DNA of 64,000 nt from Arthrobacter citreus (lineage in GTDB: Bacteria > Actinomycetota > Actinomycetes > Actinomycetales > Micrococcaceae), in assembly GCF_038405225.1 (NCBI RefSeq), contig NZ_CP151657.1, forward strand, positions 3,658,001 through 3,722,000. Reading direction: 5' to 3'. Each line of letters begins with the position of its first letter. Positions within the stretch are counted from its first letter, which is position 1. A program made the position numbers and the translations under genes. This document shows positions 1 to 64,000 of this stretch, in pieces. The notes beneath the pieces are model-generated. The model worked only from the letters and a program-made list of their open reading frames with translations, was not told where the DNA came from and searched no databases.

Positions 1-501
1 CTCGGTGGTGAAGCCCGCCTTTTCGTACGCACGCTGCGCCCGCGGATTGAAGGCGAAAACCTCCAGTGCCACCCGGTGCAGGCCCAGATCATCAAACGCG
101 TGTGCGACGACGGCGCGGGTCGCCTCAGTGCCGTACCCCTGGCCCAGCACTTCAGCTGGCGCCAGCGCGATCCGGAAGCCGACTGACTCGTTGTCCGGGT
201 CCAAATCGTTCAGGACCACTTCGCCCAGGTACCGCTCTTTCCGGTGGTGTTCCTCCGGGTGCTGGTCGTCAGCCAGCCGGATGACGGCCCAGTCGGCGCG
301 GTCGTGCTGCCCGGCCAGTCCGGCGAGCCAGGCGCGGATCTGGTCTGGAGTGAATTCCGCGTGGGTTCCGGTCAGGCGCGTGGCTTCCGGATCCTGCAGG
401 GACGCCCAGGCGCCGTCGAAATGCTCCGGCCCCAGCGGTTCCAGGCGCAGCCGCTCGGTGGTCAGAGTGGCCTGGTCGGCGAAGAGGTTTTCGGAAATCA
501 C
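1..501 (-). CDS. GNAT acetyltransferase, RimJ/RimL type (3' end outside window)
   Basis: Reverse-strand translation from GTG at 501 gives about 167 residues and is still open at base 1, so the C-terminus is missing. The start is forced: an in-frame TAG lies four codons upstream. It reads like a RimJ/RimL-type N-acetyltransferase: an early TERLRLEPL segment, then the acetyl-CoA loop region GQGYGTEATRAVV, and the closing FNPRAQRAYEKAGF motif typical of the last strand and helix. The family transfers acetyl from acetyl-CoA to amines such as protein N-termini or small molecules; the acceptor cannot be told. It follows the next acetyltransferase after 4 bp, so the two are probably co-transcribed. 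Confidence 0.85.
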   Translation of the reverse strand, partial: MISENLFADQATLTTERLRLEPLGPEHFDGAWASLQDPEATRLTGTHAEFTPDQIRAWLAGLAGQHDRADWAVIRLADDQHPEEHHRKERYLGEVVLNDLDPDNESVGFRIALAPAEVLGQGYGTEATRAVVAHAFDDLGLHRVALEVFAFNPRAQRAYEKAGFTTE

Positions 502-505
502 CGGG

Positions 506-1033
506 TCAGCCTAGCCGAAGGGCCAGCTCAAAGATGATTTCCAGGCCGTCCTCCTCATCCCACTGCGTGCCTTTTTCCTCGAATCCGTACTGCAGCACGA
601 GGTTCAGCGACGCTTCATTGTCCGGGCTGATGGTCGCCCGCACGGTGCTGACTGCCGGTTCACGGTTGGCCCGGGCAAGCATCAGTTCCAGCGCTGCTCG
701 GGCATACCCGCGGCGGCGCAGAGCGGGATCCACGGAGTACCCCAGCTCAACCATCCCGGCCGCATCCGGCGGACCATGGAATCCGGCACAGCCCACCGCC
801 AGTCCGCTGGCACTGTCCACAATCGCTCCGGTGACCCAGCCGGCGTCGTCGGGCGCTGTGGCCAGCTGCAGGCTGCGGATTTTCCACACGGCTTGCCGGT
901 CTGCGGAAAAATGCGGCGTCAGGGGTACGGGGGAGTGCTGGTTGGCGGTGGCCAGGTCCCCGGAGGCGAGGGCGTCAATGGCAGCCAGCGGCAGCTGCAT
1001 CAGCTCGACGGCGGGAAGGGGGAGGGTAGTCAC
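506..1033 (-). CDS. GNAT family N-acetyltransferase
   Basis: A 175-residue cytoplasmic GNAT domain protein. Visible family features are the beta4 strand MVELGYSVDPALRRRGYA, which contains the R-R-G-Y-A acetyl-CoA pyrophosphate loop, and the later NEASLNLVLQYGFEEKG stretch, matching the N-x-x-S-x-x-x-x-x-x-x-GF pattern of RimJ-like enzymes. Length fits a single GNAT fold with no extra domain. It is immediately upstream of a second GNAT gene (4 bp gap) and divergent from trxB, 48 bp away. The acetyl acceptor is unknown. Confidence 0.85.
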   Translation of the reverse strand: MTTLPLPAVELMQLPLAAIDALASGDLATANQHSPVPLTPHFSADRQAVWKIRSLQLATAPDDAGWVTGAIVDSASGLAVGCAGFHGPPDAAGMVELGYSVDPALRRRGYARAALELMLARANREPAVSTVRATISPDNEASLNLVLQYGFEEKGTQWDEEDGLEIIFELALRLG

Positions 1034-1081
1034 CGCTCAAGTATGCCCTCACACTGGAAACCAACCGGAAGGAGCGCTTTT

Positions 1082-2059
1082 ATGAGCACTGATCAGGTCA
1101 TCATCATCGGCTCCGGTCCGGCCGGTTACACGGCAGCCGTTTATGCCGCCCGGGCCGGGCTCACCCCGCGGGTCCTGGCCGGTTCGGTCACCGCCGGAGG
1201 GGCCCTGATGAACACCACCGAGGTGGAAAACTTTCCCGGCTTCCCGGACGGCATCCAGGGCCCGGACCTGATGGATAACCTGCGCAAGCAGGCAGAAAAG
1301 TTCGGCGCCGTGGTCCAGTACGACGACGTCGTGTCAGTGGAGCTGGGCGGTCACATCAAGCGGGTGGAAACCGGGGGCGGCGGCAAATACAAGGCGCGCA
1401 GCGTCATTCTGGCGACCGGCTCCGCCTACAAGGAACTGGGGCTGCCGGAAGAGAAACGGCTCAACGGCCGCGGCATTTCCTGGTGTGCCACCTGCGACGG
1501 ATTTTTCTTCCGCAACCAGGACGTCCTTGTGGTGGGAGGCGGGGATTCGGCCATGGAGGAGGCGCTGTTCCTGAGCCGGTTTGGCAAAACGGTCACGGTG
1601 ATTGTGCGGCGCGGCGAGCTGCGGGCCTCCCGGATTATGGCGATGCGGGCCAAAAGCCACGAGAAAATCCGGTTTGAGTGGAACAGCGAGGTGACCGCCG
1701 TGCACGGCACGGACAAGGCCACGGGTGTGACCCTCACCGATACGGTCACGGGAGAAAAACGGGAGCTGCACGCCGACGGCATCTTTGTTGCCATTGGACA
1801 TGTTCCGCGCACGGAACTGCTGCACGGACAGGTGGATCTGGACCCGGAGGGCTACATTTCCGTGGCCGCACCCACCACCGCCACGTCCGCCGACGGCGTT
1901 TTTGCCTGCGGCGACGCCGTGGACCACCGCTACCGGCAGGCCATCACGGCCGCCGGCACCGGCTGTGCAGCGGCCCTCGACGCCGAACGCTACCTTGCCA
2001 CGCTGCAGGATGCGGACAGCATCGCAACGGCACTCGTTGAAGGATCCCTGAAGGATTGA
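1082..2059 (+). CDS. trxB: Thioredoxin-disulfide reductase
   Basis: 325 residues, the usual length of low-molecular-weight bacterial thioredoxin reductase. An N-terminal FAD fingerprint GSGPAG (10-15), the redox disulfide CATC in WCATCDG (Cys135 and Cys138), an NADPH-binding GGGDSAMEEA segment directly after it, and the C-terminal FAD contact FACGDAVDHRYRQAITAAGTG are all present. It reduces thioredoxin with NADPH in the cytosol. The reading frame is open for about 300 bases further upstream, but ATG 1082 has a strong GGAAGGAG site and starts right at the Rossmann strand, so it is preferred. No trxA follows; the gene is convergent with the Nramp gene. Confidence 0.96.
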   Translation: MSTDQVIIIGSGPAGYTAAVYAARAGLTPRVLAGSVTAGGALMNTTEVENFPGFPDGIQGPDLMDNLRKQAEKFGAVVQYDDVVSVELGGHIKRVETGGGGKYKARSVILATGSAYKELGLPEEKRLNGRGISWCATCDGFFFRNQDVLVVGGGDSAMEEALFLSRFGKTVTVIVRRGELRASRIMAMRAKSHEKIRFEWNSEVTAVHGTDKATGVTLTDTVTGEKRELHADGIFVAIGHVPRTELLHGQVDLDPEGYISVAAPTTATSADGVFACGDAVDHRYRQAITAAGTGCAAALDAERYLATLQDADSIATALVEGSLKD

Positions 2060-2098
2060 GGAGCCTTCGGGGCTGGCCGGCGGGCGGCAGCGGGGAAG

Positions 2099-3367
2099 CT
2101 AAGCTGCCCCGCTGAAGGTCAGCACCAGCAGCGTGATGTTCAGGCCCACCAGAAGCAGCGCGACCACCACGCCCAGCGCCGTCGTCCACCAGCGGTTGCA
2201 GTAGACCCCCATGAGGTCTTTGCGGGATGTGAGCCAAACCAGTGGAATCAGGGCAAACGGAATGCCGAAGGACAGGATGACCTGACTCAGGACCAGCGCC
2301 CAGGTGGGATCGATGCCGGCAGCAAGGATCAGCAGCGCCGGAATCAGTGTGATCAGCCGGCGCAGGAGCATCGGAATGCGGATCCTTAGCAGGCCCTGCA
2401 TGATTTCGGCTCCGGCATAGGCGCCTACCGACGTCGACGCCAGGCCCGAAGCGAGAAGCCCCACCGCAAAAAGGGTTGCGACGGCGGCACCCAGCGATGC
2501 GGCGATCGCGGCGTGGGCGCCCTCAAGGGTGTCGGTGCCATCCACTCCCTGCAGGGAGCTGGCGGCCAGCAGCAGAATAGCCAGGTTCACCGTTCCCGCG
2601 ACGGCCAGTGCAATCGTCACGTCCCAGCGGGTTGCGCGGATCAGCATGGGAGTGGTCAGGCTGGCGCTGCGGTCCGGGAACCGGTCGCGGGTCAGGGCCG
2701 AATGCGCATAGATTGCGTGCGGCATGACGGTGGCGCCGAGAATGGACGCCGCCAACAGCACGGATTCGCTGCCCTCGAAGCGCGGGACCAGCCCGCCCGC
2801 CAGTGCGCCGGCGTCGGGCGGCGAAATGACGACCCCGGCGGTGAAGCCGACGGCGATGATCGCCATCATGGACACGATCACGTATTCAAAAGTCCGGTGC
2901 CGGCCGCTGCCCTGCAGGCCCAGCACGGCCAGGGAAACCACGCCGGTGATGACTCCGCCAAGCAGCAGCGGCAGGTCAAACAGCAGCCAGAGGGCCACGG
3001 CTCCGCCGATGACTTCGGCCACGTCGGTGGCCATGGCCACCAGTTCTGCCTGGAGCCAGTACAGCCGCCGCGCCGACTTACGGCCTATCCGCTCTCCCAG
3101 GAGCTGGGGCAGGGACTTTCCGGTGACCAGCCCCAGCTTGGCGGAGAGGTACTGGATGAGCCAGGCCATGGTGTTTGCGGCAACCACTACCCAAACCAGC
3201 AGGTAGCCAAAGCGGGCCCCTGCGGTCATGTTACTGGCGACGTTTCCCGGATCAAGGTAGGCGACTCCGGCCACCAGGGCCGGTCCGAGCATCCATAGCA
3301 GTCGCTTTGGTGCGGGTGTATTAGGCGGGGATCCTGCGGACTCCAGGATGGTCATGTCGCGGCTCAT
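2099..3367 (-). CDS. mntH: Nramp family divalent metal (Mn2+/H+) transporter
   Basis: About 422 residues with 11 predicted membrane helices. The Nramp signature DPGN (in AYLDPGNVASN) is in the first helix and MPHAIYAHSAL marks helix 6; these form the metal site. The family imports Mn2+ and Fe2+ with protons across the cell membrane. I start at ATG 3367 (MSRDMT); ATG 3355 and an upstream in-frame ATG at 3427 are possible, but none has a good ribosome binding site, which would suit a leaderless mRNA. A 16-bp palindrome 20 bp upstream of 3367 is a likely operator for a metal-sensing repressor. Confidence 0.93.
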   Translation of the reverse strand: MSRDMTILESAGSPPNTPAPKRLLWMLGPALVAGVAYLDPGNVASNMTAGARFGYLLVWVVVAANTMAWLIQYLSAKLGLVTGKSLPQLLGERIGRKSARRLYWLQAELVAMATDVAEVIGGAVALWLLFDLPLLLGGVITGVVSLAVLGLQGSGRHRTFEYVIVSMMAIIAVGFTAGVVISPPDAGALAGGLVPRFEGSESVLLAASILGATVMPHAIYAHSALTRDRFPDRSASLTTPMLIRATRWDVTIALAVAGTVNLAILLLAASSLQGVDGTDTLEGAHAAIAASLGAAVATLFAVGLLASGLASTSVGAYAGAEIMQGLLRIRIPMLLRRLITLIPALLILAAGIDPTWALVLSQVILSFGIPFALIPLVWLTSRKDLMGVYCNRWWTTALGVVVALLLVGLNITLLVLTFSGAA

Positions 3368-3387
3368 GACAGCAACGTAACACGAAA

Positions 3388-3403
3388 GTTCGGGTGCCCG
3401 AAC
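3388..3403 (-). promoter_or_regulatory. Perfect palindrome upstream of Nramp gene, candidate metalloregulator operator
   Basis: GTTCGGG-TG-CCCGAAC is a perfect inverted repeat with 7-bp arms, lying 20-36 bp before the preferred start of the Nramp gene, where a -35 element would sit. Position and symmetry suit a DtxR/MntR-type repressor, but the sequence does not match the classical DtxR consensus and no such regulator is in the window. Confidence 0.5.
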
Positions 3404-3689
3404 ATTAAAGGCCGATCCGGCGAACATTCTGGCGGAAATTGATCGCGGGCGTTCTCATCCTGTCCTCCCCACCAGCCACATCTGGGTCGGCGCACCAATC
3501 CGTAGAGGTCTTTCGCACCGACCCGACGGACCCTCGACAACAGCATCTGAGTCCGACATCCGCACAGGGCCGGCCCAGGTAGTTGGGCGGAAAAGTAGGG
3601 TATTTGAATCACCCGGGAAGGGCCGGTTTAGGGCCGTTTCGGCCTGTTTTGGAGCCGGAAACGTCAGTGCCGGGTGAAAGCCTGAAGAC

Positions 3690-5453
3690 ATGGATCAGAA
3701 CGGATCTTTTCCCGGCAAGACTGCCGGCAGCGGACAGGACGCAGTGGGCCTTGGACAGGACGCAGTGGCCAGTGGACAGGGCGCAGCCGCCAGGCAGACG
3801 GCACTCAGCCTGTCAATTTACGCTGCTGATCCTGTTGCTGCCCGGGATGTTCCTTCGCCCGTTCCTGTTCCTTCCGTTCCGGGTTCTGCGGTTGATCCTG
3901 CGGTTCCGGGGTCCGATGCTCCGGTGACCGGTACCGGTCACCGGGACGGGTTGACCGGGTCCCTGGCCCTGCAAGCTGTGGAGTCCCTGACCCAGGACCA
4001 GGCCGGGGCCGTCCTGTCCCGCCTGGATCACCTGATCCGGTGGGCGCAGGCCCAGCAGGCCAAAACACTGACCCGCATACAGGTCCTGTTCCGGGATGAA
4101 TACCTGAAGGACACCGGCCTGCTCGATCCCGGTCTGGCGTTCAGCCTCGCCGCGGAGGAAGCAGCAGCCATCTTGCACGTACCCACGAACACCGCCATGA
4201 TGCTCATGAGCGAGGCCGGAACCCTGTGCACCACCCACACCGCCACCCTGCACACCCTGGAAACCGGGCACATCAGTTACGGACACGTCCAGACCATCGT
4301 GGATCAGTCCCAGAACATCCCGCCCGCCGAACTGCCCGGCTTCGAGGCCCGGCTGCTGGGCCTGGCCCCGGAGCAAACCCACACCCAGTTCCGGGTCCGG
4401 GCCAGGCAGCTGCGGGAAACCACGTATCCGGAAACCATCGTGGTGCGTCAGCGCAGTGCTTTTGACCGGCGCCGGGTAACCCTGCAGCCCGAGTGCGACG
4501 GGATGTCCTGGCTCTCGGCACTGCTGCCGGCCCAGAAAGCGCAGGCGTTTTTCCACCAGCTCAGCCTCGCCGCCCGCGGCGAGCAGGCCGCCGGAGACCC
4601 GCGCACGGTGGATCAGCTGCGGGCGGACATCATGGACAGCCTCCTCGAGGGCCACAACGACCCGGAGGACCACGAGGACCGCGAAGAGGCGGACCAACAT
4701 GATGAGGCGGGCGGCCGCGGGAGCCACCGGACAGGCAGCCACAACCAGGGACGGACGCGTGCTCGGGCCCGGGCCCGGGCCCGGGCCCGGACAGAGATCC
4801 TGGTCCTGATTAGCGCCGAAACCCTCTTCGGCGCCGACGAACAACCCGCCGAACTGCACGGCTACGGACCCATCAGCCCGGTCACGGCACGAAAGATGGC
4901 CCGGGACGCTGCGAAATGGACACCGGTGGAGCGGGACCCGGAAACCGAAGAGTTCCTGCGGATCGGCCGGAAACGGAAAGTACCGGATCGCCTCAAGCAG
5001 GTGCTGCGGGTCCGGGACGGGACCTGCCGGTTCCCGGGCTGCCGGACCAACGCGGTCATTTCCGAAATCGACCACACCACACCCTGGGCCCAGGGCGGGG
5101 CCACCGATCATGACAATTTGGAGCATTTATGCCGGCGGCACCACATGTTCAAAACCAAAGGCTTCTGGAAAGCCTGCCAACCCAGCCCGGGAATCATTGA
5201 ATGGACCTCTCCGGGAGGACGCAAGTACCGCACCGAACCCCACCTCACCCTGAATTCTGCCAGCGTGGGTCCAGTAGGTAGCGTGGGTGCGGTAGGTAGC
5301 TCGGGCGGTGCAGGAGCGGTTAGTAGCTTGGGCGACGTGTGTGAAGCGGGAGCTCTGAAATCTGCGAACTCGGTGGATTCCCAGGGCACCGCAAGCACCG
5401 CAATCTCCACAAGCGACCCAGACGACTATGGAGACGACCCGCCGCCCTTCTAG
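3690..5453 (+). CDS. DUF222 domain and HNH endonuclease protein (13E12-like)
   Basis: 587 residues. After a low-complexity N-terminus (GQDAVxxGQDAV repeats to about residue 70) comes a helical DUF222 region (about 85-330). The C-terminal HNH domain (about 445-490) has CRFPGC, then SEIDHTTPWAQGG, and NLEHLCRRHHMFK, that is, a Cys/His zinc pair and the DH...N...H nuclease core. This is the mycobacterial 13E12-repeat family, common in many copies in actinobacteria and of unproven role. An alternating RA stretch (about residues 359-368) comes from a CGGGCC hexamer array, and the last 70 residues are low-complexity Gly/Ser/Val. Such genes are prone to recombination among paralogues. Confidence 0.88.
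   Translation: MDQNGSFPGKTAGSGQDAVGLGQDAVASGQGAAARQTALSLSIYAADPVAARDVPSPVPVPSVPGSAVDPAVPGSDAPVTGTGHRDGLTGSLALQAVESLTQDQAGAVLSRLDHLIRWAQAQQAKTLTRIQVLFRDEYLKDTGLLDPGLAFSLAAEEAAAILHVPTNTAMMLMSEAGTLCTTHTATLHTLETGHISYGHVQTIVDQSQNIPPAELPGFEARLLGLAPEQTHTQFRVRARQLRETTYPETIVVRQRSAFDRRRVTLQPECDGMSWLSALLPAQKAQAFFHQLSLAARGEQAAGDPRTVDQLRADIMDSLLEGHNDPEDHEDREEADQHDEAGGRGSHRTGSHNQGRTRARARARARARTEILVLISAETLFGADEQPAELHGYGPISPVTARKMARDAAKWTPVERDPETEEFLRIGRKRKVPDRLKQVLRVRDGTCRFPGCRTNAVISEIDHTTPWAQGGATDHDNLEHLCRRHHMFKTKGFWKACQPSPGIIEWTSPGGRKYRTEPHLTLNSASVGPVGSVGAVGSSGGAGAVSSLGDVCEAGALKSANSVDSQGTASTAISTSDPDDYGDDPPPF
4764..4790 (+). repeat. CGGGCC hexamer array in the DUF222 gene
   Basis: Four and a half direct copies of CGGGCC, also self-complementary, encoding an alternating Ala-Arg run between the DUF222 and HNH parts. 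Hexamer gain or loss keeps the frame. Confidence 0.85.
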
Positions 5454-5480
5454 GGCGACCAAAACCCTTCAAGCTCTTCT

Positions 5481-5516
5481 CAACAGCCTGACCCGTCTCA
5501 ACAGCCTGACCCGTCT
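5481..5516 (+). repeat. Two perfect 18-bp tandem copies
   Basis: CAACAGCCTGACCCGTCT occurs twice head to tail just after the DUF222/HNH stop codon, followed by a degenerate third unit (AAACAG...CTCT). No function visible. Confidence 0.8.
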
Positions 5517-5590
5517 AAACAGTCAAGCGCCTCTGACAGCCTGCCTTCTAAATACTAAATATGCTGGCTCTTCTAGATGCCCCCGCCTGT

Positions 5591-5932
5591 CTAGATACCC
5601 TCACTCTTGCGGACGCGTTGCACGGAGGGGAGTTGGCCGGTATTTCCGCCGGCCGCCGTCTTGCCCGTTTCCGCTGTGCCTGGTTCGGTCTGCGGGTGCC
5701 CGGCCAACCCGCCGTCGTCGCGGTGGGCCGTGTTGTATCGATGGGACGCAGCCAGCCATAACACGGAGCCGACGATGGGCAGCAGAATTACCACCGCTGC
5801 CCAGAGGCGACGGGAAGAAGGGGAAACCCAGCCTGAATTGGCAATGCTGAAGAGCGCACCCAGCGCCAGAGTGATGTACAAAATCACAGAGGTACACACC
5901 AGGGGAGCCCACATAAGGTATTCGATAGGCAT
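5591..5932 (-). CDS. Small membrane protein with PLDc_N-type domain
   Basis: 113 residues with two hydrophobic helices: about residues 8-30, and 44-63 with the motif ILLPIVGSVLWLA. Two helices and the P-x-x-G-s-x-x-W/Y core match the PLDc_N domain found at the N-terminus of cardiolipin synthases and alone in many small actinobacterial proteins. There is no phospholipase domain, so it is not itself a synthase. The C-terminal half is polar and probably cytoplasmic. A GGAG lies about 15 bases before ATG 5932, rather far. Confidence 0.7.
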   Translation of the reverse strand: MPIEYLMWAPLVCTSVILYITLALGALFSIANSGWVSPSSRRLWAAVVILLPIVGSVLWLAASHRYNTAHRDDGGLAGHPQTEPGTAETGKTAAGGNTGQLPSVQRVRKSEGI

Positions 5933-6166
5933 AGGGCAAACCTTGCTCCTTCTTCATGAACAGAGGCCAAACAAGCGATGAAGGGGAATCACCACCCCAG
6001 CGGGCGCATCCCCTGTCTGTGCTTTAACCCCGCCAGTCCAGAATAGGATCTGCTGCCACGTCAGCACCTCATACCCAGTGATGACATCTCGAGCCGCCGC
6101 CTCCACCTTCCGCAGGGTGCAGGGCGGAATGCATGCAGTCATGAGGCCGAACCATAGTGTGTAGGC

Positions 6167-6640
6167 ATGAGTACCATCGCACGCCCATCCGGCCTCCACC
6201 CAAGCACAATCTTCCGCGGTGCGGTGGCAGCTCTGAGCATCCCCATGGCGCTGGTGGTCCCCCTGTGGATTACGGCGGGACGCACCCTTTTTGGTGTCGA
6301 GGGACCGCTGGTGGTGATCTTCACGGCCACGGTGGGACCACTTCTGGCAGTGCTCCTGCTGGTTTCAGCTGTTCGCATCACGGTCGCCGCAACCCGGCGC
6401 CGAACCTTCGGCGCACCGCTGCGGACGTCCTTCCTGCTGTTGGGCACTTGGCTGGCCGGCGGTGCGTTTGGGTTCCTGGTGCCCGACGTCGGTGGCCCAC
6501 CCGGGAGGGAAGGCTCGGTTATGTCGGTGCTGCTGGGCGAAGAGGTAGTGGGGATGTCGGCAGCGCTGGCCAACCCGACGGGGATTCTCACGCTGGGTCT
6601 GAGCGTGTGCCTGATAGTCGTGTCCCGGCGGAATGCGTAA
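6167..6640 (+). CDS. Hypothetical four-helix membrane protein
   Basis: 157 residues with hydrophobic stretches at about 20-38, 47-68, 84-101 and 128-150, separated by short Arg-rich loops (ATRRRTFGAP), so probably an integral membrane protein with four helices. I recognise no family. ATG 6167 has no Shine-Dalgarno site; a CATAGT hexamer ends 9 bases upstream, so leaderless transcription is plausible. The neighbours are unrelated small membrane proteins. Confidence 0.7.
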   Translation: MSTIARPSGLHPSTIFRGAVAALSIPMALVVPLWITAGRTLFGVEGPLVVIFTATVGPLLAVLLLVSAVRITVAATRRRTFGAPLRTSFLLLGTWLAGGAFGFLVPDVGGPPGREGSVMSVLLGEEVVGMSAALANPTGILTLGLSVCLIVVSRRNA

Positions 6641-6709
6641 GGGCCGCTAACTGATTCCTCCCGCCGGACCTTAGCCGCCCGTCCGCACCTCAACCGCCCG
6701 AACCGCACC

Positions 6710-7081
6710 TCAACCAGGCGGGGCAGGGGAGATTCCGGATGTTCCGCGTGACTGCCAGGGCAGCCTGCCCGTAACCTCCAGCTGCAGCGTGTAGCTGAGG
6801 AAGGTTCGGATCAGGACGATGAGGGCCAGTACGCCCAGCGATTCAAAAGTGGGAGTAACGGCAACGGTGCGGATAATGTCTGCGGCCACCAGCAGCTCCA
6901 AGCCCAGAAGGATGGATCTGCCCAGCTGCTGCCGGTAGGGCTCGTACACCGGTTGCCCGGTGCGGCGCAGGAGTGTGCGGACAACGGACACCGTGGCAAT
7001 CACGGCACCGGCAATAATCACCGCCACCCCTGCCAAATCCACAATTTCCCCGGCGACCTCGATGATGCCCTTGAATTCCAT
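6710..7081 (-). CDS. DUF1622 family membrane protein
   Basis: 123 residues, three hydrophobic segments (about 13-34, 58-72 and 78-96). The central YRQQLGRSILLGLELLVAAD stretch followed by IIRTV is the hallmark of DUF1622, a small conserved membrane family with no assigned biochemical role. GGAG six bases before ATG 7081 supports the start. The C-terminus ends in a short Pro/Gly tail. Confidence 0.85.
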   Translation of the reverse strand: MEFKGIIEVAGEIVDLAGVAVIIAGAVIATVSVVRTLLRRTGQPVYEPYRQQLGRSILLGLELLVAADIIRTVAVTPTFESLGVLALIVLIRTFLSYTLQLEVTGRLPWQSRGTSGISPAPPG

Positions 7082-7204
7082 TCAGTGCTCCACTCCAGGG
7101 GTGTAACTGCTGGATCCTGCGGGCGCTCCGCCCTCCCTCCATAAGCCTGCGCGGTGCGCATCATGTCAAGGAAATGCAGGCCGCGGAACTGCAGACGTGG
7201 ACAC

Positions 7205-7549
7205 TTACGCAGCGAAGGGCATGGCTGCAGCAGTTTCCGGGTAGTAGAAGGACCAGTCGTCATAAGGGTCCTGCCACGCCGAATCATCCCGGCGTATACG
7301 CTGCACAGCCACCGCCGGAACCCAGCGGTTGTGTGCGCGCCCGCCGTCGTCGATCCAGTGCAGAAGGACCGCGGTGCGCGTCCACGCTGCCGCCTTCCCG
7401 TCAATAACTGACGACGGCGTGCGGCACCGGACGTAGGGCTCGCGGCGGTACGGGGCGTGCGTGATTGTCCCAGGAGGGCGGGAGGCAACCGGGCCGGAGG
7501 CAGCAGGCAGGGAGATAACCGGCGGGACCGGCGGGGATGCAGGAGGCAT
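7205..7549 (-). CDS. Conserved hypothetical protein
   Basis: 114 residues. A Pro-rich N-terminus (residues 1-30) precedes a compact region with ACTRT-type strands, HWIDDGGRAHNRWVPA and DSAWQDPYDDWSFYYP. The Trp/Tyr/Asp-rich C-terminal half looks like a folded soluble domain; no transmembrane segment and no family I can name. The start is uncertain because no ribosome binding site precedes ATG 7549. Confidence 0.55.
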   Translation of the reverse strand: MPPASPPVPPVISLPAASGPVASRPPGTITHAPYRREPYVRCRTPSSVIDGKAAAWTRTAVLLHWIDDGGRAHNRWVPAVAVQRIRRDDSAWQDPYDDWSFYYPETAAAMPFAA

Positions 7550-7603
7550 GGGATAACCATGCCGCGCGGCTCTGACACTTTGGACCGTCCCGCTGGGGAC
7601 GGC

Positions 7604-7649
7604 TCAGATCAGGTGGCCAGATCCCGTCAGATCAGGAGGCCAGATCCCG
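7604..7649 (+). repeat. Two 23-bp tandem copies at the end of the next gene
   Basis: TCAGATCAGG-(T/A)-GGCCAGATCCCG is present twice in tandem with one mismatch. The second copy contains the last codons and the stop of the reverse-strand gene ending at 7632, so the gene's 3' end has been duplicated. Confidence 0.75.
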
Positions 7650-8033
7650 CCATTTCGCGGCGGCCTTGTTGGACAGCGCGACACTGTGGTCCGCAACCCG
7701 GCGCGGAACCAGGCGGATCACGGGTGCCAGCTCCGAGAAGCTTGGGCGGGCCGCTTCACGCTCGGGAAGCTTGGTGTCGGAAGGGCGGTTAGCCACGAGA
7801 TAGAAAACGGAGACCGTGGCGACCAGCAGGGAAATGAGCGTTAGGACACCCAGCCCGTACAGAGCCAGCAGGGCATACACGGGGGACTCAAAGAGGCTGG
7901 CAATGAAGTTGGCGCTGCCCAGCAGCAGCCACAGCCAGAACACCGCCACGATCACCAGCATGGTGCGACCGCGACGGAAAAGCATTGCGGATTTCTTCCG
8001 CGCAATAGGCACTTCTTGAGACTCCCCGCCCAT
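7632..8033 (-). CDS. Hypothetical protein with two membrane helices
   Basis: 133 residues from ATG 8033, preceded by GGGGGAAT at good distance; an in-frame start 14 codons upstream lacks this. Two hydrophobic helices (about 23-45 and 56-81, the latter YALLALYGLGVLTLISLLVA) separated by a short loop, then a basic C-terminal tail (RLVPRRVADH). No recognised family. It lies alone between divergent or unrelated small membrane genes. Confidence 0.65.
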   Translation of the reverse strand: MGGESQEVPIARKKSAMLFRRGRTMLVIVAVFWLWLLLGSANFIASLFESPVYALLALYGLGVLTLISLLVATVSVFYLVANRPSDTKLPEREAARPSFSELAPVIRLVPRRVADHSVALSNKAAAKWRDLAS

Positions 8034-8177
8034 TTCTATTCCCCCAGCTACCGGACCAGCCCAGCAGGTCCTCAAGCAGATAATAGCTCCTTTATGCGGG
8101 AATCTTACTCACCGGTGCGCCGGAAAATACTGTGTCGCCGCACGAACGACTAATTTGAACGTAAGATTCGGTCCCCG

Positions 8178-9182
8178 TCATCCGCTAAAGACGTGTCCGG
8201 CGGTGTTGATAACCAGCACCACACCCAGAATCCCCGTCACCCAGGACAACGTGTTGGTGGATGTCCGGCTCAGGAAGCCGTCCAGTTTTTTCAGGACTGG
8301 ATCCACCCGCCGGGCAGCGGTCAAACGCGCGGCCAGAAGCACCAGCGCGGGTGCAATCATGAGCGTGCAATAGGCCGCGAGGACGACGCCGGGGAGGGGC
8401 CAGGCCAGGTCGGCCGTGCTGATCAAACCGATGGCGCCCAGATAAGGCAGCATGGTGGCGAGCTCGAGGGTGGCAGCCGCAAGAGCCAGGCCGACCAGGG
8501 CTGCGGCCCCACCACTTTGAGAGTCGGAGCCCACCGCCCGGTACCGCCATCGAGCGAGCCGCCCCGAGGGAAGGGTGCCTGCCGCGGTCCCGGCGGCAGC
8601 AGGGCCGTCGCCGCTAACTCCGTGCTGTATGCCAGAATCGGGTCCCGGAACACTACCTGCACCCTTCGGAACGCTGCCAACACCGCCCGGAACACTGCCT
8701 ACACCCTTCGGAACGCTGCCAACACCGCCCGGAACACTGCCAGCAATGTTCGGAACGCTGCCAACACCGTTTGGAACACTGCCAGCCCGGCCTGGAAAAT
8801 CGGCACCGGAGCCATTGGCTCCCGGCTGGTCAGCCAGGGTTGGCATTTGCGCCGGAACCCGGGCGGCCTTCTCCCGTTTTGCCTTGGCCTCGAGCTGGAA
8901 GCTCCATGCCAGCAGGGCTATGCCAGCGCCGAGCAGGAGGACGGAGAACCCGCGTGATTCAAAGAACGTTCCATAGTTTTCGACGACAAAGCCGGCGCCG
9001 AACAGGATGGCCAGCCCTGCCGCAAAGTAGAAAACCGCCACTGTCGTTAGAAACAGCAGTATCCGGCCGGGACGCAGCCTGCCCGGAGCCAGCAGCAGCC
9101 AGACCGGAATGAGCAGCGTGCCAAAGCTGGTGGAGTCCACGAGCGCGAGGACGGCCAAAGCACCAAAATGAGCAAGTTCCAT
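8178..9182 (-). CDS. GAP (Sap/sulfolipid-1-addressing) family membrane protein
   Basis: About 334 residues from ATG 9182, the first start that begins directly at a membrane helix; in-frame starts up to 9266 exist and no start has a clear ribosome site. Three helices at each end (N-terminal set about 5-100, C-terminal set about 230-330) fit the actinobacterial GAP/Sap family, which in mycobacteria helps move sulfolipids or glycopeptidolipids to the surface. The two halves are joined by a long hydrophilic linker carrying seven GSVPxxx heptads. The family normally has a short loop there, so the linker is a local expansion. Confidence 0.75.
   Translation of the reverse strand: MELAHFGALAVLALVDSTSFGTLLIPVWLLLAPGRLRPGRILLFLTTVAVFYFAAGLAILFGAGFVVENYGTFFESRGFSVLLLGAGIALLAWSFQLEAKAKREKAARVPAQMPTLADQPGANGSGADFPGRAGSVPNGVGSVPNIAGSVPGGVGSVPKGVGSVPGGVGSVPKGAGSVPGPDSGIQHGVSGDGPAAAGTAAGTLPSGRLARWRYRAVGSDSQSGGAAALVGLALAAATLELATMLPYLGAIGLISTADLAWPLPGVVLAAYCTLMIAPALVLLAARLTAARRVDPVLKKLDGFLSRTSTNTLSWVTGILGVVLVINTAGHVFSG
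8643..8783 (-). repeat. 21-bp tandem repeats encoding GSVPxxV heptads
   Basis: Six full units and one partial of a 21-bp repeat within the linker of the GAP-family gene, read as GSVPNGV, GSVPNIA, GSVPGGV, GSVPKGV and so on. Units alternate (PGGV/PKGV), which suggests duplication of a 42-bp pair. Confidence 0.9.
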
Positions 9183-9365
9183 GGCAGCAACAGTAGGAGG
9201 CCGCATCATCGCCGTCGTCCGCCGAAAGGAGGATCCAGGGTGGAGCGGGACGTCCGAACGGACCACTTCAGGGGTGTCCCATGACAGCTTGCGGCTGCGC
9301 CTCCGGTGACGGGAGGGCGGGTGCGGACCGAGACATGGGCCGCGCCCGGTGACGTTGCCCGGCGG

Positions 9366-10829
9366 CTACGCAGTGCCCGTCGCGGGCGGCGGGGCGAGCC
9401 GTGGGCTTCCCGGGTTCAGCAGCGAATGCCGCCGTCCGTAGAACCAGTAGATCAAGAGCCCAATGACGAGCCAGACGCCGAAGCGCAGCCACGTTTCCCA
9501 GTGCAGCTGCAGCATCAGGAACCCGGAGGAGAGCACGCCAAAGGCCGGAATCCACGGCATCAACGGCAGGCGGAACTCACGGGGTGCATCGGGCTGGCGG
9601 TAGCGCAGGACGATGACGGCAACGCTCACCACTACGAAGGCCGCGAGGATGCCGATGTTCGTGAGGTCGGCGACGGCCCGGATGGGAAAGACACCAGCGA
9701 GCAGAGCTGAGGCAATGCCGGCTATCCAGGTCACCCGCTGCGGAGTGTCACGCCGGTCGGTGCCGGAGAACCAGCCGGGCAGCAGCCCGTCGCGGCTCAT
9801 CGAGAACCAGACGCGGGTAACTCCCAGAAGGAATGTCAGCATGACAGTGAGGATGGACAGTACGGCAAAGGCCGAAATCACCGTGGCGATGACCGGCAGT
9901 CCGACGGATTGGAAGGCGGAGGCAAACCCGGCGGTGGGGCTGATGTCGGTGTATTTCTGCATGCCGGTCAGGACCAGTGTGGCCAGGATGTACAGCACCA
10001 TGGCCACACCGAGCGACAGCAGGATCGCCTTGGGCATGTGCTTCTTGCCGTCGGTGGCCTCCTCGGCGGCCGTACTCATGGCGTCGTATCCAAACACCGC
10101 AAAAAACACAGTGGCAGCGCCGGTGAACACCGCACCGAAGCCATTGGGCAGGAACGGCGAGTAGTTCTCCGGATTGATATAGAAGAAGCCAAGACCCACG
10201 ATGAACAGGATCAGCACCACTTTGATGGCCACCGCCACGAGCTCAAACCGGCCAAAGGTCTTGGTGCCGCGGCTCAGGATCCAGGTGATGAACAGGCAGA
10301 CCACCAGGGCTGGGACATTGATGACGCCGCCCTCCACGGTGTCTCCCGTGCCCTGCATCCAGGCCGGAACATTGATGCCGATGCCGGCCATGAACTCAGT
10401 GAAATAGCCGGAAATGCCGATGGCGACCACCGCCACAATGGCCGTGTATTCCAGCAGCAGATCCCAGCCGATAAACCAGCCGATGATCTCGCCCAGGGCC
10501 ACGTACCCGTAGGTGTAGGCCGAGCCGGCGCGTGGAACCATACCTGCAAACTCGGCGTAGGACAGGGCTGCAGCCGCGCTGGCGAGGCCAGCGATCAGGA
10601 AGGAAATCAGTACGCCGGGCCCGACGCCGGGGGCATCAGGCCCGCCGTTGGCCACCAGGCCGGCGAGGGTAAAGATGCCGATGCCGATAATGCCGCCAAC
10701 GCCGATGGCAGTGAGCTGCCACAGGCCAAGGCTTTTGAAGAGCTTATTGCCGGTTGTTTCGTCTTCCACCTCGTCGATGGGCTTGCGCCGGAAAAGGGAA
10801 GAGGAGGACGAGCTTTCTGCCGTGGCCAT
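9366..10829 (-). CDS. APC family amino-acid permease
   Basis: 487 residues, 12 or more membrane helices. The helix-1 motif GVGGIIGIGIFTLAG is the unwound substrate-binding segment of the amino acid-polyamine-organocation superfamily, and YAEFAGMVPRAGSAYTYGYV is the conserved helix 2-3 segment of the cationic amino-acid (CAT/YfnA) subgroup. It should import amino acids by proton symport; the exact substrate is not readable. GGAG six bases upstream supports ATG 10829. It is followed by 180 bp without a gene and stands alone. Confidence 0.92.
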   Translation of the reverse strand: MATAESSSSSSLFRRKPIDEVEDETTGNKLFKSLGLWQLTAIGVGGIIGIGIFTLAGLVANGGPDAPGVGPGVLISFLIAGLASAAAALSYAEFAGMVPRAGSAYTYGYVALGEIIGWFIGWDLLLEYTAIVAVVAIGISGYFTEFMAGIGINVPAWMQGTGDTVEGGVINVPALVVCLFITWILSRGTKTFGRFELVAVAIKVVLILFIVGLGFFYINPENYSPFLPNGFGAVFTGAATVFFAVFGYDAMSTAAEEATDGKKHMPKAILLSLGVAMVLYILATLVLTGMQKYTDISPTAGFASAFQSVGLPVIATVISAFAVLSILTVMLTFLLGVTRVWFSMSRDGLLPGWFSGTDRRDTPQRVTWIAGIASALLAGVFPIRAVADLTNIGILAAFVVVSVAVIVLRYRQPDAPREFRLPLMPWIPAFGVLSSGFLMLQLHWETWLRFGVWLVIGLLIYWFYGRRHSLLNPGSPRLAPPPATGTA

Positions 10830-10959
10830 GGGAGGCTCCGATCGTCGCTGCCGGTGTACCTGGGGTCACCGGAGCGTCACGCCGGCGACCAGAGCAGTAT
10901 CGTCCCGGTTAAACCCCCTTGGAAAGAGCCGCCGCAAAAAGAGCAGGCAGGGGGTGCTC

Positions 10960-11346
10960 CTATTGTCCGGTTTCGGGCTCCGCCGGGGACTGCCCGCCGT
11001 CGGCGTCTTCTTGTCCCTGAGCCTTGGCGGGCGATTCAACGAACTTCAATCCGACCACGCAGCCGATGATGCCGGCCAGGAAGAGGATTTTCAGCAGGCC
11101 GGGTTGTTCGTTGCCGAAGACCATGGCGTAGGCCACGGTGAGCACCGCGCCCAGCCCGGTCCACACCGCGTAGGCGGTGGATATGGGAATGAAGTTCATG
11201 GCGTAGGAGAGACCCACCATGGAAAGAATGCCGGCGGCGAGGAAGATCAGGGACGGCACAAGAACCGTGAAGCCTGCCGAAGCGTCCAGGGCGGTTGCCC
11301 ACACGGCTTCCAGGACGGCGCTGAGGAGCAAAACAATCCACGGCAT
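10960..11346 (-). CDS. SMR family exporter subunit (second of pair), probable guanidinium exporter
   Basis: 128 residues, four helices, with the essential membrane glutamate at position 13 (LSAVLEAVWATAL) and the TAYAVWTGLGAVLTV segment typical of the SugE/Gdx branch of small multidrug resistance proteins. The last 25 residues form a polar tail absent from the partner. It starts 2 bp after the partner's stop codon. Paired SMR genes usually encode antiparallel heterodimers. The guanidine-III riboswitch ahead of the pair argues that the substrate is guanidinium. Confidence 0.88.
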   Translation of the reverse strand: MPWIVLLLSAVLEAVWATALDASAGFTVLVPSLIFLAAGILSMVGLSYAMNFIPISTAYAVWTGLGAVLTVAYAMVFGNEQPGLLKILFLAGIIGCVVGLKFVESPAKAQGQEDADGGQSPAEPETGQ

Positions 11347-11348
11347 GC

Positions 11349-11663
11349 TTAGCCCACCACTTTCAGGCCGACGACGCAGCCAACCACACCGAGCAGCAGC
11401 AGGACCTTGATGACCGTGGCTTTCTCACCGCCGAACAGCATTGCGTACGCGGCGGTCAGGACGGCGCCGATCCCCACCCACACGGCGTATGCGGTGCCCA
11501 CCGGGATGGACTGCATGGCGACGGCGAGGCCGGCCATGCTGAGAACGATGCCCGCGGCGAAAATGACGGTGGGCCAGAGGCGCCGAAAGTTTTGTGACTT
11601 GCCGAGCGCCGTCGCCCAGACGGCCTCCAACATGCCGGAAAGAACAAGAATGACCCATGCCAT
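11349..11663 (-). CDS. SMR family exporter subunit (first of pair), probable guanidinium exporter
   Basis: 104 residues, the standard length of an SMR protein, with four helices, Glu13 in LSGMLEAVWATAL, and GTAYAVWVGIGAVLTAAYAM. This resembles SugE/Gdx more than EmrE. The gene starts at ATG 11663 with AAGGA seven to eleven bases upstream, and the mRNA leader folds as a guanidine-III riboswitch whose 3' end abuts this ribosome site. Expected role: proton-coupled export of guanidinium across the cell membrane together with the next gene. Confidence 0.9.
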   Translation of the reverse strand: MAWVILVLSGMLEAVWATALGKSQNFRRLWPTVIFAAGIVLSMAGLAVAMQSIPVGTAYAVWVGIGAVLTAAYAMLFGGEKATVIKVLLLLGVVGCVVGLKVVG

Positions 11664-11676
11664 GACAGATTCCTTT

Positions 11677-11717
11677 GGCCAGTCTTGTCGCTGTCCGGGT
11701 ACTGAACCGTCGTCCGG
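11677..11717 (-). ncRNA. Guanidine-III riboswitch (ykkC-III)
   Basis: On the reverse strand this 41-nt stretch begins CCGGACGA, continues through GTACCCGG and CAG-x-GACAAGAC, and ends GGCC. These blocks, their order and spacing, and the total length agree with the guanidine-III aptamer known from Thermobifida fusca (recalled, not searched). The block GTTCAGT can pair with ACTGGC to form the pseudoknot, with a conserved inner four base pairs. It ends directly against the AAAGGA ribosome binding site of an SMR exporter gene, 13 nt before the start codon, so it should control translation initiation: guanidine binding frees the site. Confidence 0.88.
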
Positions 11718-11833
11718 AGACCGGGATCCGGTCTTGACCTCCTACGGTAGCAAATCCGAAACGGGACTGCTGCTACCGCTGGATCATCCCTTCCACTTCC
11801 TTCGTGAAGACCTCGGCCGCGCCCTGGGGGCTC

Positions 11834-13387
11834 TCATGCTTCCGGCGGGGACTTCCTGCCCGCAGTCCTAACCCGGGACCTGCTCCAGCTCATGGTTCCG
11901 GCCACGGCTCTGGCCGGGATCCGTAACAGCGGCTTGGTCCAGCCCCCGGGCCGCGGCTGGACCTGCCGTGCCAGGATCAGGCCGATGCATGCCGCAGCCA
12001 GCGCCGGTACGGCGCCGGCAACAAAGATCGCTGCCTGCGGTCCGAGGACTTCGGCAAACCATCCGGTCAGGGGTCCGCCCACTGCCTGCCCGCCAATGAG
12101 CACCATGATGTACAGGCTCATCACGCGCCCGCGGATCGGCACTGCTGTGGTGGACTGCACCAGCTGGTTGGCACTGGTGATGAACTGCATGGAGCAGAAG
12201 CCGGCCACGATCATGGCTGCACCAAAGACCGGCAGCGACGGCGAAAAGGCGGACACGGCCAGCGCGCAGCCGTAACCGGCCGCACTGACAATGACTGTCC
12301 GCAGCCGCAGTGTCCGCCGCCGGGTTGACGCGATTGCACCGGCGAGGGCGCCGGTGGCGACCAGGGTGTTCAGGAGCCCGAAACCGTTGGCGCCGCTGCG
12401 GAACACCTGGTCCGCGAAGGCAGCCATAAGCACCGGCGTGCTCAAGGCAAAGACTGACACGAACGCGCACATGGCCATGGGCCAGAACACGGTGGGTGTG
12501 GTGCGTGCGTACCGCACGCCTTCCCGGAGCATTCCCTTGGTGCGCGGCGCCGGATCGGTCTTGAACAGCTGGTCAGTGCGCAGCCGTCCCAGCATGAAGA
12601 CGGTGAAGCTGCAGGCTGCGGCATTAATGGCGAAGGCCCAGCCTCCGCCCACCGCACCGATCAGCACGCCGGCCACCGCGGGCCCGACCATGGCGCCGAG
12701 CTGGAAGACGGAGGAGCTGACGCTCAGGGCATTGCGCAGGTGTTTTGGCCCCACCATCTCGTGGACAAAAACCTGGCGTGCGGGTTGGTCAATGACGGTG
12801 ACCAAACCCAGTGCCAGTGCCACAAGGTAGACGTGCCACACCTGCACGGCGCCGGTCAGGGCCAGGACTGCAAGGCCCAGGGCAAGCACTGCGGCGGCGG
12901 ATTGGCTCACCATGAGCAGGATCCGTTTGGAGTACCGGTCCGCAACCATTCCGCCGAGCGGCCCAAGGAGCAGAGTGGGCAGGAACTGGAAGGCCGTGGT
13001 GACGCCAACCGCGGTGACGCTCCCGGACAGCTCCAGAACAAGCCAGTCCTGGGCAATGCGCTGCATCCAAATGGCCACCACTGCTACCAGGTGGGCAGCA
13101 GTGAACAGGCGGAAGTTCAGGATCCTCAGCGATGCGAAAGTGTCGCGCCACGGCACAGGCTCGGAACGGGTTGTTGTGTGGCCGGATGGATTCCCGGGCG
13201 AAGCGTGGGGAGGATCCTGGCGCGAAGCGTCGGAAGAGATCCTGGATGAAGCGTGAGAAGGGTCTCGAGGGGAAGGGTCCTGCGGTGAAGGGGGCTGGAG
13301 TGTGCGGTGTGCCAAGGAACGTCCTGTGAGCGAAGAAGCGGGTGCCGTGCGCGGTGCGGTGATGCGATTCAGCCTAGTTCGGGACAA
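11834..13387 (-). CDS. MFS exporter (EntS/MFS_3 type)
   Basis: Up to 517 residues. The core from about residue 80 has 12 helices with the MFS loop motif GGMVADRYSKR between helices 2 and 3, as in the MFS_3 group that includes enterobactin exporter EntS. The first 75 residues are Pro/Ser/Asp repeats (SPQDPSPRDPSHAS) unlikely to be conserved. The start is doubtful: the frame opens at TTG 13387, while an internal GTG near residue 77 (VPWRDTFASLRILNFR) would give a normal-length transporter. It is divergent from a LysR-type regulator, which may control it. Substrate unknown. Confidence 0.85.
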   Translation of the reverse strand: MSRTRLNRITAPRTAPASSLTGRSLAHRTLQPPSPQDPSPRDPSHASSRISSDASRQDPPHASPGNPSGHTTTRSEPVPWRDTFASLRILNFRLFTAAHLVAVVAIWMQRIAQDWLVLELSGSVTAVGVTTAFQFLPTLLLGPLGGMVADRYSKRILLMVSQSAAAVLALGLAVLALTGAVQVWHVYLVALALGLVTVIDQPARQVFVHEMVGPKHLRNALSVSSSVFQLGAMVGPAVAGVLIGAVGGGWAFAINAAACSFTVFMLGRLRTDQLFKTDPAPRTKGMLREGVRYARTTPTVFWPMAMCAFVSVFALSTPVLMAAFADQVFRSGANGFGLLNTLVATGALAGAIASTRRRTLRLRTVIVSAAGYGCALAVSAFSPSLPVFGAAMIVAGFCSMQFITSANQLVQSTTAVPIRGRVMSLYIMVLIGGQAVGGPLTGWFAEVLGPQAAIFVAGAVPALAAACIGLILARQVQPRPGGWTKPLLRIPARAVAGTMSWSRSRVRTAGRKSPPEA

Positions 13388-13480
13388 GCAGGAATGGACG
13401 GAGTAGGCTCCCTATCAACCTCATTGCGGTTTGTTATGAGCACGGCCTGGTTTGATGCGGTGGGATATAGGCCTGGTAAT

Positions 13481-13525
13481 GGCAGTAATGGCAGTAATGG
13501 CAGTAATGGCAGTAATGGCAGTAAT
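13481..13525 (+). repeat. Five perfect 9-bp tandem copies ahead of the LysR gene
   Basis: GGCAGTAAT is repeated five times without error, with partial units on each side. It sits 25 bp before the probable LysR start, so it is either in the untranslated leader or, if an earlier in-frame ATG (13436) is used, codes for a (Asn-Gly-Ser)n linker. Confidence 0.95.
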
Positions 13526-13549
13526 GGCAACGGAGCAACCGGAGGCAAA

Positions 13550-14491
13550 ATGTACGAGCCCGCACAGCTGCTGAGTTTCCTTACCGTGGCGGAAACCCTG
13601 AGCTTCACCGGAGCAGCCGCCCGGTTGAACCTGGCCCAGCCCACCGTCAGCCAGCACGTGCGCAAGCTCGAAGCCGCATGCGGCCGGATCCTCCTGGAGC
13701 GCGACACCCAGACAGTGCGCCTGACCGACAACGGCGATGCCATGGCTGGTTTTGCCCGGAACATCCTGGCCGCGCACCAGAGCGCTGAATCATATTTTTC
13801 CGGTTCCGCCATGCGCGGCCGCATCCGCTTCGGAAGCGCCGATGACCTGTCTCTGACCCGTCTACCGGACATCCTGCGCCGCTTCCGCCGGCTGTATCCG
13901 CAGATCAACCTCGAGCTGACCGTCAGCCAGAGCGACCGCTTGCACCGCCGGCTGCAGGCCGGACAGCTTGATCTGGTGTTCATCAAGACTGCCGTCAACG
14001 CCGATCAAGGGACGCGCGCTGATCAGGGGTCCCATGCTGGTCAAGGGTCCCACGCTGGTCAAGGGGCCCACTCGGGTCAGGGTACGAACGCCGGTCAGGG
14101 GACGGATGTCCGCCGTGACCGGTTTGTCTGGGTGGGGCTGAAAGAAACAGTTTTGGAACAGGGTGCTCCGGTTCCGCTCGTGGCCTATCCGCATCCCAGC
14201 CTGAGCCGCCGCTTTGCCATTGAGGCGCTGGAAGCCGCAGGCCGGACCTGGCGGGTCACCTGCAACACCCGGGAGGTCAACGGCATCCTGGCTGCAACCC
14301 GTGCCGGAATTGGGCTGTCGGTGCTGCCGTCATCCCTGGTCCCGGCCGATTTGGAAAAGGTGGGCAGGCGGCTGGAGCTGCCGCCGTTGGGTGAAGTGGA
14401 TTTCACCCTGATGAGCAATCCGCTGGCCAACCGGGACGTCGTCGACGTGCTCGCAGCAGCCATCGCCGACAACGTTGTGGCCGGCGTCTAG
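13550..14491 (+). CDS. LysR family transcriptional regulator
   Basis: 313 residues from ATG 13550, chosen for the GGAGG five bases ahead and because MYEPAQLLSFLTVAET is a typical LysR N-terminus. The winged helix-turn-helix is at about 18-45 (AAARLNLAQPTVSQHVRKLE), followed by a periplasmic-binding-protein-like effector domain. Residues 151-186 are a tandem (A/H)GQG hexapeptide expansion inserted into that domain; without it the length would be about 277. The frame stays open to 13307 and includes the Asn-Gly-Ser repeat. Divergent from the MFS exporter, its likely target. Confidence 0.88.
   Translation: MYEPAQLLSFLTVAETLSFTGAAARLNLAQPTVSQHVRKLEAACGRILLERDTQTVRLTDNGDAMAGFARNILAAHQSAESYFSGSAMRGRIRFGSADDLSLTRLPDILRRFRRLYPQINLELTVSQSDRLHRRLQAGQLDLVFIKTAVNADQGTRADQGSHAGQGSHAGQGAHSGQGTNAGQGTDVRRDRFVWVGLKETVLEQGAPVPLVAYPHPSLSRRFAIEALEAAGRTWRVTCNTREVNGILAATRAGIGLSVLPSSLVPADLEKVGRRLELPPLGEVDFTLMSNPLANRDVVDVLAAAIADNVVAGV
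14000..14107 (+). repeat. Six 18-bp units inside the LysR effector domain
   Basis: Six imperfect 18-bp units read as ADQGTR, ADQGSH, AGQGSH, AGQGAH, SGQGTN and AGQGTD. All changes keep the frame, so the effector domain carries a 36-residue hydrophilic insertion. Confidence 0.9.
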
Positions 14492-14515
14492 GACCGGGGC
14501 CTCTTGGCCGGGTCC
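14491..14515. terminator. Possible terminator hairpin between convergent genes
   Basis: GGACC and GGTCC bracket an inner GGCC-TCTT-GGCC hairpin (nine pairs with a small internal loop) immediately after the LysR stop codon and ahead of the convergent LacI gene. No T-tract follows. Confidence 0.35.
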
Positions 14516-14547
14516 TCCCAAAGAAGCGTTACCGGGCGCCTCACGGC

Positions 14548-15576
14548 TTAAGCCCCGGGAACCGGACCCGTGCTGCCCCGAACCTGCAGGGTGGTGGGAA
14601 AAACGGTCCCGGCCGCTGCACCGGATTCGACGGCCGTACCCTCCGCAGACGGATGCAGCATTTCGTGGAGCCGTTGCCAGGCCTGTTCTCCGAGCTCGTT
14701 GAGTGGCACCGTAGCCGTGGTCAGCGGAGGTGAGGTGTACGCGGAGAATTCAATGTCATCGAACCCAGTGACCGACATTTCGCCGGGTACTGAAACCTCC
14801 TGCTCATGCAGTCCGCTAAGCAGACCCATGGCCACCAGGTCATTGAACGCCAGAACGCCTGTGGCTTGGGTGGCCAGCACGTCGTGGACGGCACCGTGGC
14901 CCGATGCAAAACTCACGCCGCCGGGCAGGATCTGCAGACTGACCTCCGGATGTTCCGCCGTAAACTGCTCCAGCCCCTGCAGGCGCAGACGGTTGGACGC
15001 GCTGCTTTCGGGCCCGGAGAGGAAAACCAATTTGCGGTGTCCCTGGGCGAACAGGTGCTCGGCGAGGGCCCGGATCCCGTCGGCATAGTCCACCGTCAAG
15101 GTGGGAGCGGCGCCGGACAACGTCCGGTTGATGAGCACCATGGGCTGCAGGGTGGGGGCTAAAGCCTCGAGTTCCTCATCGCTCATGCGCGGAGCACAGA
15201 GGACGACGCCGTCGCCCCGCCGCCGCGCGTCGGAGGCCAGGACGTGCTCCTCGCTCGAGGTTTCCGACGAATCGGCGATCAGCACGCGGTATCCGTCCCG
15301 TGCGGCAGCCATGCTGACGCCGCGCAGCACGGCCTGGAACATCGGGTTGGCCAAATCGGGAACCAGGATGCCAATCGTCTCGCTCTTGCCCAGTGCCAGG
15401 CTGCGGCCCAGGGGGTTCGGGTGGTACTGCAGATCCTCGGCCGCTGCCCGGACCCGGGCCGCGATGCCACGGTCCACGGTAAAGCTCCCGTTCATGACGC
15501 GTGAGACAGTGGCGAGGGAAACGCCGGCCCTGCTGGCGACATCGGCAATTCCGATGCGGCGTGGCTGCTTTGTCAT
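14548..15576 (-). CDS. LacI family transcriptional regulator (island regulator 1)
   Basis: 342 residues. The LacI helix-turn-helix is clear: IADVASRAGVSLATVSRVMNG (about 9-30), then the YHPNPLGRSLALGKSETIGI hinge and a sugar-binding-protein-like domain. The recognition-helix residues, in SLATVSRVMNG, are almost the same as in the second LacI protein of this window (SLATASRVLNG), which is consistent with both proteins reading similar operators. It is divergent from an oxidoreductase-SDR-enolase operon with a LacI-type operator between them, so it most likely represses that operon and perhaps itself. Confidence 0.93.
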   Translation of the reverse strand: MTKQPRRIGIADVASRAGVSLATVSRVMNGSFTVDRGIAARVRAAAEDLQYHPNPLGRSLALGKSETIGILVPDLANPMFQAVLRGVSMAAARDGYRVLIADSSETSSEEHVLASDARRRGDGVVLCAPRMSDEELEALAPTLQPMVLINRTLSGAAPTLTVDYADGIRALAEHLFAQGHRKLVFLSGPESSASNRLRLQGLEQFTAEHPEVSLQILPGGVSFASGHGAVHDVLATQATGVLAFNDLVAMGLLSGLHEQEVSVPGEMSVTGFDDIEFSAYTSPPLTTATVPLNELGEQAWQRLHEMLHPSAEGTAVESGAAAGTVFPTTLQVRGSTGPVPGA

Positions 15577-15647
15577 TTGTGGGGCTGACCTCTCAGGGTG
15601 AATGGATCATTGACGCGGTCACTGCGGTTTGATAAGCATATGCCAGA

Positions 15648-15663
15648 GAGAAAGCGTTTTCTC
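15648..15663 (+). promoter_or_regulatory. LacI-type operator ahead of the 15.7-19.3 kb operon
   Basis: GAGAAAGCGTTTTCTC is a 16-bp palindrome centred on CG with one mismatched pair, the usual geometry of LacI-family operators. It lies 76 bp before the first gene of the operon and 72 bp before the divergent LacI gene. Its core is shared with sites at 22540, 28704 and 29973. Confidence 0.75.
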
Positions 15664-15738
15664 ATGCGGCCCGCCACCAGTCTTCAGGGCACTGCCCCGC
15701 GGTGCGGACACTTCCGCCCGCCCTCGAAAGGAATAGTC

Positions 15739-17163
15739 ATGACTCCCGCAGTTAGCAACGGCGCTACCTCCTCCGCCGAATCCACGTCCGGAGCCGCCGT
15801 GGAAGAACGGCCTGCCAAAGCCCGGCTGGCACTGGTGGGTACCGGCGCACGGTCGGAGATGTACATCCGCGCTGTCCTGACCGACCACGCTGATGCCGCC
15901 GAACTGGCAGGCCTGAGCGACGTCAACCCCGGCCGGGTGGAGTACTACCAGCGGCTCGTGAAGGAGATTGGTGCCGGTTCCGTGCAGGCACCCCAGGTGT
16001 TTGATCCTGCGGATCTTACGGCCTTTATCCGCGGCAACGGCATCACCCGCGTCATTATTACCACCCCCGATTACACTCACGCCGACTACGTGGTCGAAGC
16101 ACTGCACGCAGGTGCCGACGTGGTGGTGGAAAAGCCGCTGACGATCGACGCCGAGGGCTGCCGCCGCATCAACGAGGCCGTTGCCGAAACCGGCCGCAGC
16201 GTTGTGGTGACCTTCAACTACCGTTACTCCCCACGCAACAGCGCCCTGAAGGAGATCGTTTCCAGCGGTGTCATTGGGACCGTCACCTCCGTCGACTTCA
16301 CCTGGGTCCTGGACACCGTCCACGGTGCCGACTACTTCCGCCGCTGGCACCGCCAAAAGGAGAACTCCGGCGGTCTGCTGGTGCATAAGGCTTCCCACCA
16401 CTTTGACCTGGTGAACTGGTGGATTGATGATTCACCGGCGCGCGTTTATGCCTCCGGAGGGCTGCGGTTTTACGGAGCCGAGAACGCCGCGGGCCGCGGA
16501 CTGGGAGAGCGCCCCGAGCGCGGCACCGTTGACGCCGACACCAAGGATCCCTTTGCCCTGGACCTGCGGGACGATCCGCGGCTGCGGGAGCTGTACCTGG
16601 ACACCGAGCACCTGGACGGCTACCGCCGGGACCTGGACGTCTTTTCCGACGGCATCACCATCGAGGACAACCTGGCGCTGGTGGTGGATTACGACGGCGG
16701 CCCCACGCTCAGCTACTCGCTGAACGCCCACAGCCCGTGGGAGGGCTACCGCGTGGCCATCAACGGCACGGAAGGCCGCGCCGAACTCGAGGTGGTGGAG
16801 CGCGCCGCAGTCACCGGCAGCACCGACACCAAAAACGTCCTGGACCCCTCCGCAACACCCGTCACCGAGGATGACGCCGTGCGCGTGAACGGTGAACGCC
16901 TGGTGGTGCAGCGGCACTGGGAGCCGGCCTACGAAGTGCCGATTCTCAACGGCGCCGGCAGCCACGGCGGCGGCGACGCCCTCCTGCTCTCGGATCTGTT
17001 CAACGGACCCGGCGAGGATCCGCTGGGCCGGCCGTCCGGTTATCTGGACGGGCTGCGTGCCGTGGCCGTGGGAATCGCGGGGAATGAATCCCTGGCCACG
17101 GGACTGCCGGTGCGGATCAGCGAACTGGGCCTTGGCGCAGACCTCCGCCGGGATGCGCTCTAA
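15739..17163 (+). CDS. Gfo/Idh/MocA family oxidoreductase
   Basis: 474 residues. After a polar leader (about 30 residues) the Rossmann strand ALVGTGARSEMYIRAV binds NAD(P), and VVVEKPLTID carries the conserved EKP lysine; the C-terminal beta-sheet domain follows (TFNYRYSPRNSALKEI and HKASHHFDLVNWW). Length and motifs match the long Gfo/Idh/MocA proteins that oxidise sugar hydroxyls. The start ATG 15739 has GAAAGGAA upstream. The stop codon overlaps the next gene's ATG by one base, so the three-gene operon is translationally coupled. Substrate unknown. Confidence 0.92.
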   Translation: MTPAVSNGATSSAESTSGAAVEERPAKARLALVGTGARSEMYIRAVLTDHADAAELAGLSDVNPGRVEYYQRLVKEIGAGSVQAPQVFDPADLTAFIRGNGITRVIITTPDYTHADYVVEALHAGADVVVEKPLTIDAEGCRRINEAVAETGRSVVVTFNYRYSPRNSALKEIVSSGVIGTVTSVDFTWVLDTVHGADYFRRWHRQKENSGGLLVHKASHHFDLVNWWIDDSPARVYASGGLRFYGAENAAGRGLGERPERGTVDADTKDPFALDLRDDPRLRELYLDTEHLDGYRRDLDVFSDGITIEDNLALVVDYDGGPTLSYSLNAHSPWEGYRVAINGTEGRAELEVVERAAVTGSTDTKNVLDPSATPVTEDDAVRVNGERLVVQRHWEPAYEVPILNGAGSHGGGDALLLSDLFNGPGEDPLGRPSGYLDGLRAVAVGIAGNESLATGLPVRISELGLGADLRRDAL

Positions 17164-18182
17164 TGCGTGATGAGGCGGCAGGACCCAAGGAAACAGCCGC
17201 CCGCAGCAAGGGAGAGACGGCCCTGAATATGGAAGAAACCGCCCATAACAGGGAAAAGACAGCCCCGAACCGGGAAGTGGTGCTGGTGACCGGAGGCTCC
17301 GGACGGCTGGGCCGCAGCGTGGTCGCCGGACTCGCGGAAGCCGGCTACGCGGTCATTTCCGCGGACCGGGAGGCCCTCGCCGAGGTGGCCGACGGCGTCG
17401 TGCAGGAAGCGGTTGATTTGGCCGCCCCAGGCGAGGCGGCCCGCCTAATGGCCGCGTATGAACCCGACGCCGTGATTCATCTGGCCGCCATCGCGGTTCC
17501 GTTCAGCGCACCCGAAGACGTCATCCTGCAGACCAACGCCAAATTGGCGTTCGCGGTGCTCGAAGCGGCCACCAATGCCGGGGTGGAGCGCATCATCACC
17601 GCCAGCAGCCCCACAGTTCTGGGCTACGGTAACCCGGCGGGATGGCTGCCGGAACGGCTGCCGCTGGACGAGACCACCACGCCCCGGCCATGGAATGCCT
17701 ACGCCCTGTCCAAGCTGCTCGCGGAGCAGACCATGCAGATGTTCGCGGCCGCCAACGGGGAACGGATCCGGTATGCGGCCTTCCGGCCATGCTTCGTGAT
17801 TTCACCGGAGGAATGGGATGGCGCACCCACGCAGCAGGGGCACACCCTGTCTGAGCGCCTGCAGGATCCGGCGCTGTCCGCTCCAGCCCTGTTCAACTAT
17901 CTCGACGCACGGGACGCAGCCGATTTCCTGGTTGTCCTGCTGCGGAAACTGCCGGAAATCCCGAACGCGCAGGTCTTTTTCGTGGGCGCCGCCGATGCCC
18001 TGGCAGAGGCGCCGCTGGCCGAATTGCTGCCAAGGTTCGTGCCGGGAAGCGGGGACCTTGCCGCCGGCCTGACCGGTGCCTCGCCGGCCTTCTCCATCGA
18101 CAAGGCCCGGGACCTGCTGGGCTGGGAGCCGCGCCGGTCTTGGCGCTCAGAGCTGCGGGTCTGCTCGGAGAGCGCACAGTGA
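17163..18182 (+). CDS. NAD-dependent epimerase/dehydratase (extended SDR)
   Basis: 339 residues. VVLVTGGSGRLGRSVVAGL (about 38-56) is the TGxxGxxG NAD site of extended short-chain dehydrogenases, and YALSKLLAEQ provides the YxxxK catalytic pair (within PWNAYALSK). Such proteins epimerise, dehydrate or oxidise sugars or sugar acids. Residues 1-37 form a polar tail with three degenerate (E/K)TAxNxE units and are probably not part of the fold. It is flanked by coupled genes (TAATG before, GTGA after), so it should act in the same pathway as the oxidoreductase and the enolase-superfamily protein. Confidence 0.9.
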   Translation: MRDEAAGPKETAARSKGETALNMEETAHNREKTAPNREVVLVTGGSGRLGRSVVAGLAEAGYAVISADREALAEVADGVVQEAVDLAAPGEAARLMAAYEPDAVIHLAAIAVPFSAPEDVILQTNAKLAFAVLEAATNAGVERIITASSPTVLGYGNPAGWLPERLPLDETTTPRPWNAYALSKLLAEQTMQMFAAANGERIRYAAFRPCFVISPEEWDGAPTQQGHTLSERLQDPALSAPALFNYLDARDAADFLVVLLRKLPEIPNAQVFFVGAADALAEAPLAELLPRFVPGSGDLAAGLTGASPAFSIDKARDLLGWEPRRSWRSELRVCSESAQ

Positions 18183-19261
18183 CCGCTCCGAAGATCACCG
18201 GGCTGAGCACGCGCCTGCTGACGCTTCCGCTGCACCGGCCGTGGGGGGCCGGTGCAGCGGAGAACCACGTCATAGTCACCAAAATCGCCACCGAGGCCGG
18301 CACCGGTTACGGCTTCTCCTGGACGCCAACCATCGGGCCGCACGCCGTGCAGGCCCTGCTGGATCACGACATCAGGGAATTTGTGCTCGGCCGCCCGGCC
18401 GAGCCCGAGGTCCTGTGGGATCTCCTGTGGAAGCACCTGCACGAAGCCGGCGGCGGTGGACTGACCACCATAGCGATGGCCGGCGTCGATCTGGCGCTGT
18501 GGGACCTGCAGGCGCGGACCGCCGGGCGCTCCGTGGCCGACCACTTGGGCCGGCGGCACGAAAGCGCCGCCGTGTACGGGTCCGGAGTGAACCTGCACTA
18601 TTCCCAGGCGGAGCTGGTGGAGCAGGTTCAGCGCTGGGTTGCCGAGGGCAAGCAGGCCGTCAAAATCAAGGTGGGGAAACCTGACCTGGCCGAGGACGTT
18701 GACCGGGTGTCCGCGGTCCGCGACGTCCTGGGCCCGCACCGCAAACTCATGATCGACGCCAATCAGCGCTGGGACCTGCCCGCCGCGCTGCAGGCGGTGG
18801 AAGCGCTGACGCCCTTTGGCCTGGAATGGCTCGAGGAGCCGCTTCGTGCCGATGATCTGTGGGCCTACAAGCAGCTGCGCCGCAGCACCTCGGTGCCGAT
18901 AGCCCTGGGCGAGAACGTGCACAACATCTACCGGTTCCGCGACTTCATCACCGCCGGCGCCGTCGACGTCGTTCAGCCCAATATCGTCCGCGTCGGCGGA
19001 ATTACCCCGTTCCGCCGGATCGTGGAACTTGCCCGGACGCACAGCCTCAGGGTTGCTCCGCACCTGCTGCCGGAGCTGTCCGGACAGCTTGCGCTCACGC
19101 TGGCGGAACCGGTCTGGGTGGAAGACGTGGAAGACGCCTCGTTCGGCCAGTTGGGGGCGCTCCGGGCGGATGCGCCTGTGCGGATAGCCGGCGGCGTCCT
19201 GACGGCGTCCGGAACCCCGGGGCTGGGCCTGGACTTCGTCCACGCCATGCCCCGGGGCTAA
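18179..19261 (+). CDS. Enolase-superfamily sugar-acid dehydratase or racemase (MR/MLE type)
   Basis: 360 residues starting at GTG 18179, which overlaps the preceding TGA. The two-domain enolase-superfamily pattern is visible: KIKVGK (KxK base), DANQRWD and LEWLEEPL and ALGENVHN (three metal ligands D, E, E), and APHLLPELSGQL with the seventh-strand histidine. KxK together with this His is typical of the mandelate-racemase subgroup, which abstracts the alpha proton of a sugar acid, commonly dehydrating it to a 2-keto-3-deoxy acid. The neighbours (sugar oxidoreductase, SDR) suit a sugar-acid route. Exact substrate not assignable. Confidence 0.9.
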   Translation: MTAPKITGLSTRLLTLPLHRPWGAGAAENHVIVTKIATEAGTGYGFSWTPTIGPHAVQALLDHDIREFVLGRPAEPEVLWDLLWKHLHEAGGGGLTTIAMAGVDLALWDLQARTAGRSVADHLGRRHESAAVYGSGVNLHYSQAELVEQVQRWVAEGKQAVKIKVGKPDLAEDVDRVSAVRDVLGPHRKLMIDANQRWDLPAALQAVEALTPFGLEWLEEPLRADDLWAYKQLRRSTSVPIALGENVHNIYRFRDFITAGAVDVVQPNIVRVGGITPFRRIVELARTHSLRVAPHLLPELSGQLALTLAEPVWVEDVEDASFGQLGALRADAPVRIAGGVLTASGTPGLGLDFVHAMPRG

Positions 19262-19288
19262 GCAGCCCGGAGTCTCACCGGCCGGGAT

Positions 19289-19338
19289 CCCGAAAAGCGC
19301 TAGATACCGACGAGCGCGGGAGCCCGAAAAGCGCTAGA
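19289..19338 (+). repeat. Duplicated 16-bp segment at the 3' end of the M24 gene
   Basis: CCCGAAAAGCGCTAGA occurs at 19289-19304 and 19323-19338, between two convergent genes. The second copy contains the reverse-strand stop codon of the M24-type gene. Confidence 0.7.
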
Positions 19339-20443
19339 GCTCCAGGGTGGCCGGCCGCAACCGGCCGGCCACCGTGAAGGCGGGCCAGCGCTCGTCGATG
19401 CTCAGGGCCCTGATGCCGCCGTCCTCCAACAGGACGGTGTCCTCAACCTTCACCCCGGGGCCGGACGGATTCCAGGCAAAGGCCTGACGTGGAACGATGA
19501 CGTCATCCGTGGCTTCCGTGGCCCTCGGGTCCCTGCCGGAATAGCCGGCCGCACCGCCCTGATGATGCAGCCGCCACTGGTCCGAACCGAAACCATGCGT
19601 TTCATAGCCCGTGCGCAGCGCCTGCAGGACATCGGATAGCCGGGCACCCGGAACGGTGGCGGCAAAGGCTGCCGCTTCCACCTCGGCGATGCGGGCCTCG
19701 CCGTCGGCCTCCGCCGCATCGGCCGGACCAAACCGCACCCAGCGGGTGACATTGGCGATCAACCCGTCGCGCCGTGCACAGACAACAGCCATGGCGCGGC
19801 GTCCCAGCGGAGCGTCAGTGGGCAGCGGGTGCCGGTATTCGGCGCGGGAAGCGCCGCTGCACAGCAGCACCACCGGGTCCGCGCCGATTTCGACCAGCCG
19901 TCCGGCCAGCCCGGCGGCGACCTGCCGCTCGGTCATCTGCGGCTCCGCAACGGCAAGGACATCCGTCAGGACCGCGGCCGCATCCCGTGACAGCTCTTCA
20001 TACCGTGCAGTTTCGGCCGGCAGCAGGGACCGGCGGGCATCCCGCAGTTCCCGGGCCACATCAGCCTCCATCATCGGTGGTCCGTCGCCCTCAAACCAGT
20101 CCGCGGTTTGGTGAAGATTGGCATACCAGGGCAGCTCCAGCAGCGCCATGCCCTCGGGCACCTCCTCGGCCGCCAGCCGTTCCGCCTCGTTGTTGAAGGT
20201 GACCATATGATCGCCGTCGCGCTCCACGAGCACTGCGGCCACCGGGTCTCCGGCGAGGCTGATGTGCACGCGGCTGCCGTCCAGGTACCAGGACAGCGCG
20301 GCCTGCGAGGTCAACAGCACTGACTCAGCTTCCGCGCGGTCCAGGATGTCCAGGACGCGGCGTCGCTTGACCCGCCGGTCAGCGGCCGACGACGGCGGGA
20401 CGCGGCGGGCAGCCGTGGCAGCCTCCGGAAGGATGCCGGTCAT
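19334..20443 (-). CDS. Divergent M24 (Xaa-Pro aminopeptidase-like) protein
   Basis: 369 residues from ATG 20443, which overlaps the stop of the upstream oxidoreductase gene. A creatinase-N-like first half (LLTSQAALSWYLDGSR) is followed by a pita-bread domain (GADPVVLLCSGASRAEYRHP). Where M24 peptidases have two metal-binding aspartates (D-x-G...SDxTR), this protein has VVCARRDGLIANVTRWVR; the first Asp is lost and the second is Asn. The later His (RLHHQGG) and Glu (VKVEDTV) remain. It may be a metal-independent enzyme like creatinase, or a non-peptidase. Position at the end of a sugar operon suggests a carbon-nitrogen or ester bond in the substrate. Confidence 0.8.
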   Translation of the reverse strand: MTGILPEAATAARRVPPSSAADRRVKRRRVLDILDRAEAESVLLTSQAALSWYLDGSRVHISLAGDPVAAVLVERDGDHMVTFNNEAERLAAEEVPEGMALLELPWYANLHQTADWFEGDGPPMMEADVARELRDARRSLLPAETARYEELSRDAAAVLTDVLAVAEPQMTERQVAAGLAGRLVEIGADPVVLLCSGASRAEYRHPLPTDAPLGRRAMAVVCARRDGLIANVTRWVRFGPADAAEADGEARIAEVEAAAFAATVPGARLSDVLQALRTGYETHGFGSDQWRLHHQGGAAGYSGRDPRATEATDDVIVPRQAFAWNPSGPGVKVEDTVLLEDGGIRALSIDERWPAFTVAGRLRPATLEL

Positions 20444-22494
20444 CGGACCGCTCCCTGCGCCTGGAGGTCTGCCACCAGCCGGGCCACGCCGTCGTCGTCC
20501 ACCCGTCCGTCCACGACCACCACGCTCACCGAGCGGGAGATGGGAGCGGAGGAAGAGGTCCGGACCGGGGTATCCCAGGCCAGGGACAGACCCACCCCGG
20601 GATAACCGCTGCAGCGGACAAACCACGGGTCGTCTTCCTGCGGATCCGGCACGAACACCAGGGTTGCCGGTCCGTCGGGGAACTGAGCGGTCCAAGCCAG
20701 CCACGGGGCGATGCTGCCGTGCACCGCGTCCTCGCCCTCGGCGTCCGCCGTGCGCACCCGCACGTCCGTGCAGGCCGGAAGGCGCCAGAAGAACCCGCCG
20801 TACCCGCCGCCGTCGCGCCCGTTGGATCCGGGGCTGCCCAGCAGTACCGGGTCCGAGGCCGCCGTCAGCGTGAAGTTCAGGTCAAGCAGCCAGCTGTCCC
20901 CGTCCAATTCCGTGAAGTGCCAGTTCCGCTGTTCCGTCAGCAGCACGCTGCCATCCGGTCCGCACCATTCCAGGGCCTGGGCCAGGGCGTTGGGCGACGC
21001 ATCGGTTTCGCGGTCCCTGATGTGCCCGTGGTCATCGCGCCACACATACCCCGCAGCTTCCCGGCGGTAGGTGCGGCCGCCCCAGAAATTCACGCCGTTG
21101 ACATCCTGCAGGGTTACCCCGGCGCCGAGGTGCCACACGTGATCGGACGGGAGATGGTCGGTGACCTGCACGCCGGACAACGTGGTGACCGGATGCAGGT
21201 AGGGGCGCGGAGATGCGTCGGCCCGGATGCCGTCACCGGAGCGAAGCTCGGCCACGGTGGACCCGGCCAGGACAAATGATTCGGCCGGTGCCACGGGGCG
21301 GGCCCACGGCACCAGCAGTTCGCTGAACGTTGATTGGGACCGGACGGCACGCAGGATGATGTCTTCGATGCCGTGGATCACCGGGTGGGCTGCTCCGCCA
21401 CTGCCCACCCACGTGACGTGGCTGTCGCTGATCGGATGGACCGGGCCGGCGCTGCGCACTGCTTCCAGCACGGTCATGAAAGCGCCGGAGTCGGCCAGCG
21501 AGCTCAGCAGCGGCGTGCCGTTCCGCCGGTGGTCCAGGAGGTTCTCCAGCAGATCGGTCCGGGCATGGGTGCTTCGGGATGTGCCGGCTGCCGTGGTCAG
21601 TTCCAGCTCGTCGGTGGTGTAGGAAAGGACAGCCTGGCCCTGTGTGCCGTGCACCGTGACCAGCGGTTCCTTCTGTTCGGGAGCGCAAACAGTCAGCGCG
21701 CACATGATGGTTGTCCCGGCGCCGGTGCGCAGCCGGACCACCGACGTGTCATCACCCTCAATGTCATGGGCGCGGTAGGCATCCACTTCCACGCTGTCGA
21801 CGTCGGATGTTCCACGGGCGCCGCCAATGCGCAGCGCGGTGGCAACCGCGTGGGCCAGGGGATTGGTGATGACCCCGTCCACCACGTCCACGCCGTCCAG
21901 GATCCGTTTTCCGGCCCAGCGGGAGCGGTTGAAGTAGTCCCGGTCCCGCACCCACAGCCCGGTGGCCGAGATGCCGCGCACCGTGCCCAGTTCTCCCCGT
22001 CCGATGGTCCCGGCGAGGACGTCCAGGGCCTTGGAGCCCAGGCTCTGAAACCCCACCTGGACTGCGCGCCCGGTCCGTTCCGACACTGCCAGGATCCGGT
22101 GGTACTGCTCCATGGACGCCGCCGCCGGCTTTTCCAGATAAACATCGGCACCGGCTTCGAGGGCCGCAACGGCAAGGTCGGCATGGGTGTGGATGGGGGT
22201 GGCGATGATGACGACGTCCGGTGCGGTTCCAGCCGAAAGCAGCTCCTGCGCGGTGTCGAACACGGCAACTGACGGATCCAGCTCGCCCGGCTCCGGGGGC
22301 CGCGGGTCGGCCACGGCGGCCAGCGTCAGCACCCCTGACGCCTCCAGATGGCGCAGCCGCTGCAGGTGGCGCGCGCCGAAACCATGGATTCCCACCAGGG
22401 CGATCCGGGGAAGGGCACCGGGACTGCCGGAGTTCCGGGAGCTGCGGGAAGTGACCGGGGCGGGGGATGGGTGCTGCTCAGGATGGGGCGTCAA
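20440..22494 (-). CDS. Gfo/Idh/MocA oxidoreductase fused to DUF6807 (PmoA-like) domain
   Basis: 684 residues, two modules. Residues about 29-370 are a Gfo/Idh/MocA oxidoreductase (ALVGIHGFGARHLQRL cofactor strand, VYLEKPAAASM lysine motif). Residues about 400-675 match the PmoA-like/DUF6807 family: RPYLHPVTTLSGVQVTD, DHVWHLGAGVTLQDVNGVNF, TEQRNWHFTELD. These domains are usually separate neighbouring genes, so the fusion suggests they act on the same sugar. The start is TTG 22494 with weak GGAAA upstream; no better start exists in frame. A LacI-type operator lies 46 bp upstream, inside the previous gene. Confidence 0.88.
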   Translation of the reverse strand: MTPHPEQHPSPAPVTSRSSRNSGSPGALPRIALVGIHGFGARHLQRLRHLEASGVLTLAAVADPRPPEPGELDPSVAVFDTAQELLSAGTAPDVVIIATPIHTHADLAVAALEAGADVYLEKPAAASMEQYHRILAVSERTGRAVQVGFQSLGSKALDVLAGTIGRGELGTVRGISATGLWVRDRDYFNRSRWAGKRILDGVDVVDGVITNPLAHAVATALRIGGARGTSDVDSVEVDAYRAHDIEGDDTSVVRLRTGAGTTIMCALTVCAPEQKEPLVTVHGTQGQAVLSYTTDELELTTAAGTSRSTHARTDLLENLLDHRRNGTPLLSSLADSGAFMTVLEAVRSAGPVHPISDSHVTWVGSGGAAHPVIHGIEDIILRAVRSQSTFSELLVPWARPVAPAESFVLAGSTVAELRSGDGIRADASPRPYLHPVTTLSGVQVTDHLPSDHVWHLGAGVTLQDVNGVNFWGGRTYRREAAGYVWRDDHGHIRDRETDASPNALAQALEWCGPDGSVLLTEQRNWHFTELDGDSWLLDLNFTLTAASDPVLLGSPGSNGRDGGGYGGFFWRLPACTDVRVRTADAEGEDAVHGSIAPWLAWTAQFPDGPATLVFVPDPQEDDPWFVRCSGYPGVGLSLAWDTPVRTSSSAPISRSVSVVVVDGRVDDDGVARLVADLQAQGAVR

Positions 22495-22526
22495 AGCATT
22501 TTCCGTTCTTGGTCTTGTGATGTGGC

Positions 22527-23726
22527 TTACACTCTAGGCGAGAAAGCGGTTTCCGGCGAGGTCGTGGCGGCGGAAGCGGCCAGTTTGGTGGGGGAGCGGC
22601 CCGCCGGAGGACGCAGCACTTCCAACAGATGGGAGCGCGCCGCGTCCAGCAGGGCGCGGTCAAAGACGTGACCGCTGTCGTGCCACTGCGCGCGGTACTG
22701 TCCGGGATTGTCCAGAACCCGCCGCAGGGCGGTGTCGGCGTCCTGCATTCCCGCCAGCGGAAAGAGCGGGTCGGACGTGGCGTACTGAACGAGAAAGCGC
22801 GTGGCCGGGGCCAGTGCGGCGAGGTCTGGCCAGTCGAATTCGGCCGCCAGCCCCGGGGTGTTCATCAGCCACGAGTGATAGTCCAGATGGGACGGAAACA
22901 GCGCGCTGATGGTGGTCATCATGCAGGCCACCACGCATGCCTTGATGTCCGGATCCAGGGCGGACAGCAGGAGGGCGCGGCCGCCTCCGCCGGAAAAGCC
23001 GCCGGTGCCTATCCGGGCCGGGTTCACCCGCGGCATGCTCCGCAGGATTGCCAGGGCCGTGAGGTCTTCGAAAGCCACCATTCCGGCGTAACTGGTGCCG
23101 AGCATGCCGGCGGCCTTGGCGACCGTGTTTTCGTGGTCGGCTGCCGCTGCGTCGTAGGTCATGGCTTCGGTGGGAATGGTTCCCTCCGCGGCCCAGGCAG
23201 CCCGGCGCGCTTCGAGGGCGCGCGCCGTCCGCTGCGGCGTCGGGTCCAGCACGAAGCGGCGGCTGCCCCAGCTGAAGGCGTCATGGGTCAGGACGGCAAA
23301 ACCGGCTTTGGCCAGCGCATTGGCGGGCGCCTGGCCGGAGTAAAGGGTCTCCTGCAGGGTGGAGGCTTCGGGCTGCGTTTCCGGGCCGAGGTCCAGGATG
23401 CGTTCACAGCCCAGCCACTTGTTGCCGGCATGGCAATGCAGCCACAGCAGGCCGGGCAAGGTGCCTCTGGCCCGTGTCGGTGCGGCGAGGTATCCGGTGG
23501 TCGGCGGCCCATACGGCAGCTGCCAGCGCAGTTCGGTAATCCGGACGCCGTCGACCACGCGCACCGACTGGACTGATGTTTCCGGAGCGGAGCGCGAAAG
23601 GGCGGGCACCCCCAGGAGGCCGGCAAGTTTGTTGGATGCCGGACTGTGGCCAGTGTAGCCGGGGCTCGAACGGATGAATCCGGGCCAGTCCTCGAATCCG
23701 CCGATTGCGCTGACAGGAGTTTCCAT
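22527..23726 (-). CDS. Alpha/beta hydrolase, acetyl-xylan-esterase-like
   Basis: 399 residues. An N-terminal extension precedes an alpha/beta-hydrolase core with LLWLHCHAGNKW (oxyanion strand), the nucleophile elbow GTGGFSGGGGRALLL (Ser in GFSGGG), ATSDPLFPL (acid) and DSGHVFD (His). This resembles the large bacterial family of acetyl-xylan-esterase-like or ABHD hydrolases found in sugar operons. No signal peptide, so it is likely to deacylate an imported sugar in the cytosol. GAGGAAG supports ATG 23726. Its last nine codons include a LacI operator for the next gene. Confidence 0.85.
   Translation of the reverse strand: METPVSAIGGFEDWPGFIRSSPGYTGHSPASNKLAGLLGVPALSRSAPETSVQSVRVVDGVRITELRWQLPYGPPTTGYLAAPTRARGTLPGLLWLHCHAGNKWLGCERILDLGPETQPEASTLQETLYSGQAPANALAKAGFAVLTHDAFSWGSRRFVLDPTPQRTARALEARRAAWAAEGTIPTEAMTYDAAAADHENTVAKAAGMLGTSYAGMVAFEDLTALAILRSMPRVNPARIGTGGFSGGGGRALLLSALDPDIKACVVACMMTTISALFPSHLDYHSWLMNTPGLAAEFDWPDLAALAPATRFLVQYATSDPLFPLAGMQDADTALRRVLDNPGQYRAQWHDSGHVFDRALLDAARSHLLEVLRPPAGRSPTKLAASAATTSPETAFSPRV
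22540..22555 (-). promoter_or_regulatory. LacI-type operator inside the 3' end of the hydrolase gene
   Basis: GAGAAAGCGGTTTCCG on the plus strand matches the operator upstream of the ABC importer in 15 of 16 positions. It overlaps the codons for ETAFS near the hydrolase C-terminus, 46 bp before the start of the fused oxidoreductase gene, and so could control an internal promoter. Confidence 0.6.
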
Positions 23727-23813
23727 GGCTGACTTCCTCGAGTGCTGCGTGCAGGTACGGGCTGGACTTCAGGGTTGGCATTTAGCTGCGGATGGCGGCG
23801 GAACGTTGGGGAA

Positions 23814-23849
23814 GAATTCCCCGGACTACGCGTGCGGTCCGGGGAATTC
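23814..23849 (-). terminator. Strong intercistronic hairpin after the second binding-protein gene
   Basis: GAATTCCCCGGAC and GTCCGGGGAATTC form a perfect 13-bp stem with a 10-nt loop between the second solute-binding-protein gene and the hydrolase gene. No T-run follows, so it may act as a partial terminator or stabilise the upstream mRNA end. Confidence 0.6.
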
Positions 23850-23877
23850 CTCGGTGCTGCCTCCGAAGGCCCGGTAC

Positions 23878-25182
23878 TTAGCCGGCCTTGATCATTGAGG
23901 AGATCTCCTGGGTCATTTGCTCCGTTGCTTCCTCCGGCGTCAGCTTCTCGAACAGGACCTCGGAGACATAGCGCAGGATGACATCCTGGACGCCGCCGGC
24001 GCCCACCGGCGACGGTTTGGGCGCATCCGCCACCTCCGGACGGATTTCATCCAGGAAGGCCACCACGGTCTGGTCCGATTCGCTCAGCTCCGGCTTGATG
24101 GCTTCGGCCATGTCCGGGTTGACGGGAACGCCGCGGTCCACGAGCATCTGCTTGGCCGCCTCCTCGTTGTTGGCGAGGTAATTCACGAAGGTTGCGGCAG
24201 CCGCCGGGTCACTGGCCTTGGCTGAAACGGACCAGTACATGGAGGCTTTGAAATACATGCCGTTATCCTCGGCATTGCCGGTGGCCGACGGCGCCCGCAG
24301 CATGCGCACGTTGGCGTCCGTCGCCGTGCGGAGGGCGGACAGCTGGTTGGACCAGTACCAGCCCATGGCCGCCTTGTTGGTGGCAAAGGCCTCGGCTTCG
24401 AACGTTCCCGCAATGCTCTCGGAGTATTGGGCTGCCGTGGGGCCTTTCGCTACGTCACGCACGTCAAGGAGGTGCTGGAACCATGAGGTGACGTTCTCGT
24501 TGCTGTAGCCAACCTCGCCGGCTTCCTCGTTGTAGAGGGACTCACCCTGCTGGCGCAGCCAGATGCGCAGATCCACGTCCAACGCGCCGTAGTCGGTGCC
24601 GGCGACGCCGTCGAGCTTGGAGCTGATGGCTGCGGACGTCTTGTAGTAGTCATCCCAGGTCCAGGTGGTGTCGTCCGGGATGTCCACGCCGGCCTGTGCA
24701 AAGAGGTCCTCATTAACCATGACCGTGTAGGCGTTCTGTCCGGTGCTCAGGCCGTACAGCCCGTCCTCGAACTCGCCCAGGGCCAGTGCGGAGTCATCGA
24801 ACTTGGACAGGTCCAGGCCCTCCATGGTGGTGAGGTCCGCCAGAGCGCCGCGGCCGGCATACTCCTGCAGGTACTTTTCATCCATGGTGATGACATCCGG
24901 GGAATCGCCGCCGGCCGTGGTGGTGGCCAGCTTGTCCCAGTATCCGCTGAAGTCGCTGTAGTCGCCCTTGACCGTGATGTCCTCGTTGGCTGCCATGAAG
25001 GAGTCCATGATGGCCCCGTTGGTCTTATGCCGGGGATCGGATCCCCACCAGGAGAAGGTGATGTTGCCGTCGCCCTCGGCAGCGTCGCCGCTGCTGCTGC
25101 CGCAGGCGCCCAGCGTCAGCCCCAGGGCCATTGCCATGCCGGCGGCCGTCACGGCGCGGGACTTTCGGGAAAGCTTCTTCAT
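23878..25182 (-). CDS. Sugar ABC transporter substrate-binding lipoprotein, copy 2
   Basis: 434 residues. The N-terminus KKLSRKSRAVTAAGMAMALG leads into lipobox LGAC, so it is a lipoprotein held on the outer face of the membrane. The mature part is a family-1 (MalE/UgpB-like) sugar-binding protein: ITFSWWGSDPRHKTNGAIMD, DAFF-type hinge TWTWDDYYKTSAAIS, and a conserved C-terminal helix. By eye it is about 85 percent identical over its whole length to the gene immediately upstream, so the two arose by recent tandem duplication. It should deliver the island's sugar to the permease pair. Confidence 0.93.
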   Translation of the reverse strand: MKKLSRKSRAVTAAGMAMALGLTLGACGSSSGDAAEGDGNITFSWWGSDPRHKTNGAIMDSFMAANEDITVKGDYSDFSGYWDKLATTTAGGDSPDVITMDEKYLQEYAGRGALADLTTMEGLDLSKFDDSALALGEFEDGLYGLSTGQNAYTVMVNEDLFAQAGVDIPDDTTWTWDDYYKTSAAISSKLDGVAGTDYGALDVDLRIWLRQQGESLYNEEAGEVGYSNENVTSWFQHLLDVRDVAKGPTAAQYSESIAGTFEAEAFATNKAAMGWYWSNQLSALRTATDANVRMLRAPSATGNAEDNGMYFKASMYWSVSAKASDPAAAATFVNYLANNEEAAKQMLVDRGVPVNPDMAEAIKPELSESDQTVVAFLDEIRPEVADAPKPSPVGAGGVQDVILRYVSEVLFEKLTPEEATEQMTQEISSMIKAG

Positions 25183-25225
25183 TGAATTCTTCCTTTGACT
25201 TCGTCATGGGACCGGGTGTGAAAAA

Positions 25226-25265
25226 GGGGAGTCCCCGGACCGGGCAAACGGTCCGGGAACTCCCC
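25226..25265 (-). terminator. Intrinsic terminator or attenuator between the duplicated binding-protein genes
   Basis: GGGGAGTTCCCGGACCG pairs with CGGTCCGGGGACTCCCC (one mismatch) around a short loop; on the reverse strand a run of T follows. This is a proper Rho-independent structure 48 bp after copy 1 and 43 bp before copy 2, so copy 2 is probably made at a lower level or from read-through. Confidence 0.75.
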
Positions 25266-25313
25266 TCAAACCCGAAGGTTTTGCCGGCCAGGGAGCCCTG
25301 GCCGAAGGGGTTC

Positions 25314-26621
25314 CTAGCCGGCCTTGATCATTCCGGCAATTTCGTTGGTCATCTGCTCCGTGGCTTCCTCGGGAGTCATCGTGTCGAAGAGGACATTGGA
25401 GACGTAGCGCTTGACGACGTCCTGGACGCCGCCTGCGCCCACGGGTGAGGGCTTGGGCGCATCCGCCATGTCCGGACGGATTTCATCCAGGAAGGCCACC
25501 ACGGTCTGGTCCGATTCGCTCAGCTCCGGCTTGATGGCTTCGGCCATGTCCGGGTTGACCGGAACACCACGGTCCACCAGCATCTTCTTTGCTGCGTCCT
25601 CGTTGTTGGCGAGGTAATTCACGAAGGTCGCGGCAGCTTCCGGATCGCTGGCCTTGGCCGAAACGGACCAGTACATGGATGCCTTGTAGTACATGCCGTT
25701 GTCCTCAGCCTTGCCGGAGTCCGACGGCGCGCGGAGCATGCTGATGTTGGAACCGGACGCGGTGCGCAGGGCGGACAGCTGGTTGGACCAGTACCAGCCC
25801 ATGGCCGCCTTGTTGGTCGGCACTGCGCCGGCTTCGAAGGTGCCGGAGATGCCTTCCGTATATTCCGCGGCGCTGGGGCCCTTGGCGACGTCGCGCACAT
25901 CGAGCAGGTGCTGGAACCATGACTCGACGTTCTCGTTGCTGTAGCCAACCTCGCCGGCTTCCTCGTTGTAGAGGGACTCACCCTGCTGGCGCAGCCAGAC
26001 GCGCAGATCCACGTCCTGGGCGCCGTAATCGGTGCCGGCGACGCCGTCGAGCTTGGAGCTGATCTCGGCGGAAATCTTGTAGTAGTCGTCCCAGGTCCAC
26101 GTGGTGTCGTCCGGGATCTCCACGCCTGCCTGCTTGAAAAGATCCTCATTGATCATGACCACGTAGGCGTTCTGTCCGGTGCTCAGGCCGTACAGCCCGT
26201 CCTCGAACTCACCCAGGGCCAGCGAGGCGTCGTCAAACTTGGACAGGTCCAGGCCGTCCATGGCGGAGAGGTCCGCCAGCGCACCGCGGCCGGCATACTC
26301 CTGCAGGTACTTTTCATCCATGGTGATGACGTCGGGAGCGTCGCCGCCGGCCGTGGTGGTGGCCAGCTTGTCCCAGTATCCGCTGAAGTCGCTGTAATCG
26401 CCCTTGACCGTGATGCCCTCGTTGGCTGCCATGAAGGACTCCATGATGGCCTCATTGGCTTTGTGCCGCGGATCGGATCCCCACCAGGAGAAGGTGATGT
26501 TGCCGTCGCCCTCGGCGGCGGCGTCGCCGCTGTTGCTGCCGCAGGCGCCCAGAGTCAGGCCCAGGGTAATTGCCAGTCCGGCTGCCGTGGCGGCTCGCGA
26601 ACGTCGTGAAAGTTTCATCAT
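25314..26621 (-). CDS. Sugar ABC transporter substrate-binding lipoprotein, copy 1
   Basis: 435 residues with a signal sequence ending in lipobox LGAC (TLGLTLGACGSN), then a MalE/UgpB-like solute-binding domain nearly the same as the downstream copy (shared GDYSDFSGYWDKLATTTAGG, WFQHLLDVRDVAKGP, AAMGWYWSNQLSALRTA). Differences cluster in a few loops, for example around residues 255-300 (SAAEYTEGISGTFEAGAVPT against TAAQYSESIAGTFEAEAFAT), and could tune ligand choice. It follows malG-type permease in the usual order with 93 bp between. AGGAAG precedes ATG 26621. Confidence 0.94.
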   Translation of the reverse strand: MMKLSRRSRAATAAGLAITLGLTLGACGSNSGDAAAEGDGNITFSWWGSDPRHKANEAIMESFMAANEGITVKGDYSDFSGYWDKLATTTAGGDAPDVITMDEKYLQEYAGRGALADLSAMDGLDLSKFDDASLALGEFEDGLYGLSTGQNAYVVMINEDLFKQAGVEIPDDTTWTWDDYYKISAEISSKLDGVAGTDYGAQDVDLRVWLRQQGESLYNEEAGEVGYSNENVESWFQHLLDVRDVAKGPSAAEYTEGISGTFEAGAVPTNKAAMGWYWSNQLSALRTASGSNISMLRAPSDSGKAEDNGMYYKASMYWSVSAKASDPEAAATFVNYLANNEDAAKKMLVDRGVPVNPDMAEAIKPELSESDQTVVAFLDEIRPDMADAPKPSPVGAGGVQDVVKRYVSNVLFDTMTPEEATEQMTNEIAGMIKAG

Positions 26622-26714
26622 TGAATGCTTCCTGTCGGATGGGGAGGTGCGGTCGGTGATGGACGGTTTCGCCGAACAACTTTCCGGCTGGTGGTGCGGT
26701 TACTCGTGGTGCGT

Positions 26715-27641
26715 TTACTTGCCGCCGGTGGTGGCGATGCCCTTGACCAGGTACTTCTGTCCGAAGAGGAAGACCAGGAAGACGGGCAGGAGGGAGACAA
26801 TCGACATGGCAAACATGGATCCCCATGAAGACGTGGCCGTTGAGTCGTTGAAGGAGCGCAGCGCCACCGGAACCGTGTACATGTCCGGATCCGTCAGGAA
26901 GATCAGCTGGCTGAAGAAGTCGTTCCAGGTCCAGATGAAGGTGAAGATGGCCGTGGTGGCCAGGGCGGGCATCATCAGGGGCAGGATGATCTTCGTGAAG
27001 ATCCGCACGTGGCCGCAGCCGTCAATGCGCGCCGCCTCGTCCAATTCCCGGGGCAGGCCGCGGATGAACTGGACCATGAGGAACACGAAGAACGCGTCGG
27101 TGGCCAGGAGCTTGGGCAGGATCAGCGGAATGAAGGTGTTCACCCAGCCGAGCTGAGAGAAAATGATGTACTGCGGAACGATCACCACATGGATCGGCAG
27201 CATCACCGTCATGAGCATGATCGCAAAAAGCAGGTTGCGCTTGCGGAACCGAAGGCGGGCGAAGGCATAGGCGGCCATGGAGCAGGAGATCAGGTTGCCG
27301 GCAATGGATCCGAACACGATGATCAGCGAGTTCATCATGTAATGGCCGAAGGGGGAGCGCAACGCGTTCCAGCCCTCCGTGTAGTTGGAGAATTCGAACG
27401 TGGTCAGCAGCAGGCCCGACTGCCGGAAGATTTCGTTGTTGGGCCGCAGGGAGCTGACAAGCATCCACAGCAGCGGGTACAGCATTATCAGGCCGAAGAC
27501 AATCAGCACGATGTGCTTGAGGAGGCGTGAACCGCTGCCCTTGCGGTTGCGGTTACGGGGAGTGGCGCGGCGTGCGGGGCGGAGTCCGGTGGCTGCACCG
27601 GGGGGAACTGCTGTGGCCGCGGCTTCTGTGTTAGTCGTCAT
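26715..27641 (-). CDS. Sugar ABC transporter permease (MalG/AraQ type)
   Basis: 308 residues with six membrane helices after a basic N-terminus. The conserved EAA loop near the C-terminal third (RELDEAARIDGCGHVRIFTKIILPLMMP) is the docking site for the ATPase and identifies a carbohydrate uptake-1 permease. The start overlaps the end of the first permease gene by 11 bp. No ATP-binding subunit is encoded anywhere in this region; in actinobacteria such importers usually borrow a shared MsiK/UgpC-type ATPase encoded elsewhere. Confidence 0.95.
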   Translation of the reverse strand: MTTNTEAAATAVPPGAATGLRPARRATPRNRNRKGSGSRLLKHIVLIVFGLIMLYPLLWMLVSSLRPNNEIFRQSGLLLTTFEFSNYTEGWNALRSPFGHYMMNSLIIVFGSIAGNLISCSMAAYAFARLRFRKRNLLFAIMLMTVMLPIHVVIVPQYIIFSQLGWVNTFIPLILPKLLATDAFFVFLMVQFIRGLPRELDEAARIDGCGHVRIFTKIILPLMMPALATTAIFTFIWTWNDFFSQLIFLTDPDMYTVPVALRSFNDSTATSSWGSMFAMSIVSLLPVFLVFLFGQKYLVKGIATTGGK

Positions 27642-28575
27642 AGAACACCCAGAACTTCGAAGCCATGAAGTTGATCAGCGTGAAGATGGCGATGATCACC
27701 AGCAGGAGCCAGGCCATGGCGGACGCATAGCCCATGTCGAAGTTTCCGAAGCCTTTCTGGTAGAGGTACAGCGTGTAGAACATGGTGGAGTCGGCGGGGC
27801 CCCCGGTTCCGCCCGAGACCACGAAGGCCTGGGTGAAGGACTGGAAGGCGCCGATGATCTGCAGCACCAGGTTGAAGAAGATGATCGGTGTCAGCAGGGG
27901 GATCGTGATGGTCCACAGCTGGCGGAGCTTGGAGGCGCCGTCCATGGACGCGGCCTCGTAGTACATGACCGGAATTTGGCGCAGCCCGGCGAGGAAGATG
28001 ATCATGGGAGCGCCGAAGGTCCAGATGTTGAGGATCATCAGGGTGCCCAGAGCGGTGGACGGGTCTGAAATCCAGCCCTGGCCCTGGATTCCGAAGAACC
28101 CGAGGACCTGGTTGATCAGGCCCTCGGTGCCGAAGATCTGGCGCCACAGAACGGCGATGGCTACCGAGCCGCCCAGCAGGGACGGCAGGTAGTAGATGGA
28201 GCGGTACAGGTTCATGCCGCGGAGCCCGCGGTCCAGAACCAGTGCCAGGACCAGGGCTGCCAGCAACTGGAGAGGGACGGAGATAAACACGAACAGGAAT
28301 GTCACCTTGAGCGAGTTCAGCAGCCGTGCATCGTCCATCATGCGGGTGAAGTTCTCCAGGCCGGTCCATTGCGGCGGCTGGAGCATGTTGTAGTCAGTGA
28401 AGGACAAATACAGCGAAGCCGCCATGGGGCCAATGGTGATGGCCACCAGGCCCACGATCCACGGGCTCAGGAACAGGAAGCCTGCCCGCTCCTCCTGCTT
28501 TTCGGCCCGGGTCAGCTTGCGTTTGACAGTACCTTTGGATCGTTTCAGGCTGGATAGCTCACTCAGTACCGACAT
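27631..28575 (-). CDS. Sugar ABC transporter permease (MalF/UgpA type)
   Basis: 314 residues, six helices, cytoplasmic basic N-terminus (KRSKGTVKRKLTRAEKQEE). The EAA loop YYEAASMDGASKLRQLWTIT is followed by IPLLTPIIFFN. It is the first gene of the importer operon and pairs with the overlapping second permease. AAAGGA six bases before ATG 28575 is a good ribosome site. A LacI-type operator lies 128 bp upstream. The downstream operon order is permease, permease, binding protein 1, binding protein 2, esterase, fused oxidoreductase, M24 protein. Confidence 0.95.
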   Translation of the reverse strand: MSVLSELSSLKRSKGTVKRKLTRAEKQEERAGFLFLSPWIVGLVAITIGPMAASLYLSFTDYNMLQPPQWTGLENFTRMMDDARLLNSLKVTFLFVFISVPLQLLAALVLALVLDRGLRGMNLYRSIYYLPSLLGGSVAIAVLWRQIFGTEGLINQVLGFFGIQGQGWISDPSTALGTLMILNIWTFGAPMIIFLAGLRQIPVMYYEAASMDGASKLRQLWTITIPLLTPIIFFNLVLQIIGAFQSFTQAFVVSGGTGGPADSTMFYTLYLYQKGFGNFDMGYASAMAWLLLVIIAIFTLINFMASKFWVFYDD

Positions 28576-28703
28576 GGCTGTCCTTTACTGCCGGTACGCT
28601 GCCGGGCCTCGCGGGGAACCGCATCGTTGCGGAAGGGCACGGGTTGCATTCCGTTTCTCCGTTTCTCGTAGGGCGTCTGCTCCGAACTCCTGAGAGCATA
28701 CGT

Positions 28704-28719
28704 GAGAAAGCGGTTTCCC
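28704..28719 (-). promoter_or_regulatory. LacI-type operator ahead of the ABC importer operon
   Basis: GAGAAAGCGGTTTCCC, centred on CG, lies between the LacI gene and the first permease gene, 129-144 bp before the permease start. It differs from the site inside the esterase gene at one base and from the 15648 site at two. Confidence 0.75.
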
Positions 28720-28809
28720 GAAACCCCTCTTTGTGCACTGCGTCACATCGGCTGCGCTGCGTGTCATGTTGGCGAACGGCTGCGGATTCCTCCGGCAGCC
28801 CCGCCGCGG

Positions 28810-29883
28810 TTAGGACGTTTCGGTGCTGTGGCGCAGGATGATGTGCCCCTGGGCCACGAAAGGATCCTGTGGCGGGTCCTCGGCCAGGACCCGGGCCACG
28901 GCCTCGCTGCCGAGGCTCGAGAGCGGCAGCTGCGCCGTCGTCAGGGCCGGGGTGAAGTCGCGCAGCGTCTCGATATCGTCAAAACCCGCCACTGCAACAT
29001 CCTCGGGAATGCGCAGTCCGTGTTCCCGCAGGCCAGCGATCGCTCCGATCGCCATCACATCGCTGGCTGCGAAGACACAGACGGCCGGCCCGTCGCCGGC
29101 GCCGGTCCGGGCGGAGGGCGTTCCGGAGTTCAGATCCTCTGCCAGCGTGACCGCGGCGTCGTATCCGCCGTCACGGTTGAACCCGGTGCGGCGCACCTCT
29201 GCGGGATCCAGTCCGGCTTGCTTCAACCCTTCCTGGAAGCCGGCCAGGCGTTCATCGGATGTCACCAGGCCCTCGGGTCCGGCCAGAATCAGGAAGCGGC
29301 GATGGCCGGCACAGGCAAGATCTGCGGCGAGTTGAAGGCTCAGCTGCCGGTTGGGCACTGGGACGGTATGGAAGCCGTCGTCGGGCACCGAGCCCACCAC
29401 CGGCTGCCCGATCACCGCCACCTTGCCGCCGTTGGCCTTATAGCGCCGCAGTTCGGTGAGCAGCAGTTCATTTTCGCCGGCGGCCTTCTCGGTGTCGGTG
29501 CGGGTGCCGGCAATGACAATGGCATCGGCACGCCGTGCGGCAAAGGTGGCGACGGCGCGGCGCTCGCTGGCGGGCCCGCCGCCGGTGCTGGCCAGCAGGA
29601 CCACCTTCTGCTGATCCTGGACGGACCCCTGGACCCCGCGCGCAATCGTGGAGAAGTAGGGGTCGCTGATGTCGTGCAGGATCAGCCCCAGCATCCCGCT
29701 GTTTTTCTTGGCCAGGCCCTGGGCCTGTGCATTGGCGATGTAGCCGAGTTCCGCCGCGGAGGCTTTGACCCGTTCGGAGATTGCATCGCCGGGGCGGCGG
29801 CTGGAGCCGTTGAGAACCCGTGATGCGGTGGCCAGGGAAACCCCGGCATGGCGGGCTACTTCATACAAGGTGCAAGCGGGCAC
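28810..29883 (-). CDS. LacI family transcriptional regulator (island regulator 2)
   Basis: 357 residues from GTG 29883, chosen because GGAGG sits five bases before it; an earlier in-frame ATG at 29910 lacks a site. The helix-turn-helix is TLYEVARHAGVSLATASRVLNG (about 5-26), followed by the hinge (AELGYIANAQAQGLAKKNSG) and an effector domain with RVLILAG-like strands typical of sugar responders. It sits between the importer operon and the divergent oxidoreductase-DUF993 operon, both of which have matching operators, so it probably controls both directions. Confidence 0.93.
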   Translation of the reverse strand: MPACTLYEVARHAGVSLATASRVLNGSSRRPGDAISERVKASAAELGYIANAQAQGLAKKNSGMLGLILHDISDPYFSTIARGVQGSVQDQQKVVLLASTGGGPASERRAVATFAARRADAIVIAGTRTDTEKAAGENELLLTELRRYKANGGKVAVIGQPVVGSVPDDGFHTVPVPNRQLSLQLAADLACAGHRRFLILAGPEGLVTSDERLAGFQEGLKQAGLDPAEVRRTGFNRDGGYDAAVTLAEDLNSGTPSARTGAGDGPAVCVFAASDVMAIGAIAGLREHGLRIPEDVAVAGFDDIETLRDFTPALTTAQLPLSSLGSEAVARVLAEDPPQDPFVAQGHIILRHSTETS

Positions 29884-29972
29884 GGTTCCTCCACGGTAGT
29901 CAGACGGCAATTATGGCACCCCCTGGAAAGTGCTTGCCAGAACCCGCAAGCTGGGGCAGGATGGGACCTGTC

Positions 29973-29988
29973 CGGAATGCGCTTTCCC
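29973..29988 (+). promoter_or_regulatory. LacI-type operator ahead of the oxidoreductase-DUF993 operon
   Basis: CGGAATGCGCTTTCCC (reverse complement begins GGGAAAGCG) is a palindrome with central CG and one mismatch in its inner 14 bases, 34-49 bp before ATG 30022. A weaker relative, TGGAAAGTGCTTGCCA at 29924-29939, lies nearer the divergent LacI gene and may serve autoregulation. Confidence 0.65.
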
Positions 29989-30021
29989 GCATTTCCCCAC
30001 CAGTCAATGGAGACCGACCCC

Positions 30022-31200
30022 ATGGAGAACACCCCCGCCAAGCCCCGGACCATCCGGATTGCCATGAACGGCATCACCGGACGGATGGGCTACCGCCAGC
30101 ACCTGCTGCGCTCGATCCTGCCCATCGTCGAAGCCGGAGGCTTCCTGCTGGAAGACGGCACGCGGGTTCAGGTGGAGCCCATCCTGGTGGGCCGCAACGA
30201 AGCCAAGCTCCGCGAACTGGCCGAAAAGCACAAGGTTTCGGAATGGACCACGGATCTGGACGCCGTAATCGCCGATCCCACCGTCGACGTCGTTTTTGAT
30301 GCTTCGATGACCAACCTCCGCGCCGCCACGCTGAAGAAGGCCATGCTCGCGGGCAAGCACATCTTCACGGAAAAGCCCACGGCGGAGACCCTGGAGGAGG
30401 CCATCGAACTGGCCCGCATCGGCCGCGAAACCGGGGTTACGGCAGGCGTTGTGCATGACAAGCTGTACCTGCCGGGGCTGGTCAAGCTCCGCCGCCTGGT
30501 TGACGAAGGGTTCTTTGGACGCATCCTCTCCATCCGCGGCGAATTCGGCTACTGGGTTTTTGAGGGCGACCACCAGGCGGCCCAGCGCCCGTCCTGGAAC
30601 TACCGCAAGGAGGACGGCGGCGGCATGGCCACTGACATGTTCTGCCACTGGAGCTACGTGCTCGAAGGCATCATTGGCAAGGTCCGCACGGTCAATGCCA
30701 AGACGGTCACCCACATTCCCACCCGCTGGGACGAGGACAGCCACGAATACGCTGCAACGGCAGACGACGCCGCCTACGGCATCTTTGAACTGGAAACCCC
30801 GGCCGGGGATCCCGTGGTTGGCCAGATCAATTCCTCCTGGGCCGTGCGCGTGTACCGCGATGAGCTGGTGGAGTTCCAGGTGGACGGCACGCACGGATCC
30901 GCCGTTGCCGGGCTGAACAAGTGCGTGTCCCAGCACCGGGTCAACACGCCCAAGCCCGTATGGAACCCGGACCTGCCGGTCACCGAATCCTTCCGCAGTC
31001 AGTGGCAGGAAGTGCCCGCCAACGCGGAACTGGACAACGGATTCAAGCTGCAGTGGGAAGAATTCCTGCGCGACGTCGTCGCCGGCCGGGAGCACCGCTT
31101 TGGCCTGCTGTCCGCGGCCCGCGGCGTGCAGCTGGCCGAACTTGGCCTGCAGTCCTCCGCGGAGCGGCGCACCCTGGACATCGAGGAGATCACCCTCTGA
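30022..31200 (+). CDS. Gfo/Idh/MocA family oxidoreductase
   Basis: 392 residues. RIAMNGITGRMGYRQHLLRS is an unusual cofactor strand (NGxTGRMGY instead of GxGxxG), and HIFTEKPTAETLEEA holds the catalytic lysine motif. HDKLYLPGLVKLRRL and FCHWSYVLEG belong to the substrate domain. ATG 30022 is chosen over 30007 because GGAG lies nine bases before it. It is the first gene of a coupled three-gene operon (ATG of the next gene overlaps the TGA). With the DUF993 and TIM-barrel partners this arrangement suggests oxidation of a sugar followed by carbon-bond cleavage or isomerisation. Confidence 0.9.
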   Translation: MENTPAKPRTIRIAMNGITGRMGYRQHLLRSILPIVEAGGFLLEDGTRVQVEPILVGRNEAKLRELAEKHKVSEWTTDLDAVIADPTVDVVFDASMTNLRAATLKKAMLAGKHIFTEKPTAETLEEAIELARIGRETGVTAGVVHDKLYLPGLVKLRRLVDEGFFGRILSIRGEFGYWVFEGDHQAAQRPSWNYRKEDGGGMATDMFCHWSYVLEGIIGKVRTVNAKTVTHIPTRWDEDSHEYAATADDAAYGIFELETPAGDPVVGQINSSWAVRVYRDELVEFQVDGTHGSAVAGLNKCVSQHRVNTPKPVWNPDLPVTESFRSQWQEVPANAELDNGFKLQWEEFLRDVVAGREHRFGLLSAARGVQLAELGLQSSAERRTLDIEEITL

Positions 31201-32414
31201 TGGCAGAGCTAACGCTGCCCGCCGACGACGGCGGCACCCGTGCGTACACCACCGCGCCGGCCATGGTGTGGAACCGCCCGACGGCGCCGCTTCAGGCCCG
31301 CCGCGCTTATGCCGCCGCGCACGTCATTCCACGGACCACCGGAAACAATGTTCCCGGCGCACCCGCGGACATGGACTGGGATGCGACGCTGGGCTACCGG
31401 CACGAACTGTGGTCCTACGGACTGGGCGTCGCCGACGCAATGGACACCGCACAGCGCGGGATGGGCCTGGACTGGGCCGCGACCCAGGAACTGATCAAGC
31501 GCTCCGCCGCCGAGGCTGCGTCAGTGGCAGCCTCGGGTGCTCCCGCCGTCGCGGGCAAAACGGTCCGTGACCTGATTGCGGCCGGAGCCGGTACCGATCA
31601 CCTGGACCTGGCCGCGCTGCCCTCGGGACGGGCCGGCGTGGATGCCGTCCTGGCCGCATACCGCGAACAGATTTCAGTGGTTGAGGGTTCCGGCGCCAAG
31701 GTCATCCTGATGGCCTCGCGCGCCCTGGCCCGGGTGGCGTCCGGGCCGGAGGATTACCTCCGGGTGTACTCCACCCTGCTGGATGAGGTCAGCGAACCGG
31801 TCATCCTGCACTGGCTGGGCGACATGTTTGACCCGGCGCTTGCCGGTTACTGGGGCGGGGCTGACGTGGACGCCGCCACTGCCACCTTCCGGGAGCTGAT
31901 CGAAGGGTCCGCGGCGAAGGTTGACGGCGTGAAGGTGTCGCTGCTGGATGCCGCCCATGAGAAGGCACTGCGCGCGGCGCTGCCCGAAGGAGTCCGCCTG
32001 TACACCGGAGATGACTTCAACTATCCGGAACTGATAGACGGCGACGGCACGCACTATTCCGACGCCCTGCTGGGGATTTTTGCGGCCATCTATCCCGCGG
32101 CGTCAGTGGCGCTGCAGAAGTACGACGCCGGCCGGCCGGCGGAGGCGCGGGCCATCCTGGACTCCACGCGGGAGCTTGGCCTGCACATCTTCAGCGCCCC
32201 CACGTTCTACTACAAGACCGGCATTGCCTTCATGTCCTGGCTCAACGGCCGGCAGCCCGGCTTCTCCATGGTGGGCGGGCTGCAGAACGGCCGGTCCGTC
32301 CCGCATTTGGTGCGGACCTTTGAGCTGGCGGACAAGGCGGGCCTGCTCGCCGATCCGGACCTCGCGGCGGCACGGATGCGTTCCTGGCTGAGCGTGAACG
32401 GAGTGGGAGCATGA
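31200..32414 (+). CDS. DUF993 family protein (aldolase-like TIM barrel)
   Basis: 404 residues matching the DUF993 family, which is distantly like dihydrodipicolinate-synthase-type aldolases. Supporting stretches are VILMASRALARVASGPEDY, EPVILHWLGDMFDPALAGYW, VDGVKVSLLDAAHEKALR (with a Lys where Schiff-base aldolases have theirs, an inference only), GDDFNYPELIDGDGTHYSDA and TFYYKTGIAFMSWLNG. No biochemical role is established that I know of. It overlaps the preceding oxidoreductase by one base and the following isomerase by four, so the three proteins must be made together. Confidence 0.88.
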   Translation: MAELTLPADDGGTRAYTTAPAMVWNRPTAPLQARRAYAAAHVIPRTTGNNVPGAPADMDWDATLGYRHELWSYGLGVADAMDTAQRGMGLDWAATQELIKRSAAEAASVAASGAPAVAGKTVRDLIAAGAGTDHLDLAALPSGRAGVDAVLAAYREQISVVEGSGAKVILMASRALARVASGPEDYLRVYSTLLDEVSEPVILHWLGDMFDPALAGYWGGADVDAATATFRELIEGSAAKVDGVKVSLLDAAHEKALRAALPEGVRLYTGDDFNYPELIDGDGTHYSDALLGIFAAIYPAASVALQKYDAGRPAEARAILDSTRELGLHIFSAPTFYYKTGIAFMSWLNGRQPGFSMVGGLQNGRSVPHLVRTFELADKAGLLADPDLAAARMRSWLSVNGVGA

Positions 32415-33256
32415 GTGATTTCTCGCGGCTGTCCCTGAACAGCGCCACCACTAAGTACTGGACCCTGGAGCAGGTGATCGACGGCTGCGTGCGCACCGGC
32501 ATCCCGGCGATCGGCCCCTGGCGGGACCGGGTGGCTGAGGTGGGCACGGAACGGGCGGCGAAACTCATCAGCAATGCCGGGCTGCGGGTGTCATCCCTGT
32601 GCCGCGGCGGATTCCTGACCGCCTCGGACCAGGAGGGCCGCGAGGCCGCCGTGCAGGACAACCGGGCAGCCATTCTGGAGGCCGAAATCCTGGGGACGGG
32701 GGAGCTGTTCCTGGTGGTCGGCGGGCTTCCTGCCGGAGACAGGGACATTGTTGCGGCCCGGCAGCGGGTGGCGGACAGGCTCGGGGAACTCGTTCCCTTT
32801 GCCACGGAGCACGGGGTGCGCCTGGTACTGGAACCGCTGCATCCCATGTATGCCGCGGACCGGGCACTGCTGTCCACCCTGGGGCAGGCGCTGGACCTGG
32901 CGGCGCCATACCCGGCCGCCGCCGTCGGCGTGGCAGTGGACACCTTCCATGTGTGGTGGGATCCGCAGCTGCGGGAGCAAATTGCGCGTGCCGGCCGGGA
33001 AAACCGGATTGCGTCCTATCAGGTCTGTGACTTCAACATGCCGATCGCGGCCGATGCGCTGCTCTCGCGCGGAATCATGGGCGACGGCGTGATCGACTTT
33101 GCCACGATCACCGGCTGGGTGGCGGACGCCGGCTACACCGGCGACATTGAGGTGGAGATCTTCAACCAGCAGATCTGGGACAACCCCGGCGACGAACTCC
33201 TGGAGACCATCAAGAACCGGTACGCCTCACTGGTGCTGCCCTGGGCCAAGAGGTAA
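32411..33256 (+). CDS. Sugar phosphate isomerase/epimerase-like TIM barrel (AP-endonuclease-2 fold)
   Basis: 281 residues. The xylose-isomerase-like barrel shows its metal residues in order: VRLVLEPLHP (Glu), GVAVDTFHVWWDP (Asp and His), YQVCDFN (Asp) and DIEVEIFNQQIW (Glu). Proteins of this fold isomerise or epimerise sugars and, in related gene clusters, eliminate aglycones from 3-keto-glycosides. It is the last gene of the oxidoreductase-DUF993 operon (ATGA overlap), so its substrate is probably the product of one of those enzymes. Confidence 0.9.
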   Translation: MSDFSRLSLNSATTKYWTLEQVIDGCVRTGIPAIGPWRDRVAEVGTERAAKLISNAGLRVSSLCRGGFLTASDQEGREAAVQDNRAAILEAEILGTGELFLVVGGLPAGDRDIVAARQRVADRLGELVPFATEHGVRLVLEPLHPMYAADRALLSTLGQALDLAAPYPAAAVGVAVDTFHVWWDPQLREQIARAGRENRIASYQVCDFNMPIAADALLSRGIMGDGVIDFATITGWVADAGYTGDIEVEIFNQQIWDNPGDELLETIKNRYASLVLPWAKR

Positions 33257-33271
33257 GGGGCAAGGCAGACA

Positions 33272-33562
33272 CTAAGACAGGTACCAGGGGGTAAGACCCA
33301 CAACTGTGCCATGGTCCGGCGCCGCTTCGGGATTAGCTCCCGGGGCGGCGCCGGTGTTTAACGCAGGTGGGTCAAACAGCTTTAGGCGTAGACGGTTTTT
33401 TCCACAGTCCACTGGGTCATGCGCGGATAGACCCAGAACGAGTAGAGTTCGCAGTGTGATCAGCGTCAGCAGCATCCACTTGAGCCAGAGGCCAAAAATG
33501 CCCCAGCCGGTGCTGGCGGGAGCCGGTGGTCCCGGCGGAACTGCGGGTTGGATGGTGCTCAA
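33272..33562 (-). CDS. Possible small single-helix membrane protein
   Basis: TTG 33562 with GGGGGA nine bases upstream opens a 96-residue frame. It has a Pro-rich start (AVPPGPPAPASTG), one hydrophobic helix (IFGLWLKWMLLTLITLRTLLVLG, about 22-44) and a polar C-terminus ending GLTPWYLS. The arrangement is plausible for a small membrane protein but I recognise no family. It would be the only gene in a 415-bp gap between two plus-strand genes. Confidence 0.4.
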   Translation of the reverse strand: MSTIQPAVPPGPPAPASTGWGIFGLWLKWMLLTLITLRTLLVLGLSAHDPVDCGKNRLRLKLFDPPALNTGAAPGANPEAAPDHGTVVGLTPWYLS

Positions 33563-33671
33563 GTAAGTGATTCCCCCTTGCTGAATGAATGCAAGCAGGC
33601 TAACCCTAGTGGCGGAGAATGCGGTGTGTTGCATTGTGCGCCGGGCCGGGAACAGCGGGGACGGAGCTTCC

Positions 33672-34550
33672 ATGAGAATTGTGGTGACAACACCGACGGG
33701 CCGGGTGGGATCCCGGGTCCTCCAGCTGCTGGTGCAGGCCGGGATGCGGCCAACCGTCCTGGTGCGGGACGCGTCCCGGCTGAATCCCGGACTGGCCCCG
33801 CACTGTGACGTCGTGGAGGGAGATTCCGGGGACCCGAATGCGGTCCTGCGGGCCACTGAACATGCCGACGCCCTGTATTGGGTGAGTCCGGCACCGCAGG
33901 ACGATGACCCGGTGGCGGGCTATCTTCGGCTTGGCAGCGTTGCCGCCGAGGCAGTCTCCGTCAATAAGGTTCCGCGGGTGGTGTTTCAGAGCAGCGTCGG
34001 CGCCGAGGCCCGAAGCGGTTTCGGGGACATTGACGGGCTGGGCGGCACCGAGGACCTGTTCAACAACACCGGCGCGTACGTGACGCATTTGCGCTGCGGG
34101 TATTTCTTCACCAATCTCCTGATGGATCTGGAGTCGCTGCGGGCCGGAGTGCTCGCCACTACCCTTCCGGTGGACCACCGGATGCCTTGGGTGGATCCGC
34201 GGGATATTGGTGATGTGGCCGCTGCCAGACTGCTGGCACCAGACTGGACCGGGGTCCGCTCGCTGGGCGTCCTCGGGCCGCGGGACCTGTCCTTTACAGA
34301 GGTGGCGCGGATTGTGGCAGATGCCGTTGGCCGCCCGCTGGCCGCAGAGCAGGTGCCGGAGAACGACGTCGCCGACGGGCTGCGCGCAGCGGGCCTCACC
34401 GAGGCGCAGATCAACGGGGTGCTGGGAATGTCCCGTGGACAGCTGGGCTTTTCGCCGGAAAATCCGCGGAACAGCCTCTCAGGTACGCCCACCACCCTGG
34501 GCGCGTGGGCGTACGAAAATCTGCGGCCGCTGCTGGCAGCCGGGGATTGA
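33672..34550 (+). CDS. NmrA-like NAD(P)-binding protein (atypical SDR)
   Basis: 292 residues. The N-terminal TPTGRVGSRVLQLLVQAG is the GxxGxxG-type cofactor strand of NmrA/atypical SDR proteins, and VVFQSSVGAEA is the following strand; the YxxxK catalytic pair is not evident, as is usual in this group. Members act as redox sensors or NADPH-dependent reductases. GGAG seven bases ahead supports ATG 33672. The gene is 10 bp upstream of a flavin monooxygenase gene and is probably co-transcribed with it. Confidence 0.87.
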   Translation: MRIVVTTPTGRVGSRVLQLLVQAGMRPTVLVRDASRLNPGLAPHCDVVEGDSGDPNAVLRATEHADALYWVSPAPQDDDPVAGYLRLGSVAAEAVSVNKVPRVVFQSSVGAEARSGFGDIDGLGGTEDLFNNTGAYVTHLRCGYFFTNLLMDLESLRAGVLATTLPVDHRMPWVDPRDIGDVAAARLLAPDWTGVRSLGVLGPRDLSFTEVARIVADAVGRPLAAEQVPENDVADGLRAAGLTEAQINGVLGMSRGQLGFSPENPRNSLSGTPTTLGAWAYENLRPLLAAGD

Positions 34551-34560
34551 GGAGGACCGC

Positions 34561-35616
34561 ATGCGCGGATCAGCACTCGTCATCGGGGCGGGAATTGCGG
34601 GAACGGCTGCCGCGCGGGGATTGCTCCGCGCCGGCTGGTCAGTCCAGGTTCTGGAGCGCAACGCGGCCATGCCCGGCAGCGGAACCGCACTGGGCATGTG
34701 GCCGGAAGCCATGCGGGCGCTGGACGCGCTGGGCGCCGGGAGCACGGTCCGTGCCGGATCGGTGGAACGGAGCGGTGCGCGGATCCTCCGTCCCGACGGC
34801 AGCGAAATAGCGGCGCTTGGCAAAGGGCGCGCCGCCCGGCTGGTGCCGCGGACCGTCCTGCTGGAGGCGCTGGCCGATGAACTGCCCGCGGAGACAATCC
34901 AGTGGAACTTCCCGGTGACCGGGCCGGAATCCCTGCCGCACGCTGATGTGGTTATTGCTGCTGACGGGATCTCGAGCCGGCTGCGCACCGCCCAGTTCGG
35001 CATCCGCCCCCGACCGCTCGGAACCGTGGCCTTCCGCGGTACGGTGCCGGGCCCCACCGGCGAAGTGAGTGAGACCTGGGGGCCGGGCCGGCTGTTCGGC
35101 ATCACGCCGCTCGATCATCAAAACACCAACTGGTTCGCGTGTTTTCGTTCCGGGGACCCGATGCTGTCCGGCCTCGGAACAGATCTGTCTCCGGAAGCAC
35201 TCCAGTCCCGGGCAGGAGAAATCCTGGGGCGCCTGTACCGGAACTGGCATCCGGAAGTTGGCCGGGTACTCGGGCAATTGGACGGCAATCCAGTGGACTA
35301 CCGCGAGCTGTCCGATATACCGCGTCTGCCATCCTACGTTTTCGGCAGGACAGCCCTGCTGGGAGATGCCGCACACGGCATGGCCCCGAATCTTGGCCGG
35401 GGCGCCTGCGAAGCGCTTTTGGACGCGGCTGCACTGGTGGAAGCACTAGCGGCGGCCCCCGATGCCGGCACCGCCCTGCACCGCTACGACGCCAACCGCC
35501 GCCGCCGCGGCACGCGCATGGTGCTGATGGCCCGCCTGCTGAACCGGGCCAGCACGGCCGGGAAGTTCACCACAGTCCGCAACGCCGCGGTGTCCGCCGC
35601 CGCGCGGTTTAGCTAG
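34561..35616 (+). CDS. FAD-dependent monooxygenase
   Basis: 351 residues with ALVIGAGIAGTAAARGLLRAG (FAD dinucleotide fold, residues 5-25), ADVVIAADGISSRLR (DG motif), and TALLGDAAHGMAPNLGRGAC (GD motif contacting FAD ribityl). These three define the single-component aromatic or TetX-like hydroxylase group; it would hydroxylate an aromatic or polycyclic compound with NAD(P)H and oxygen. A strong GAGGAGG site precedes ATG 34561. It is coupled to the NmrA-like gene; a resistance or degradation role is possible but not shown. Confidence 0.9.
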   Translation: MRGSALVIGAGIAGTAAARGLLRAGWSVQVLERNAAMPGSGTALGMWPEAMRALDALGAGSTVRAGSVERSGARILRPDGSEIAALGKGRAARLVPRTVLLEALADELPAETIQWNFPVTGPESLPHADVVIAADGISSRLRTAQFGIRPRPLGTVAFRGTVPGPTGEVSETWGPGRLFGITPLDHQNTNWFACFRSGDPMLSGLGTDLSPEALQSRAGEILGRLYRNWHPEVGRVLGQLDGNPVDYRELSDIPRLPSYVFGRTALLGDAAHGMAPNLGRGACEALLDAAALVEALAAAPDAGTALHRYDANRRRRGTRMVLMARLLNRASTAGKFTTVRNAAVSAAARFS

Positions 35617-35629
35617 CCACGCGGTTTAG

Positions 35630-36562
35630 CTAGGCGCGCAGAGCTGCCGCCGCGTCGGTCACCGTGGTGGCGATCCGGTACAGGCTGGTGGACGCGGTCA
35701 GATACAGGGTGGTCCCGTCATCGCCCCCGAAGCACACGTTGCTGACGGTCTCCGGCACCGGGATCTGCAGGATTCGGGTGCCGTCCGGGGAGAACACCTG
35801 CACACCGTCCTGCGACGAGGACCAGATATTACCGTGCACGTCCACCCGGAAACCGTCCGGAACGCCCGGATCCACCTCGGCGAAAACCCGTCCGTTGCGC
35901 GCAAAACGGCCCCCGACGACGTCGTACGCGTGAATCGCGTGGCCATTCAGGCGCTCGCCGCCGTCCATGGCCGGGGTGCCCCGGGAAGTGTCAGAGACGT
36001 AGAGGATGGATTCATCGGGGGAGAACGCCAGCCCGTTGGGCACCTCCACATCGATAACCGCCGGCGTCAGCTCGCCGCTGGCCGGATCGAAGCGGAAGAC
36101 GTAACGGTCGCCGTATTCCTCCTCGCCCGGGTGGCCCTCCGTTTCCTTCTGGATTCCGTAGGAGGGGTCAGTGAACCAGATGGTTCCGTCGGACTTCACC
36201 ACCACGTCATTGGGGGAGTTCAGCCGGTGCCCGTTGTAGGAGTCCACCAGCGTGGTGACGGCGGGGACGGCGTCGTCCGCAGTGCCGGTGTCCCGCTCAA
36301 TGGCCCGCCGCCCGTGCGAGCACTGGATCACCGCTCCGGCTTGGTCCAGCGCCCGGCCGTTAGTGAACTCAGCCTCTGCCGCGTAAACCTCCAGATCACC
36401 CGTGGCCTCGCGGTATTCCAGGATTCGGTTGCCGGGGATGTCGCTGAAACGCACCGCGGACCGTGCCGGAATCCAGACCGGACCCTCCGCCCAGGCCGCG
36501 CCGGTGGCCACCTTCTCCAGAGTTGCGTCGTCAGCAAGCAGATTTACGGGCGTCGTCGTCAT
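35630..36562 (-). CDS. SMP-30/gluconolactonase family protein
   Basis: 310 residues from ATG 36562 (AAAGGA upstream). The six-bladed propeller motifs are visible: AAWAEGPVWIPA (first metal Glu), NGHRLNSPNDVVVKSDGTIW (metal Asn), EVPNGLAFSPDESILYVSDT (metal Asn/Asp) and GVPDGFRVDVHGNIWSSS. The family hydrolyses sugar lactones, using a divalent metal. It lies 2-3 kb from the sugar island and could open a lactone made by one of the sugar dehydrogenases, though nothing in its own promoter shows the LacI operator. Confidence 0.92.
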   Translation of the reverse strand: MTTTPVNLLADDATLEKVATGAAWAEGPVWIPARSAVRFSDIPGNRILEYREATGDLEVYAAEAEFTNGRALDQAGAVIQCSHGRRAIERDTGTADDAVPAVTTLVDSYNGHRLNSPNDVVVKSDGTIWFTDPSYGIQKETEGHPGEEEYGDRYVFRFDPASGELTPAVIDVEVPNGLAFSPDESILYVSDTSRGTPAMDGGERLNGHAIHAYDVVGGRFARNGRVFAEVDPGVPDGFRVDVHGNIWSSSQDGVQVFSPDGTRILQIPVPETVSNVCFGGDDGTTLYLTASTSLYRIATTVTDAAAALRA

Positions 36563-36663
36563 GCGCAGTCCTTTGGCGGGAGGGGAACGGATGTGGCCCC
36601 AGCTTAGACGCTGGCGCCGCGCTAGGCTGGAATCTGTTCCCAAGCCTTTAGGAGAAAACCACA

Positions 36664-36963
36664 GTGAGTGCCCTTCTGTCCTCCATCGTTTCCAGCGCCG
36701 GCCTGATCGGCGGCTACAAAACCGCCCGCGACACCGGCAACCGCCAGCTCGGCGGAGCGGTCCTCGCCGCCGCGGGTGCGGCCGCCTTCACGCTCTGGAA
36801 GCGCGACGCCGGCACCGGCACAGCCGCAGCGCTGACCGCCGGTTATGTGGCAGCCTTCGGCCTGTCCCACCCGCTGGCAAAGAAGCTCGGCGCCTGGCCG
36901 TCGGTTTTCACGGTCACTGCCGCCACGGCTGCCGCTTCCCTCATTTTTGGCCGCCGCCGCTAG
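36664..36963 (+). CDS. Small hydrophobic hypothetical protein
   Basis: 99 residues from GTG 36664 with AGGAG nine bases upstream. Ala/Gly-rich and moderately hydrophobic throughout, with likely helices at about 28-44, 52-67 and 77-94, ending in an Arg tail (GRRR). Probably a small membrane protein; no family recognised. The stop codon is the first base triplet of a 16-bp triple repeat. Confidence 0.6.
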   Translation: MSALLSSIVSSAGLIGGYKTARDTGNRQLGGAVLAAAGAAAFTLWKRDAGTGTAAALTAGYVAAFGLSHPLAKKLGAWPSVFTVTAATAAASLIFGRRR

Positions 36964-37008
36964 AGCGCGCCGCCACTAGAGCGCGCCGCCACTAGAGCGC
37001 GCCGCCAC
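36961..37008 (+). repeat. Three perfect 16-bp tandem copies including a stop codon
   Basis: TAGAGCGCGCCGCCAC three times in tandem. The first TAG is the stop codon of the preceding gene, so the unit was copied from the gene's very end. Confidence 0.9.
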
Positions 37009-37216
37009 GCAGCGGCACTGCGCTTGAAGGCAATGCAGTTAAATAGGCAGCCGCTGAAAATGCCGCTGCTGAAACGTCGGCCGCCTGAAAAGCCAGGCCG
37101 CTGCCAAGAGCAGCCGATCTCTACCCGGGGCCGGACAGGTTCGCTTGTCCGGCCCTTGGCCTGTCCTGGGACGGGAAGCGGGAGCCGCGGAACTGCCACG
37201 AAAAGAAGTCGCCCAA

Positions 37217-37255
37217 GATAAATCTGTTTATCTATTGTGACGATCGTCATAGTAG
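37217..37255 (+). promoter_or_regulatory. Two abutting palindromes ahead of the aromatic-acid transporter
   Basis: GATAAA-TCTG-TTTATC (37217-37232) is a perfect inverted repeat. Directly after it, overlapping by one base, CTATTGTGACGA-TCGTCATAGTAG (37232-37255) has a perfect TGACGATCGTCA core with two mismatches in its outer arms. They lie 45-83 bp before the transporter start, where a repressor or activator would bind. Confidence 0.6.
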
Positions 37256-37299
37256 GTCAATATGGAGAGCGTCCCAGCACTGCGAGTTCGAGGAGCACC

Positions 37300-38658
37300 G
37301 TGGCTAAACAGGTATCGCCATCAACTGAATGGAACATTCCCCGCCGTACAACCGGCCTGGTGCTCTTTGCCTGCTGGCTGGCGATCCTCGCCGAGGGATA
37401 CGACGTCGGCGTCCTCGGCGCCGTCTTGCCGGCGCTGGCCGAATACAAGGAATGGGATCTCTCGCCGCTTGAGCTGGGAGGCCTCGGCGCCTACGCCCTG
37501 GTGGGCATGCTCTTTGGCGCACTGTTCATCGGTACGCTCAGCGACATCATTGGGCGCAAAAAAATGCTCCTGCTGTCCATGGCCATTTTCACGGTCACCC
37601 AGGCGGGTGCCGCCATGGCGCCCACCCCCGAAATCTTCGGTCTCTTCCGCTTCCTGGGCGGCCTCGGCATGGGCGGAGTCATCCCCGTTGCGGCCGCGCT
37701 GACCATTGAATATTCCGCGCCCAAAAAGCGGTCCTTCAACTACGGCCTCATGTATTCGGGATATTCGCTGGGCATTGTCGCGTCGGCACTCGTCGCCATG
37801 GCGCTGCTGCCCAACTTCGGCTGGCGCGCAGTGGTGGCCGTGGGTGCCCTGCCCGTTCTCATCCTGCCGGTGGTTGCCTATCTGCTGCCGGAATCCCTGG
37901 AGTACCTGGTGTCGAAGGGGCGCATTACGCAGGCCAAGGCACTGGCCGCACGCCAGAACATCCCCAACTACAACCCCACGCCCCCGGCCCGCGGCGGGGC
38001 ATCGATCCCCTGGCGCGAAGTCATGGCCACCATGTTCTCCCGCAAGTTCCTGCGTTCCACGGTGTTCTTCTGGATCTCCCTCTTCTGCGGAATGGTCCTG
38101 GTCTACGGACTGAACACCTGGCTGCCGCAGATCATGCGCAAGGCCGGTTATGACCTGGGTTCCTCGCTGACCTTCCTCCTGGTCTTCAGCCTCGCATCCG
38201 CAATTGGCGGCCTGGCCCTGGGCTATGCTGCGGACCGGGTTGGCCAGAAACTGATCCTGGTGGTCTTCTACGTCCTGGGTGCGGCCGGAATCCTGCTGCT
38301 GATGTTCCCGAACTCCATGGTGGTGAACCTGGCCTTTGTGGCGTTTGCCGGCATCGGCTCCATCTCCACATCCCTGGTCCTGACCGGCTACATCGCGGAT
38401 TACTACCCCGCAGCCACCCGGGCCACGGCCACCGGCTGGGCGCTGAGTTTCGCCCGGATCGGTGCCATCTCCGGACCGATTATCGGCGGCTGGATTGCTG
38501 CTTCGGGCGTGCCGTTCGAGTGGAACTTTGCCGTCTTCGCCATTGTCGGCCTGATTGCCGCGGGAGCGGTGGCCCTGATTCCCAAGCGGGTTCCGCAGCT
38601 GGACGGGCTCGCAGCTGACGCCGGTGCAGCTCCCTCCGCCGAGGCAATGAAAGCCTAG
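37300..38658 (+). CDS. MFS transporter, aromatic acid:H+ symporter (AAHS) family
   Basis: 452 residues from GTG 37300, preceded by GAGGAG; the in-frame ATG at 37237 falls inside the operator region and is less likely. Twelve helices. LAEGYDVGVLGAVLPAL in helix 1 corresponds to the DGYD signature of benzoate/4-hydroxybenzoate symporters (with Glu for the first Asp), and GTLSDIIGRKK is the MFS loop 2-3 motif. It probably imports an aromatic acid for the CoA-dependent aromatic pathway on the other strand, from which it is separated by two strong terminators. Confidence 0.9.
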   Translation: MAKQVSPSTEWNIPRRTTGLVLFACWLAILAEGYDVGVLGAVLPALAEYKEWDLSPLELGGLGAYALVGMLFGALFIGTLSDIIGRKKMLLLSMAIFTVTQAGAAMAPTPEIFGLFRFLGGLGMGGVIPVAAALTIEYSAPKKRSFNYGLMYSGYSLGIVASALVAMALLPNFGWRAVVAVGALPVLILPVVAYLLPESLEYLVSKGRITQAKALAARQNIPNYNPTPPARGGASIPWREVMATMFSRKFLRSTVFFWISLFCGMVLVYGLNTWLPQIMRKAGYDLGSSLTFLLVFSLASAIGGLALGYAADRVGQKLILVVFYVLGAAGILLLMFPNSMVVNLAFVAFAGIGSISTSLVLTGYIADYYPAATRATATGWALSFARIGAISGPIIGGWIAASGVPFEWNFAVFAIVGLIAAGAVALIPKRVPQLDGLAADAGAAPSAEAMKA

Positions 38659-38687
38659 AGCTTCGGGCCAAGCTGCAAGCCACGAAA

Positions 38688-38734
38688 CAGGCCTCCGGGC
38701 GGCGACTCATTTCGAGCCGCCGCCCGGAGGCCTG
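38688..38734. terminator. Bidirectional terminator hairpin, 16-bp stem
   Basis: CAGGCCTCCGGGCGGC pairs perfectly with GCCGCCCGGAGGCCTG around a 15-nt loop, 30 bp after the transporter stop and in the gap between convergent genes. Confidence 0.85.
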
Positions 38735-38783
38735 TTGCGCTGCATCCACTCATCCCGGCAGTGCACCGGCAGTACTGAGACTG

Positions 38784-38831
38784 CACAAAGGGAAGTGCCC
38801 GCCCCGTGAGAGGCGGGCACTTCCCTTTGTG
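38784..38831. terminator. Bidirectional terminator hairpin, 20-bp stem
   Basis: CACAAAGGGAAGTGCCCGCC pairs perfectly with its complement (38812-38831) around an 8-nt loop; the outer AAA/TTT bases give a U-tract in either direction. It lies 45 bp past the stop of the convergent monooxygenase gene. Confidence 0.88.
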
Positions 38832-38875
38832 TACTGCTCCTTAGCCTGCCAGCAGCTTCTTCGCTTGTTCGTTTG

Positions 38876-41278
38876 TTAGCGTCTCGGCGTCAGCACCCCG
38901 GGCTGGACAGCACGGGCCTTCTGCGGCGTCCACCGCAGGTGCGTCGGCCCGGACTCCGCATCCGGCTCGCGGAGCAGCGACAGCCTCGGCCGGACGGCAT
39001 CGGTGCGGGCGCTCGGCGGCTTCCGCCGACCCGCCTTGAACGGCAGCGGCCAGTCAGCGCCCGGACCCCGGTAGTCCTGCTCGGCAGCTGCCTGCAGGGT
39101 CCACTGCGGATTGTAGAGGTGGGTGCGGCCCAGGGCGCAGAAGTCGGCCCGCCCCGCGAGGAGGATGGAGTTGACATCGTCGTACGAGGACACGGCGCCG
39201 ACGGCGATGACCGCAACACCGTCCGCCGCCGCCGCCTGGTTGCGGATCTTGTCCGCAAAGGGCGTCTGGTAGCTGCGGCCGAACGCGGGCTTCTCCTCTT
39301 TCGAAACCTGCCCGGAGGACACATCGATGCCGTCCGCACCGTGTCCGATAAACGCCCGGGCGATGTCCACGGCGTCGTCGTCGGTGTTGCCGCCTTCCAC
39401 CCAGTCGGTTGCCGAAAGCCGGACCGTGAGCGGCCGTTCCGCCGGCCAGACGGCGCGCACCGCGTCGAAGACCTCCAGGGGATAGCGCAGCCGGTTTTCC
39501 AGGCTGCCGCCGTACTCGTCGGTGCGGCGGTTGGACAGCGGGGAGAGGAAGGAGGAGAGCAGGTAGCCGTGGGCTGCGTGCAGCTCCAGAAGGTCAAAGC
39601 CGGCATCCGCCGCCCGCCGCGCAGAGTCGGTGAACTCGGCCAGAATCCGGTCCATGTCGTCGCGGGTCATTTCGCGCGGCACGTTGCATCCATCCCCGTA
39701 CGGCATGGCCGACGGGCCCACCACTTCCCAGCTGTCCTCGAGCGGAACGTCAATGCCCTCCCACATGAGGCGGGTGGAGCCCTTGCGCCCCGAGTGGCCA
39801 ATCTGGGCACCAATCTTGGCCGTGGACTGCTGGTGGACAAAGTCCACGATCCGGCGCCATCCGTCACGCTGCTCATCCGAATACAGCCCGGTGCAACCCG
39901 GGGTAATGCGGCCAACGTCTGACACACAGACCATTTCGGTCATCACCAGCCCGGCACCGCCCAGCGCTTTGCTGCCCAGATGGGTGAGGTGGAAATCACC
40001 GGGATAACCGTCGACGGCGGAATACATGTCCATGGGCGAAACCACAATCCGGTTCTTGAGCTCCAAATTGCCGATCCGGCCCGCCTGGAACATCGCCGGG
40101 GCCACGTCTGCGGAACCGGCGGATTCCGCGAAGGACCGGTCCACCAGGGCAGCGAAGTCCGGATCACGCAGCTTGAGGTTGTCATAGGTGATGCGGCGGC
40201 TGCGGGTGAGCAGGTTGAAGCAGAACTGGACCGGTTCCTGCTGGGCGTACTGCCCGATGTTCTCGAACCACTCCAGCGAAGCCTGGGCCGCGCGCTGCGT
40301 GGACTCCACAACGGGGCGCCGCTCGGTTTCGTAGGCGGCCAAAGCAGCTTCCACATCGGGATGTTCATGCAGGCATGCGGCAAGTGCGAGGGAATCCTCC
40401 ATGGCCAGTTTCGTGCCGGATCCAATGGAGAAGTGCGCGGTGTGGGCGGCATCGCCGAGCAGGACAATGTTGTTGTGCCGCCAGTTCTCATTCCGCACCG
40501 TGGTGAAGTTCAGCCACTTGGAGTTGTTGGACAGGACCTTGTATCCCTGGAGCTCGTCCCGGAAGATGTCCCGGATCCGGGCTATGGCCGCTTCGTCGCT
40601 GACTCCGGGCGGGAAAACATCGCCCTCGGTTTCGTCGAAGCCTGCTGCGCGCCAGACGTCCTCATGCATTTCCACGATGAAGGTGGAGCCTTCATCGGAG
40701 TAGGGGTAGCCGTGGATCTGCATGACCCCGTGCTCGGTGTCCTTGATGAAAAACTTGAAGGCCTCAAACACCTGATCGGTGCCCAGCCACATGTACTTGG
40801 AGCGGCGGAGGTCCAGGGACGGCTTGAAGGATTCGGCGTGGGCGGTGCGGACGGCGGAATTGAGTCCGTCAGCGGCCAGGACCAGGTCATGCGTGGCGCT
40901 CAGTTCCGCGACGTCGGGGGCGAGGGTGGAAAAGCGCAGGTCCACGCCCAGTTCGGCGCAGCGGCGCTGCAGCAGTTCCAGCAGTTCCTTGCGGCTCATG
41001 GCTGCGAAGCCCTGTCCGCCGATGGTGTGCTGTTCGCCGCGGAAATGAATGTCAATGTCCGTCCAGCGCGCGAACCGCCGGGACATGTAGTCGGCAATCG
41101 TGGTGTCCGCATTGCCGATCCCGCCGAGCGTCTCGTCCGAGAAGACGACGCCGAAGCCAAAGGTGTCGCTCGCGGCGTTGCGTTCCCACACCGTCACCTG
41201 GTGCGTGGGATCAAGCTGTTTCATGAGTGCGGCGAAGTACAGCCCTCCGGGGCCGCCGCCAACAACTGCGATCTTCAT
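38876..41278 (-). CDS. Bifunctional aryl-CoA monooxygenase/oxidoreductase (salicylyl-CoA 5-hydroxylase or 2-aminobenzoyl-CoA monooxygenase/reductase type)
   Basis: 800 residues, two flavin modules. Residues 1-380: FAD monooxygenase with AVVGGGPGGLYFAAL, DLVLAADGLNSAVR and NIVLLGDAAHTAHFSIGSG. Residues about 395-745: old-yellow-enzyme barrel with LKNRIVVSPMDMYS, KIGAQIGHSGRKG, LELHAAHGYLLSSFLSPLSN and RADFCALGRTHLYNP. This exact fusion is known for 2-aminobenzoyl-CoA monooxygenase/reductase, and databases also name it salicylyl-CoA 5-hydroxylase/oxidoreductase. It would hydroxylate and possibly reduce the ring of the CoA thioester made by the adjacent ligase. The last 55 residues are a polar tail without a clear domain. 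Confidence 0.9.
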   Translation of the reverse strand: MKIAVVGGGPGGLYFAALMKQLDPTHQVTVWERNAASDTFGFGVVFSDETLGGIGNADTTIADYMSRRFARWTDIDIHFRGEQHTIGGQGFAAMSRKELLELLQRRCAELGVDLRFSTLAPDVAELSATHDLVLAADGLNSAVRTAHAESFKPSLDLRRSKYMWLGTDQVFEAFKFFIKDTEHGVMQIHGYPYSDEGSTFIVEMHEDVWRAAGFDETEGDVFPPGVSDEAAIARIRDIFRDELQGYKVLSNNSKWLNFTTVRNENWRHNNIVLLGDAAHTAHFSIGSGTKLAMEDSLALAACLHEHPDVEAALAAYETERRPVVESTQRAAQASLEWFENIGQYAQQEPVQFCFNLLTRSRRITYDNLKLRDPDFAALVDRSFAESAGSADVAPAMFQAGRIGNLELKNRIVVSPMDMYSAVDGYPGDFHLTHLGSKALGGAGLVMTEMVCVSDVGRITPGCTGLYSDEQRDGWRRIVDFVHQQSTAKIGAQIGHSGRKGSTRLMWEGIDVPLEDSWEVVGPSAMPYGDGCNVPREMTRDDMDRILAEFTDSARRAADAGFDLLELHAAHGYLLSSFLSPLSNRRTDEYGGSLENRLRYPLEVFDAVRAVWPAERPLTVRLSATDWVEGGNTDDDAVDIARAFIGHGADGIDVSSGQVSKEEKPAFGRSYQTPFADKIRNQAAAADGVAVIAVGAVSSYDDVNSILLAGRADFCALGRTHLYNPQWTLQAAAEQDYRGPGADWPLPFKAGRRKPPSARTDAVRPRLSLLREPDAESGPTHLRWTPQKARAVQPGVLTPRR

Positions 41279-41314
41279 GGTGTGTCCTTTCTGGGCCGGA
41301 GAACCGGCGTGGAA

Positions 41315-42940
41315 CTAAGCCTGGGCGGCGGTAAAGCCTTCACGGAGCTTGAAGTGCTGGAGTTTTCCGCTGGGGTTGCGGGGGAGTTCGGTGACAAAGT
41401 TGATGGCGCGGGGGTACTTATAGGGGGCAATGGTCTGCTTGACGAAGTCCTGCAGCTCCCGGGCCTTGGCATCATCAGCCGGCACCCCGTCCCGCAGGAC
41501 CACAAAGGCACAGACAACGGTGCCGCGCTCCGGGTCGGGCCGGCCGATGACGGCGTTTTCCACGACGTCGGGGTGCTGGTTCAGGGCTGCCTCAACCTCG
41601 GGGGCGCCAATGTTGTAGCCGGAGGAGACAATCATGTCGTCCGAGCGTGCCTGGTAGAAGAAGTAGCCGTCCTCGTCCATGAGGAAGGTGTCGCCCGTGA
41701 CGTTCCAGCCATTGACCACGTAGTTGGCCTGCCGCGGGTCATCGAGGTACCGGCACCCGGTGGGGCCAATGACGGCCAGGCGGCCCACTTTGCCGGGTTC
41801 GAGCTCCTCGTCGTTGTTCCCGAGAATGGTGGCCCGGAAACCGGGGATGGCCCGGCCGGTGGCGCCGGGACGGATGTCCGAGCCCGCCGCCGAGATGAAC
41901 ACGTGCAGCATTTCGGTGGAGCCAATGCCGTTGACCAGTTCCAGGCCCGTTGCCCGCTTCACTTCCTGCCAGGTGGCTTCGGGCAGGTGCTCGCCGGCGG
42001 AAACGGCAATGCGCAGCGGGGCCAGCAGGTGCCCCAGCCCTTCCTTGATGATGGCCCGGTACGCCGTGGGCGCCGTGAACAGAATGGTTGCACCCGCTTC
42101 CCGGCTCAGTTCGGCCAGCTCGGCCGGGGTGGTCCGCTCCGTCAGCAGCGTGGAGGCCCCAAACCGCAGGGGAAAGACCACCAGCCCGCCCAAACCAAAG
42201 GTGAACGCCAGCGGCGGCGAACCGGCAAAAACGTCATCCGCCGTGGGCTTGAGGATGTGCCGGGCAAAGGTGTCGGCATTGGCCAGGATGTCGCGGTGGA
42301 AATGGATGGTGACCTTGGGTGTGCCGGTGGTGCCCGACGTCGGGCCCAGGAGCGCGACGTCGTCGGCCGCCGTCTGCACGTTGGCGAACTCGCCGGATTT
42401 GGCCGCCGCTAGCGCCACCAGATCATCCTCACCGCCACCGCCGACCGCCGTCACCGGCAGGTCCTCGGCCGCCGCCTGCATATCAGTCAGGAACCGGTGG
42501 TCGCACAGCACAGCGGAGGGACGCGTCAGATCCACCAGCGTCCTGATTTCTCCGGCCCGCAGGGCGGGCATGGTGGTGACCACCACTGCGCCTGCCTTCA
42601 GGACGCCGAGCCAGCAGGCCACCAGCCACGGATTATTCGGTGCCCGCAGCATCACCCGGTTTCCCGGCACTACCCCGAGATCCTCGGTCAGGACCTGAGC
42701 CACCTGGTTGGCGCGCTGCAGCAGAAGGGCGTAGCTCCATTGAACTCCGTCCGGAGCGAGCAGCGCGGTCCGGCTGCCGCCGTGGACGGCAATCGTATCG
42801 TCGAGAAGCGCCTGGGCGGCATTGAGCCGATCCGGGTACTGCAGTTCGGGCAGGGGAAACTCCAGAACCGGCCACTGCTCCCTGGGCGGAAGGTGGTCGC
42901 GGGCAAAGGTGTCCTGGTGGGCCGAGGGGGAGAGTTCCAT
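41315..42940 (-). CDS. Aryl-CoA ligase (benzoate/2-aminobenzoate/salicylate-CoA ligase type)
   Basis: 541 residues from ATG 42940 (GGAAAGAGA upstream). The AMP-forming synthetase core is clear: GPTSGTTGTPKVTIHFH (P-loop-like A3), AFTFGLGGLVVFPLRFG, NGIGSTEMLHVF (A5), VTGDTFLMDEDGYFFYQARSDD (A7-A8) and the terminal lysine motif NPSGKLQHF. HFHRDILANADTFARHILKP and AFTFGLGGL are close to benzoate- and 2-aminobenzoate-CoA ligases. It activates the aromatic acid for the adjacent monooxygenase. It lies 34 bp after the thioesterase gene, in the same operon. Confidence 0.9.
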   Translation of the reverse strand: MELSPSAHQDTFARDHLPPREQWPVLEFPLPELQYPDRLNAAQALLDDTIAVHGGSRTALLAPDGVQWSYALLLQRANQVAQVLTEDLGVVPGNRVMLRAPNNPWLVACWLGVLKAGAVVVTTMPALRAGEIRTLVDLTRPSAVLCDHRFLTDMQAAAEDLPVTAVGGGGEDDLVALAAAKSGEFANVQTAADDVALLGPTSGTTGTPKVTIHFHRDILANADTFARHILKPTADDVFAGSPPLAFTFGLGGLVVFPLRFGASTLLTERTTPAELAELSREAGATILFTAPTAYRAIIKEGLGHLLAPLRIAVSAGEHLPEATWQEVKRATGLELVNGIGSTEMLHVFISAAGSDIRPGATGRAIPGFRATILGNNDEELEPGKVGRLAVIGPTGCRYLDDPRQANYVVNGWNVTGDTFLMDEDGYFFYQARSDDMIVSSGYNIGAPEVEAALNQHPDVVENAVIGRPDPERGTVVCAFVVLRDGVPADDAKARELQDFVKQTIAPYKYPRAINFVTELPRNPSGKLQHFKLREGFTAAQA

Positions 42941-42974
42941 GGCGTCTCTTTCCATGTGGAGGGCTCGGGCAGGG

Positions 42975-43844
42975 TCAGCCACGGGGGCCGCGGATCATGC
43001 CTTCCTGGGCCACCGTGGCCAGGAGGTTTCCATCCCGGGTGAAAAAGCGGCCGGTGGCCAGCCCCCGGTTGTTTTGGGAGGAGACGGCATCCTGGGCATA
43101 GAGCACCCAGTCATCCACCCGCCCGTCGCGGTGGAACCACATGGAGTGGTCGAGGCTTGCGGTGGTCAGTCCCGGTGTGGCCCAGGCCAGTCCGTGCACC
43201 CGAAGCAGCGGCTCCAGGATGGTGTAGTCGCAGACGTAGGCCAGGGCGGCGCGCTGAATGGCCGGATCATCGGGCAGGGCGGCGAAGGCCTTGATCCACA
43301 CGGCCTGCTGCGGTGCGGAGTTCCCGTCAAATTCCAGGTACAGCGGACCCGGAACATGGCGCATGTCGAAGCTGCGGCCCGTGGACCAGTACCGGGCGTT
43401 GTCGGTGTTCTGTTCTGCCAGGACCTCGGCGGCGCTGGACAGGGATTCCGGGTCGATGGCCGCGTACTCCGCTGGCATGTCCGGTGCGTAGGAGGGCCCC
43501 TGTTCGGGCACATGGAAGGAACCCAGGGCGGCGTAAACAGGTTTGCCGTTCTGGAACCCGCGCACCTGGCGGGTGGAGTAGCCGCGGCCGTCCCGCAGCA
43601 GTTCCACTTCGTACCGCACCGGAAGGCCAATATCCACCGGGCGGAGGAAATAGCTGTGCATGGAATGCAACCGGCGGTCTTCGGAAGCCGAGCGCATCAT
43701 GGCCAGCGCGCCCTGCGCCACCATGTCTCCGCCGTAGGCCTTCGGCCACGGAACATACTGCGGCACTGCCGTGTAGGCCTGGTCAAAGACCTCAGCCTCC
43801 GTTGGCTTGAGTTCTATGGCCTGCAGGAAGATATCGGAGTTCAT
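42975..43844 (-). CDS. Acyl-CoA thioesterase II (TesB family)
   Basis: 289 residues, the double-hot-dog length. Motifs include YGGDMVAQGALAM, HSMHSYFLRPVD, YSTRQVRGFQNGKPVYAALGSF in the first hot-dog and LDHSMWFHRDGRVDDWVLY with SSQNNRGLATGRFF near the catalytic Asp/Ser/Gln triad in the second. In this setting it probably releases the hydroxylated aromatic acid from CoA, as gentisyl-CoA thioesterases do in salicylate degradation. It overlaps the end of the cupin gene by 4 bp. Confidence 0.92.
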   Translation of the reverse strand: MNSDIFLQAIELKPTEAEVFDQAYTAVPQYVPWPKAYGGDMVAQGALAMMRSASEDRRLHSMHSYFLRPVDIGLPVRYEVELLRDGRGYSTRQVRGFQNGKPVYAALGSFHVPEQGPSYAPDMPAEYAAIDPESLSSAAEVLAEQNTDNARYWSTGRSFDMRHVPGPLYLEFDGNSAPQQAVWIKAFAALPDDPAIQRAALAYVCDYTILEPLLRVHGLAWATPGLTTASLDHSMWFHRDGRVDDWVLYAQDAVSSQNNRGLATGRFFTRDGNLLATVAQEGMIRGPRG

Positions 43845-44311
43845 GACCGGCGGTATCCGTCCAGGGTTTCGTCCGGGACATCCTCCAGGTTGACCACAAT
43901 GTTCTCGGGGGTGCGCGCCGTGAGCCAGACCAGCTCCTCGGTGACTGACATGTTGGCCTCCACATGGGGCATGAACGGCGGCACAAACACCCAGTCTCCG
44001 GCCTTCATGTCCAGGAACTGGCTGTAGTCCTCACCGAAGTAGATCCGCCCGTGGCCGCGCAGCACGTACCCGCCGGTCTCCGCCTCTCCGTGGTGGTGCG
44101 GCAGGGACCGGTAGCCCGGAACGTTGGAGACCTGGCCGAACCAGATCTTGGTGGCTGGGGTGTGCTGGATGCTGACGCCGGACACCCGGACGCAGTCCCC
44201 GGACTGCGCTGTGTTGGTGTCCTCCTCGCCGGCACGGGTGACTACGGGAACAACCTGCCCATCGGCGCCGGCGTAGATGGAGTTGTCTCCCTCGGTGCTG
44301 TACTCAATCAT
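43841..44311 (-). CDS. Single-domain cupin protein
   Basis: 156 residues with one cupin barrel: LPHHHGEAETGGYVLRGHGR (first motif, two to three His and a Glu) and GDWVFVPPFMPHVEAN (second motif with His). A metal site is therefore likely. At this length it is not a gentisate 1,2-dioxygenase, which is bicupin and about 350 residues, but it could be a small ring-cleaving dioxygenase, an isomerase or a stability factor. It starts at ATG 44311 with GAGAGGA upstream and is coupled to the thioesterase. Confidence 0.85.
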   Translation of the reverse strand: MIEYSTEGDNSIYAGADGQVVPVVTRAGEEDTNTAQSGDCVRVSGVSIQHTPATKIWFGQVSNVPGYRSLPHHHGEAETGGYVLRGHGRIYFGEDYSQFLDMKAGDWVFVPPFMPHVEANMSVTEELVWLTARTPENIVVNLEDVPDETLDGYRRS

Positions 44312-44389
44312 GGTGTCCTCTCGTGGCAGCGTGCTGCCGGTGGGTTGGAGCGGAGCCGGGGTTATGAGGCCACGCTGGTGGCGGTGCTT

Positions 44390-45241
44390 TTATGGCGTGT
44401 TCTTGATGCGGATGCGGTTTTCGAGCCGGCCGATACCGCCGACTTCAGTGGTGACGACGTCGCCGTCGGCCAGGTAGCGCGGAGGTTTCATCCCCATGCC
44501 CACACCGCCCGGCGTGCCGGTCAGGACGATGTCGCCGGGGCGGAGCACCGTGAACGTGGAGATATAGGAGAGCAGCTGCGCGGCGCTGAAGACCAGGTTG
44601 GCGGTGCTGCCGTGCTGCATGCGCTCGCCGTTGAGGAAGCAGCTGACGTCCACGCCCGCTTCGGGGTCCAGCTCGTCGGGGGTTACCAGGACGGGCCCCA
44701 GCGGAGTGGTGCGGTCAAACGCCTTGCCCTGGAACCACTGCAGGGTCCGGTTCTGCCAGTCCCGCATCGAGATGTCGTTGGCGGCCGTGTAGCCGGCGAT
44801 GCCGGCTGCGGCTTCCGCCTCATCAGCTCCGCTGAGCATGGTGCCGACGACGACGGCAAGTTCGGCCTCCCAGTCAACGCTTTCACTGGCGGAGATCTCC
44901 AGGTCAGCCTCCGGGTCGGTGAGGGTGTCAGCGAACTTGACGAAAAGCGTGGGGTATTCCGGCAGATCGCGTCCCATTTCCAGGATGTGGTCGCTGTAAT
45001 TCAGGCCACAGCAGATGACCTTGGCCGGAGTGGGCAGGGGATTGAGGAGCTCGACGTCGGCTTCGGATACCTTCCGCGAGCCGGCTTCCGGGGCTGCCGC
45101 CTGCCGGGCAGCCTCTTCCTGCCAGCCTTCGCGCTGCAGCAGGGAGCTGAGATCCGGTGCGTCCAGCAGCAGATAGTCTCCGTCCGGCAGGACGACGGCG
45201 GCCGTGCTGCTGTCGTGGATCCTGATCGTTGCAAGTTTCAT
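44390..45241 (-). CDS. Fumarylacetoacetate hydrolase family protein
   Basis: 283 residues from ATG 45241, which has GGAGGAG upstream. FAH-fold motifs: KVICCGLNYSDHILEMG, VDWEAELAVVVG (metal Glu pair), YTAANDISMRDWQNR, KAFDRTTPLGPVLVTPDEL and GDIVLTGTPGGVGMGM. The family hydrolyses or decarboxylates the 2,4-diketo acids formed by aromatic ring cleavage, for example fumarylpyruvate in the gentisate route. It is the first gene of the operon running to 38.9 kb and faces the divergent ridA gene. Confidence 0.93.
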   Translation of the reverse strand: MKLATIRIHDSSTAAVVLPDGDYLLLDAPDLSSLLQREGWQEEAARQAAAPEAGSRKVSEADVELLNPLPTPAKVICCGLNYSDHILEMGRDLPEYPTLFVKFADTLTDPEADLEISASESVDWEAELAVVVGTMLSGADEAEAAAGIAGYTAANDISMRDWQNRTLQWFQGKAFDRTTPLGPVLVTPDELDPEAGVDVSCFLNGERMQHGSTANLVFSAAQLLSYISTFTVLRPGDIVLTGTPGGVGMGMKPPRYLADGDVVTTEVGGIGRLENRIRIKNTP

Positions 45242-45321
45242 GTGCTCTCCTCCGCAGGATGTCGCCGGCCGGCTGTCCGCCGGCGGGCCACGCTGCCCCT
45301 GTACCGAATATTTGCCCTGCT

Positions 45322-45360
45322 GAACGTATGTCGACTTTATGACCGGCGTCACGTACGCTC
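45322..45360. promoter_or_regulatory. Long-spaced inverted repeat between FAA hydrolase and RidA genes
   Basis: GAACGTATGT and ACGTACGCTC are inverted (GAnCGTAnGT-N19-ACnTACGnTC, eight of ten pairs). It sits in the divergent promoter region. PaaX-type regulators use widely spaced inverted repeats, and a PaaX gene is 1 kb away, so this is a candidate operator. Confidence 0.4.
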
Positions 45361-45436
45361 AATGTAGCACGGCTCACGTGGCTTGAACAGAGGTTTTCGG
45401 CGCGGATCAGCGCCCGCTCAGGAGGACAAAAACGTC

Positions 45437-45838
45437 ATGGTTAACAAGGTCATCAATCCCGCGTCCCTGCCCAAGCCTTCGGGGTACGCCCACGGTGTTC
45501 TTGCCGGAAAAACCGTTTACCTCGGCGGCCAGACGGCACTGGACGCGGACATGCGGATTGTCGGGGGCGGGGTGGTGGAACAGTTCAAGCAGGCGTTCGG
45601 CAACGTCCTGGCCACCCTGGCGGAGGCCGGCGGCCGGCCGGAGGATCTCGTCTCGGTGACCATTTACTTGACCGACGTGGATGACTACATGGCCCACGGA
45701 CGTGAAATCGGAAAGCTGTGGCGCGAGATGGCCGGCAGCGAGTACCCCGCCATGGCGGGAATCGGCGTGAGCCGGCTATGGCAGAAGGAAGCCGTCATCG
45801 AGATTCAGGGCGTCGCAGTCATTCAGGACCGCGGCTAG
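45437..45838 (+). CDS. RidA family enamine/imine deaminase
   Basis: 133 residues, the RidA/YjgF length. The motifs KPSGYAHGVLAGKTVYLGGQTALD, FKQAFGNVLATLAEAGG, VSVTIYLTDVDDY and YPAMAGIGVSRLWQKEAVIEIQ are present; the typical catalytic Arg of the R-x-x-V-x-V region is replaced by a S-R-L-W-x-x-x-A-V-I-E-I arrangement as in RidA subfamilies. RidA proteins hydrolyse reactive enamines to ketones and ammonia in the cytosol. GGAGG ten bases ahead supports ATG 45437. Divergent from the aromatic operon. Confidence 0.9.
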   Translation: MVNKVINPASLPKPSGYAHGVLAGKTVYLGGQTALDADMRIVGGGVVEQFKQAFGNVLATLAEAGGRPEDLVSVTIYLTDVDDYMAHGREIGKLWREMAGSEYPAMAGIGVSRLWQKEAVIEIQGVAVIQDRG

Positions 45839-46007
45839 CCCGAAGGCGGCGGACGGCGGCGCCTGTGCCATTGACGGTTGGCGCCGCCGACGGAAAGACG
45901 ATGGAAAGACGACGGACGCGCGCCGCCGACGGCTTAGCGCCGTCGATGGTTAGCGCCGCCGACCGCCCTGTGCTCAACCGCCCCGGAACGGGGCAGGCTA
46001 AGGGCTG

Positions 46008-46874
46008 TCAGGAAACGCCCTCGAGGATTGCCGTCGCGTGGTTCCTGGCCAGCGGACCCAGAAGGGAGTGCAGCCGGGAAAACAGTTCGTGGGCTTCCAG
46101 TGCGTTCCAGTCCTTGGACAACAACTCCACCGGCAGCCCGGGATCCAGGTACGGCAGTCTCCGCCATTCGGTGAGCAGCACCAAATGGTCCACGAACGCC
46201 TGTGCCTGCTGGTCCGGGCCGCTGTATTCACCCGCGGTCCACTTATCTAAAAGCGGCTGCTGGGCCCTGATGAACTCCGCGTATTGGCTCTGCAGGGCCG
46301 GAAGGTCCCACCACCGGGCAACGTTTTCCCGCATGTCGGTACTGCCTGCATGGTCCGCAGTGAAGAACTCCAGATACTCGCTGAGGCCCCGGCTGTCGAA
46401 GTAGGACAGCACCGCCGGACGCAGATGTCCCGGTGCAATCCACAGGCCGGGAGTTACCGCCCCGAAACCCATCCGCACCAGGGTACTGCGGATCTTGTGG
46501 CGGACGCTGCGTTGCGATTCCGGCACGGTGAAGGTGGCCAGCAGCCAGGGATCCCCCAGCTTTGCCCGCTGCGGATGGAAGATGCGCTCGTCGCCCTCTT
46601 GGAAAGTGGCGTCCAAACCGGCGGCCAGGGCATAACCGCTGCGGCCCTGCACCGTGACGCTGTCCAGCACACCGCGCTTTTTCAAGCGGGAGATGGAGGA
46701 ACGGACCCCTGCGGGACCCACCCCGGCGTCCTGCAGCAGCCGGATGATGGCCGCCACCGGTATGCCGCCGCCGGGCGTCCTGGCGTAGAGGCCAAACAGG
46801 GTCACGATCAGCTGATGGTGCCGCGGTGCTGCCGGTTCCTGTTCATTCGCAGCTGCCGGCCGATCTGTGATCAT
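46008..46874 (-). CDS. PaaX family transcriptional repressor
   Basis: 288 residues. A winged-helix N-terminus (HHQLIVTLFGLYARTPGGG, then GVRSSISRLKKRGVLDSVTVQG) leads to the PaaX central domain (DPWLLATFTVPESQRSVRHKIRS... region) and a C-terminal PaaX_C part (SEYLEFFTADHAG, WRRLPYLDPGLPVELL). PaaX proteins repress aromatic-CoA pathways and are released by aryl-CoA thioesters such as phenylacetyl-CoA. It is convergent with ridA and adjacent to the aryl-CoA operon, its most likely target. Confidence 0.92.
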   Translation of the reverse strand: MITDRPAAANEQEPAAPRHHQLIVTLFGLYARTPGGGIPVAAIIRLLQDAGVGPAGVRSSISRLKKRGVLDSVTVQGRSGYALAAGLDATFQEGDERIFHPQRAKLGDPWLLATFTVPESQRSVRHKIRSTLVRMGFGAVTPGLWIAPGHLRPAVLSYFDSRGLSEYLEFFTADHAGSTDMRENVARWWDLPALQSQYAEFIRAQQPLLDKWTAGEYSGPDQQAQAFVDHLVLLTEWRRLPYLDPGLPVELLSKDWNALEAHELFSRLHSLLGPLARNHATAILEGVS

Positions 46875-46907
46875 TCGGCCATGCTACCGCTCCGGAGGCT
46901 ACCCCCA

Positions 46908-47630
46908 TCAATGCAGGGATGGGCCTGGGTTCTCCGGCAGCCGGACGGTGAGGTCCGCGAGCCGGGCGTAGCGGCGAACCGTGCCGGCATTGGTCTCGTC
47001 ACTGCCCAGAGCCCATGTCTCCGCGTCCGCCGCGGACTTGCCGAAGTCCATGTGGCGGCGGATCAGACGCTCCCGGCGGATGTCATCCCCGGTCGCCAGG
47101 AACCACACCTCGTCCATGGCGGCCCGGGCGCGCGGCCACCGGCCATCCGGCAGCAGCAGGTAGTTGCCCTCCGTGATGACCAGGGGAACGTCGCATCGGA
47201 TGGGCAGCGCCGACCCTATTGGTTCCTCAAGTTCCCGCCGAAAGTCCGGTGCATAAATCACCGGCTCCTGCGCCGTTTGGCGGCGCAGCCGTTCCAGCAG
47301 CGCCGCGTACCCGCCGTCGTCGAACGTGTCAGGAGCACCCTTGCGGCCGCGCCTGCCCAGCGCCTCCAGGACACTGTTCGCCAAGTGGAAGCCGTCCATC
47401 GGCACCAGGACGGCGGTTTCCGGCCCGAGTGCAGCCGCGAGCTCCGCGGCAACAGTGGATTTTCCTGCTCCCGGTGCTCCGGTGATGCCCAGAATCCGCC
47501 GGCCACCGCTTGAGGCCAGCAACCGTGCCCGTCCGGCCAGCTCGACGACGGTGGCCGGCGTTCCATCGACGGACCCGGTGGGTTCCGGCGCGGCCGGGCC
47601 GGTGCTGTTCGGGTGCGGTGAGTTGTCCAT
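46908..47630 (-). CDS. Nucleoside/nucleotide kinase family protein (uridine kinase-like P-loop)
   Basis: 240 residues. A polar leader of about 45 residues precedes ILGITGAPGAGKST (Walker A, 51-59), VLVPMDGFHLAN (catalytic Asp region of the uridine kinase/phosphoribulokinase fold), and VPLVITEGNYLLL followed by RRERLIRRHMDFGKS (lid arginines). The family phosphorylates small hydroxylated metabolites, for instance nucleosides or sugars; the substrate is not determinable. Its start overlaps no neighbour; tmRNA follows on the other strand. Confidence 0.87.
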   Translation of the reverse strand: MDNSPHPNSTGPAAPEPTGSVDGTPATVVELAGRARLLASSGGRRILGITGAPGAGKSTVAAELAAALGPETAVLVPMDGFHLANSVLEALGRRGRKGAPDTFDDGGYAALLERLRRQTAQEPVIYAPDFRRELEEPIGSALPIRCDVPLVITEGNYLLLPDGRWPRARAAMDEVWFLATGDDIRRERLIRRHMDFGKSAADAETWALGSDETNAGTVRRYARLADLTVRLPENPGPSLH

Positions 47631-47804
47631 GCGGACATTCTCCGGCAGTTTTTCCGTGCCGGGGAATCATCACGGCGTGGTCGGCGTTATTATTTTCGGA
47701 CGCGGGAACCACGGGTTGGCCGGAGCGAAAAATTCGGCCGGCGGTTCTGCGGCCAGTGGCAGCTGAAGAACCTGTTAGCTGCACGCATTTTGATAACTGC
47801 ACAC

Positions 47805-48175
47805 GGGGATGATCGGTTTCGACGATGTTTGCCGCGACAGGGGAAGCGGGCCGAGGATGCAGAGTTATCTCGCTAACGCTCTCTGCAAAAAAATAAGTGC
47901 CAAACCTATGCGCACTGACTTCGCCCTTGCTGCCTAAGCAGTAAGGCACAGTCCGTCAGCCCGGAGTTGCTCTCGCTCCGGTTTCTGGCGTCGTTTAGAG
48001 GGCCACTGCTGAACACCCAAGCCGTGAGGGTGTTCGGGACACTTTAACGGCTGGGCCCGGATCAGCCGCACGTCTGTACGACGGCTGGGGCCAAGAAAAT
48101 CCGACGCAGACTGCGCCCGGAGAAGCCCTTTCAACACAGCATCGGACGGGGGTTCGATTCCCCCCATCTCCACCA
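47805..48175 (+). ncRNA. ssrA: Transfer-messenger RNA (tmRNA)
   Basis: 371 nt. The 5' end GGGGATGATCGGTTTCGAC and the 3' end GGGGGTTCGATTCCCCCC followed by ATCTCCACCA form the tRNA-like acceptor and T arms. The tag frame starts at GCC 47899, just after AATAAGT, and reads AKPMRTDFALAA ending at TAA 47935-47937; the ALAA end is the protease signal. Helices with self-complementary arms follow (for example GGTGTTC regions and CGTACGACGG). A GATAAC hexamer 7 nt before the start is a plausible -10 box. It rescues stalled ribosomes with SmpB, which is not in the window. Confidence 0.97.
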
Positions 48176-48194
48176 CCGGCATCTGCCGGAGTTC

Positions 48195-48224
48195 GAAGGC
48201 CTGCCCGGCAACGGGCGGGCCTTC
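48195..48224 (+). terminator. Terminator hairpin after tmRNA
   Basis: GAAGGCCTGCCCG pairs with CGGGCGGGCCTTC (one G-U) around a GCAA tetraloop, 20 nt after the tmRNA 3' end; a short GTTT follows. Confidence 0.7.
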
Positions 48225-48262
48225 GGCGTTTAACGGCGTTATCCCGGCCTGCTGAATGCCCC

Positions 48263-48619
48263 TTACTGGAATTCCGCCGGTATGACCGTTCCCTGGTGAA
48301 ACCGCAGGCGTGGCGCCGCTGCCGAGGTATCCCACACCGAAGAGTGCCTGCTCTGCCTGGTCCCGTTGCGCAGCCGGTAGGTCACGAGGACAAGATCCTC
48401 GGACAGGTCAACGAAACCCCATTCGTCCGCTTCCGGGGCCGGGCGCCTGGCCTCTCCGGCCAGGGCAGCAATGACTTCGGCGCGTGTCCACTGCCGTCCC
48501 GAACGGCCAATTTCTCCGAATTCCGGATGCAGTAGTTCCTCCAGCCTGACTGCATTACCCCGGGTGGCGGACTCGAGAAGTTCCAATTCAGCGGCTTGAA
48601 CCACGGCGTGTTTACTCAT
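48263..48619 (-). CDS. NTF2-like protein (DUF4440)
   Basis: 118 residues from ATG 48619. ELELLESATRGNAVRLEELLHPEFGEIGRSG (as two short stretches around residues 11-41) is the typical start of DUF4440/SnoaL-like NTF2-fold proteins, and LSEDLVLVTYRL with SRHSSVWDTSA are the later strands; the family often has an RxSxxW motif as seen here (HSSVW). Possible small-molecule binding or hydrolase role, unassigned. No clear ribosome site, so the start may be leaderless. Confidence 0.8.
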   Translation of the reverse strand: MSKHAVVQAAELELLESATRGNAVRLEELLHPEFGEIGRSGRQWTRAEVIAALAGEARRPAPEADEWGFVDLSEDLVLVTYRLRNGTRQSRHSSVWDTSAAAPRLRFHQGTVIPAEFQ

Positions 48620-48714
48620 GGGATTAGTGTGCCGGATCCCGCACAATCTCCTAGGGTGGATTCCACAGAAAAACCAACAGGAACCAGGATGACCCCCCGG
48701 GCAAGGAGGCAATC

Positions 48715-49206
48715 ATGACAGGACGCGGACGGACACTGCTCAAGGCGGCGGGAACCGGAGCGGCGGCGGGAATGGTGGGCGTGGCGGTGATGACCGCCGG
48801 TGAGAAGGCCGAGCAGCTGTTCACTTCCCGGCCCAATTCCTACGTGCCAGCCCGCACACTGCTGACCCTGCTGGGCAAAAAACCGGACGACGGCGAACAC
48901 CCGCCCGTGTGGAATCACGCCATGCACTGGGGAACCGGTGCAGTGCTGGGTGCGCTGAGGGGCGTTTGGTCAGTGACCGGTATCCGCGGCCCGGTGGCCA
49001 ACGGCACCCACACCGTGGTGCGGCTCGCCACCGACCAGACACTGGAGAATGCCACCGGGGCCGGGGCGCCGCCGTCGTCCTGGCCGGCCGGTGAAACCAT
49101 CGTGGATGTGTGGCACAAGGCCGTGTATTCGTGGGTGACCGGGGTGGTCAGCGATGCGTGGATAGCGCCGGTGCTGGAATCGCGCCGGGGAACCACCAGT
49201 CACTGA
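48715..49206 (+). CDS. Conserved hypothetical protein with hydrophobic N-terminus
   Basis: 163 residues starting at ATG 48715 behind AAGGAGG. A hydrophobic segment at about 8-28 (LLKAAGTGAAAGMVGVAVMT) is followed by TSRPNSYVPARTLLTLLGKK and HWGTGAVLGALRGVWSVTG, a second weak helix, and a C-terminal VYSWVTGVVSDAWI helix. The pattern AGxxxVxVMTxxEKxEQ resembles small DUF1440-like membrane proteins of actinobacteria, but I am not certain of the family. Confidence 0.7.
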   Translation: MTGRGRTLLKAAGTGAAAGMVGVAVMTAGEKAEQLFTSRPNSYVPARTLLTLLGKKPDDGEHPPVWNHAMHWGTGAVLGALRGVWSVTGIRGPVANGTHTVVRLATDQTLENATGAGAPPSSWPAGETIVDVWHKAVYSWVTGVVSDAWIAPVLESRRGTTSH

Positions 49207-49428
49207 GCGGTTCTGCCCCTCAAGCCACCCGGTAGCCGACCGGCGGCCGCCAACCCTGCGCGGTTCTGCCCCTCAAGCCACCCGCCCGGAGCGGCCGCCG
49301 CCAACCCTGCGCGGTTCTGCCCCTCAAGCCACCCGCCCGGAGCGGCCGCCGCCAACCCTGCGCGGTTCTGCCCCTCAAGCCACCCGGCAGCCGCCAACCC
49401 TGCGCGGTTCTGCCACCAAGTCACGCGC
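49207..49428 (+). repeat. Tandem repeat of about 51 bp, four and a half units
   Basis: Units begin CGGTTCTGCCCCTCAAGCCA at 49208, 49261, 49312 and 49363 and a shortened one at 49405. The second and third units (51 bp) are identical; the first and fourth differ in length. It starts directly after the stop of the preceding gene. The reverse strand is open across it (GWLEGQNRAGLAAA repeats), but this looks like a by-product of the 51-bp period. 49207-50029 holds no convincing gene. Confidence 0.9.
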
Positions 49429-49505
49429 CGGCTGGCGCCGATGACCAGCCGGAGACCGTTCCCAGCCTTCCGACCTGGACCAGCCCGCCTCAGCTAACTG
49501 GACGG

Positions 49506-49890
49506 GATCTCTCGTGCAGATGAGGGGCTTTCCCGGGATCTATTGTGCAGATCAAGGGCTCAAAAGGGGCTTTTCGGGGTTCTTGGTCCCGTTATCTGCA
49601 CGAAGGATTTCTTGATGCCCCGTTATCTGCACGAGAGATGGGCCGAGCGGGGTTCTAAGCCCGTTATCTGCACGAGAGATGGTGTTAGGAGGGACGAACC
49701 GGTCCGGGCGAGATCTCTCGTGCAGATCAGGGGCTTTCCCGGGATCTATTGTGCAGATCAAGGGCTCAAAAGGGGCTTTTCGGGGTTCTTGGTCCCGTTA
49801 TCTGCACGAAGGATTTCTTGATGCCCCGTTATCTGCACGAGAGATGGGCCGAGCTGGGTTGTTAGCCCGTTATCTGCACGATAGATCGGC
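49506..49890. repeat. Two 179-bp direct repeats (offset 206 bp), each with five copies of an ATCTGCACGA motif in both orientations
   Basis: Copy one covers 49506-49684 and copy two 49712-49890. Each carries the motif forward as TCGTGCAGAT or TTGTGCAGAT (49512, 49543; 49718, 49749) and reversed as ATCTGCACGA (49594, 49625, 49666; 49800, 49831, 49872). Opposed motifs can form stem-loops. The copies differ by only a few bases, so the duplication is recent. Confidence 0.92.
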
Positions 49891-49963
49891 ACCAGACACC
49901 GACGCGGTCGATCTGCTCCACAAACGCGCTCCCGAGGATCGTGGTGGGCGTCGATCGCGAGAG

Positions 49964-50034
49964 ACCCGGCCGGACCTAGACCCGGCCGGACCTGGACCCG
50001 GCGGCCCCTGCGCCCGGCCGGACCGGGACCTAGA
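49964..50034 (+). repeat. Degenerate 16-bp CCCGGCCGGACCTAG repeats at the 3' end of galK
   Basis: ACCCGGCCGGACCTAG-like units occur at 49964 and 49980 and again, degenerate, up to 50034, just past the galK stop codon (reverse strand). Confidence 0.7.
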
Positions 50035-51187
50035 CCTCCACCCGTCCCGCGCCGGCGGCAGGCAGCACCGTGAAGACTGCCGGAGCTGCGTAACCGGCCG
50101 CGGCAAAGGCACGGGAAACCGCATCAGTGACTGCCCCGGCGTCGCCGTCGGCCACCAGCGCGATGGCCGAACCGCCGAAGCCGCCGCCGGTCATCCGGGC
50201 ACCGAGCGCCCCGGCGCCGAGAGCCGTTTCCACCGCAAGGTCCAGCTCGGGACACGAGATCTCAAAATCATCGCGCATGGACGCGTGGCTTTCGTTGAGC
50301 AGCGGGCCAAGGCCGCTCGGACCGGACTCCCGCAGGACGTCCACGGCGGCCAGCACCCGGGCGTTCTCCGTGACGATGTGCCGGACCCGCCGGAAGGTTT
50401 CCTCGTCCAGAACGTCTGCGGCACGGGCGAGATCATCAGTGCTGAGGTCGCGCAGGGCCGGAACTCCCATGGCTTTGGCCCCCTTCTCGCAGGAGGCACG
50501 GCGGGAGGCGTAGCCGCCAGTGGAGTGCTCGTGGCTGACCTTGGTGTCAATGACCAGCAGGGCAAGGCCGCTGCCGGCCAGATCCAGCGGCACCAGCTGG
50601 GCTTCCCGGCTGCGGCAGTCCAGGAAGACTGCGTGTCCTTCCTCGCCGAGCAGGGACGCGGACTGGTCCATGATTCCGGTGGGTGCGCCCACCATGAGGT
50701 TCTCCGCGCGCTGGCCCAGCGCGGCCAGCTCGGGTCCGGTCAGGCCGGCCTCAAAGAGGTCATTGGCCATAACCGCCACGGCGCATTCCAATGCGGCGGA
50801 GGAGGACAGTCCCGCACCAACCGGTACGTCCGAATCCAGGAGTACGTCCACGCCCGGGACCTTAACGCCATGGTCCTCGAAGGCCCACAGTACGCCCAGC
50901 GGATAAGCGGCCCAGCCCTCGATGCTGCCCGGCGCAAGATCTTCCAGGTGCGAACTGGCCGTGCTTCCTCCGCCAAAGGCGGAATGGACGACGGCGGTGC
51001 GGTCGGTGCGCGGTGCCGCAGCAACCGACGTCGTGCGGTTGATGGCGAAGGGCAGCACAAATCCGTCGTTGTAATCGGTGTGCTCCCCGATCAGGTTGAC
51101 CCGCCCGGGAGCGGACCAGATGCCCGCCGGCTCCCGGCCGAAGCGGTCGGTGAAGGCAGCGGCAAGTTCGGGCGTGGAGAGGGTCAT
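50030..51187 (-). CDS. galK: Galactokinase
   Basis: 385 residues, a normal galactokinase length. GHMP-kinase motifs in order: PGRVNLIGEHTDYNDGFVLP (galactose signature), VPVGAGLSSSAALECAV (ATP loop), and MTGGGFGGSAIALV near the C-terminus. It phosphorylates alpha-D-galactose at C1 in the Leloir pathway. Its ATG overlaps the galT stop codon by 4 bp, so the two are coupled. No galE or regulator lies next to it. Confidence 0.96.
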   Translation of the reverse strand: MTLSTPELAAAFTDRFGREPAGIWSAPGRVNLIGEHTDYNDGFVLPFAINRTTSVAAAPRTDRTAVVHSAFGGGSTASSHLEDLAPGSIEGWAAYPLGVLWAFEDHGVKVPGVDVLLDSDVPVGAGLSSSAALECAVAVMANDLFEAGLTGPELAALGQRAENLMVGAPTGIMDQSASLLGEEGHAVFLDCRSREAQLVPLDLAGSGLALLVIDTKVSHEHSTGGYASRRASCEKGAKAMGVPALRDLSTDDLARAADVLDEETFRRVRHIVTENARVLAAVDVLRESGPSGLGPLLNESHASMRDDFEISCPELDLAVETALGAGALGARMTGGGFGGSAIALVADGDAGAVTDAVSRAFAAAGYAAPAVFTVLPAAGAGRVEV

Positions 51188-52323
51188 GACAGGGCCTTTC
51201 CGGCATGCTGCACCTTGGCGGCGGGGGAGGGGACGGCGCGCAGGGCTGCTGCCACCTGTTCAGGAAGAGTGTCGTTGATGAAGGCGCCCATTGCCGCTTC
51301 GGAGCCGGCTAGGAACTTGAGCTTGTCCTCGGCCCGGCGGGGTGAGGTCAGCTGCAGGTGAAGGCGGCTCGACGGGCGGAAGCGGGAATCCAGCGGGGCC
51401 TGGTGCCAGGCCGCGATGTAGGGAGTGGGCGTGGAGTAGAGCCCGTCGACGCGGGCCAGCAGGTCAAGGTAAACGGACGTCAGGTCGTCGCGCTCGGCGT
51501 CGTTCAAGTCGGCCAGGTCCGCCACTTGGCGGTGCGGAACCAGGTGAACTTCCAGCGGCCACCGGGCGGCAAAGGGCACAAACGCACTGAAGTGGCGGCC
51601 TTCGAGGATCATCCGTTCGCCGGAACTGCGCTCCGCGTCCAGGGCCGCTCCCAGGAGGGTTTGCTGTCCGCCGGAGGCCTCATGGAAGGCCGCGGCCTGC
51701 TGCGCCATGACCGCGGAGCGGGGAGGAATGAACGGGTAGGCGTAGATCTGGCCGTGCGGATGCAGCAGGGTCACGCCGATATCCGCTCCGCGGTTCTCGA
51801 AGCAGAACACCTGCCGGATGCCCTCCATCGCTGAAAGCGCCTCCGTGCGCTGCGCCCACGCGTCCACCACCGTGCGGGCGCGCTCGTGGGACAGGGACCC
51901 AAAGGATCCCTCGTGCGCGGAGTCGAAGGCCACCACTTCGCAGCGCCCGTACGCGGGCGCCGTCGCACCCCAGGCCGGATTGTCCGGAAGGACACCCAAG
52001 TCCGGGCCGAAGGACGGAAAACGGTTCTCGAACACCACCACTTCATAGTCTTCGGCCGGGATTTCCGAGGCGCGCGACGGCGAGGAGGGGCACAGCGGGC
52101 ACTGATCGGCGGGCGGCAAATGGGTGCGCGACTGGCGGTGCGCAGCAACGGCAATCCATTCTCCGGTCAGGGCATCAAACCGTGCGGTGCCGCTGCCGGG
52201 CCGGGGAGGCAGCCCCCGGCTGTCGGCGGGGGCTGCCGCGCGCCGGCGGGCGGCCTCGCTGGATGCGTCAAAATAGATGAGTTCCCGGCCGTCGGATAGC
52301 CGCGTGCTGGTGGAGACTGTCAT
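51184..52323 (-). CDS. galT: Galactose-1-phosphate uridylyltransferase
   Basis: 379 residues from ATG 52323 (AAGGAAT upstream; an earlier in-frame start at 52356 lacks a site). FDALTGEWIAVAAHRQSRTH is the N-terminal substrate loop, CPLC a zinc pair, and VTLLHPHGQIYAYPF contains the HPH nucleophile region. It swaps UMP between UDP-glucose and galactose-1-phosphate. First gene of the galTK operon. Confidence 0.95.
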   Translation of the reverse strand: MTVSTSTRLSDGRELIYFDASSEAARRRAAAPADSRGLPPRPGSGTARFDALTGEWIAVAAHRQSRTHLPPADQCPLCPSSPSRASEIPAEDYEVVVFENRFPSFGPDLGVLPDNPAWGATAPAYGRCEVVAFDSAHEGSFGSLSHERARTVVDAWAQRTEALSAMEGIRQVFCFENRGADIGVTLLHPHGQIYAYPFIPPRSAVMAQQAAAFHEASGGQQTLLGAALDAERSSGERMILEGRHFSAFVPFAARWPLEVHLVPHRQVADLADLNDAERDDLTSVYLDLLARVDGLYSTPTPYIAAWHQAPLDSRFRPSSRLHLQLTSPRRAEDKLKFLAGSEAAMGAFINDTLPEQVAAALRAVPSPAAKVQHAGKALS

Positions 52324-52427
52324 GAATTCCTTAGTCGGCCGGTCGCTGGAATTCACAGACTATCCCAAGCCGCCGGGCCAAACGCGGGGTGTGACAGGGC
52401 CCGGCGGAACCCGCCGCCGCGGGACGG

Positions 52428-53267
52428 CTACAGGATGGGGCGGCCGCCCGTCACGGCAACGCGCGCGCCCGAAATGTAGCTGCCGTCGTCGGATGCCAGA
52501 AGCACATACACCGGGGCCAGTTCCGCGGGCTGTCCGGGACGTCCCAGCGGTGTGTCGGAGCCGAAGGAGGCCACCTTCTCCGGCGGCATGGTGGCGGGAA
52601 TCAGCGGGGTCCAGATCGGTCCCGGGGCCACGCTGTTCACCCGGATGCCCTTCTCGCCCAGGAGCTGCGCAAGGCTGGCGGAGAAGTTGGCAATGGCCGA
52701 CTTTGTGGCGGCATACGGCGCGAGAGTGGGGCTGGGCATGTCCGAGTTCACCGACGAGCTGCCGATGATCGAAGACCCCGGAGCCATGTGCGGCAGCGCG
52801 GCCTTGACGAGGTAAAACATCGCATTGATGTTGACCTTGAAGGTGTACTCCCACTCCTCGTCGGAAATCTCCTCGAGCGTCTCGTGGTTCATCTGGTAGG
52901 CGGCGTTGTTCACGAGGATGTCGACCTTGCCGAACTCGCGCACTGCGGTGTCGATGACCTTGCGGCACTGCTCGGCCGTGTCCAGGTCGCCGGGAACCAG
53001 CACGGCGCGGCGGCCGGCTTCCTCCACCCAGCGGGCCGTTTCTTTCGCGTCGTCGTCCTCGTTCAGGTAGGAAATGACGACGTCGGCGCCCTCGCGCGCA
53101 TAGGCGATCGCGACCGCACGCCCGATGCCGCTGTCGCCGCCGGTAATCACGGCGGTCTTGTCCGTGAGCTTGCCCATCCCTCGGTATGTTTTTTCGCCGC
53201 AGTCCGGGGTGGGGGTCATCTGGCCCTGGGTGCCCGGGGTGTCCTGCTGCTGTTCCGGCTGGTTCAT
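52428..53267 (-). CDS. Short-chain dehydrogenase (YghA/GSP39-like)
   Basis: 279 residues. The first 30 residues (QQQDTPGTQGQMTPTPDCGE) match the extended polar N-terminus of the YghA / general stress protein 39 subgroup of classical SDRs. AVITGGDSGIGRAVAIAYAR is the TGxxxGIG cofactor site, NNAAYQMN the structural NNAG-like motif and YAATKSAIANF the YxxxK active pair. Probable NAD(P)-dependent alcohol/sugar dehydrogenase, often stress-induced. ATG 53267 has AAAGGAC upstream. Confidence 0.92.
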   Translation of the reverse strand: MNQPEQQQDTPGTQGQMTPTPDCGEKTYRGMGKLTDKTAVITGGDSGIGRAVAIAYAREGADVVISYLNEDDDAKETARWVEEAGRRAVLVPGDLDTAEQCRKVIDTAVREFGKVDILVNNAAYQMNHETLEEISDEEWEYTFKVNINAMFYLVKAALPHMAPGSSIIGSSSVNSDMPSPTLAPYAATKSAIANFSASLAQLLGEKGIRVNSVAPGPIWTPLIPATMPPEKVASFGSDTPLGRPGQPAELAPVYVLLASDDGSYISGARVAVTGGRPIL

Positions 53268-53302
53268 GACGGTCCTTTCACTGGAAAAGTGCTAAGCAGG
53301 CT

Positions 53303-53308
53303 TATAAT
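53303..53308 (+). promoter_or_regulatory. Possible -10 box (TATAAT)
   Basis: A perfect TATAAT, rare in this GC-rich DNA, lies in the divergent gap between the SDR and the acidic-protein gene. The opposite strand also reads TATAAG, so direction is uncertain. Confidence 0.35.
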
Positions 53309-53427
53309 CTAGTGGTGCCGGCCGTCGTTGTGAAGCCCCGCTTTCGGCTCCTTCGAACCCGGTCGGCGAGACCAGGACAGCCTCCACGCTGCTGTCCTGA
53401 AGCAGCTGCGATCAGCAAAGGAGAAGG

Positions 53428-53664
53428 ATGATGCCCACCGCAGATGACCGTTCCGCCATGCCGGCGCAGAACGAAGCCGATGCCCTGGAACAGCAGGCTC
53501 CCGCGGTCCCGGAGGCGCAGGAGGACGCCGGAATCCAGGACCCCGTGCGGGCGCACGGAGATCCGCTGCGGCCGGAGGGCTCGGAAGCTGACCGGCTTGA
53601 GCAGGACGCCGACGGCGGGATGGCTCCCGATGAAGACGACTATCCCCGCGGCGGTGCCGGCTAG
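53428..53664 (+). CDS. Small acidic hypothetical protein
   Basis: 78 residues (77 if the second ATG, 53431, is used, which better fits the AAGGAGAAGG site). Strongly acidic, rich in Asp, Glu, Ala and Pro (EADALEQQAPAVPEAQEDAG), no hydrophobic core, so probably disordered and soluble. No family known. It is divergent from the stress-type SDR and just upstream of a second small polar protein, both perhaps stress-related. Confidence 0.6.
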   Translation: MMPTADDRSAMPAQNEADALEQQAPAVPEAQEDAGIQDPVRAHGDPLRPEGSEADRLEQDADGGMAPDEDDYPRGGAG

Positions 53665-53764
53665 GGGCGGCAGTTCCGCCGTTTCCCCAAGCGCCGTCTG
53701 ATGCTGCCGACATGCAAGACATCGAAACCGCCCCGACACCGGAGCCCGACACAGGAGGAAGAAG

Positions 53765-54103
53765 ATGACTGACTCACCCGCTCACGAGGACCTGCAGCTG
53801 CCCGGTTTTGACCACGTTCCACTCGGTTCCCTGCCGTCCCGGATCCACCCCCTCGATGAGGCCGGAGTGTCCGGACTGCTGGCATACGAACGGGCGCATG
53901 GGAATCGGCTGCCCGTCATCCAAGTCCTTGAACGCCGGCTCGAGGCGCTGCGCAACGGTGAAGAGCCGAGCGGATCGGTTCCGGAGGACATGCCTGAGGT
54001 AACGCAGAATCAGCAGGGTTCCAAGGTTTCTCCGGCGACCACCGGCCCCAAGATTAATCCGCCGTCGCAGGGTGACCCCACCAATCCGGCGCAGCCGCGC
54101 TAG
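53765..54103 (+). CDS. Small conserved hypothetical protein
   Basis: 112 residues behind CAGGAGGAAGAAG. The first 60 residues (LPGFDHVPLGSLPSRIHPLD, then GLLAYERAHGNRLPVIQVLE) form an alpha-helical motif common in actinobacterial small proteins; the rest is polar and Pro-rich. I recall similar proteins in related species, but no function is assigned. Follows the acidic protein by 100 bp. Confidence 0.7.
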   Translation: MTDSPAHEDLQLPGFDHVPLGSLPSRIHPLDEAGVSGLLAYERAHGNRLPVIQVLERRLEALRNGEEPSGSVPEDMPEVTQNQQGSKVSPATTGPKINPPSQGDPTNPAQPR

Positions 54104-54143
54104 GAACCTGCTGCCCGGCGTGGCACTGGCCAGCGATGCCGGC

Positions 54144-54995
54144 TCAGGCGGCCCGGCCCGCTGACGCGCGCGGGTGCTGGTGTGCTCCGTGGGGGTGCAC
54201 GCCGAGGCCTTGCCGGGTGTGGTTTTGAAGGTCAGCGATTGCCTGGTCGGGAAGATCGATGATGCCCCGCAGCGAACCACGCAGGCTGCGGTAGGCGGCC
54301 TCGACCTCGGAGGGGGTGGCAGCGCCGTCCAGGATGATGTTCAGCGCCTGCCGGGCTGTGGCCAGCTTGCTGCGCTCGGCGTCGCTGAGCTTTGACTGAC
54401 CGCAACGCCTGGCGTACTTTTCGGCGGTGATGAGGGCAACCTCGAAGCGGTCCACGGCACGGTGGAGCTTCGATCCCTCGGCGTGGCCGCGGCCGATGTC
54501 CAGGGCTTCCGCCTCGGCCGCGCGGATGCCCTGCATGGCCACGATGACGTCGCGGATCACTGGGTCCGAGTAGTCGGTCATGACCGGGTAGTCGATCATG
54601 AGCGACACATCGGTTTCGTAGCGGGACCACTTCACCAGGAGCTCGTCCCGGCGCTGGTGCAGCCGGCGCCAGGACTCCACCCGGGCCGCGGCGTCGTCGC
54701 GCCGGTTCCGCTCCCGGCGTGCCCGGCGCTTGAGTCCGCGCACGCCCAGGGCCAGCAGCACCACCGCGCCGATGAACAGCGACGGTGCGATGAACACTCC
54801 AAAGAACGACAGGATCGATGGCCCGTCGTCGAAGTCCCGGTAGGAATCGGAGCCGTCCATCATCTCGGAGGATTCGGAGAAGACCCAGTCGATCATCTGG
54901 AAGGCGCCGTAGCCCAGGACCGCCACCAGGCCGGCAGTAAAGGCCGTGAAAATCAGAGCAGCCACCGCGACTTTTTTCGCCAGTCTCTTCAGCAT
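54144..54995 (-). CDS. Hypothetical membrane protein with cytoplasmic helical domain
   Basis: 283 residues. Two helices at about 10-35 and 62-86 (with an acidic extracellular loop SESSEMMDGSDSYRDFDDG), then a basic RGLKRRARRERNRRDDAAAR segment and a long alpha-helical cytosolic domain (about 90-260) rich in Arg, Ala and Glu, ending with a His-rich tail (HPHGAHQHPR). Topology suggests an anchored protein with a coiled helical bundle inside. No recognised family. Confidence 0.8.
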   Translation of the reverse strand: MLKRLAKKVAVAALIFTAFTAGLVAVLGYGAFQMIDWVFSESSEMMDGSDSYRDFDDGPSILSFFGVFIAPSLFIGAVVLLALGVRGLKRRARRERNRRDDAAARVESWRRLHQRRDELLVKWSRYETDVSLMIDYPVMTDYSDPVIRDVIVAMQGIRAAEAEALDIGRGHAEGSKLHRAVDRFEVALITAEKYARRCGQSKLSDAERSKLATARQALNIILDGAATPSEVEAAYRSLRGSLRGIIDLPDQAIADLQNHTRQGLGVHPHGAHQHPRASAGRAA

Positions 54996-55046
54996 GGCGC
55001 TAGCTTACCGAGTGCCGGGCCGCCGGCACAGGGGCCGCCGGGTATC

Positions 55047-55700
55047 TCACACGAACGCCAGGACCGGCTCGGCCAACCCGCCGCCGATCTGCTCCGGAGG
55101 GCGCTTGTTTCCGCGGACCTCAAAGGAGTGGTTGCCGCCCTCGATCCGCTGGACAACGGCGTTGGGCCCAATGCGCTCAGCCACGGGTTCCAGCTCTCCG
55201 GGCAGCGCGAAGGGGTCCCGGGTTCCCTGCAGGAACAGCATCGGCAGGGTCAGTCCGTACAGATGTTCGTCGCGCATCTTCTCCGGCTTGCCCGGCGGGT
55301 GCAGCGGATAGCCCAGAAGGATCAGTCCCGCCGTCGGCATGCCTTCAGCGGCGGCCATTGATGCCATCCGGCCACCGAAGGATTTTCCGCAGGCCCACAG
55401 CGGCAGGCCGGCCGTGCGTGCTGCTGCAGCATCCATGACGTCACGCCACGCCTGGATGGCGGCCGGAGGGCGGTCCGGAAACTTCTTCCCGGCCTCGCGG
55501 TACGGGAAGTTGAAACGCAGCGTGGCTACTCCGCCTTCATTGAGCGCATCAGTGAAACCGGTGAGGAAGGGATGGTCCATTCCGGCCCCGGCCCCGTGTG
55601 CGACGACGACGGCGGCAGTGGCGTTCGGGGGTGCGGCGAAGGCGGCGGAGACTTCGGTTCCGCCTGTCGACAGGAGGAACTGTTCGTACTGGATGGGCAT
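55047..55700 (-). CDS. Alpha/beta hydrolase (TEX30/KANL3-like)
   Basis: 217 residues from ATG 55700 with GAAGGA upstream. VVVAHGAGAGMDHPFLTGF is the oxyanion strand, LWACGKSFGGRMASMAAAEG the nucleophile elbow (Ser in GKSFGG), LQGTRDPFALPGEL the acid and GGNHSFEVRG the His. These are the motifs of small dienelactone-hydrolase-like proteins of the TEX30/KANL3 group. Substrate unknown; cytosolic. Follows the TMEM175 gene by 10 bp and is probably co-transcribed. Confidence 0.87.
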   Translation of the reverse strand: MPIQYEQFLLSTGGTEVSAAFAAPPNATAAVVVAHGAGAGMDHPFLTGFTDALNEGGVATLRFNFPYREAGKKFPDRPPAAIQAWRDVMDAAAARTAGLPLWACGKSFGGRMASMAAAEGMPTAGLILLGYPLHPPGKPEKMRDEHLYGLTLPMLFLQGTRDPFALPGELEPVAERIGPNAVVQRIEGGNHSFEVRGNKRPPEQIGGGLAEPVLAFV

Positions 55701-55710
55701 GTCCTTCAAT

Positions 55711-56337
55711 TTACGCGGCCCGCAGCACACGGGCAGCCAACCGCTCCACAGGACGCTGCAGGAACAGGAGCAGCAGTGCCCAGAGTCCCACGCGCGGAAA
55801 TCCGAGGGCGACTGCCAGGGCAAACGCCATAAGGGCCGTCAGAGATGCAGCAGGAAGAACCCGCGCAGGCCGGGCGTCAGCTGCGGCAAGGCCGGGTGTG
55901 CGGCTGATGATCATTTGCTGGATGAGGGCCGAGGCGCTGGTGAGAAGCATTGTCCCGATATAGAGGCCGTTGGTTAGCCTGCCGTCCTGGCCGCCGCTGT
56001 CAAGCAGCTGGGTGGGGAACGGCAGGAACACGAGGCTGAGCAGCCACAGCAGGTTGGCCCAGACAAGTGCCGGGGTGAAGCCGGAGATGCTTTCGTACGT
56101 GTGGTGGTGGCCCAGCCAAAACCGGAAAATCACCACAAAGCTCAGGGCAAACGCAAAGAGGCTGAAGGAGTTCTCCGCCAGGAATGCTCCGGGGGACTGA
56201 CCGCCGGCGGCCGCGGCCCCGGTCACCGGCGGGAGGATGAGCAGGGTCATCGCGATGGCCACAACGGCGTCAATAAAACCGAGCAGGCGGCCTGTCCCGG
56301 CACGGACAGGCCCGGAATCCGCCGGCAGCTTGGCCAT
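55711..56337 (-). CDS. TMEM175 family potassium channel-like protein (DUF1211)
   Basis: 208 residues with six helices. Helix 1 reads LLGFIDAVVAIAMTLLILP, a close variant of the FSDAVFAIAMTLL signature lining the pore of bacterial TMEM175 channels. The later FRFWLGHHHTYESIS is also conserved. Bacterial members form tetrameric K+ channels in the cell membrane. The Ser of the FSDAV motif is Ile here, which may alter selectivity. Confidence 0.87.
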   Translation of the reverse strand: MAKLPADSGPVRAGTGRLLGFIDAVVAIAMTLLILPPVTGAAAAGGQSPGAFLAENSFSLFAFALSFVVIFRFWLGHHHTYESISGFTPALVWANLLWLLSLVFLPFPTQLLDSGGQDGRLTNGLYIGTMLLTSASALIQQMIISRTPGLAAADARPARVLPAASLTALMAFALAVALGFPRVGLWALLLLFLQRPVERLAARVLRAA

Positions 56338-56574
56338 GGCCCACCGTCTTTCACGCCGCCGGAATGTGCAGCCAGCCTAAGCGCCACCCGGGAGCGTGAG
56401 GAAGACCGGACTATGAGTGGACGTTCCGGCCGCCGCAAAAAAGTGCGCTGAGAAGAACGGGACCCACGGCTGCCCATACCGTGCGGGATGCTCCGTTGCT
56501 ACCGTCGGAAATGTCGAGGTGCCGGACAGGACAGATGCCCAGGCAGGACGGATGAAATCCCGCGAGGAGGAAAG

Positions 56575-56886
56575 ATGCGCGCTCCGGTCGATTTCCACCA
56601 TGCAGCCCGGGACACGGCGGTGGTCATTGCCGCCATCCGGGACGACCAGCTGGGCTGGCCCACGCCGTCGCCCGACTACAGCGTGGGTGATCTTTTGGAC
56701 CATATGGACGGACTGTCCCTGGAGCTCCAGCTTTCCGCCATCAAGAACGCGCCGCCGCCCGGTATCGGGGAAGCACCGCAGGCTGACGCCTCCCACTTGG
56801 CCGCCGGCTGGCGTGAACGAATCCCCAATCAGCTCACTGCGCTGGCCGATGCCTGGGCTGAACCGGGCGCCTGGGGAGGGTGGTGA
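56575..56886 (+). pseudogene. Truncated mycothiol-dependent isomerase-like (MDMPI/TIGR03086) protein
   Basis: 103 residues behind a strong GAGGAGG site: FHHAARDTAVVIAAIRDDQL, TPSPDYSVGDLLDHMDGLSL (metal His) and the next helix, ending AWAEPGAWGGW then TGA. In intact members the sequence runs on past this W for 80-100 residues with further metal ligands. Here the reading frame stops and the next 95 bp are unrelated, so this is the N-terminal half of a broken gene. Confidence 0.6.
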
Positions 56887-56981
56887 AGCCGTGGCGGAAC
56901 TGCCCGCCCGCTCCCTTCCGCGGCGCAGGGCGGGCGGGGTTGATCCGGATGCCGCGCTGGAACAGCAGCGAACCCGCATAG

Positions 56982-57200
56982 GATGCGGCTGCCGCCAGCA
57001 TCATTCCCGGCAGCCCGATCAGCGCCAGCGCGGCGCTGCCTGCGGCCGCCGCCGTCGTCGACGCCCCCTGGTTTACCAGCGTCGAACAGCACCTGCGGCA
57101 GTGGGTGACCGCCGCCCGCGCCCGGGACATCAGCTGGGCAGGCATCGGAGAAGCCCTCGGCATGTCCCGCCAGTCCGCCTGGGAGCGGTTCCACGACTAG
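56982..57200 (+). pseudogene. 3' fragment of a helix-turn-helix protein
   Basis: Read in frame, 72 codons without a start end in VEQHLRQWVTAARARDISWA and GIGEALGMSRQSAWERFHD before TAG. This last part is a common actinobacterial helix-turn-helix motif (SWxxIGxALGxSRQxAWxRF). An in-frame TAG at 56979-56981 cuts off any 5' part, and no credible start exists after it. Likely the tail of a deleted gene fused by deletion to the preceding fragment. Confidence 0.5.
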
Positions 57201-57221
57201 CGGTTCCGCGGTTGGCCCGGC

Positions 57222-57992
57222 TCAGCCCAGGAGCCAGTCCAAGGCCTCCCGGGCCACGGGCGCCGGGACCGTGTGTCCGCCGTCGAACTCCCGGTAGGTC
57301 ACGTCATATCCGTCCTTTTCCAGGGCGGGGACAATCTTCCGGGTTGTGGAGCGGAGCGGGAGGACATCATCGCCGGTGCCGTGGGAAACAAAAATGGCCG
57401 GCTTGCCCTGCCGGGGGCCGGACGGGATGAAGCCAGGGGAAAAAGCGATCACCTTGGAAAAAAGGTCGCCGTTGGCCAGGCCAAGCCCCAGGGCGTAGGA
57501 GGCGCCGTCGGAGAACCCCGCAATGGCGATGCGTTCCGGATCGACGGCGATGGCGGAAAATGTCTCCTCCAATCCGGCGTTGATATGCTCCACATCGGCC
57601 TCGTAGCCGCCGCGGATGGCATCCCAGGTTCCGGTCCGCGATGCGGGGGCCATAAGCGCCAAACCGTAGCTGTCCGCAAGGCCGGCCAGCAGGGACAGTC
57701 CACCCGCGGCGTCCCCGCCTGCCCCATGCAGGAGCACCAGCAGCGGCAGGAGCCCGCCCGGTGCAGCTGCCGACCCGGGAACTACGGCAGGCACGTACAG
57801 CAGCGCGTCGCGTTCGGCGACCAGCCCCAGCGTCCGCTGTCCGGAAGGGGCACTGCCGCTGGTTTGCCCCGGCCGGGCCGTCAGGTGCGCCGCATGCGCC
57901 CCGGCATCCGTGCTGCGGACCGGCCGGCAGCCGGGAATGAAGGCTCCGGCCGCCAAAACGGCGGCCGCCGCCACAAAGGCTCGACGCGACAT
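57222..57992 (-). CDS. Secreted LpqC/PHB-depolymerase-like alpha/beta hydrolase
   Basis: 256 residues from ATG 57992. The N-terminus SRRAFVAAAAVLAAGAFIPG followed by Cys is a signal peptide with a lipobox-like end (IPGC), so it is probably an exported lipoprotein. LPLLVLLHGAGGDAAGG is the oxyanion strand, IAIAGFSDGASYALGLG the nucleophile elbow (GFSDGA), HGTGDDVLPLR the acid and FDGGHTVPAP the His. The group contains LpqC and polyhydroxybutyrate depolymerases or feruloyl esterases. It would cleave an ester outside the cell. Confidence 0.88.
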   Translation of the reverse strand: MSRRAFVAAAAVLAAGAFIPGCRPVRSTDAGAHAAHLTARPGQTSGSAPSGQRTLGLVAERDALLYVPAVVPGSAAAPGGLLPLLVLLHGAGGDAAGGLSLLAGLADSYGLALMAPASRTGTWDAIRGGYEADVEHINAGLEETFSAIAVDPERIAIAGFSDGASYALGLGLANGDLFSKVIAFSPGFIPSGPRQGKPAIFVSHGTGDDVLPLRSTTRKIVPALEKDGYDVTYREFDGGHTVPAPVAREALDWLLG

Positions 57993-58158
57993 TTCCTGCA
58001 CCCTTCCCTCCTGCTGCTGGCTGCGGCCGCCACGCACCGCCCGGAAGCACACCACAGAGTAAATAGCCGTACCCGCCTCCTGTAAAGGCTCCGGGAATTG
58101 GCCAGCGCAATAATGCACTCCCTGCAAACTTGCAGAAACTGCACGTATCGTTTCGGGT

Positions 58159-58881
58159 ATGACACCACACATACTCAGCGCGCAGGACCTGACCAAGTCG
58201 TACGGTCAGGGGGAGAACCGCTTTGACGCCCTCAAGGGGGTCAACCTTTCCGTGGACGCCGGAGAATCCCTCGCCATCGTCGGCAAGAGCGGCTCCGGCA
58301 AGTCCACCCTCATGCACTTGCTGGCGCTCCTGGACACACCGGACGGCGGCACGATTACCGTCAAGGGACAGGACGCCCGGTCGCTGGGTAAAAACGAGCT
58401 GAACGAACTGCGCAACCGGGACTTCGGTTTTGTGTTCCAGCAGTTCTTCCTCACCCCCAACTCCTCGGTGCTGGATAACGTGGTGCTGCCGCTGATGATC
58501 GCCGGCGTGAAGCCGGCCGAGCGGAAAAAGCGCGGCATGGAGGCGCTGGAGCGCCTGGAAATGGCGGACAAGGCCCGCAACCGGGCCACCGACCTCTCCG
58601 GCGGACAGAAGCAGCGCGTGGTCATTGCCCGCGCCCTGGTGAACAACCCGTCGGTGATCTTCGCCGATGAACCCACCGGCAACCTGGACACAGCCACCGG
58701 CGCCGTCGTTGAGGACATCCTCTTTGACCTGAACCGGGAACAGGGCATCACGCTGATCGCCGTCACCCATGACACCGACCTCGCGGCCCGCTGCAGCCGC
58801 CAGTTCTACATCAAGGACGGCCGCGAAGTATCGGCCGCCGAGCTTACCTCCACCACCATCACCACAGGGGCCTCAGCATGA
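58159..58881 (+). CDS. ABC transporter ATP-binding protein (MacB/LolD type)
   Basis: 240 residues with Walker A AIVGKSGSGKSTLMHLLALL, the Q-loop FVFQQFF, signature TDLSGGQKQRVVIARALV, Walker B VIFADEPTGNLD and the H-loop AVTHD. The composition (GNLDTATG) is typical of MacB/LolD/FtsE-like ATPases. It works with the overlapping permease, a MacB-like mechanotransmission transporter for export of peptides, lipids or antibiotics. No Shine-Dalgarno site precedes ATG 58159, so it may be leaderless. Confidence 0.95.
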   Translation: MTPHILSAQDLTKSYGQGENRFDALKGVNLSVDAGESLAIVGKSGSGKSTLMHLLALLDTPDGGTITVKGQDARSLGKNELNELRNRDFGFVFQQFFLTPNSSVLDNVVLPLMIAGVKPAERKKRGMEALERLEMADKARNRATDLSGGQKQRVVIARALVNNPSVIFADEPTGNLDTATGAVVEDILFDLNREQGITLIAVTHDTDLAARCSRQFYIKDGREVSAAELTSTTITTGASA

Positions 58882-60149
58882 CCGCCGGCGATATTCTCCG
58901 CTCTGCCGTATCCAACACCTTCCGCAGTAAGGTCCGCACCGCGCTGACCGTCGTCGCCATCTTCATTGGCGCCTTCACGCTGACGCTCACCAGCGCCATT
59001 GGCGCCGGCGTCTCGGACTACATCGACAAGCAGGTGGGCGCCATTGGCGGCGATGACCTGATGACCGTTTCTCCCACCACTGAGGCGGCGGCCGCGGATG
59101 ACGGGCCCAAGGAATACGACCCCAACGGCGCCGCCACGCAGGGCAACTTCACCCTGCTGTCGGACGCCGACATCGAGGCCATCCGCGCCACTGACGGCAT
59201 CGAAAAGGTCGAACCCGCCGCGATGCTGGCACCGGACTACATTCAGTACGACGGCGGCGCCAAGTTTGAGCTGACCGTCAATCCGATGGTGGGGCTGGCC
59301 GACGCGGACCTGGCCGCCGGACGTCAGCTTTCCGAGGGCAGCGGGACACTGGAAGTGCTGATTCCCTCCAGCTATGTGGAGGCCATGGGCTTCGCTGACG
59401 CCGAGGCAGCCCTGGACCAAACGGTGGCCATTGCGGTCACCGATTATGCCGGTACCCAGCACACTGTGGATGCCGTCATTGCCGGCGTGCAGAACGATTC
59501 CCTCTTCGGTGACGGCGCCGGTTTCAACGCGGACCTGCGCGCCGAGGTGGATGCCCTGCAGCGCACCGGAATTCCGGAGGGCGTTTCCACCGGTTACATC
59601 ACTTCCGTGGCGTACCTGGACGATGACACGGATGAGGACCAGCTCGCCGCCATCAAGGCTGACCTGGAAGACAAGGGCTTCACCGGCCTCACGGTCGCCG
59701 ATCAGATTGGCGCCATCCAGACCGTCATCAACGGGATCATCGGCGTGCTGAACGCCTTCGCCGTCATCGCCCTGATCGCCGCCGGCTTCGGCATCGTCAA
59801 CACGCTGCTGATGAGCGTGCAGGAACGGACCCGCGAAATTGGCCTGATGAAGGCCATGGGCATGGGCGGCGGCAAGATCTTCGCCCTGTTCAGCGTCGAA
59901 GCCATCTTTATCGGTTTCCTCGGCTCCGCACTCGGTGCCGGTGTCGCCGTCGGGCTGGGATCCGTGATCAGCTCGGTGCTGTCCAACACCGTCCTGTCGT
60001 CACTGCCCGGCCTTCACATCATGCTGTTCACGCCGGCATCCGTGGCCACTATCATCGGCATCGTCATGCTGATCGCCTTCCTGGCCGGCACCCTGCCGGC
60101 CCGCCGCGCGGCCAGGCAAAACCCGATCGACGCGCTGCGGTACGAGTAA
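58878..60149 (+). CDS. ABC transporter permease (FtsX/MacB type)
   Basis: 423 residues. One N-terminal helix (ALTVVAIFIGAFTLTLTSAI, about 20-39), a large extracytoplasmic domain (about 45-275), and three C-terminal helices within the FtsX domain (VIALIAAGFGIVNTLLMSVQ, then RTREIGLMKAMGMGGGKI coupling region). This is the four-helix MacB fold. The ATG overlaps the ATPase stop codon by 4 bp. A TetR gene follows directly and likely represses the operon. Confidence 0.94.
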   Translation: MTAGDILRSAVSNTFRSKVRTALTVVAIFIGAFTLTLTSAIGAGVSDYIDKQVGAIGGDDLMTVSPTTEAAAADDGPKEYDPNGAATQGNFTLLSDADIEAIRATDGIEKVEPAAMLAPDYIQYDGGAKFELTVNPMVGLADADLAAGRQLSEGSGTLEVLIPSSYVEAMGFADAEAALDQTVAIAVTDYAGTQHTVDAVIAGVQNDSLFGDGAGFNADLRAEVDALQRTGIPEGVSTGYITSVAYLDDDTDEDQLAAIKADLEDKGFTGLTVADQIGAIQTVINGIIGVLNAFAVIALIAAGFGIVNTLLMSVQERTREIGLMKAMGMGGGKIFALFSVEAIFIGFLGSALGAGVAVGLGSVISSVLSNTVLSSLPGLHIMLFTPASVATIIGIVMLIAFLAGTLPARRAARQNPIDALRYE

Positions 60150-60192
60150 CAGCTTGGACGGGGACCGGAACACGGCAACGGAGGGAGCAGGC

Positions 60193-60837
60193 ATGGACGG
60201 CATCACGGCCGCAGCTGAGGACCATCCCGGCGAGGGGCTGCGCGCCCGCAAGCGCGCAGCCGCCCGGGCCGCCATTGAGCGGGCAGCGATAGCCCTGGTG
60301 CTTGAACGCGGGTACGAACGGGTGACCGTTGACATGATCTGCACCGCGGGCATGGTCTCGCCGCGCACGTTTTTCAACTACTTCGGATCCAAGGAGGGCG
60401 TTTTTCTGGGACCGGCGCCCGAGGACGCCACCGAGGCTGTCACCCGCGCCTTCCGCGCGGACACCGGCGCCCCGGTGGTCCTGGCGCTGGCCAGAGCCGT
60501 GTTCTCCGCGCTCTACGAGGGCCAGCCCGACGCGGAGCTGGCCCGCGCCAGGATGAAGGTGGTCATGGATTCCCCGGAGCTGCTGTCCAAGCAAAACGAA
60601 TGGATGGCGGTCCATGAGAACCAGTTGGCGGACCTGGTGGTGTCCCGGTATCAGCGGGAGGGGCGCGGCGAGCCGGCTGCGGACCTCGCCGCCGAGGCGC
60701 GGATGGTGGTGGGCCTGGCCCTGGGAGTGGTCCGGGTGGTGCTGCAGGAGAGTTACCTGGAGGACGACGGCGAGTGGCCCGGAGCCGGCGCCATGGACCG
60801 CTCCGGGGAGCTGCTGGAGAAAATCTTCCCCCGCTGA
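60193..60837 (+). CDS. TetR family transcriptional regulator
   Basis: 214 residues from ATG 60193 with GGAGGGAGC upstream (an in-frame TTG at 60154 is possible). AAARAAIERAAIALVLERGY and ERVTVDMICTAGMVSPRTFF followed by NYFGSKEG form the standard TetR helix-turn-helix. The C-terminal part (LARARMKVVMDSPELLSKQN) is of the AcrR-like TetR_C_ type often near ABC exporters. It starts 43 bp after the permease stop and probably controls that operon. Confidence 0.92.
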   Translation: MDGITAAAEDHPGEGLRARKRAAARAAIERAAIALVLERGYERVTVDMICTAGMVSPRTFFNYFGSKEGVFLGPAPEDATEAVTRAFRADTGAPVVLALARAVFSALYEGQPDAELARARMKVVMDSPELLSKQNEWMAVHENQLADLVVSRYQREGRGEPAADLAAEARMVVGLALGVVRVVLQESYLEDDGEWPGAGAMDRSGELLEKIFPR

Positions 60838-60844
60838 TCCCGTG

Positions 60845-61195
60845 TTATGGGGCCCTGATCCTGCCCCCGCGGCCGTCGCCGTCGTCGTCGTCAGTTGCTC
60901 CGGGCTGGGAGCCGAACGTGCGCCTGACCGCGGTGCCTTTGCCCAGATGCTCCGGATTGGGCCGGGAGGTGATGATCAGGAGCAGGAGCATCAGCAGCGT
61001 CACGATGAAGGTAACGCAGGCGGCGGCGACGCCGAGCTCCCACCGGAACTCGCGCTCGGTGCCGCCGGTGGAGAAAACCGCAACGGCCACCCCGGCCACG
61101 GCTGCCAGTACGGCAGAGATGATCACGGGAACGTTGCCGAAATCCTGGCGGCCGGACGGGCCGTGCTGCCCGGGTAGGGACGGTGTGTGGGGCAT
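60845..61195 (-). CDS. Small hypothetical membrane protein
   Basis: 116 residues from ATG 61195, seven bases after GGAGG (an ATG two codons earlier is too near the site). Two helices at about 24-43 and 56-76 (VAAACVTFIVTLLMLLLLIIT); the C-terminus is acidic and Gly-rich (ATDDDDGDGRGG). It is convergent with the TetR gene with only 7 bp between stops. No family recognised. Confidence 0.65.
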   Translation of the reverse strand: MPHTPSLPGQHGPSGRQDFGNVPVIISAVLAAVAGVAVAVFSTGGTEREFRWELGVAAACVTFIVTLLMLLLLIITSRPNPEHLGKGTAVRRTFGSQPGATDDDDGDGRGGRIRAP

Positions 61196-61304
61196 GGCCA
61201 TTCCTCCTGCGGAGAGGGTGAAGAGGCACGCACCATCGTAAGACTCACGGCGTCCCGCCGGAACCCCCAGCCGCAGGGTTTGCCGGAGCTTCCGCCGGGC
61301 GGGG

Positions 61305-61895
61305 TTAAAGGCTCCGCATGTCGAACATCGGCAGGGTGCGGTTGATCAGCGGACCCACCAGCAGCGCGAAGGCCACGGTCCCCAGCCCCACGGTGCCGCC
61401 CAGCGCCCACCCCGTGGCCAGCACCGCCACCTCTATTCCGGTGCGCACCGCCCACACCGGCCAGCCGAAACGGACGTGTATGCCGGTCATCAGACCGTCC
61501 CGCGGGCCGGGCCCAAGCCGTGCCCCGAGGTAAAGCCCGGTGGCGGCCGCCAACAGCACCAGCCCGCCGGTAAAGAGCAGCACCTGTGCCCAGAGCTGGT
61601 CCGGCGGGCTCACCAGGAGCAGGCAGATCTCTGCGCTGGGCCCAACCAGCAGAACGTTCAGGACCGTGCCGATCCCCGGCTTTTGCCGCAGCGGAATCCA
61701 CAGCAGGAGCACCAGTAAACCAATCAGGTTGGTGACCAGGCCGAAGGGCGCCCCGGACTGCCGGGACGTTCCCTGCGACAGGACATCCCATGGCGAGACT
61801 CCCAGGTGTGCCTGGATCATCATGCCGATGGCAAAGCCATAACAAAAAAGCCCGAACAGCAGCTGGGCCGAACGGCGAGCGGTGATCCACGTCAT
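61305..61895 (-). CDS. YczE/YitT-family membrane protein
   Basis: 196 residues, five to six helices. LFGLFCYGFAIGMMIQAHLG and SPWDVLSQG at the N-terminus, ARLGPGPRDGLMTGIH in the middle, and VRTGIEVAVLATGWALGG are the repeated motifs of the YczE/YyaS/YitT group. Function unknown; in Bacillus the relative YczE is linked to surfactin production. Start is ATG 61895 or TTG 61907; neither has a strong site. Confidence 0.85.
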   Translation of the reverse strand: MTWITARRSAQLLFGLFCYGFAIGMMIQAHLGVSPWDVLSQGTSRQSGAPFGLVTNLIGLLVLLLWIPLRQKPGIGTVLNVLLVGPSAEICLLLVSPPDQLWAQVLLFTGGLVLLAAATGLYLGARLGPGPRDGLMTGIHVRFGWPVWAVRTGIEVAVLATGWALGGTVGLGTVAFALLVGPLINRTLPMFDMRSL

Positions 61896-61999
61896 GACCC
61901 AAGACAAGCCGGAAACAGGCTGGCGTTCAAGCAGATGTCCGACATGACGGAGAGGGGTTTGCCGAAGCTGAAGTTAATTCCAAACCGGGCTAAGCTTGT

Positions 62000-62024
62000 C
62001 GGTCAATCGAAACACGGTTGACCG
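62000..62024 (+). promoter_or_regulatory. Inverted repeat ahead of the TetR-like domain gene
   Basis: CGGTCAA-N11-TTGACCG, perfect 7-bp arms, ends 16 bp before the gene start. This has the form of a TetR-type operator. Confidence 0.5.
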
Positions 62025-62040
62025 TTGAGCTGGAGGAAAA

Positions 62041-62523
62041 ATGTTCAGGCCGGGCGCACCAATCGACGAGGTCGAGCAGGACGTTGAAGCAATGATCATA
62101 GAGCTGGTCCATGAACTGGGCCGGCTCGCGGAAGCGGACCCCAATCCGGTGGGAGCACAGGACCGGGCGTATATCCAGGCGTTCTCTGATGCCGGATCCA
62201 ACAGCAACACTGACCAGGGCGCGCTGCTGGCCACCGCCGTCGGACGGCCGAACCTGGCGGAGTCACTGGTGTACCTGAACCGGCGCCTGGACCGCGACAA
62301 CCTGGATCCGCGACAGCCCACCGGGGTTATCGGCGTAATCATCCGGCTGGCCATGGACGGCCTGTGGGTCAGCGACATTTTGGATTCCACCCGCTTTGCG
62401 GACAAGGAACGCACACGCATCACCAAGCTGCTCACCGCGCTGACCCGGGTCAGTGATGATCAGCTGGAAACCATGCTCGGCGCGCTTGCCAGTTCCGGCG
62501 CCGATGAGCGCCGGCGGGCCTAG
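62041..62523 (+). CDS. TetR ligand-binding-domain-like protein without a DNA-binding domain
   Basis: 160 residues after a strong GGAGG. The second half (PTGVIGVIIRLAMDGLWVSD, then ILDSTRFADKERTRITKLL) matches the C-terminal helices of TetR regulators (RLAxDGLWxxDLL), and the first half (DEVEQDVEAMIIELVHELGR, AYIQAF) fits helices 4-7 of that domain. No helix-turn-helix precedes it and no frame upstream encodes one. It may be a regulator that lost its DNA-binding part or a partner protein that binds a ligand and a TetR protein. Its stop overlaps that of the convergent next gene in a CTAG. Confidence 0.7.
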   Translation: MFRPGAPIDEVEQDVEAMIIELVHELGRLAEADPNPVGAQDRAYIQAFSDAGSNSNTDQGALLATAVGRPNLAESLVYLNRRLDRDNLDPRQPTGVIGVIIRLAMDGLWVSDILDSTRFADKERTRITKLLTALTRVSDDQLETMLGALASSGADERRRA

Positions 62524-63200
62524 GCGGTTGTATCCGGGTCTTCCTGCCCTGACGGCCCTGACGGCCCTGACGGCCCTGACGGCCCGAGCGGGCGGACCGG
62601 CTGCCGGAGGACCGTCCGCAGTTTTTCGGTGGCGGTCCGCCGCGGGTCGCTGAGGTACACCTCGTGGTGGTCGCCGTTGAACGTCAGCCGATGGGCCGGC
62701 ATCCACTGGTGGTGCAGCCGGTGCAGGACCGGGCCCTCGGCGTCGTAGGCTCCGATGTACAGAATCTGCACGGAGGAGCCCTCCTCGAGGGGCAGCAGCC
62801 GGATTCGTTCCAACCCGGACAGGGCCTTTTTCTTCTGCACGGTGGCGACTGCCGCCTGCACCATGTCCTCTGTGATCCAGTCCGGCTGGGCCACCAGCAT
62901 GGTCCAGTCCCAGGAATCCTTTTCGCCGCGGGTGAAGGCGTCCATGTCATCGGCCCGCCACAGTCCCTCGAGTGGACCCACGGTGAAGTCCAGGCCGAGC
63001 TCCTTCTTCGAGGCAAATTTCAGCGTATACGCCGCGGGATACAGGCACTCAAGGGCATGGACATATTCGGCTGAGGTGTTGGGATCCCCCTGGCCGTCAT
63101 AGGCCAGATACTGCAGGCGGGGCACCTGGACCATGGAAAAATCACCGGGCTTGGGGGCGTAAAGCTCCGGATAGGCCTTCTTGAACTCGAACTTTTCCAT
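62520..63200 (-). CDS. GyrI-like small-molecule-binding domain protein
   Basis: 226 residues from ATG 63200 (AGGACA upstream). MEKFEFKKAYPELYAPKPGD and VQVPRLQYLAYDGQGDPNTS are the typical start of the GyrI-like (SRPBCC-unrelated) family, with AYTLKFASKKELGLDFTVGP and WDWTMLVAQPDWI later. Members bind hydrophobic small molecules and some hydrolyse cyclopropanoids. The last 22 residues are a (GPS)4 repeat followed by an acidic tail, produced by a 9-bp minisatellite. Confidence 0.87.
   Translation of the reverse strand: MEKFEFKKAYPELYAPKPGDFSMVQVPRLQYLAYDGQGDPNTSAEYVHALECLYPAAYTLKFASKKELGLDFTVGPLEGLWRADDMDAFTRGEKDSWDWTMLVAQPDWITEDMVQAAVATVQKKKALSGLERIRLLPLEEGSSVQILYIGAYDAEGPVLHRLHHQWMPAHRLTFNGDHHEVYLSDPRRTATEKLRTVLRQPVRPLGPSGPSGPSGPSGQEDPDTTA
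62546..62581 (-). repeat. Four perfect 9-bp tandem copies at the 3' end of the next gene
   Basis: GCCCTGACG four times without change, encoding on the reverse strand a collagen-like (Gly-Pro-Ser)n tail. Confidence 0.92.
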
Positions 63201-63338
63201 TGTCCTGCGCCGCCTTTCCGCTGCCCGTATCAGGGTAGGTCGCCGGGCATGGCGGCTGCTACCGCACACCGGAAAACAGCTACCATCCATGTGGGGCCGG
63301 ATGGTTCCTGAGGTTTCTTCAATTCCCCGGACGAACGG

Positions 63339-64000
63339 ATGCCCATGCTGCACGGTACGGCCGCCACAGTGGTGCTGTTGCGTGATGCCCCGGACGGCCT
63401 GCAGGTGCTGCTGCTTGAACGTCCCGGCCACCGCGGCGCCTTTGCCGGGGCCTGGGTGTTCCCCGGCGGAGTGGTGGACCCGCAGGATGCCGTGGAAGCA
63501 ACAGAGAACGACGACGCCGGGCTGGCGGCCGCGCGCCGGGCCGGCGTGCGGGAAACGGCGGAGGAAACCGGCCTGGTCCTGGACCCGCGGGAACTGGTGC
63601 ATTTGTCCTGCTGGGTTCCGCCGCCCGAAGCGCCGCGCCGCTGGAAAACTCAGTTCTTCATAACCCCGGCCCCGGCGGGCAACATCGTGCTGAGCCCGCA
63701 GGAGCACGTTGACGCGGTGTGGCTGAGGCCTCAGGACGCACTGCGCCGGGGACATGAGGGAACCATGGACCTGGTGCCGCCCACCTGGGTAACTCTGCAC
63801 GGTCTGCAGGAGCACCGGACCGTTGCCGAGGCGCTGGCCGCCGCGGCAGCAGCCGTTCCTGAAACGTATGCCACCCGCCGGCTGCCCGGGCGGGAACCAC
63901 TGGTGATGGTGTGGCAGGGTGACCCCGAGTACCCGGGGAATGACCCCCAGTACCCGGCCGGCCCGGCCGGCCCGGACGGCGCGGCCAGCCCGGACGGCCC
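63339..64000 (+). CDS. NUDIX hydrolase (3' end outside window)
   Basis: ATG 63339 (or 63345) opens a frame still open at base 64000, 220 residues so far. AATVVLLRDAPDGLQVLLLE is the first strand, WVFPGGVVDP the substrate loop, and AAARRAGVRETAEETGL supplies REUXEEXGU of the NUDIX box; an insertion of about 10 residues lengthens the G-x5-E spacing, as in the RNase/ACOX-type NUDT7/NUDT19-like group. The family cleaves nucleoside diphosphates linked to other groups (for example CoA or ADP-ribose). The visible C-terminus has YPGNDPQYPAG and PAGPAGPDG repeats. No ribosome site seen. Confidence 0.85.
   Translation, partial: MPMLHGTAATVVLLRDAPDGLQVLLLERPGHRGAFAGAWVFPGGVVDPQDAVEATENDDAGLAAARRAGVRETAEETGLVLDPRELVHLSCWVPPPEAPRRWKTQFFITPAPAGNIVLSPQEHVDAVWLRPQDALRRGHEGTMDLVPPTWVTLHGLQEHRTVAEALAAAAAAVPETYATRRLPGREPLVMVWQGDPEYPGNDPQYPAGPAGPDGAASPDG

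Follow-up and report, generated by a model that had tools for sequence, protein, structure and literature searches.

The described systems closest to the gene cluster reported here act on hexuronates and on glycosides. In Agrobacterium, hexuronates are oxidised through Udh, Gci, KdgD (5-dehydro-4-deoxyglucarate dehydratase) and KGSA dehydrogenase, the order of steps being that given in excerpts of PMC6353982. The NAD-dependent glycosidases of the Gfo/Idh/MocA fold include the GH188 sulfoquinovosidase and GH109. BT_2158/BT_2159 represent a further type of 3-keto glycoside elimination. In the levoglucosan operon, the puerarin C-glycoside operon and AtOGE of Agrobacterium, oxidoreductases are combined with isomerase-like barrels, according to excerpts of PMC10628242.

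In this study, the window comprised 64,000 nucleotides of DNA from Arthrobacter citreus, a soil actinobacterium, and domain scans recovered every gene that the initial annotation had named in a cluster at 14548..33256. These are two regulators with LacI domains, an ABC importer made up of two permeases and two tandem solute-binding proteins (none of the scanned genes encodes an ATPase), three Gfo/Idh/MocA oxidoreductases (GfoA, GfoB and GfoC), one of which is fused to DUF6807, an extended SDR, an enolase-superfamily protein (MR), a DUF993 protein and a xylose-isomerase-like barrel (TIM), together with an alpha/beta-hydrolase, annotated as an esterase, and an M24-fold protein with altered metal ligands. 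The shared operators of the initial annotation are real (at 15648, 28704 and 29973), and a fourth site at 22540, before the Gfo-DUF6807/M24 pair, raises its count of three operons to four candidate transcription units, while the picture of divergent units with common operators stands. LacI1 (14548..15576, minus strand; Pfam LacI and Peripla_BP_3) and LacI2 (28810..29910, minus strand; domain scan) read SLATVSRVMNG and SLATASRVLNG, respectively, in the recognition-helix region. Operator 1 (GAGAAAGCGTTTTCTC, 15648..15663) lies between the divergent LacI1 and GfoA genes, operator 2 (GAGAAAGCGGTTTCCG, 22540..22555, from a pattern search) 46 bases before GfoB-DUF6807 and within the 3'-terminal part of the esterase gene, operator 3 (GAGAAAGCGGTTTCCC, 28704..28719) before the importer operon, and operator 4 (CGGAATGCGCTTTCCC, 29973..29988) between the divergent LacI2 and GfoC genes. 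When up to three mismatches are allowed, the window contains 9 matches to GAGAAAGCGNTTTCYC, at five places of which four count twice, once per strand; 2.2 would be expected, and 0 of 100 shuffles reached this number. The wider LacI-type pattern SRGAAWGCGNTTTCYS, fitted to the four sites after they had been seen, finds only these four without mismatch in the 3.88-Mb genome; two operator-like sites with one mismatch lie elsewhere, between a GH42 beta-galactosidase gene and a solute-binding protein gene whose product is 63% identical to SBP1. Of 108 related loci, 95 also have an operator-like site upstream of GfoC, while such a site occurs in 23 of 1080 control stretches; L053 and L054, in both of which GfoC is mid-cluster, gave no operator match before GfoC. 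A LacI-type regulator adjoins a palindromic predicted operator common to all four units, which, to judge from the sequence, very probably form one LacI-controlled regulon.

In two distant actinobacteria (L053 and L054), genes for LacI2, DUF6807, GfoB, PermF, PermG, a solute-binding protein, GfoA, GfoC, DUF993, TIM, SDR, KdgD, MR, ALDH and glycerate kinase form a single cluster, free of M24, esterase and LacI1 genes, suggesting that these genes probably serve one programme. The common operator and the single-cluster relatives support the initial proposal of an undescribed co-regulated carbohydrate-oxidation regulon, and make it less likely that the operons answer unrelated sugars. About 15 jointly controlled genes probably import small plant-derived sugar-acid compounds and degrade them oxidatively; the enzyme reactions and the substrate proposed below are read from gene content and sequence. 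The importer genes, all on the minus strand and identified by domain scan, encode SBP1 (25314..26621), its tandem duplicate SBP2 (23878..25182; 87% identical to SBP1) and the permeases PermG (26715..27641) and PermF (27631..28575). An importer without its own ATPase is ordinary, since MalK/UgpC-like ATPase genes are present elsewhere in the A. citreus genome (for the best, identity to a rhizobial ATPase is 52-54%), and such an ATPase would power the entry of the compound as the first step. An acyl group may then be taken off by the esterase-like alpha/beta-hydrolase (22527..23726, minus strand), for which Pfam AXE1 and Abhydrolase_7 both score just above cut-off.

As a third step, GfoA (15739..17163, plus strand; domain scan and profile search of solved chains) and the GfoB-DUF6807 fusion (20440..22494, minus strand; domain scan) would do the work of a classical glycosidase, cleaving the glycosidic bond through an NAD-dependent oxidation at C3 and an elimination. 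The GfoA profile matched the GH188 NAD-dependent sulfoquinovosidase 8QC2 first, the inositol dehydrogenase 4HKT second, WlbA (3Q2K) third and glucuronide-3-dehydrogenase (8TDI) fifth. Its similarity to GH188 is confined to positions 4-217 of 452 rather than extending over the full length, and GfoA was not accepted as a GH188 member; the characterised GH188 enzyme FlSqgA does not cleave 4-nitrophenyl beta-glucuronide, as stated in excerpts of PMC10755693. The nearest folds of GfoB include WlbA and glucuronide-3-dehydrogenase, enzymes acting on uronic-acid sugars, as found with a weak model of the fusion (pLDDT 76.9, 9 sequences) for which the best 50 matches listed were all Gfo-type entries. 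GfoB and DUF6807 are two adjacent genes in L053, L054, L109, L139 and L237, and the A. citreus genome gave no match to GH88/105 or GH28. Judged from these sequences, Gfo-based bond cleavage in this regulon falls a little short of being probable.

The gene beside the fusion encodes the M24-fold protein (19334..20443, minus strand; domain scan and alignment of 4 sequences). Canonical M24 metallopeptidases bind metal through D, D, H, E and E and carry the motifs SDITR and EPG. In all 4 sequences SDITR reads ANVTR and EPG reads NPS, with the Glu of VEDT kept, so that several of the five ligands are replaced (the Asp of SDITR by Asn) and the protein was not classed as an M24 metallopeptidase. It has no role in the proposed scheme. 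The initial annotation could fit DUF993, the DUF6807 fusion and M24 to no pathway; DUF993 now has a fold and conserved partners, DUF6807 and GfoB are neighbouring but distinct genes in several relatives, and M24 is still unexplained.

The fourth step would begin with the uronate-dehydrogenase-like SDR (17163..18182, plus strand; domain scan), whose start may lie further in and whose profile finds the uronate dehydrogenases 6MFH, 3AY3 and 3RFT at 5e-18 to 7e-16, but ranks 4ID9 first, an entry that to our knowledge is uncharacterised. The MR protein (18179..19261, plus strand; domain scan and profile searches), an MR-group acid-sugar dehydratase or cycloisomerase, has TalGalacDh (talarate/galactarate dehydratase) as its best curated model, at 226 bits against a cut-off of 500, and among solved chains is nearest to 2OVL and anhydrogalactonate cycloisomerase, with 4GGB/4HPN, which we take to be Gci (galactarolactone cycloisomerase), in twelfth place. 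The SDR has no NCBIfam Udh assignment, and both proteins fall below every equivalog cut-off listed. The kdgD gene lies outside the window, in a row with an ALDH gene and a glucarate-dehydratase-like gene elsewhere in the A. citreus genome, and its product passes both NCBIfam cut-offs. The stretch also carries a KdgD gene in L053, L054, L058, L096, L108, L129, L139, L144 and L237 (that of L054 above the subfamily and below the equivalog cut-off), and GfoC, DUF993, TIM, KdgD and MR form one run in L139, a Nocardiopsis. In the comparison with KGSA dehydrogenase, the ALDH genes near KdgD were below equivalog cut-offs or without match at 1e-60. A freed uronate might thereby be converted by the SDR to an aldarolactone, by the MR enzyme to a keto-deoxy acid, and by KdgD and ALDH, encoded elsewhere, to 2-ketoglutarate. 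The SDR and enolase-superfamily genes are fairly likely, on sequence similarity, to be the start of an oxidative hexuronate pathway.

The remaining genes are GfoC (30022..31200; 3OQB type, domain scan and profile search), DUF993 (31200..32414; 577 bits) and TIM (32411..33256; 3JU2/3QC0/7VPF type, domain scan and profile search), in this order on the plus strand. At least 591 stretches encoding DUF993 were confirmed in one public genome collection, and among the best-scoring 80, a choice by which the set leans to actinobacteria, GfoC is directly upstream of DUF993 in 78, TIM directly downstream in 78, and both in 77. A LacI2-like gene accompanies them in 67 of these best 80 of at least 591 loci at E 1e-12 and in 46 at stricter limits, LacI being a large protein family. 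Of 109 loci, 5 have glycerate kinase directly after TIM and 12 have it somewhere in the stretch, as do 0 of 40 controls; 4 of the 12 genes are on the opposite strand. The predicted DUF993 model (pLDDT 94.8) is nearest in fold to 4DNH, and the other 49 of the best 50 matches listed are of DHDPS/NAL type, from E 4e-9 and with TM by target of 0.67-0.85. K245 is invariant in 46 of 46 sequences and lies in the sixth of the model's eight barrel strands (241-247); it presumably corresponds to the Schiff-base lysine K161 of DHDPS. By its predicted fold and strand-6 lysine, DUF993 groups with the DHDPS/NAL class I aldolase superfamily, and we consider it likely to be a Schiff-base lyase. On this basis GfoC would oxidise a second sugar, TIM would isomerise or epimerise it, and DUF993 would cleave it through a lysine Schiff base, the C3 compound ending as glycerate that glycerate kinase would phosphorylate.

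Two other readings of this triad were considered. The GarD-GarL-GarR-GarK route is the model for one in which, by analogy, an aldonate or aldarate is dehydrated by MR and the keto-deoxy acid is split by DUF993, as its aldolase, into pyruvate and a C3 aldehyde that goes to glycerate; it would account for the glycerate kinase after the triad in several loci, for the Nitratireductor locus, where GfoC-DUF993-TIM is immediately preceded by an enolase-superfamily gene (MR_MLE_C, 45 bits) and a tripartite tricarboxylate transporter lies nearby, and for Chelatococcus, where the gene in that position is annotated as an enolase. However, the Chelatococcus gene has no Pfam match at 1e-10, only 7 of the 109 triad stretches yielded an MR-like gene, and L053 and L054 also hold KdgD, which uses up the same keto-deoxy acid. 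DUF993 moreover reads AMDTAQRGMG, with small changes, at the place expected for GTTGE, the pyruvate-carboxylate-binding motif of DHDPS, and was therefore not filed as a pyruvate-type aldolase, leaving this route improbable. Slightly less probable still is the initial annotation's own view, a levoglucosan-type or 3-keto-glucoside route with GfoC as 3-dehydrogenase and TIM as eliminating enzyme. After 3OQB, the best solved match of GfoC is 6A3F, which we take to be levoglucosan dehydrogenase, and its best NCBIfam model is also levoglucosan dehydrogenase, but GfoC, GfoA and GfoB reach 73.6, 60.8 and 35.9 bits against the cut-off of 650, and TIM is closest to 3JU2, 3QC0 and 7VPF. While known operons do join oxidoreductases to such barrels, excerpts of PMC10628242 mention neither DUF993 nor KdgD nor glycerate kinase among their partners. 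A levoglucosan-type core was rejected on the model cut-offs and partner genes: Gfo and barrel belong to a separate near-invariant triad with DUF993, and the rest carries a hexuronate-oxidation signature.

Whether both halves of the cluster serve one substrate bears on its interpretation. None of GfoA, SDR, MR, KdgD, GfoB/DUF6807 and M24 was found in 94 of 109 triad stretches, so the triad step need not concern the same molecule, and an older LacI2-triad for one sugar may share its operator with a separable uronide cassette, from LacI1 to the importer, whose LacI1 reads the same sites, the halves degrading different co-occurring compounds. The nearly identical recognition-helix regions of LacI1 and LacI2 would suit this, as would G013, of the same genus, where about 40 bases separate a LysR gene from the LacI2 and triad genes that come after it, and the 20 kb of the locus contain no cassette genes; the G013 genome has no GfoA match at E 1e-100, and its congener G010 has the whole cluster. 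Conversely, L237 holds the cassette with LacI1 and three operator matches, with no DUF993 match in its 20 kb. We regard such a division as unlikely, however, because L053, L054 and L139 each have the two halves in a single cluster, and GfoA and DUF993 co-occur across genomes: GfoA (E 1e-100 or better) was found in 5 of 6 DUF993-positive against 2 of 33 DUF993-negative genomes (Fisher p = 2e-4, with genomes treated as independent although G000 and G010 are congeners). Compared with 40 arbitrary 20-kb pieces, a small sample of two from each of 20 DUF993 genomes, set A alone gave p 0.004-0.044 for GfoA, GfoB, PermG, PermF and glycerate kinase, p = 0.07 each for SDR, MR and KdgD, and p = 1 for M24; in unannotated loci, gene calls came from simple scripts that miss genes (e.g. 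in L093).

A single programme would run as one LacI regulon for small plant uronic-acid glycosides, i.e. acylated galacturonosyl or glucuronosyl fragments of, for example, rhamnogalacturonan I or arabinogalactan, through import, Gfo cleavage, conversion of uronate to 2-ketoglutarate, and the triad; this whole chain is put forward tentatively, and pectin or arabinogalactan as its source is an equally tentative assignment. The GfoA matches numbered 11 (six stretches covering seven examined, plus that of A. citreus, G010 and G262, with G037 left out), and in 3 of 6 further loci GfoA relatives share the stretch with rhamnogalacturonan lyase, alpha-L-rhamnosidase, rhamnose mutarotase or glucuronate isomerase genes. 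Among the stretches of GfoA or importer relatives, L238 has PL11 rhamnogalacturonan lyase and RhaM, L241 PL11 with GDSL, and L240 GH106, GH78 and glucuronate isomerase. As the A. citreus genome gave no match to PL11, GH28 or GH88/105, the pectin link rests on these relatives, a pectin origin would need scavenging, and an unsaturated rhamnogalacturonan route was rejected for this genome. A rhamnose mutarotase gene is present at 1,136,405, far from the cluster.

Literature text searches on DUF993 (also PF06187, 4DNH, IPR009334, SMc04132 and PF14100) and excerpts of PMC12542648, PMC5342196 and PMC10291797 gave nothing on its function, DUF6807 was mentioned only within a count of DUF numbers, and combined pathway terms gave no match. 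The triad, whose function was not found in print by text searches, is the interesting part of the cluster; the at least 591 DUF993 stretches and the DUF993 gene on rhizobial plasmids including pSymA suggest a common soil-bacterial pathway. We offer, more hesitantly than the whole chain, that GfoC-DUF993-TIM, with glycerate kinase in some cases, may be an undescribed, widespread non-phosphorylating pathway in which a free sugar or sugar acid becomes a keto-sugar, is epimerised and is cleaved by a Schiff-base aldolase of a novel kind, acting on a keto-sugar rather than on a pyruvate-type acid and leading out to glycerate, joined here to a glycosidase-free uronide catabolism in which fused Gfo-DUF6807 would do oxidation and elimination in one chain. 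The CoA-transferase, acyl-CoA dehydrogenase and enoyl-CoA hydratase genes of rhizobial DUF993 clusters are left unexplained by the whole chain proposed above. The operator, near-invariant partners, likely exit gene and aldolase fold together make the function of the triad testable with few assays, and if Gfo-type enzymes do replace glycosidases for uronides, actinobacterial pectin and arabinogalactan annotation misses a route.

Set against the known systems, the direct relatives of DUF993, TIM and GfoC are 4DNH (SMc04132), 3JU2 (SMc04130) and 3OQB, respectively, entries listed as hypothetical, uncharacterised or plain oxidoreductase with no function given. The NAD-dependent Gfo/Idh/MocA glycosidases share with this locus the best solved match of GfoA, to GH188, but that match covers the N-terminal half only, and GfoB here carries DUF6807. 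The 3-keto elimination operons likewise unite oxidoreductases and barrels, whereas here the barrel goes with DUF993 and GfoC and is the only xylose-isomerase-like one in the window cluster. Candidate counterparts of the oxidative hexuronate pathway of Agrobacterium are the SDR and the MR-group enzyme in the cluster and KdgD and ALDH in relatives and elsewhere in the genome, and no uronate isomerase (UxaC) match was found in the A. citreus genome. The SDR family, however, has 302-339 residues, about 30-70 more than the solved Udh chains (267-275), and scores below equivalog cut-offs, and the SDR here is linked with the DUF993 triad, a sugar importer and a further two Gfo proteins.

The window occupies positions 3,658,001-3,722,000 of a single-contig genome of 3.88 Mb, and every gene that the initial annotation had named for a sugar or glycoside oxidation regulon at 14548..33256 of the window was found there. 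The genes of GfoA, one of three Gfo/Idh/MocA oxidoreductases (Gfo), of the SDR and of MR, an enolase-superfamily enzyme, overlap or abut as one unit, the M24 gene overlaps the Gfo-DUF6807 gene (GfoB), and the genes of PermF, PermG, the binding proteins SBP1 and SBP2 (87% identity) and the esterase follow one another on the minus strand, while end-to-end overlaps join GfoC, DUF993 and TIM, hereafter the triad. A palindrome scan of the intergenic regions identified three related sites (15648, 28704 and 29973), and a matrix built from these three only, scanned over the window, ranked third overall a fourth site at 22540 before the Gfo-DUF6807 gene, with a score of 21.9 against a best score of 17.1 in five shuffled windows. 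When the pattern SRGAAWGCGNTTTCYS, which had been designed on the four sites, was run over the whole genome with zero mismatches, it recovered these four only; with up to one mismatch on both strands it gave 15 rows, compared with four for the pattern read backwards. Of 108 related loci (110 were given, two without a GfoC match), 95 have a site scoring above 8 before GfoC; among random 270-base stretches the figure is 23 of 1080. The 13 loci without such a site include L053 and L054, in which GfoC lies within a longer cluster. As a regulon, the cluster is real and well defined. Since the recognition-helix regions of LacI1 and LacI2 are nearly identical, and L237, a stretch of 20 kb with a LacI1 relative but without a DUF993 match, carries the same type of operator, both regulators may read one sequence. 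Two one-mismatch sites elsewhere in the genome, at 2,711,158 and 2,711,281 (123 bases apart), have on one side the gene of a GH42 beta-galactosidase (Pfam) and on the other that of an orphan solute-binding protein with 63% identity to SBP1 (L171:6000-9688, genome about 2,709,000-2,712,700), and judging from these operator-like sites the pair may be an extra regulon member. Also in the window, the LysR-type regulator at 13307-14491 contains the in-frame short repeats NGSNGSNG and AGQG/SHAGQG, and a tmRNA gene with the tag AKPMRTDFALAA lies at 47805-48175. NmrA-like and FAD-monooxygenase-like genes (33585-35616) stand between TIM and an SMP-30 gene, and this pair looks inserted because the SMP-30 gene directly follows TIM in two congeners (L036, L037).

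DUF993 occurs in 6 of 39 relatives and, over the phylum as a whole, in 29 of 396 genomes; all 14 control genomes lack it. Among the best 80 of at least 591 loci, GfoC is present in 79 and TIM in 78; on the same strand as DUF993, GfoC lies directly upstream of it and TIM directly downstream in 78 each. The exceptions are L130, with GfoC in two pieces, L135, which ends near the expected TIM, and L126, which has neither partner. A LacI2-like gene occurs in 67 of these best 80 stretches at E 1e-12 and in 46 at stricter limits. Two loci of another class of the same phylum, L053 and L054, carry in a single cluster a regulator, DUF6807, GfoB, both permeases, a binding protein, GfoA, the triad, SDR, 5-dehydro-4-deoxyglucarate dehydratase (KdgD), MR, an aldehyde dehydrogenase (ALDH) and glycerate kinase; M24 and the esterase are absent from both clusters. 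Overlapping subsets of the cluster genes occur in nine further loci (L058, L061, L093, L094, L096, L108, L129, L139 and L144). At least one of GfoA, SDR, MR, KdgD, GfoB/DUF6807 and M24 was found in 15 of 109 triad stretches, and none of them in the other 94. Where both were scored, in 39 genomes, 5 of 6 DUF993-positive and 2 of 33 DUF993-negative genomes had GfoA at E 1e-100 or better; within the genus, DUF993 occurs in 3 of 25 genomes and GfoA in 2 of 29. The complete cluster, including its four operators, is present in the congener G010; in the congener G013 a LysR gene is followed, about 40 bases on, by LacI2 and then the triad, the cassette from LacI1 to the importer being absent there. 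Parts of the cluster separate between genomes.

The structure model of DUF993 is of high confidence (pLDDT 94.8). After 4DNH, a solved DUF993 relative, its nearest solved folds among the matches listed belong to dihydrodipicolinate synthases and sialic-acid lyases. A lysine in the sixth strand of the barrel shows no variation across 46 sequences; we take it to occupy the Schiff-base position of these enzymes, and their pyruvate motif seems to be replaced in DUF993. By distance, a glycerate kinase gene comes right after TIM in five loci (L051, L052, L105, L112, L116), and one also follows TIM in Glaciihabitans (L069); within the stretch it occurs in 12 of 109 triad loci, eight of them with the gene on the triad's strand, versus 0 of 40 controls. 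The triad would putatively oxidise and isomerise its substrate and then split it by a retro-aldol reaction, with glycerate as the end point. An enolase-superfamily gene precedes GfoC in Nitratireductor; the one annotated at this place in Chelatococcus had no Pfam match at 1e-10. One regulated-gene table for S. meliloti (PMC12542648) lists SMc04132, the protein of structure 4DNH, alongside SMc04133, 04135, 04138 and 04139. Four rhizobial or Paracoccus plasmid loci (L067, L070, L073, L180) have DUF993 and TIM with an SDR replacing GfoC; all four carry, as a conserved set, CoA-transferase, enoyl-CoA hydratase, acyl-CoA dehydrogenase, electron-transfer flavoprotein and GMC oxidoreductase genes, and, as annotated, three have ADH and ALDH and three glycerate kinase.

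The search of the cluster genes revealed no classical glycosidase. The best solved profile match of GfoA is 8QC2, followed in order by the inositol 2-dehydrogenase 4HKT, WlbA 3Q2K, 8QC3 and the glucuronide-3-dehydrogenase 8TDI; according to PMC10755693, 8QC2 is an NAD-dependent sulfoquinovosidase (GH188) and 8QC3 also belongs to GH188, and the same paper describes FlSqgA as inactive on a glucuronide. The structural neighbours of GfoB include, among the matches listed, DgpA2, WlbA, 8TDI and inositol dehydrogenases. GfoA and GfoB may cleave uronides or assist in their cleavage. Each of six further stretches around GfoA relatives (L237-L242) contains importer genes; three of them have rhamnogalacturonan, rhamnose or uronate genes (PL11 with rhaM; PL11 with GDSL; GH106 and GH78 with glucuronate isomerase), and a fourth combines GH42 and AXE1 with SDR, KdgD, MR, M24 and a split GfoB/DUF6807; no such genes were found among the subset scanned in L239, which has a MalK-type ATPase gene, and L242. 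Proteins of 715 and 724 residues (L173:14084-16231 and L242:10519-12693), 55% identical and encoded beside solute-binding-protein genes, had no Pfam match at 1e-5 and may represent an unnamed family of glycosidases.

In the M24 protein several of the metal ligands are replaced, and its gene adjoins GfoB-DUF6807 in all five relatives in which M24 was seen (L093, L094, L096, L222, L237). By analogy, one possibility is that M24 is a metal-free hydrolase resembling creatinase. A metatranscriptome study took PF14100 (DUF6807) as a model for the methane oxygenase PmoA (PMC10291797), and the sugar-cluster context here, together with a possible lactose-utilisation operon with PF14100 beside an enolase-superfamily gene (PMC5342196), suggests that this marker is misleading.

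On the uronate side, uronate dehydrogenases take ranks 2, 3 and 5 among the SDR profile matches. In alignment, MR retains the KxK motif and the conserved D, E, E and H, presumably the residues expected for its enzyme group, and its nearest curated model is talarate/galactarate dehydratase, with 2OVL and anhydrogalactonate cycloisomerase as nearest solved chains. KdgD of L054 scores above the curated subfamily cut-off and below the equivalog cut-off; the kdgD of A. citreus itself, above both, lies at about 2.507-2.511 Mb in a row with an ALDH gene and a glucarate-dehydratase-like gene (790 bits versus a cut-off of 829). This genome has two glycerate kinase genes and no match for UxaC. The gene content matches the oxidative hexuronate route as outlined in PMC6353982. 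Half of the regulon consists of known chemistry in a new arrangement; novelty would lie in the DUF993 triad.
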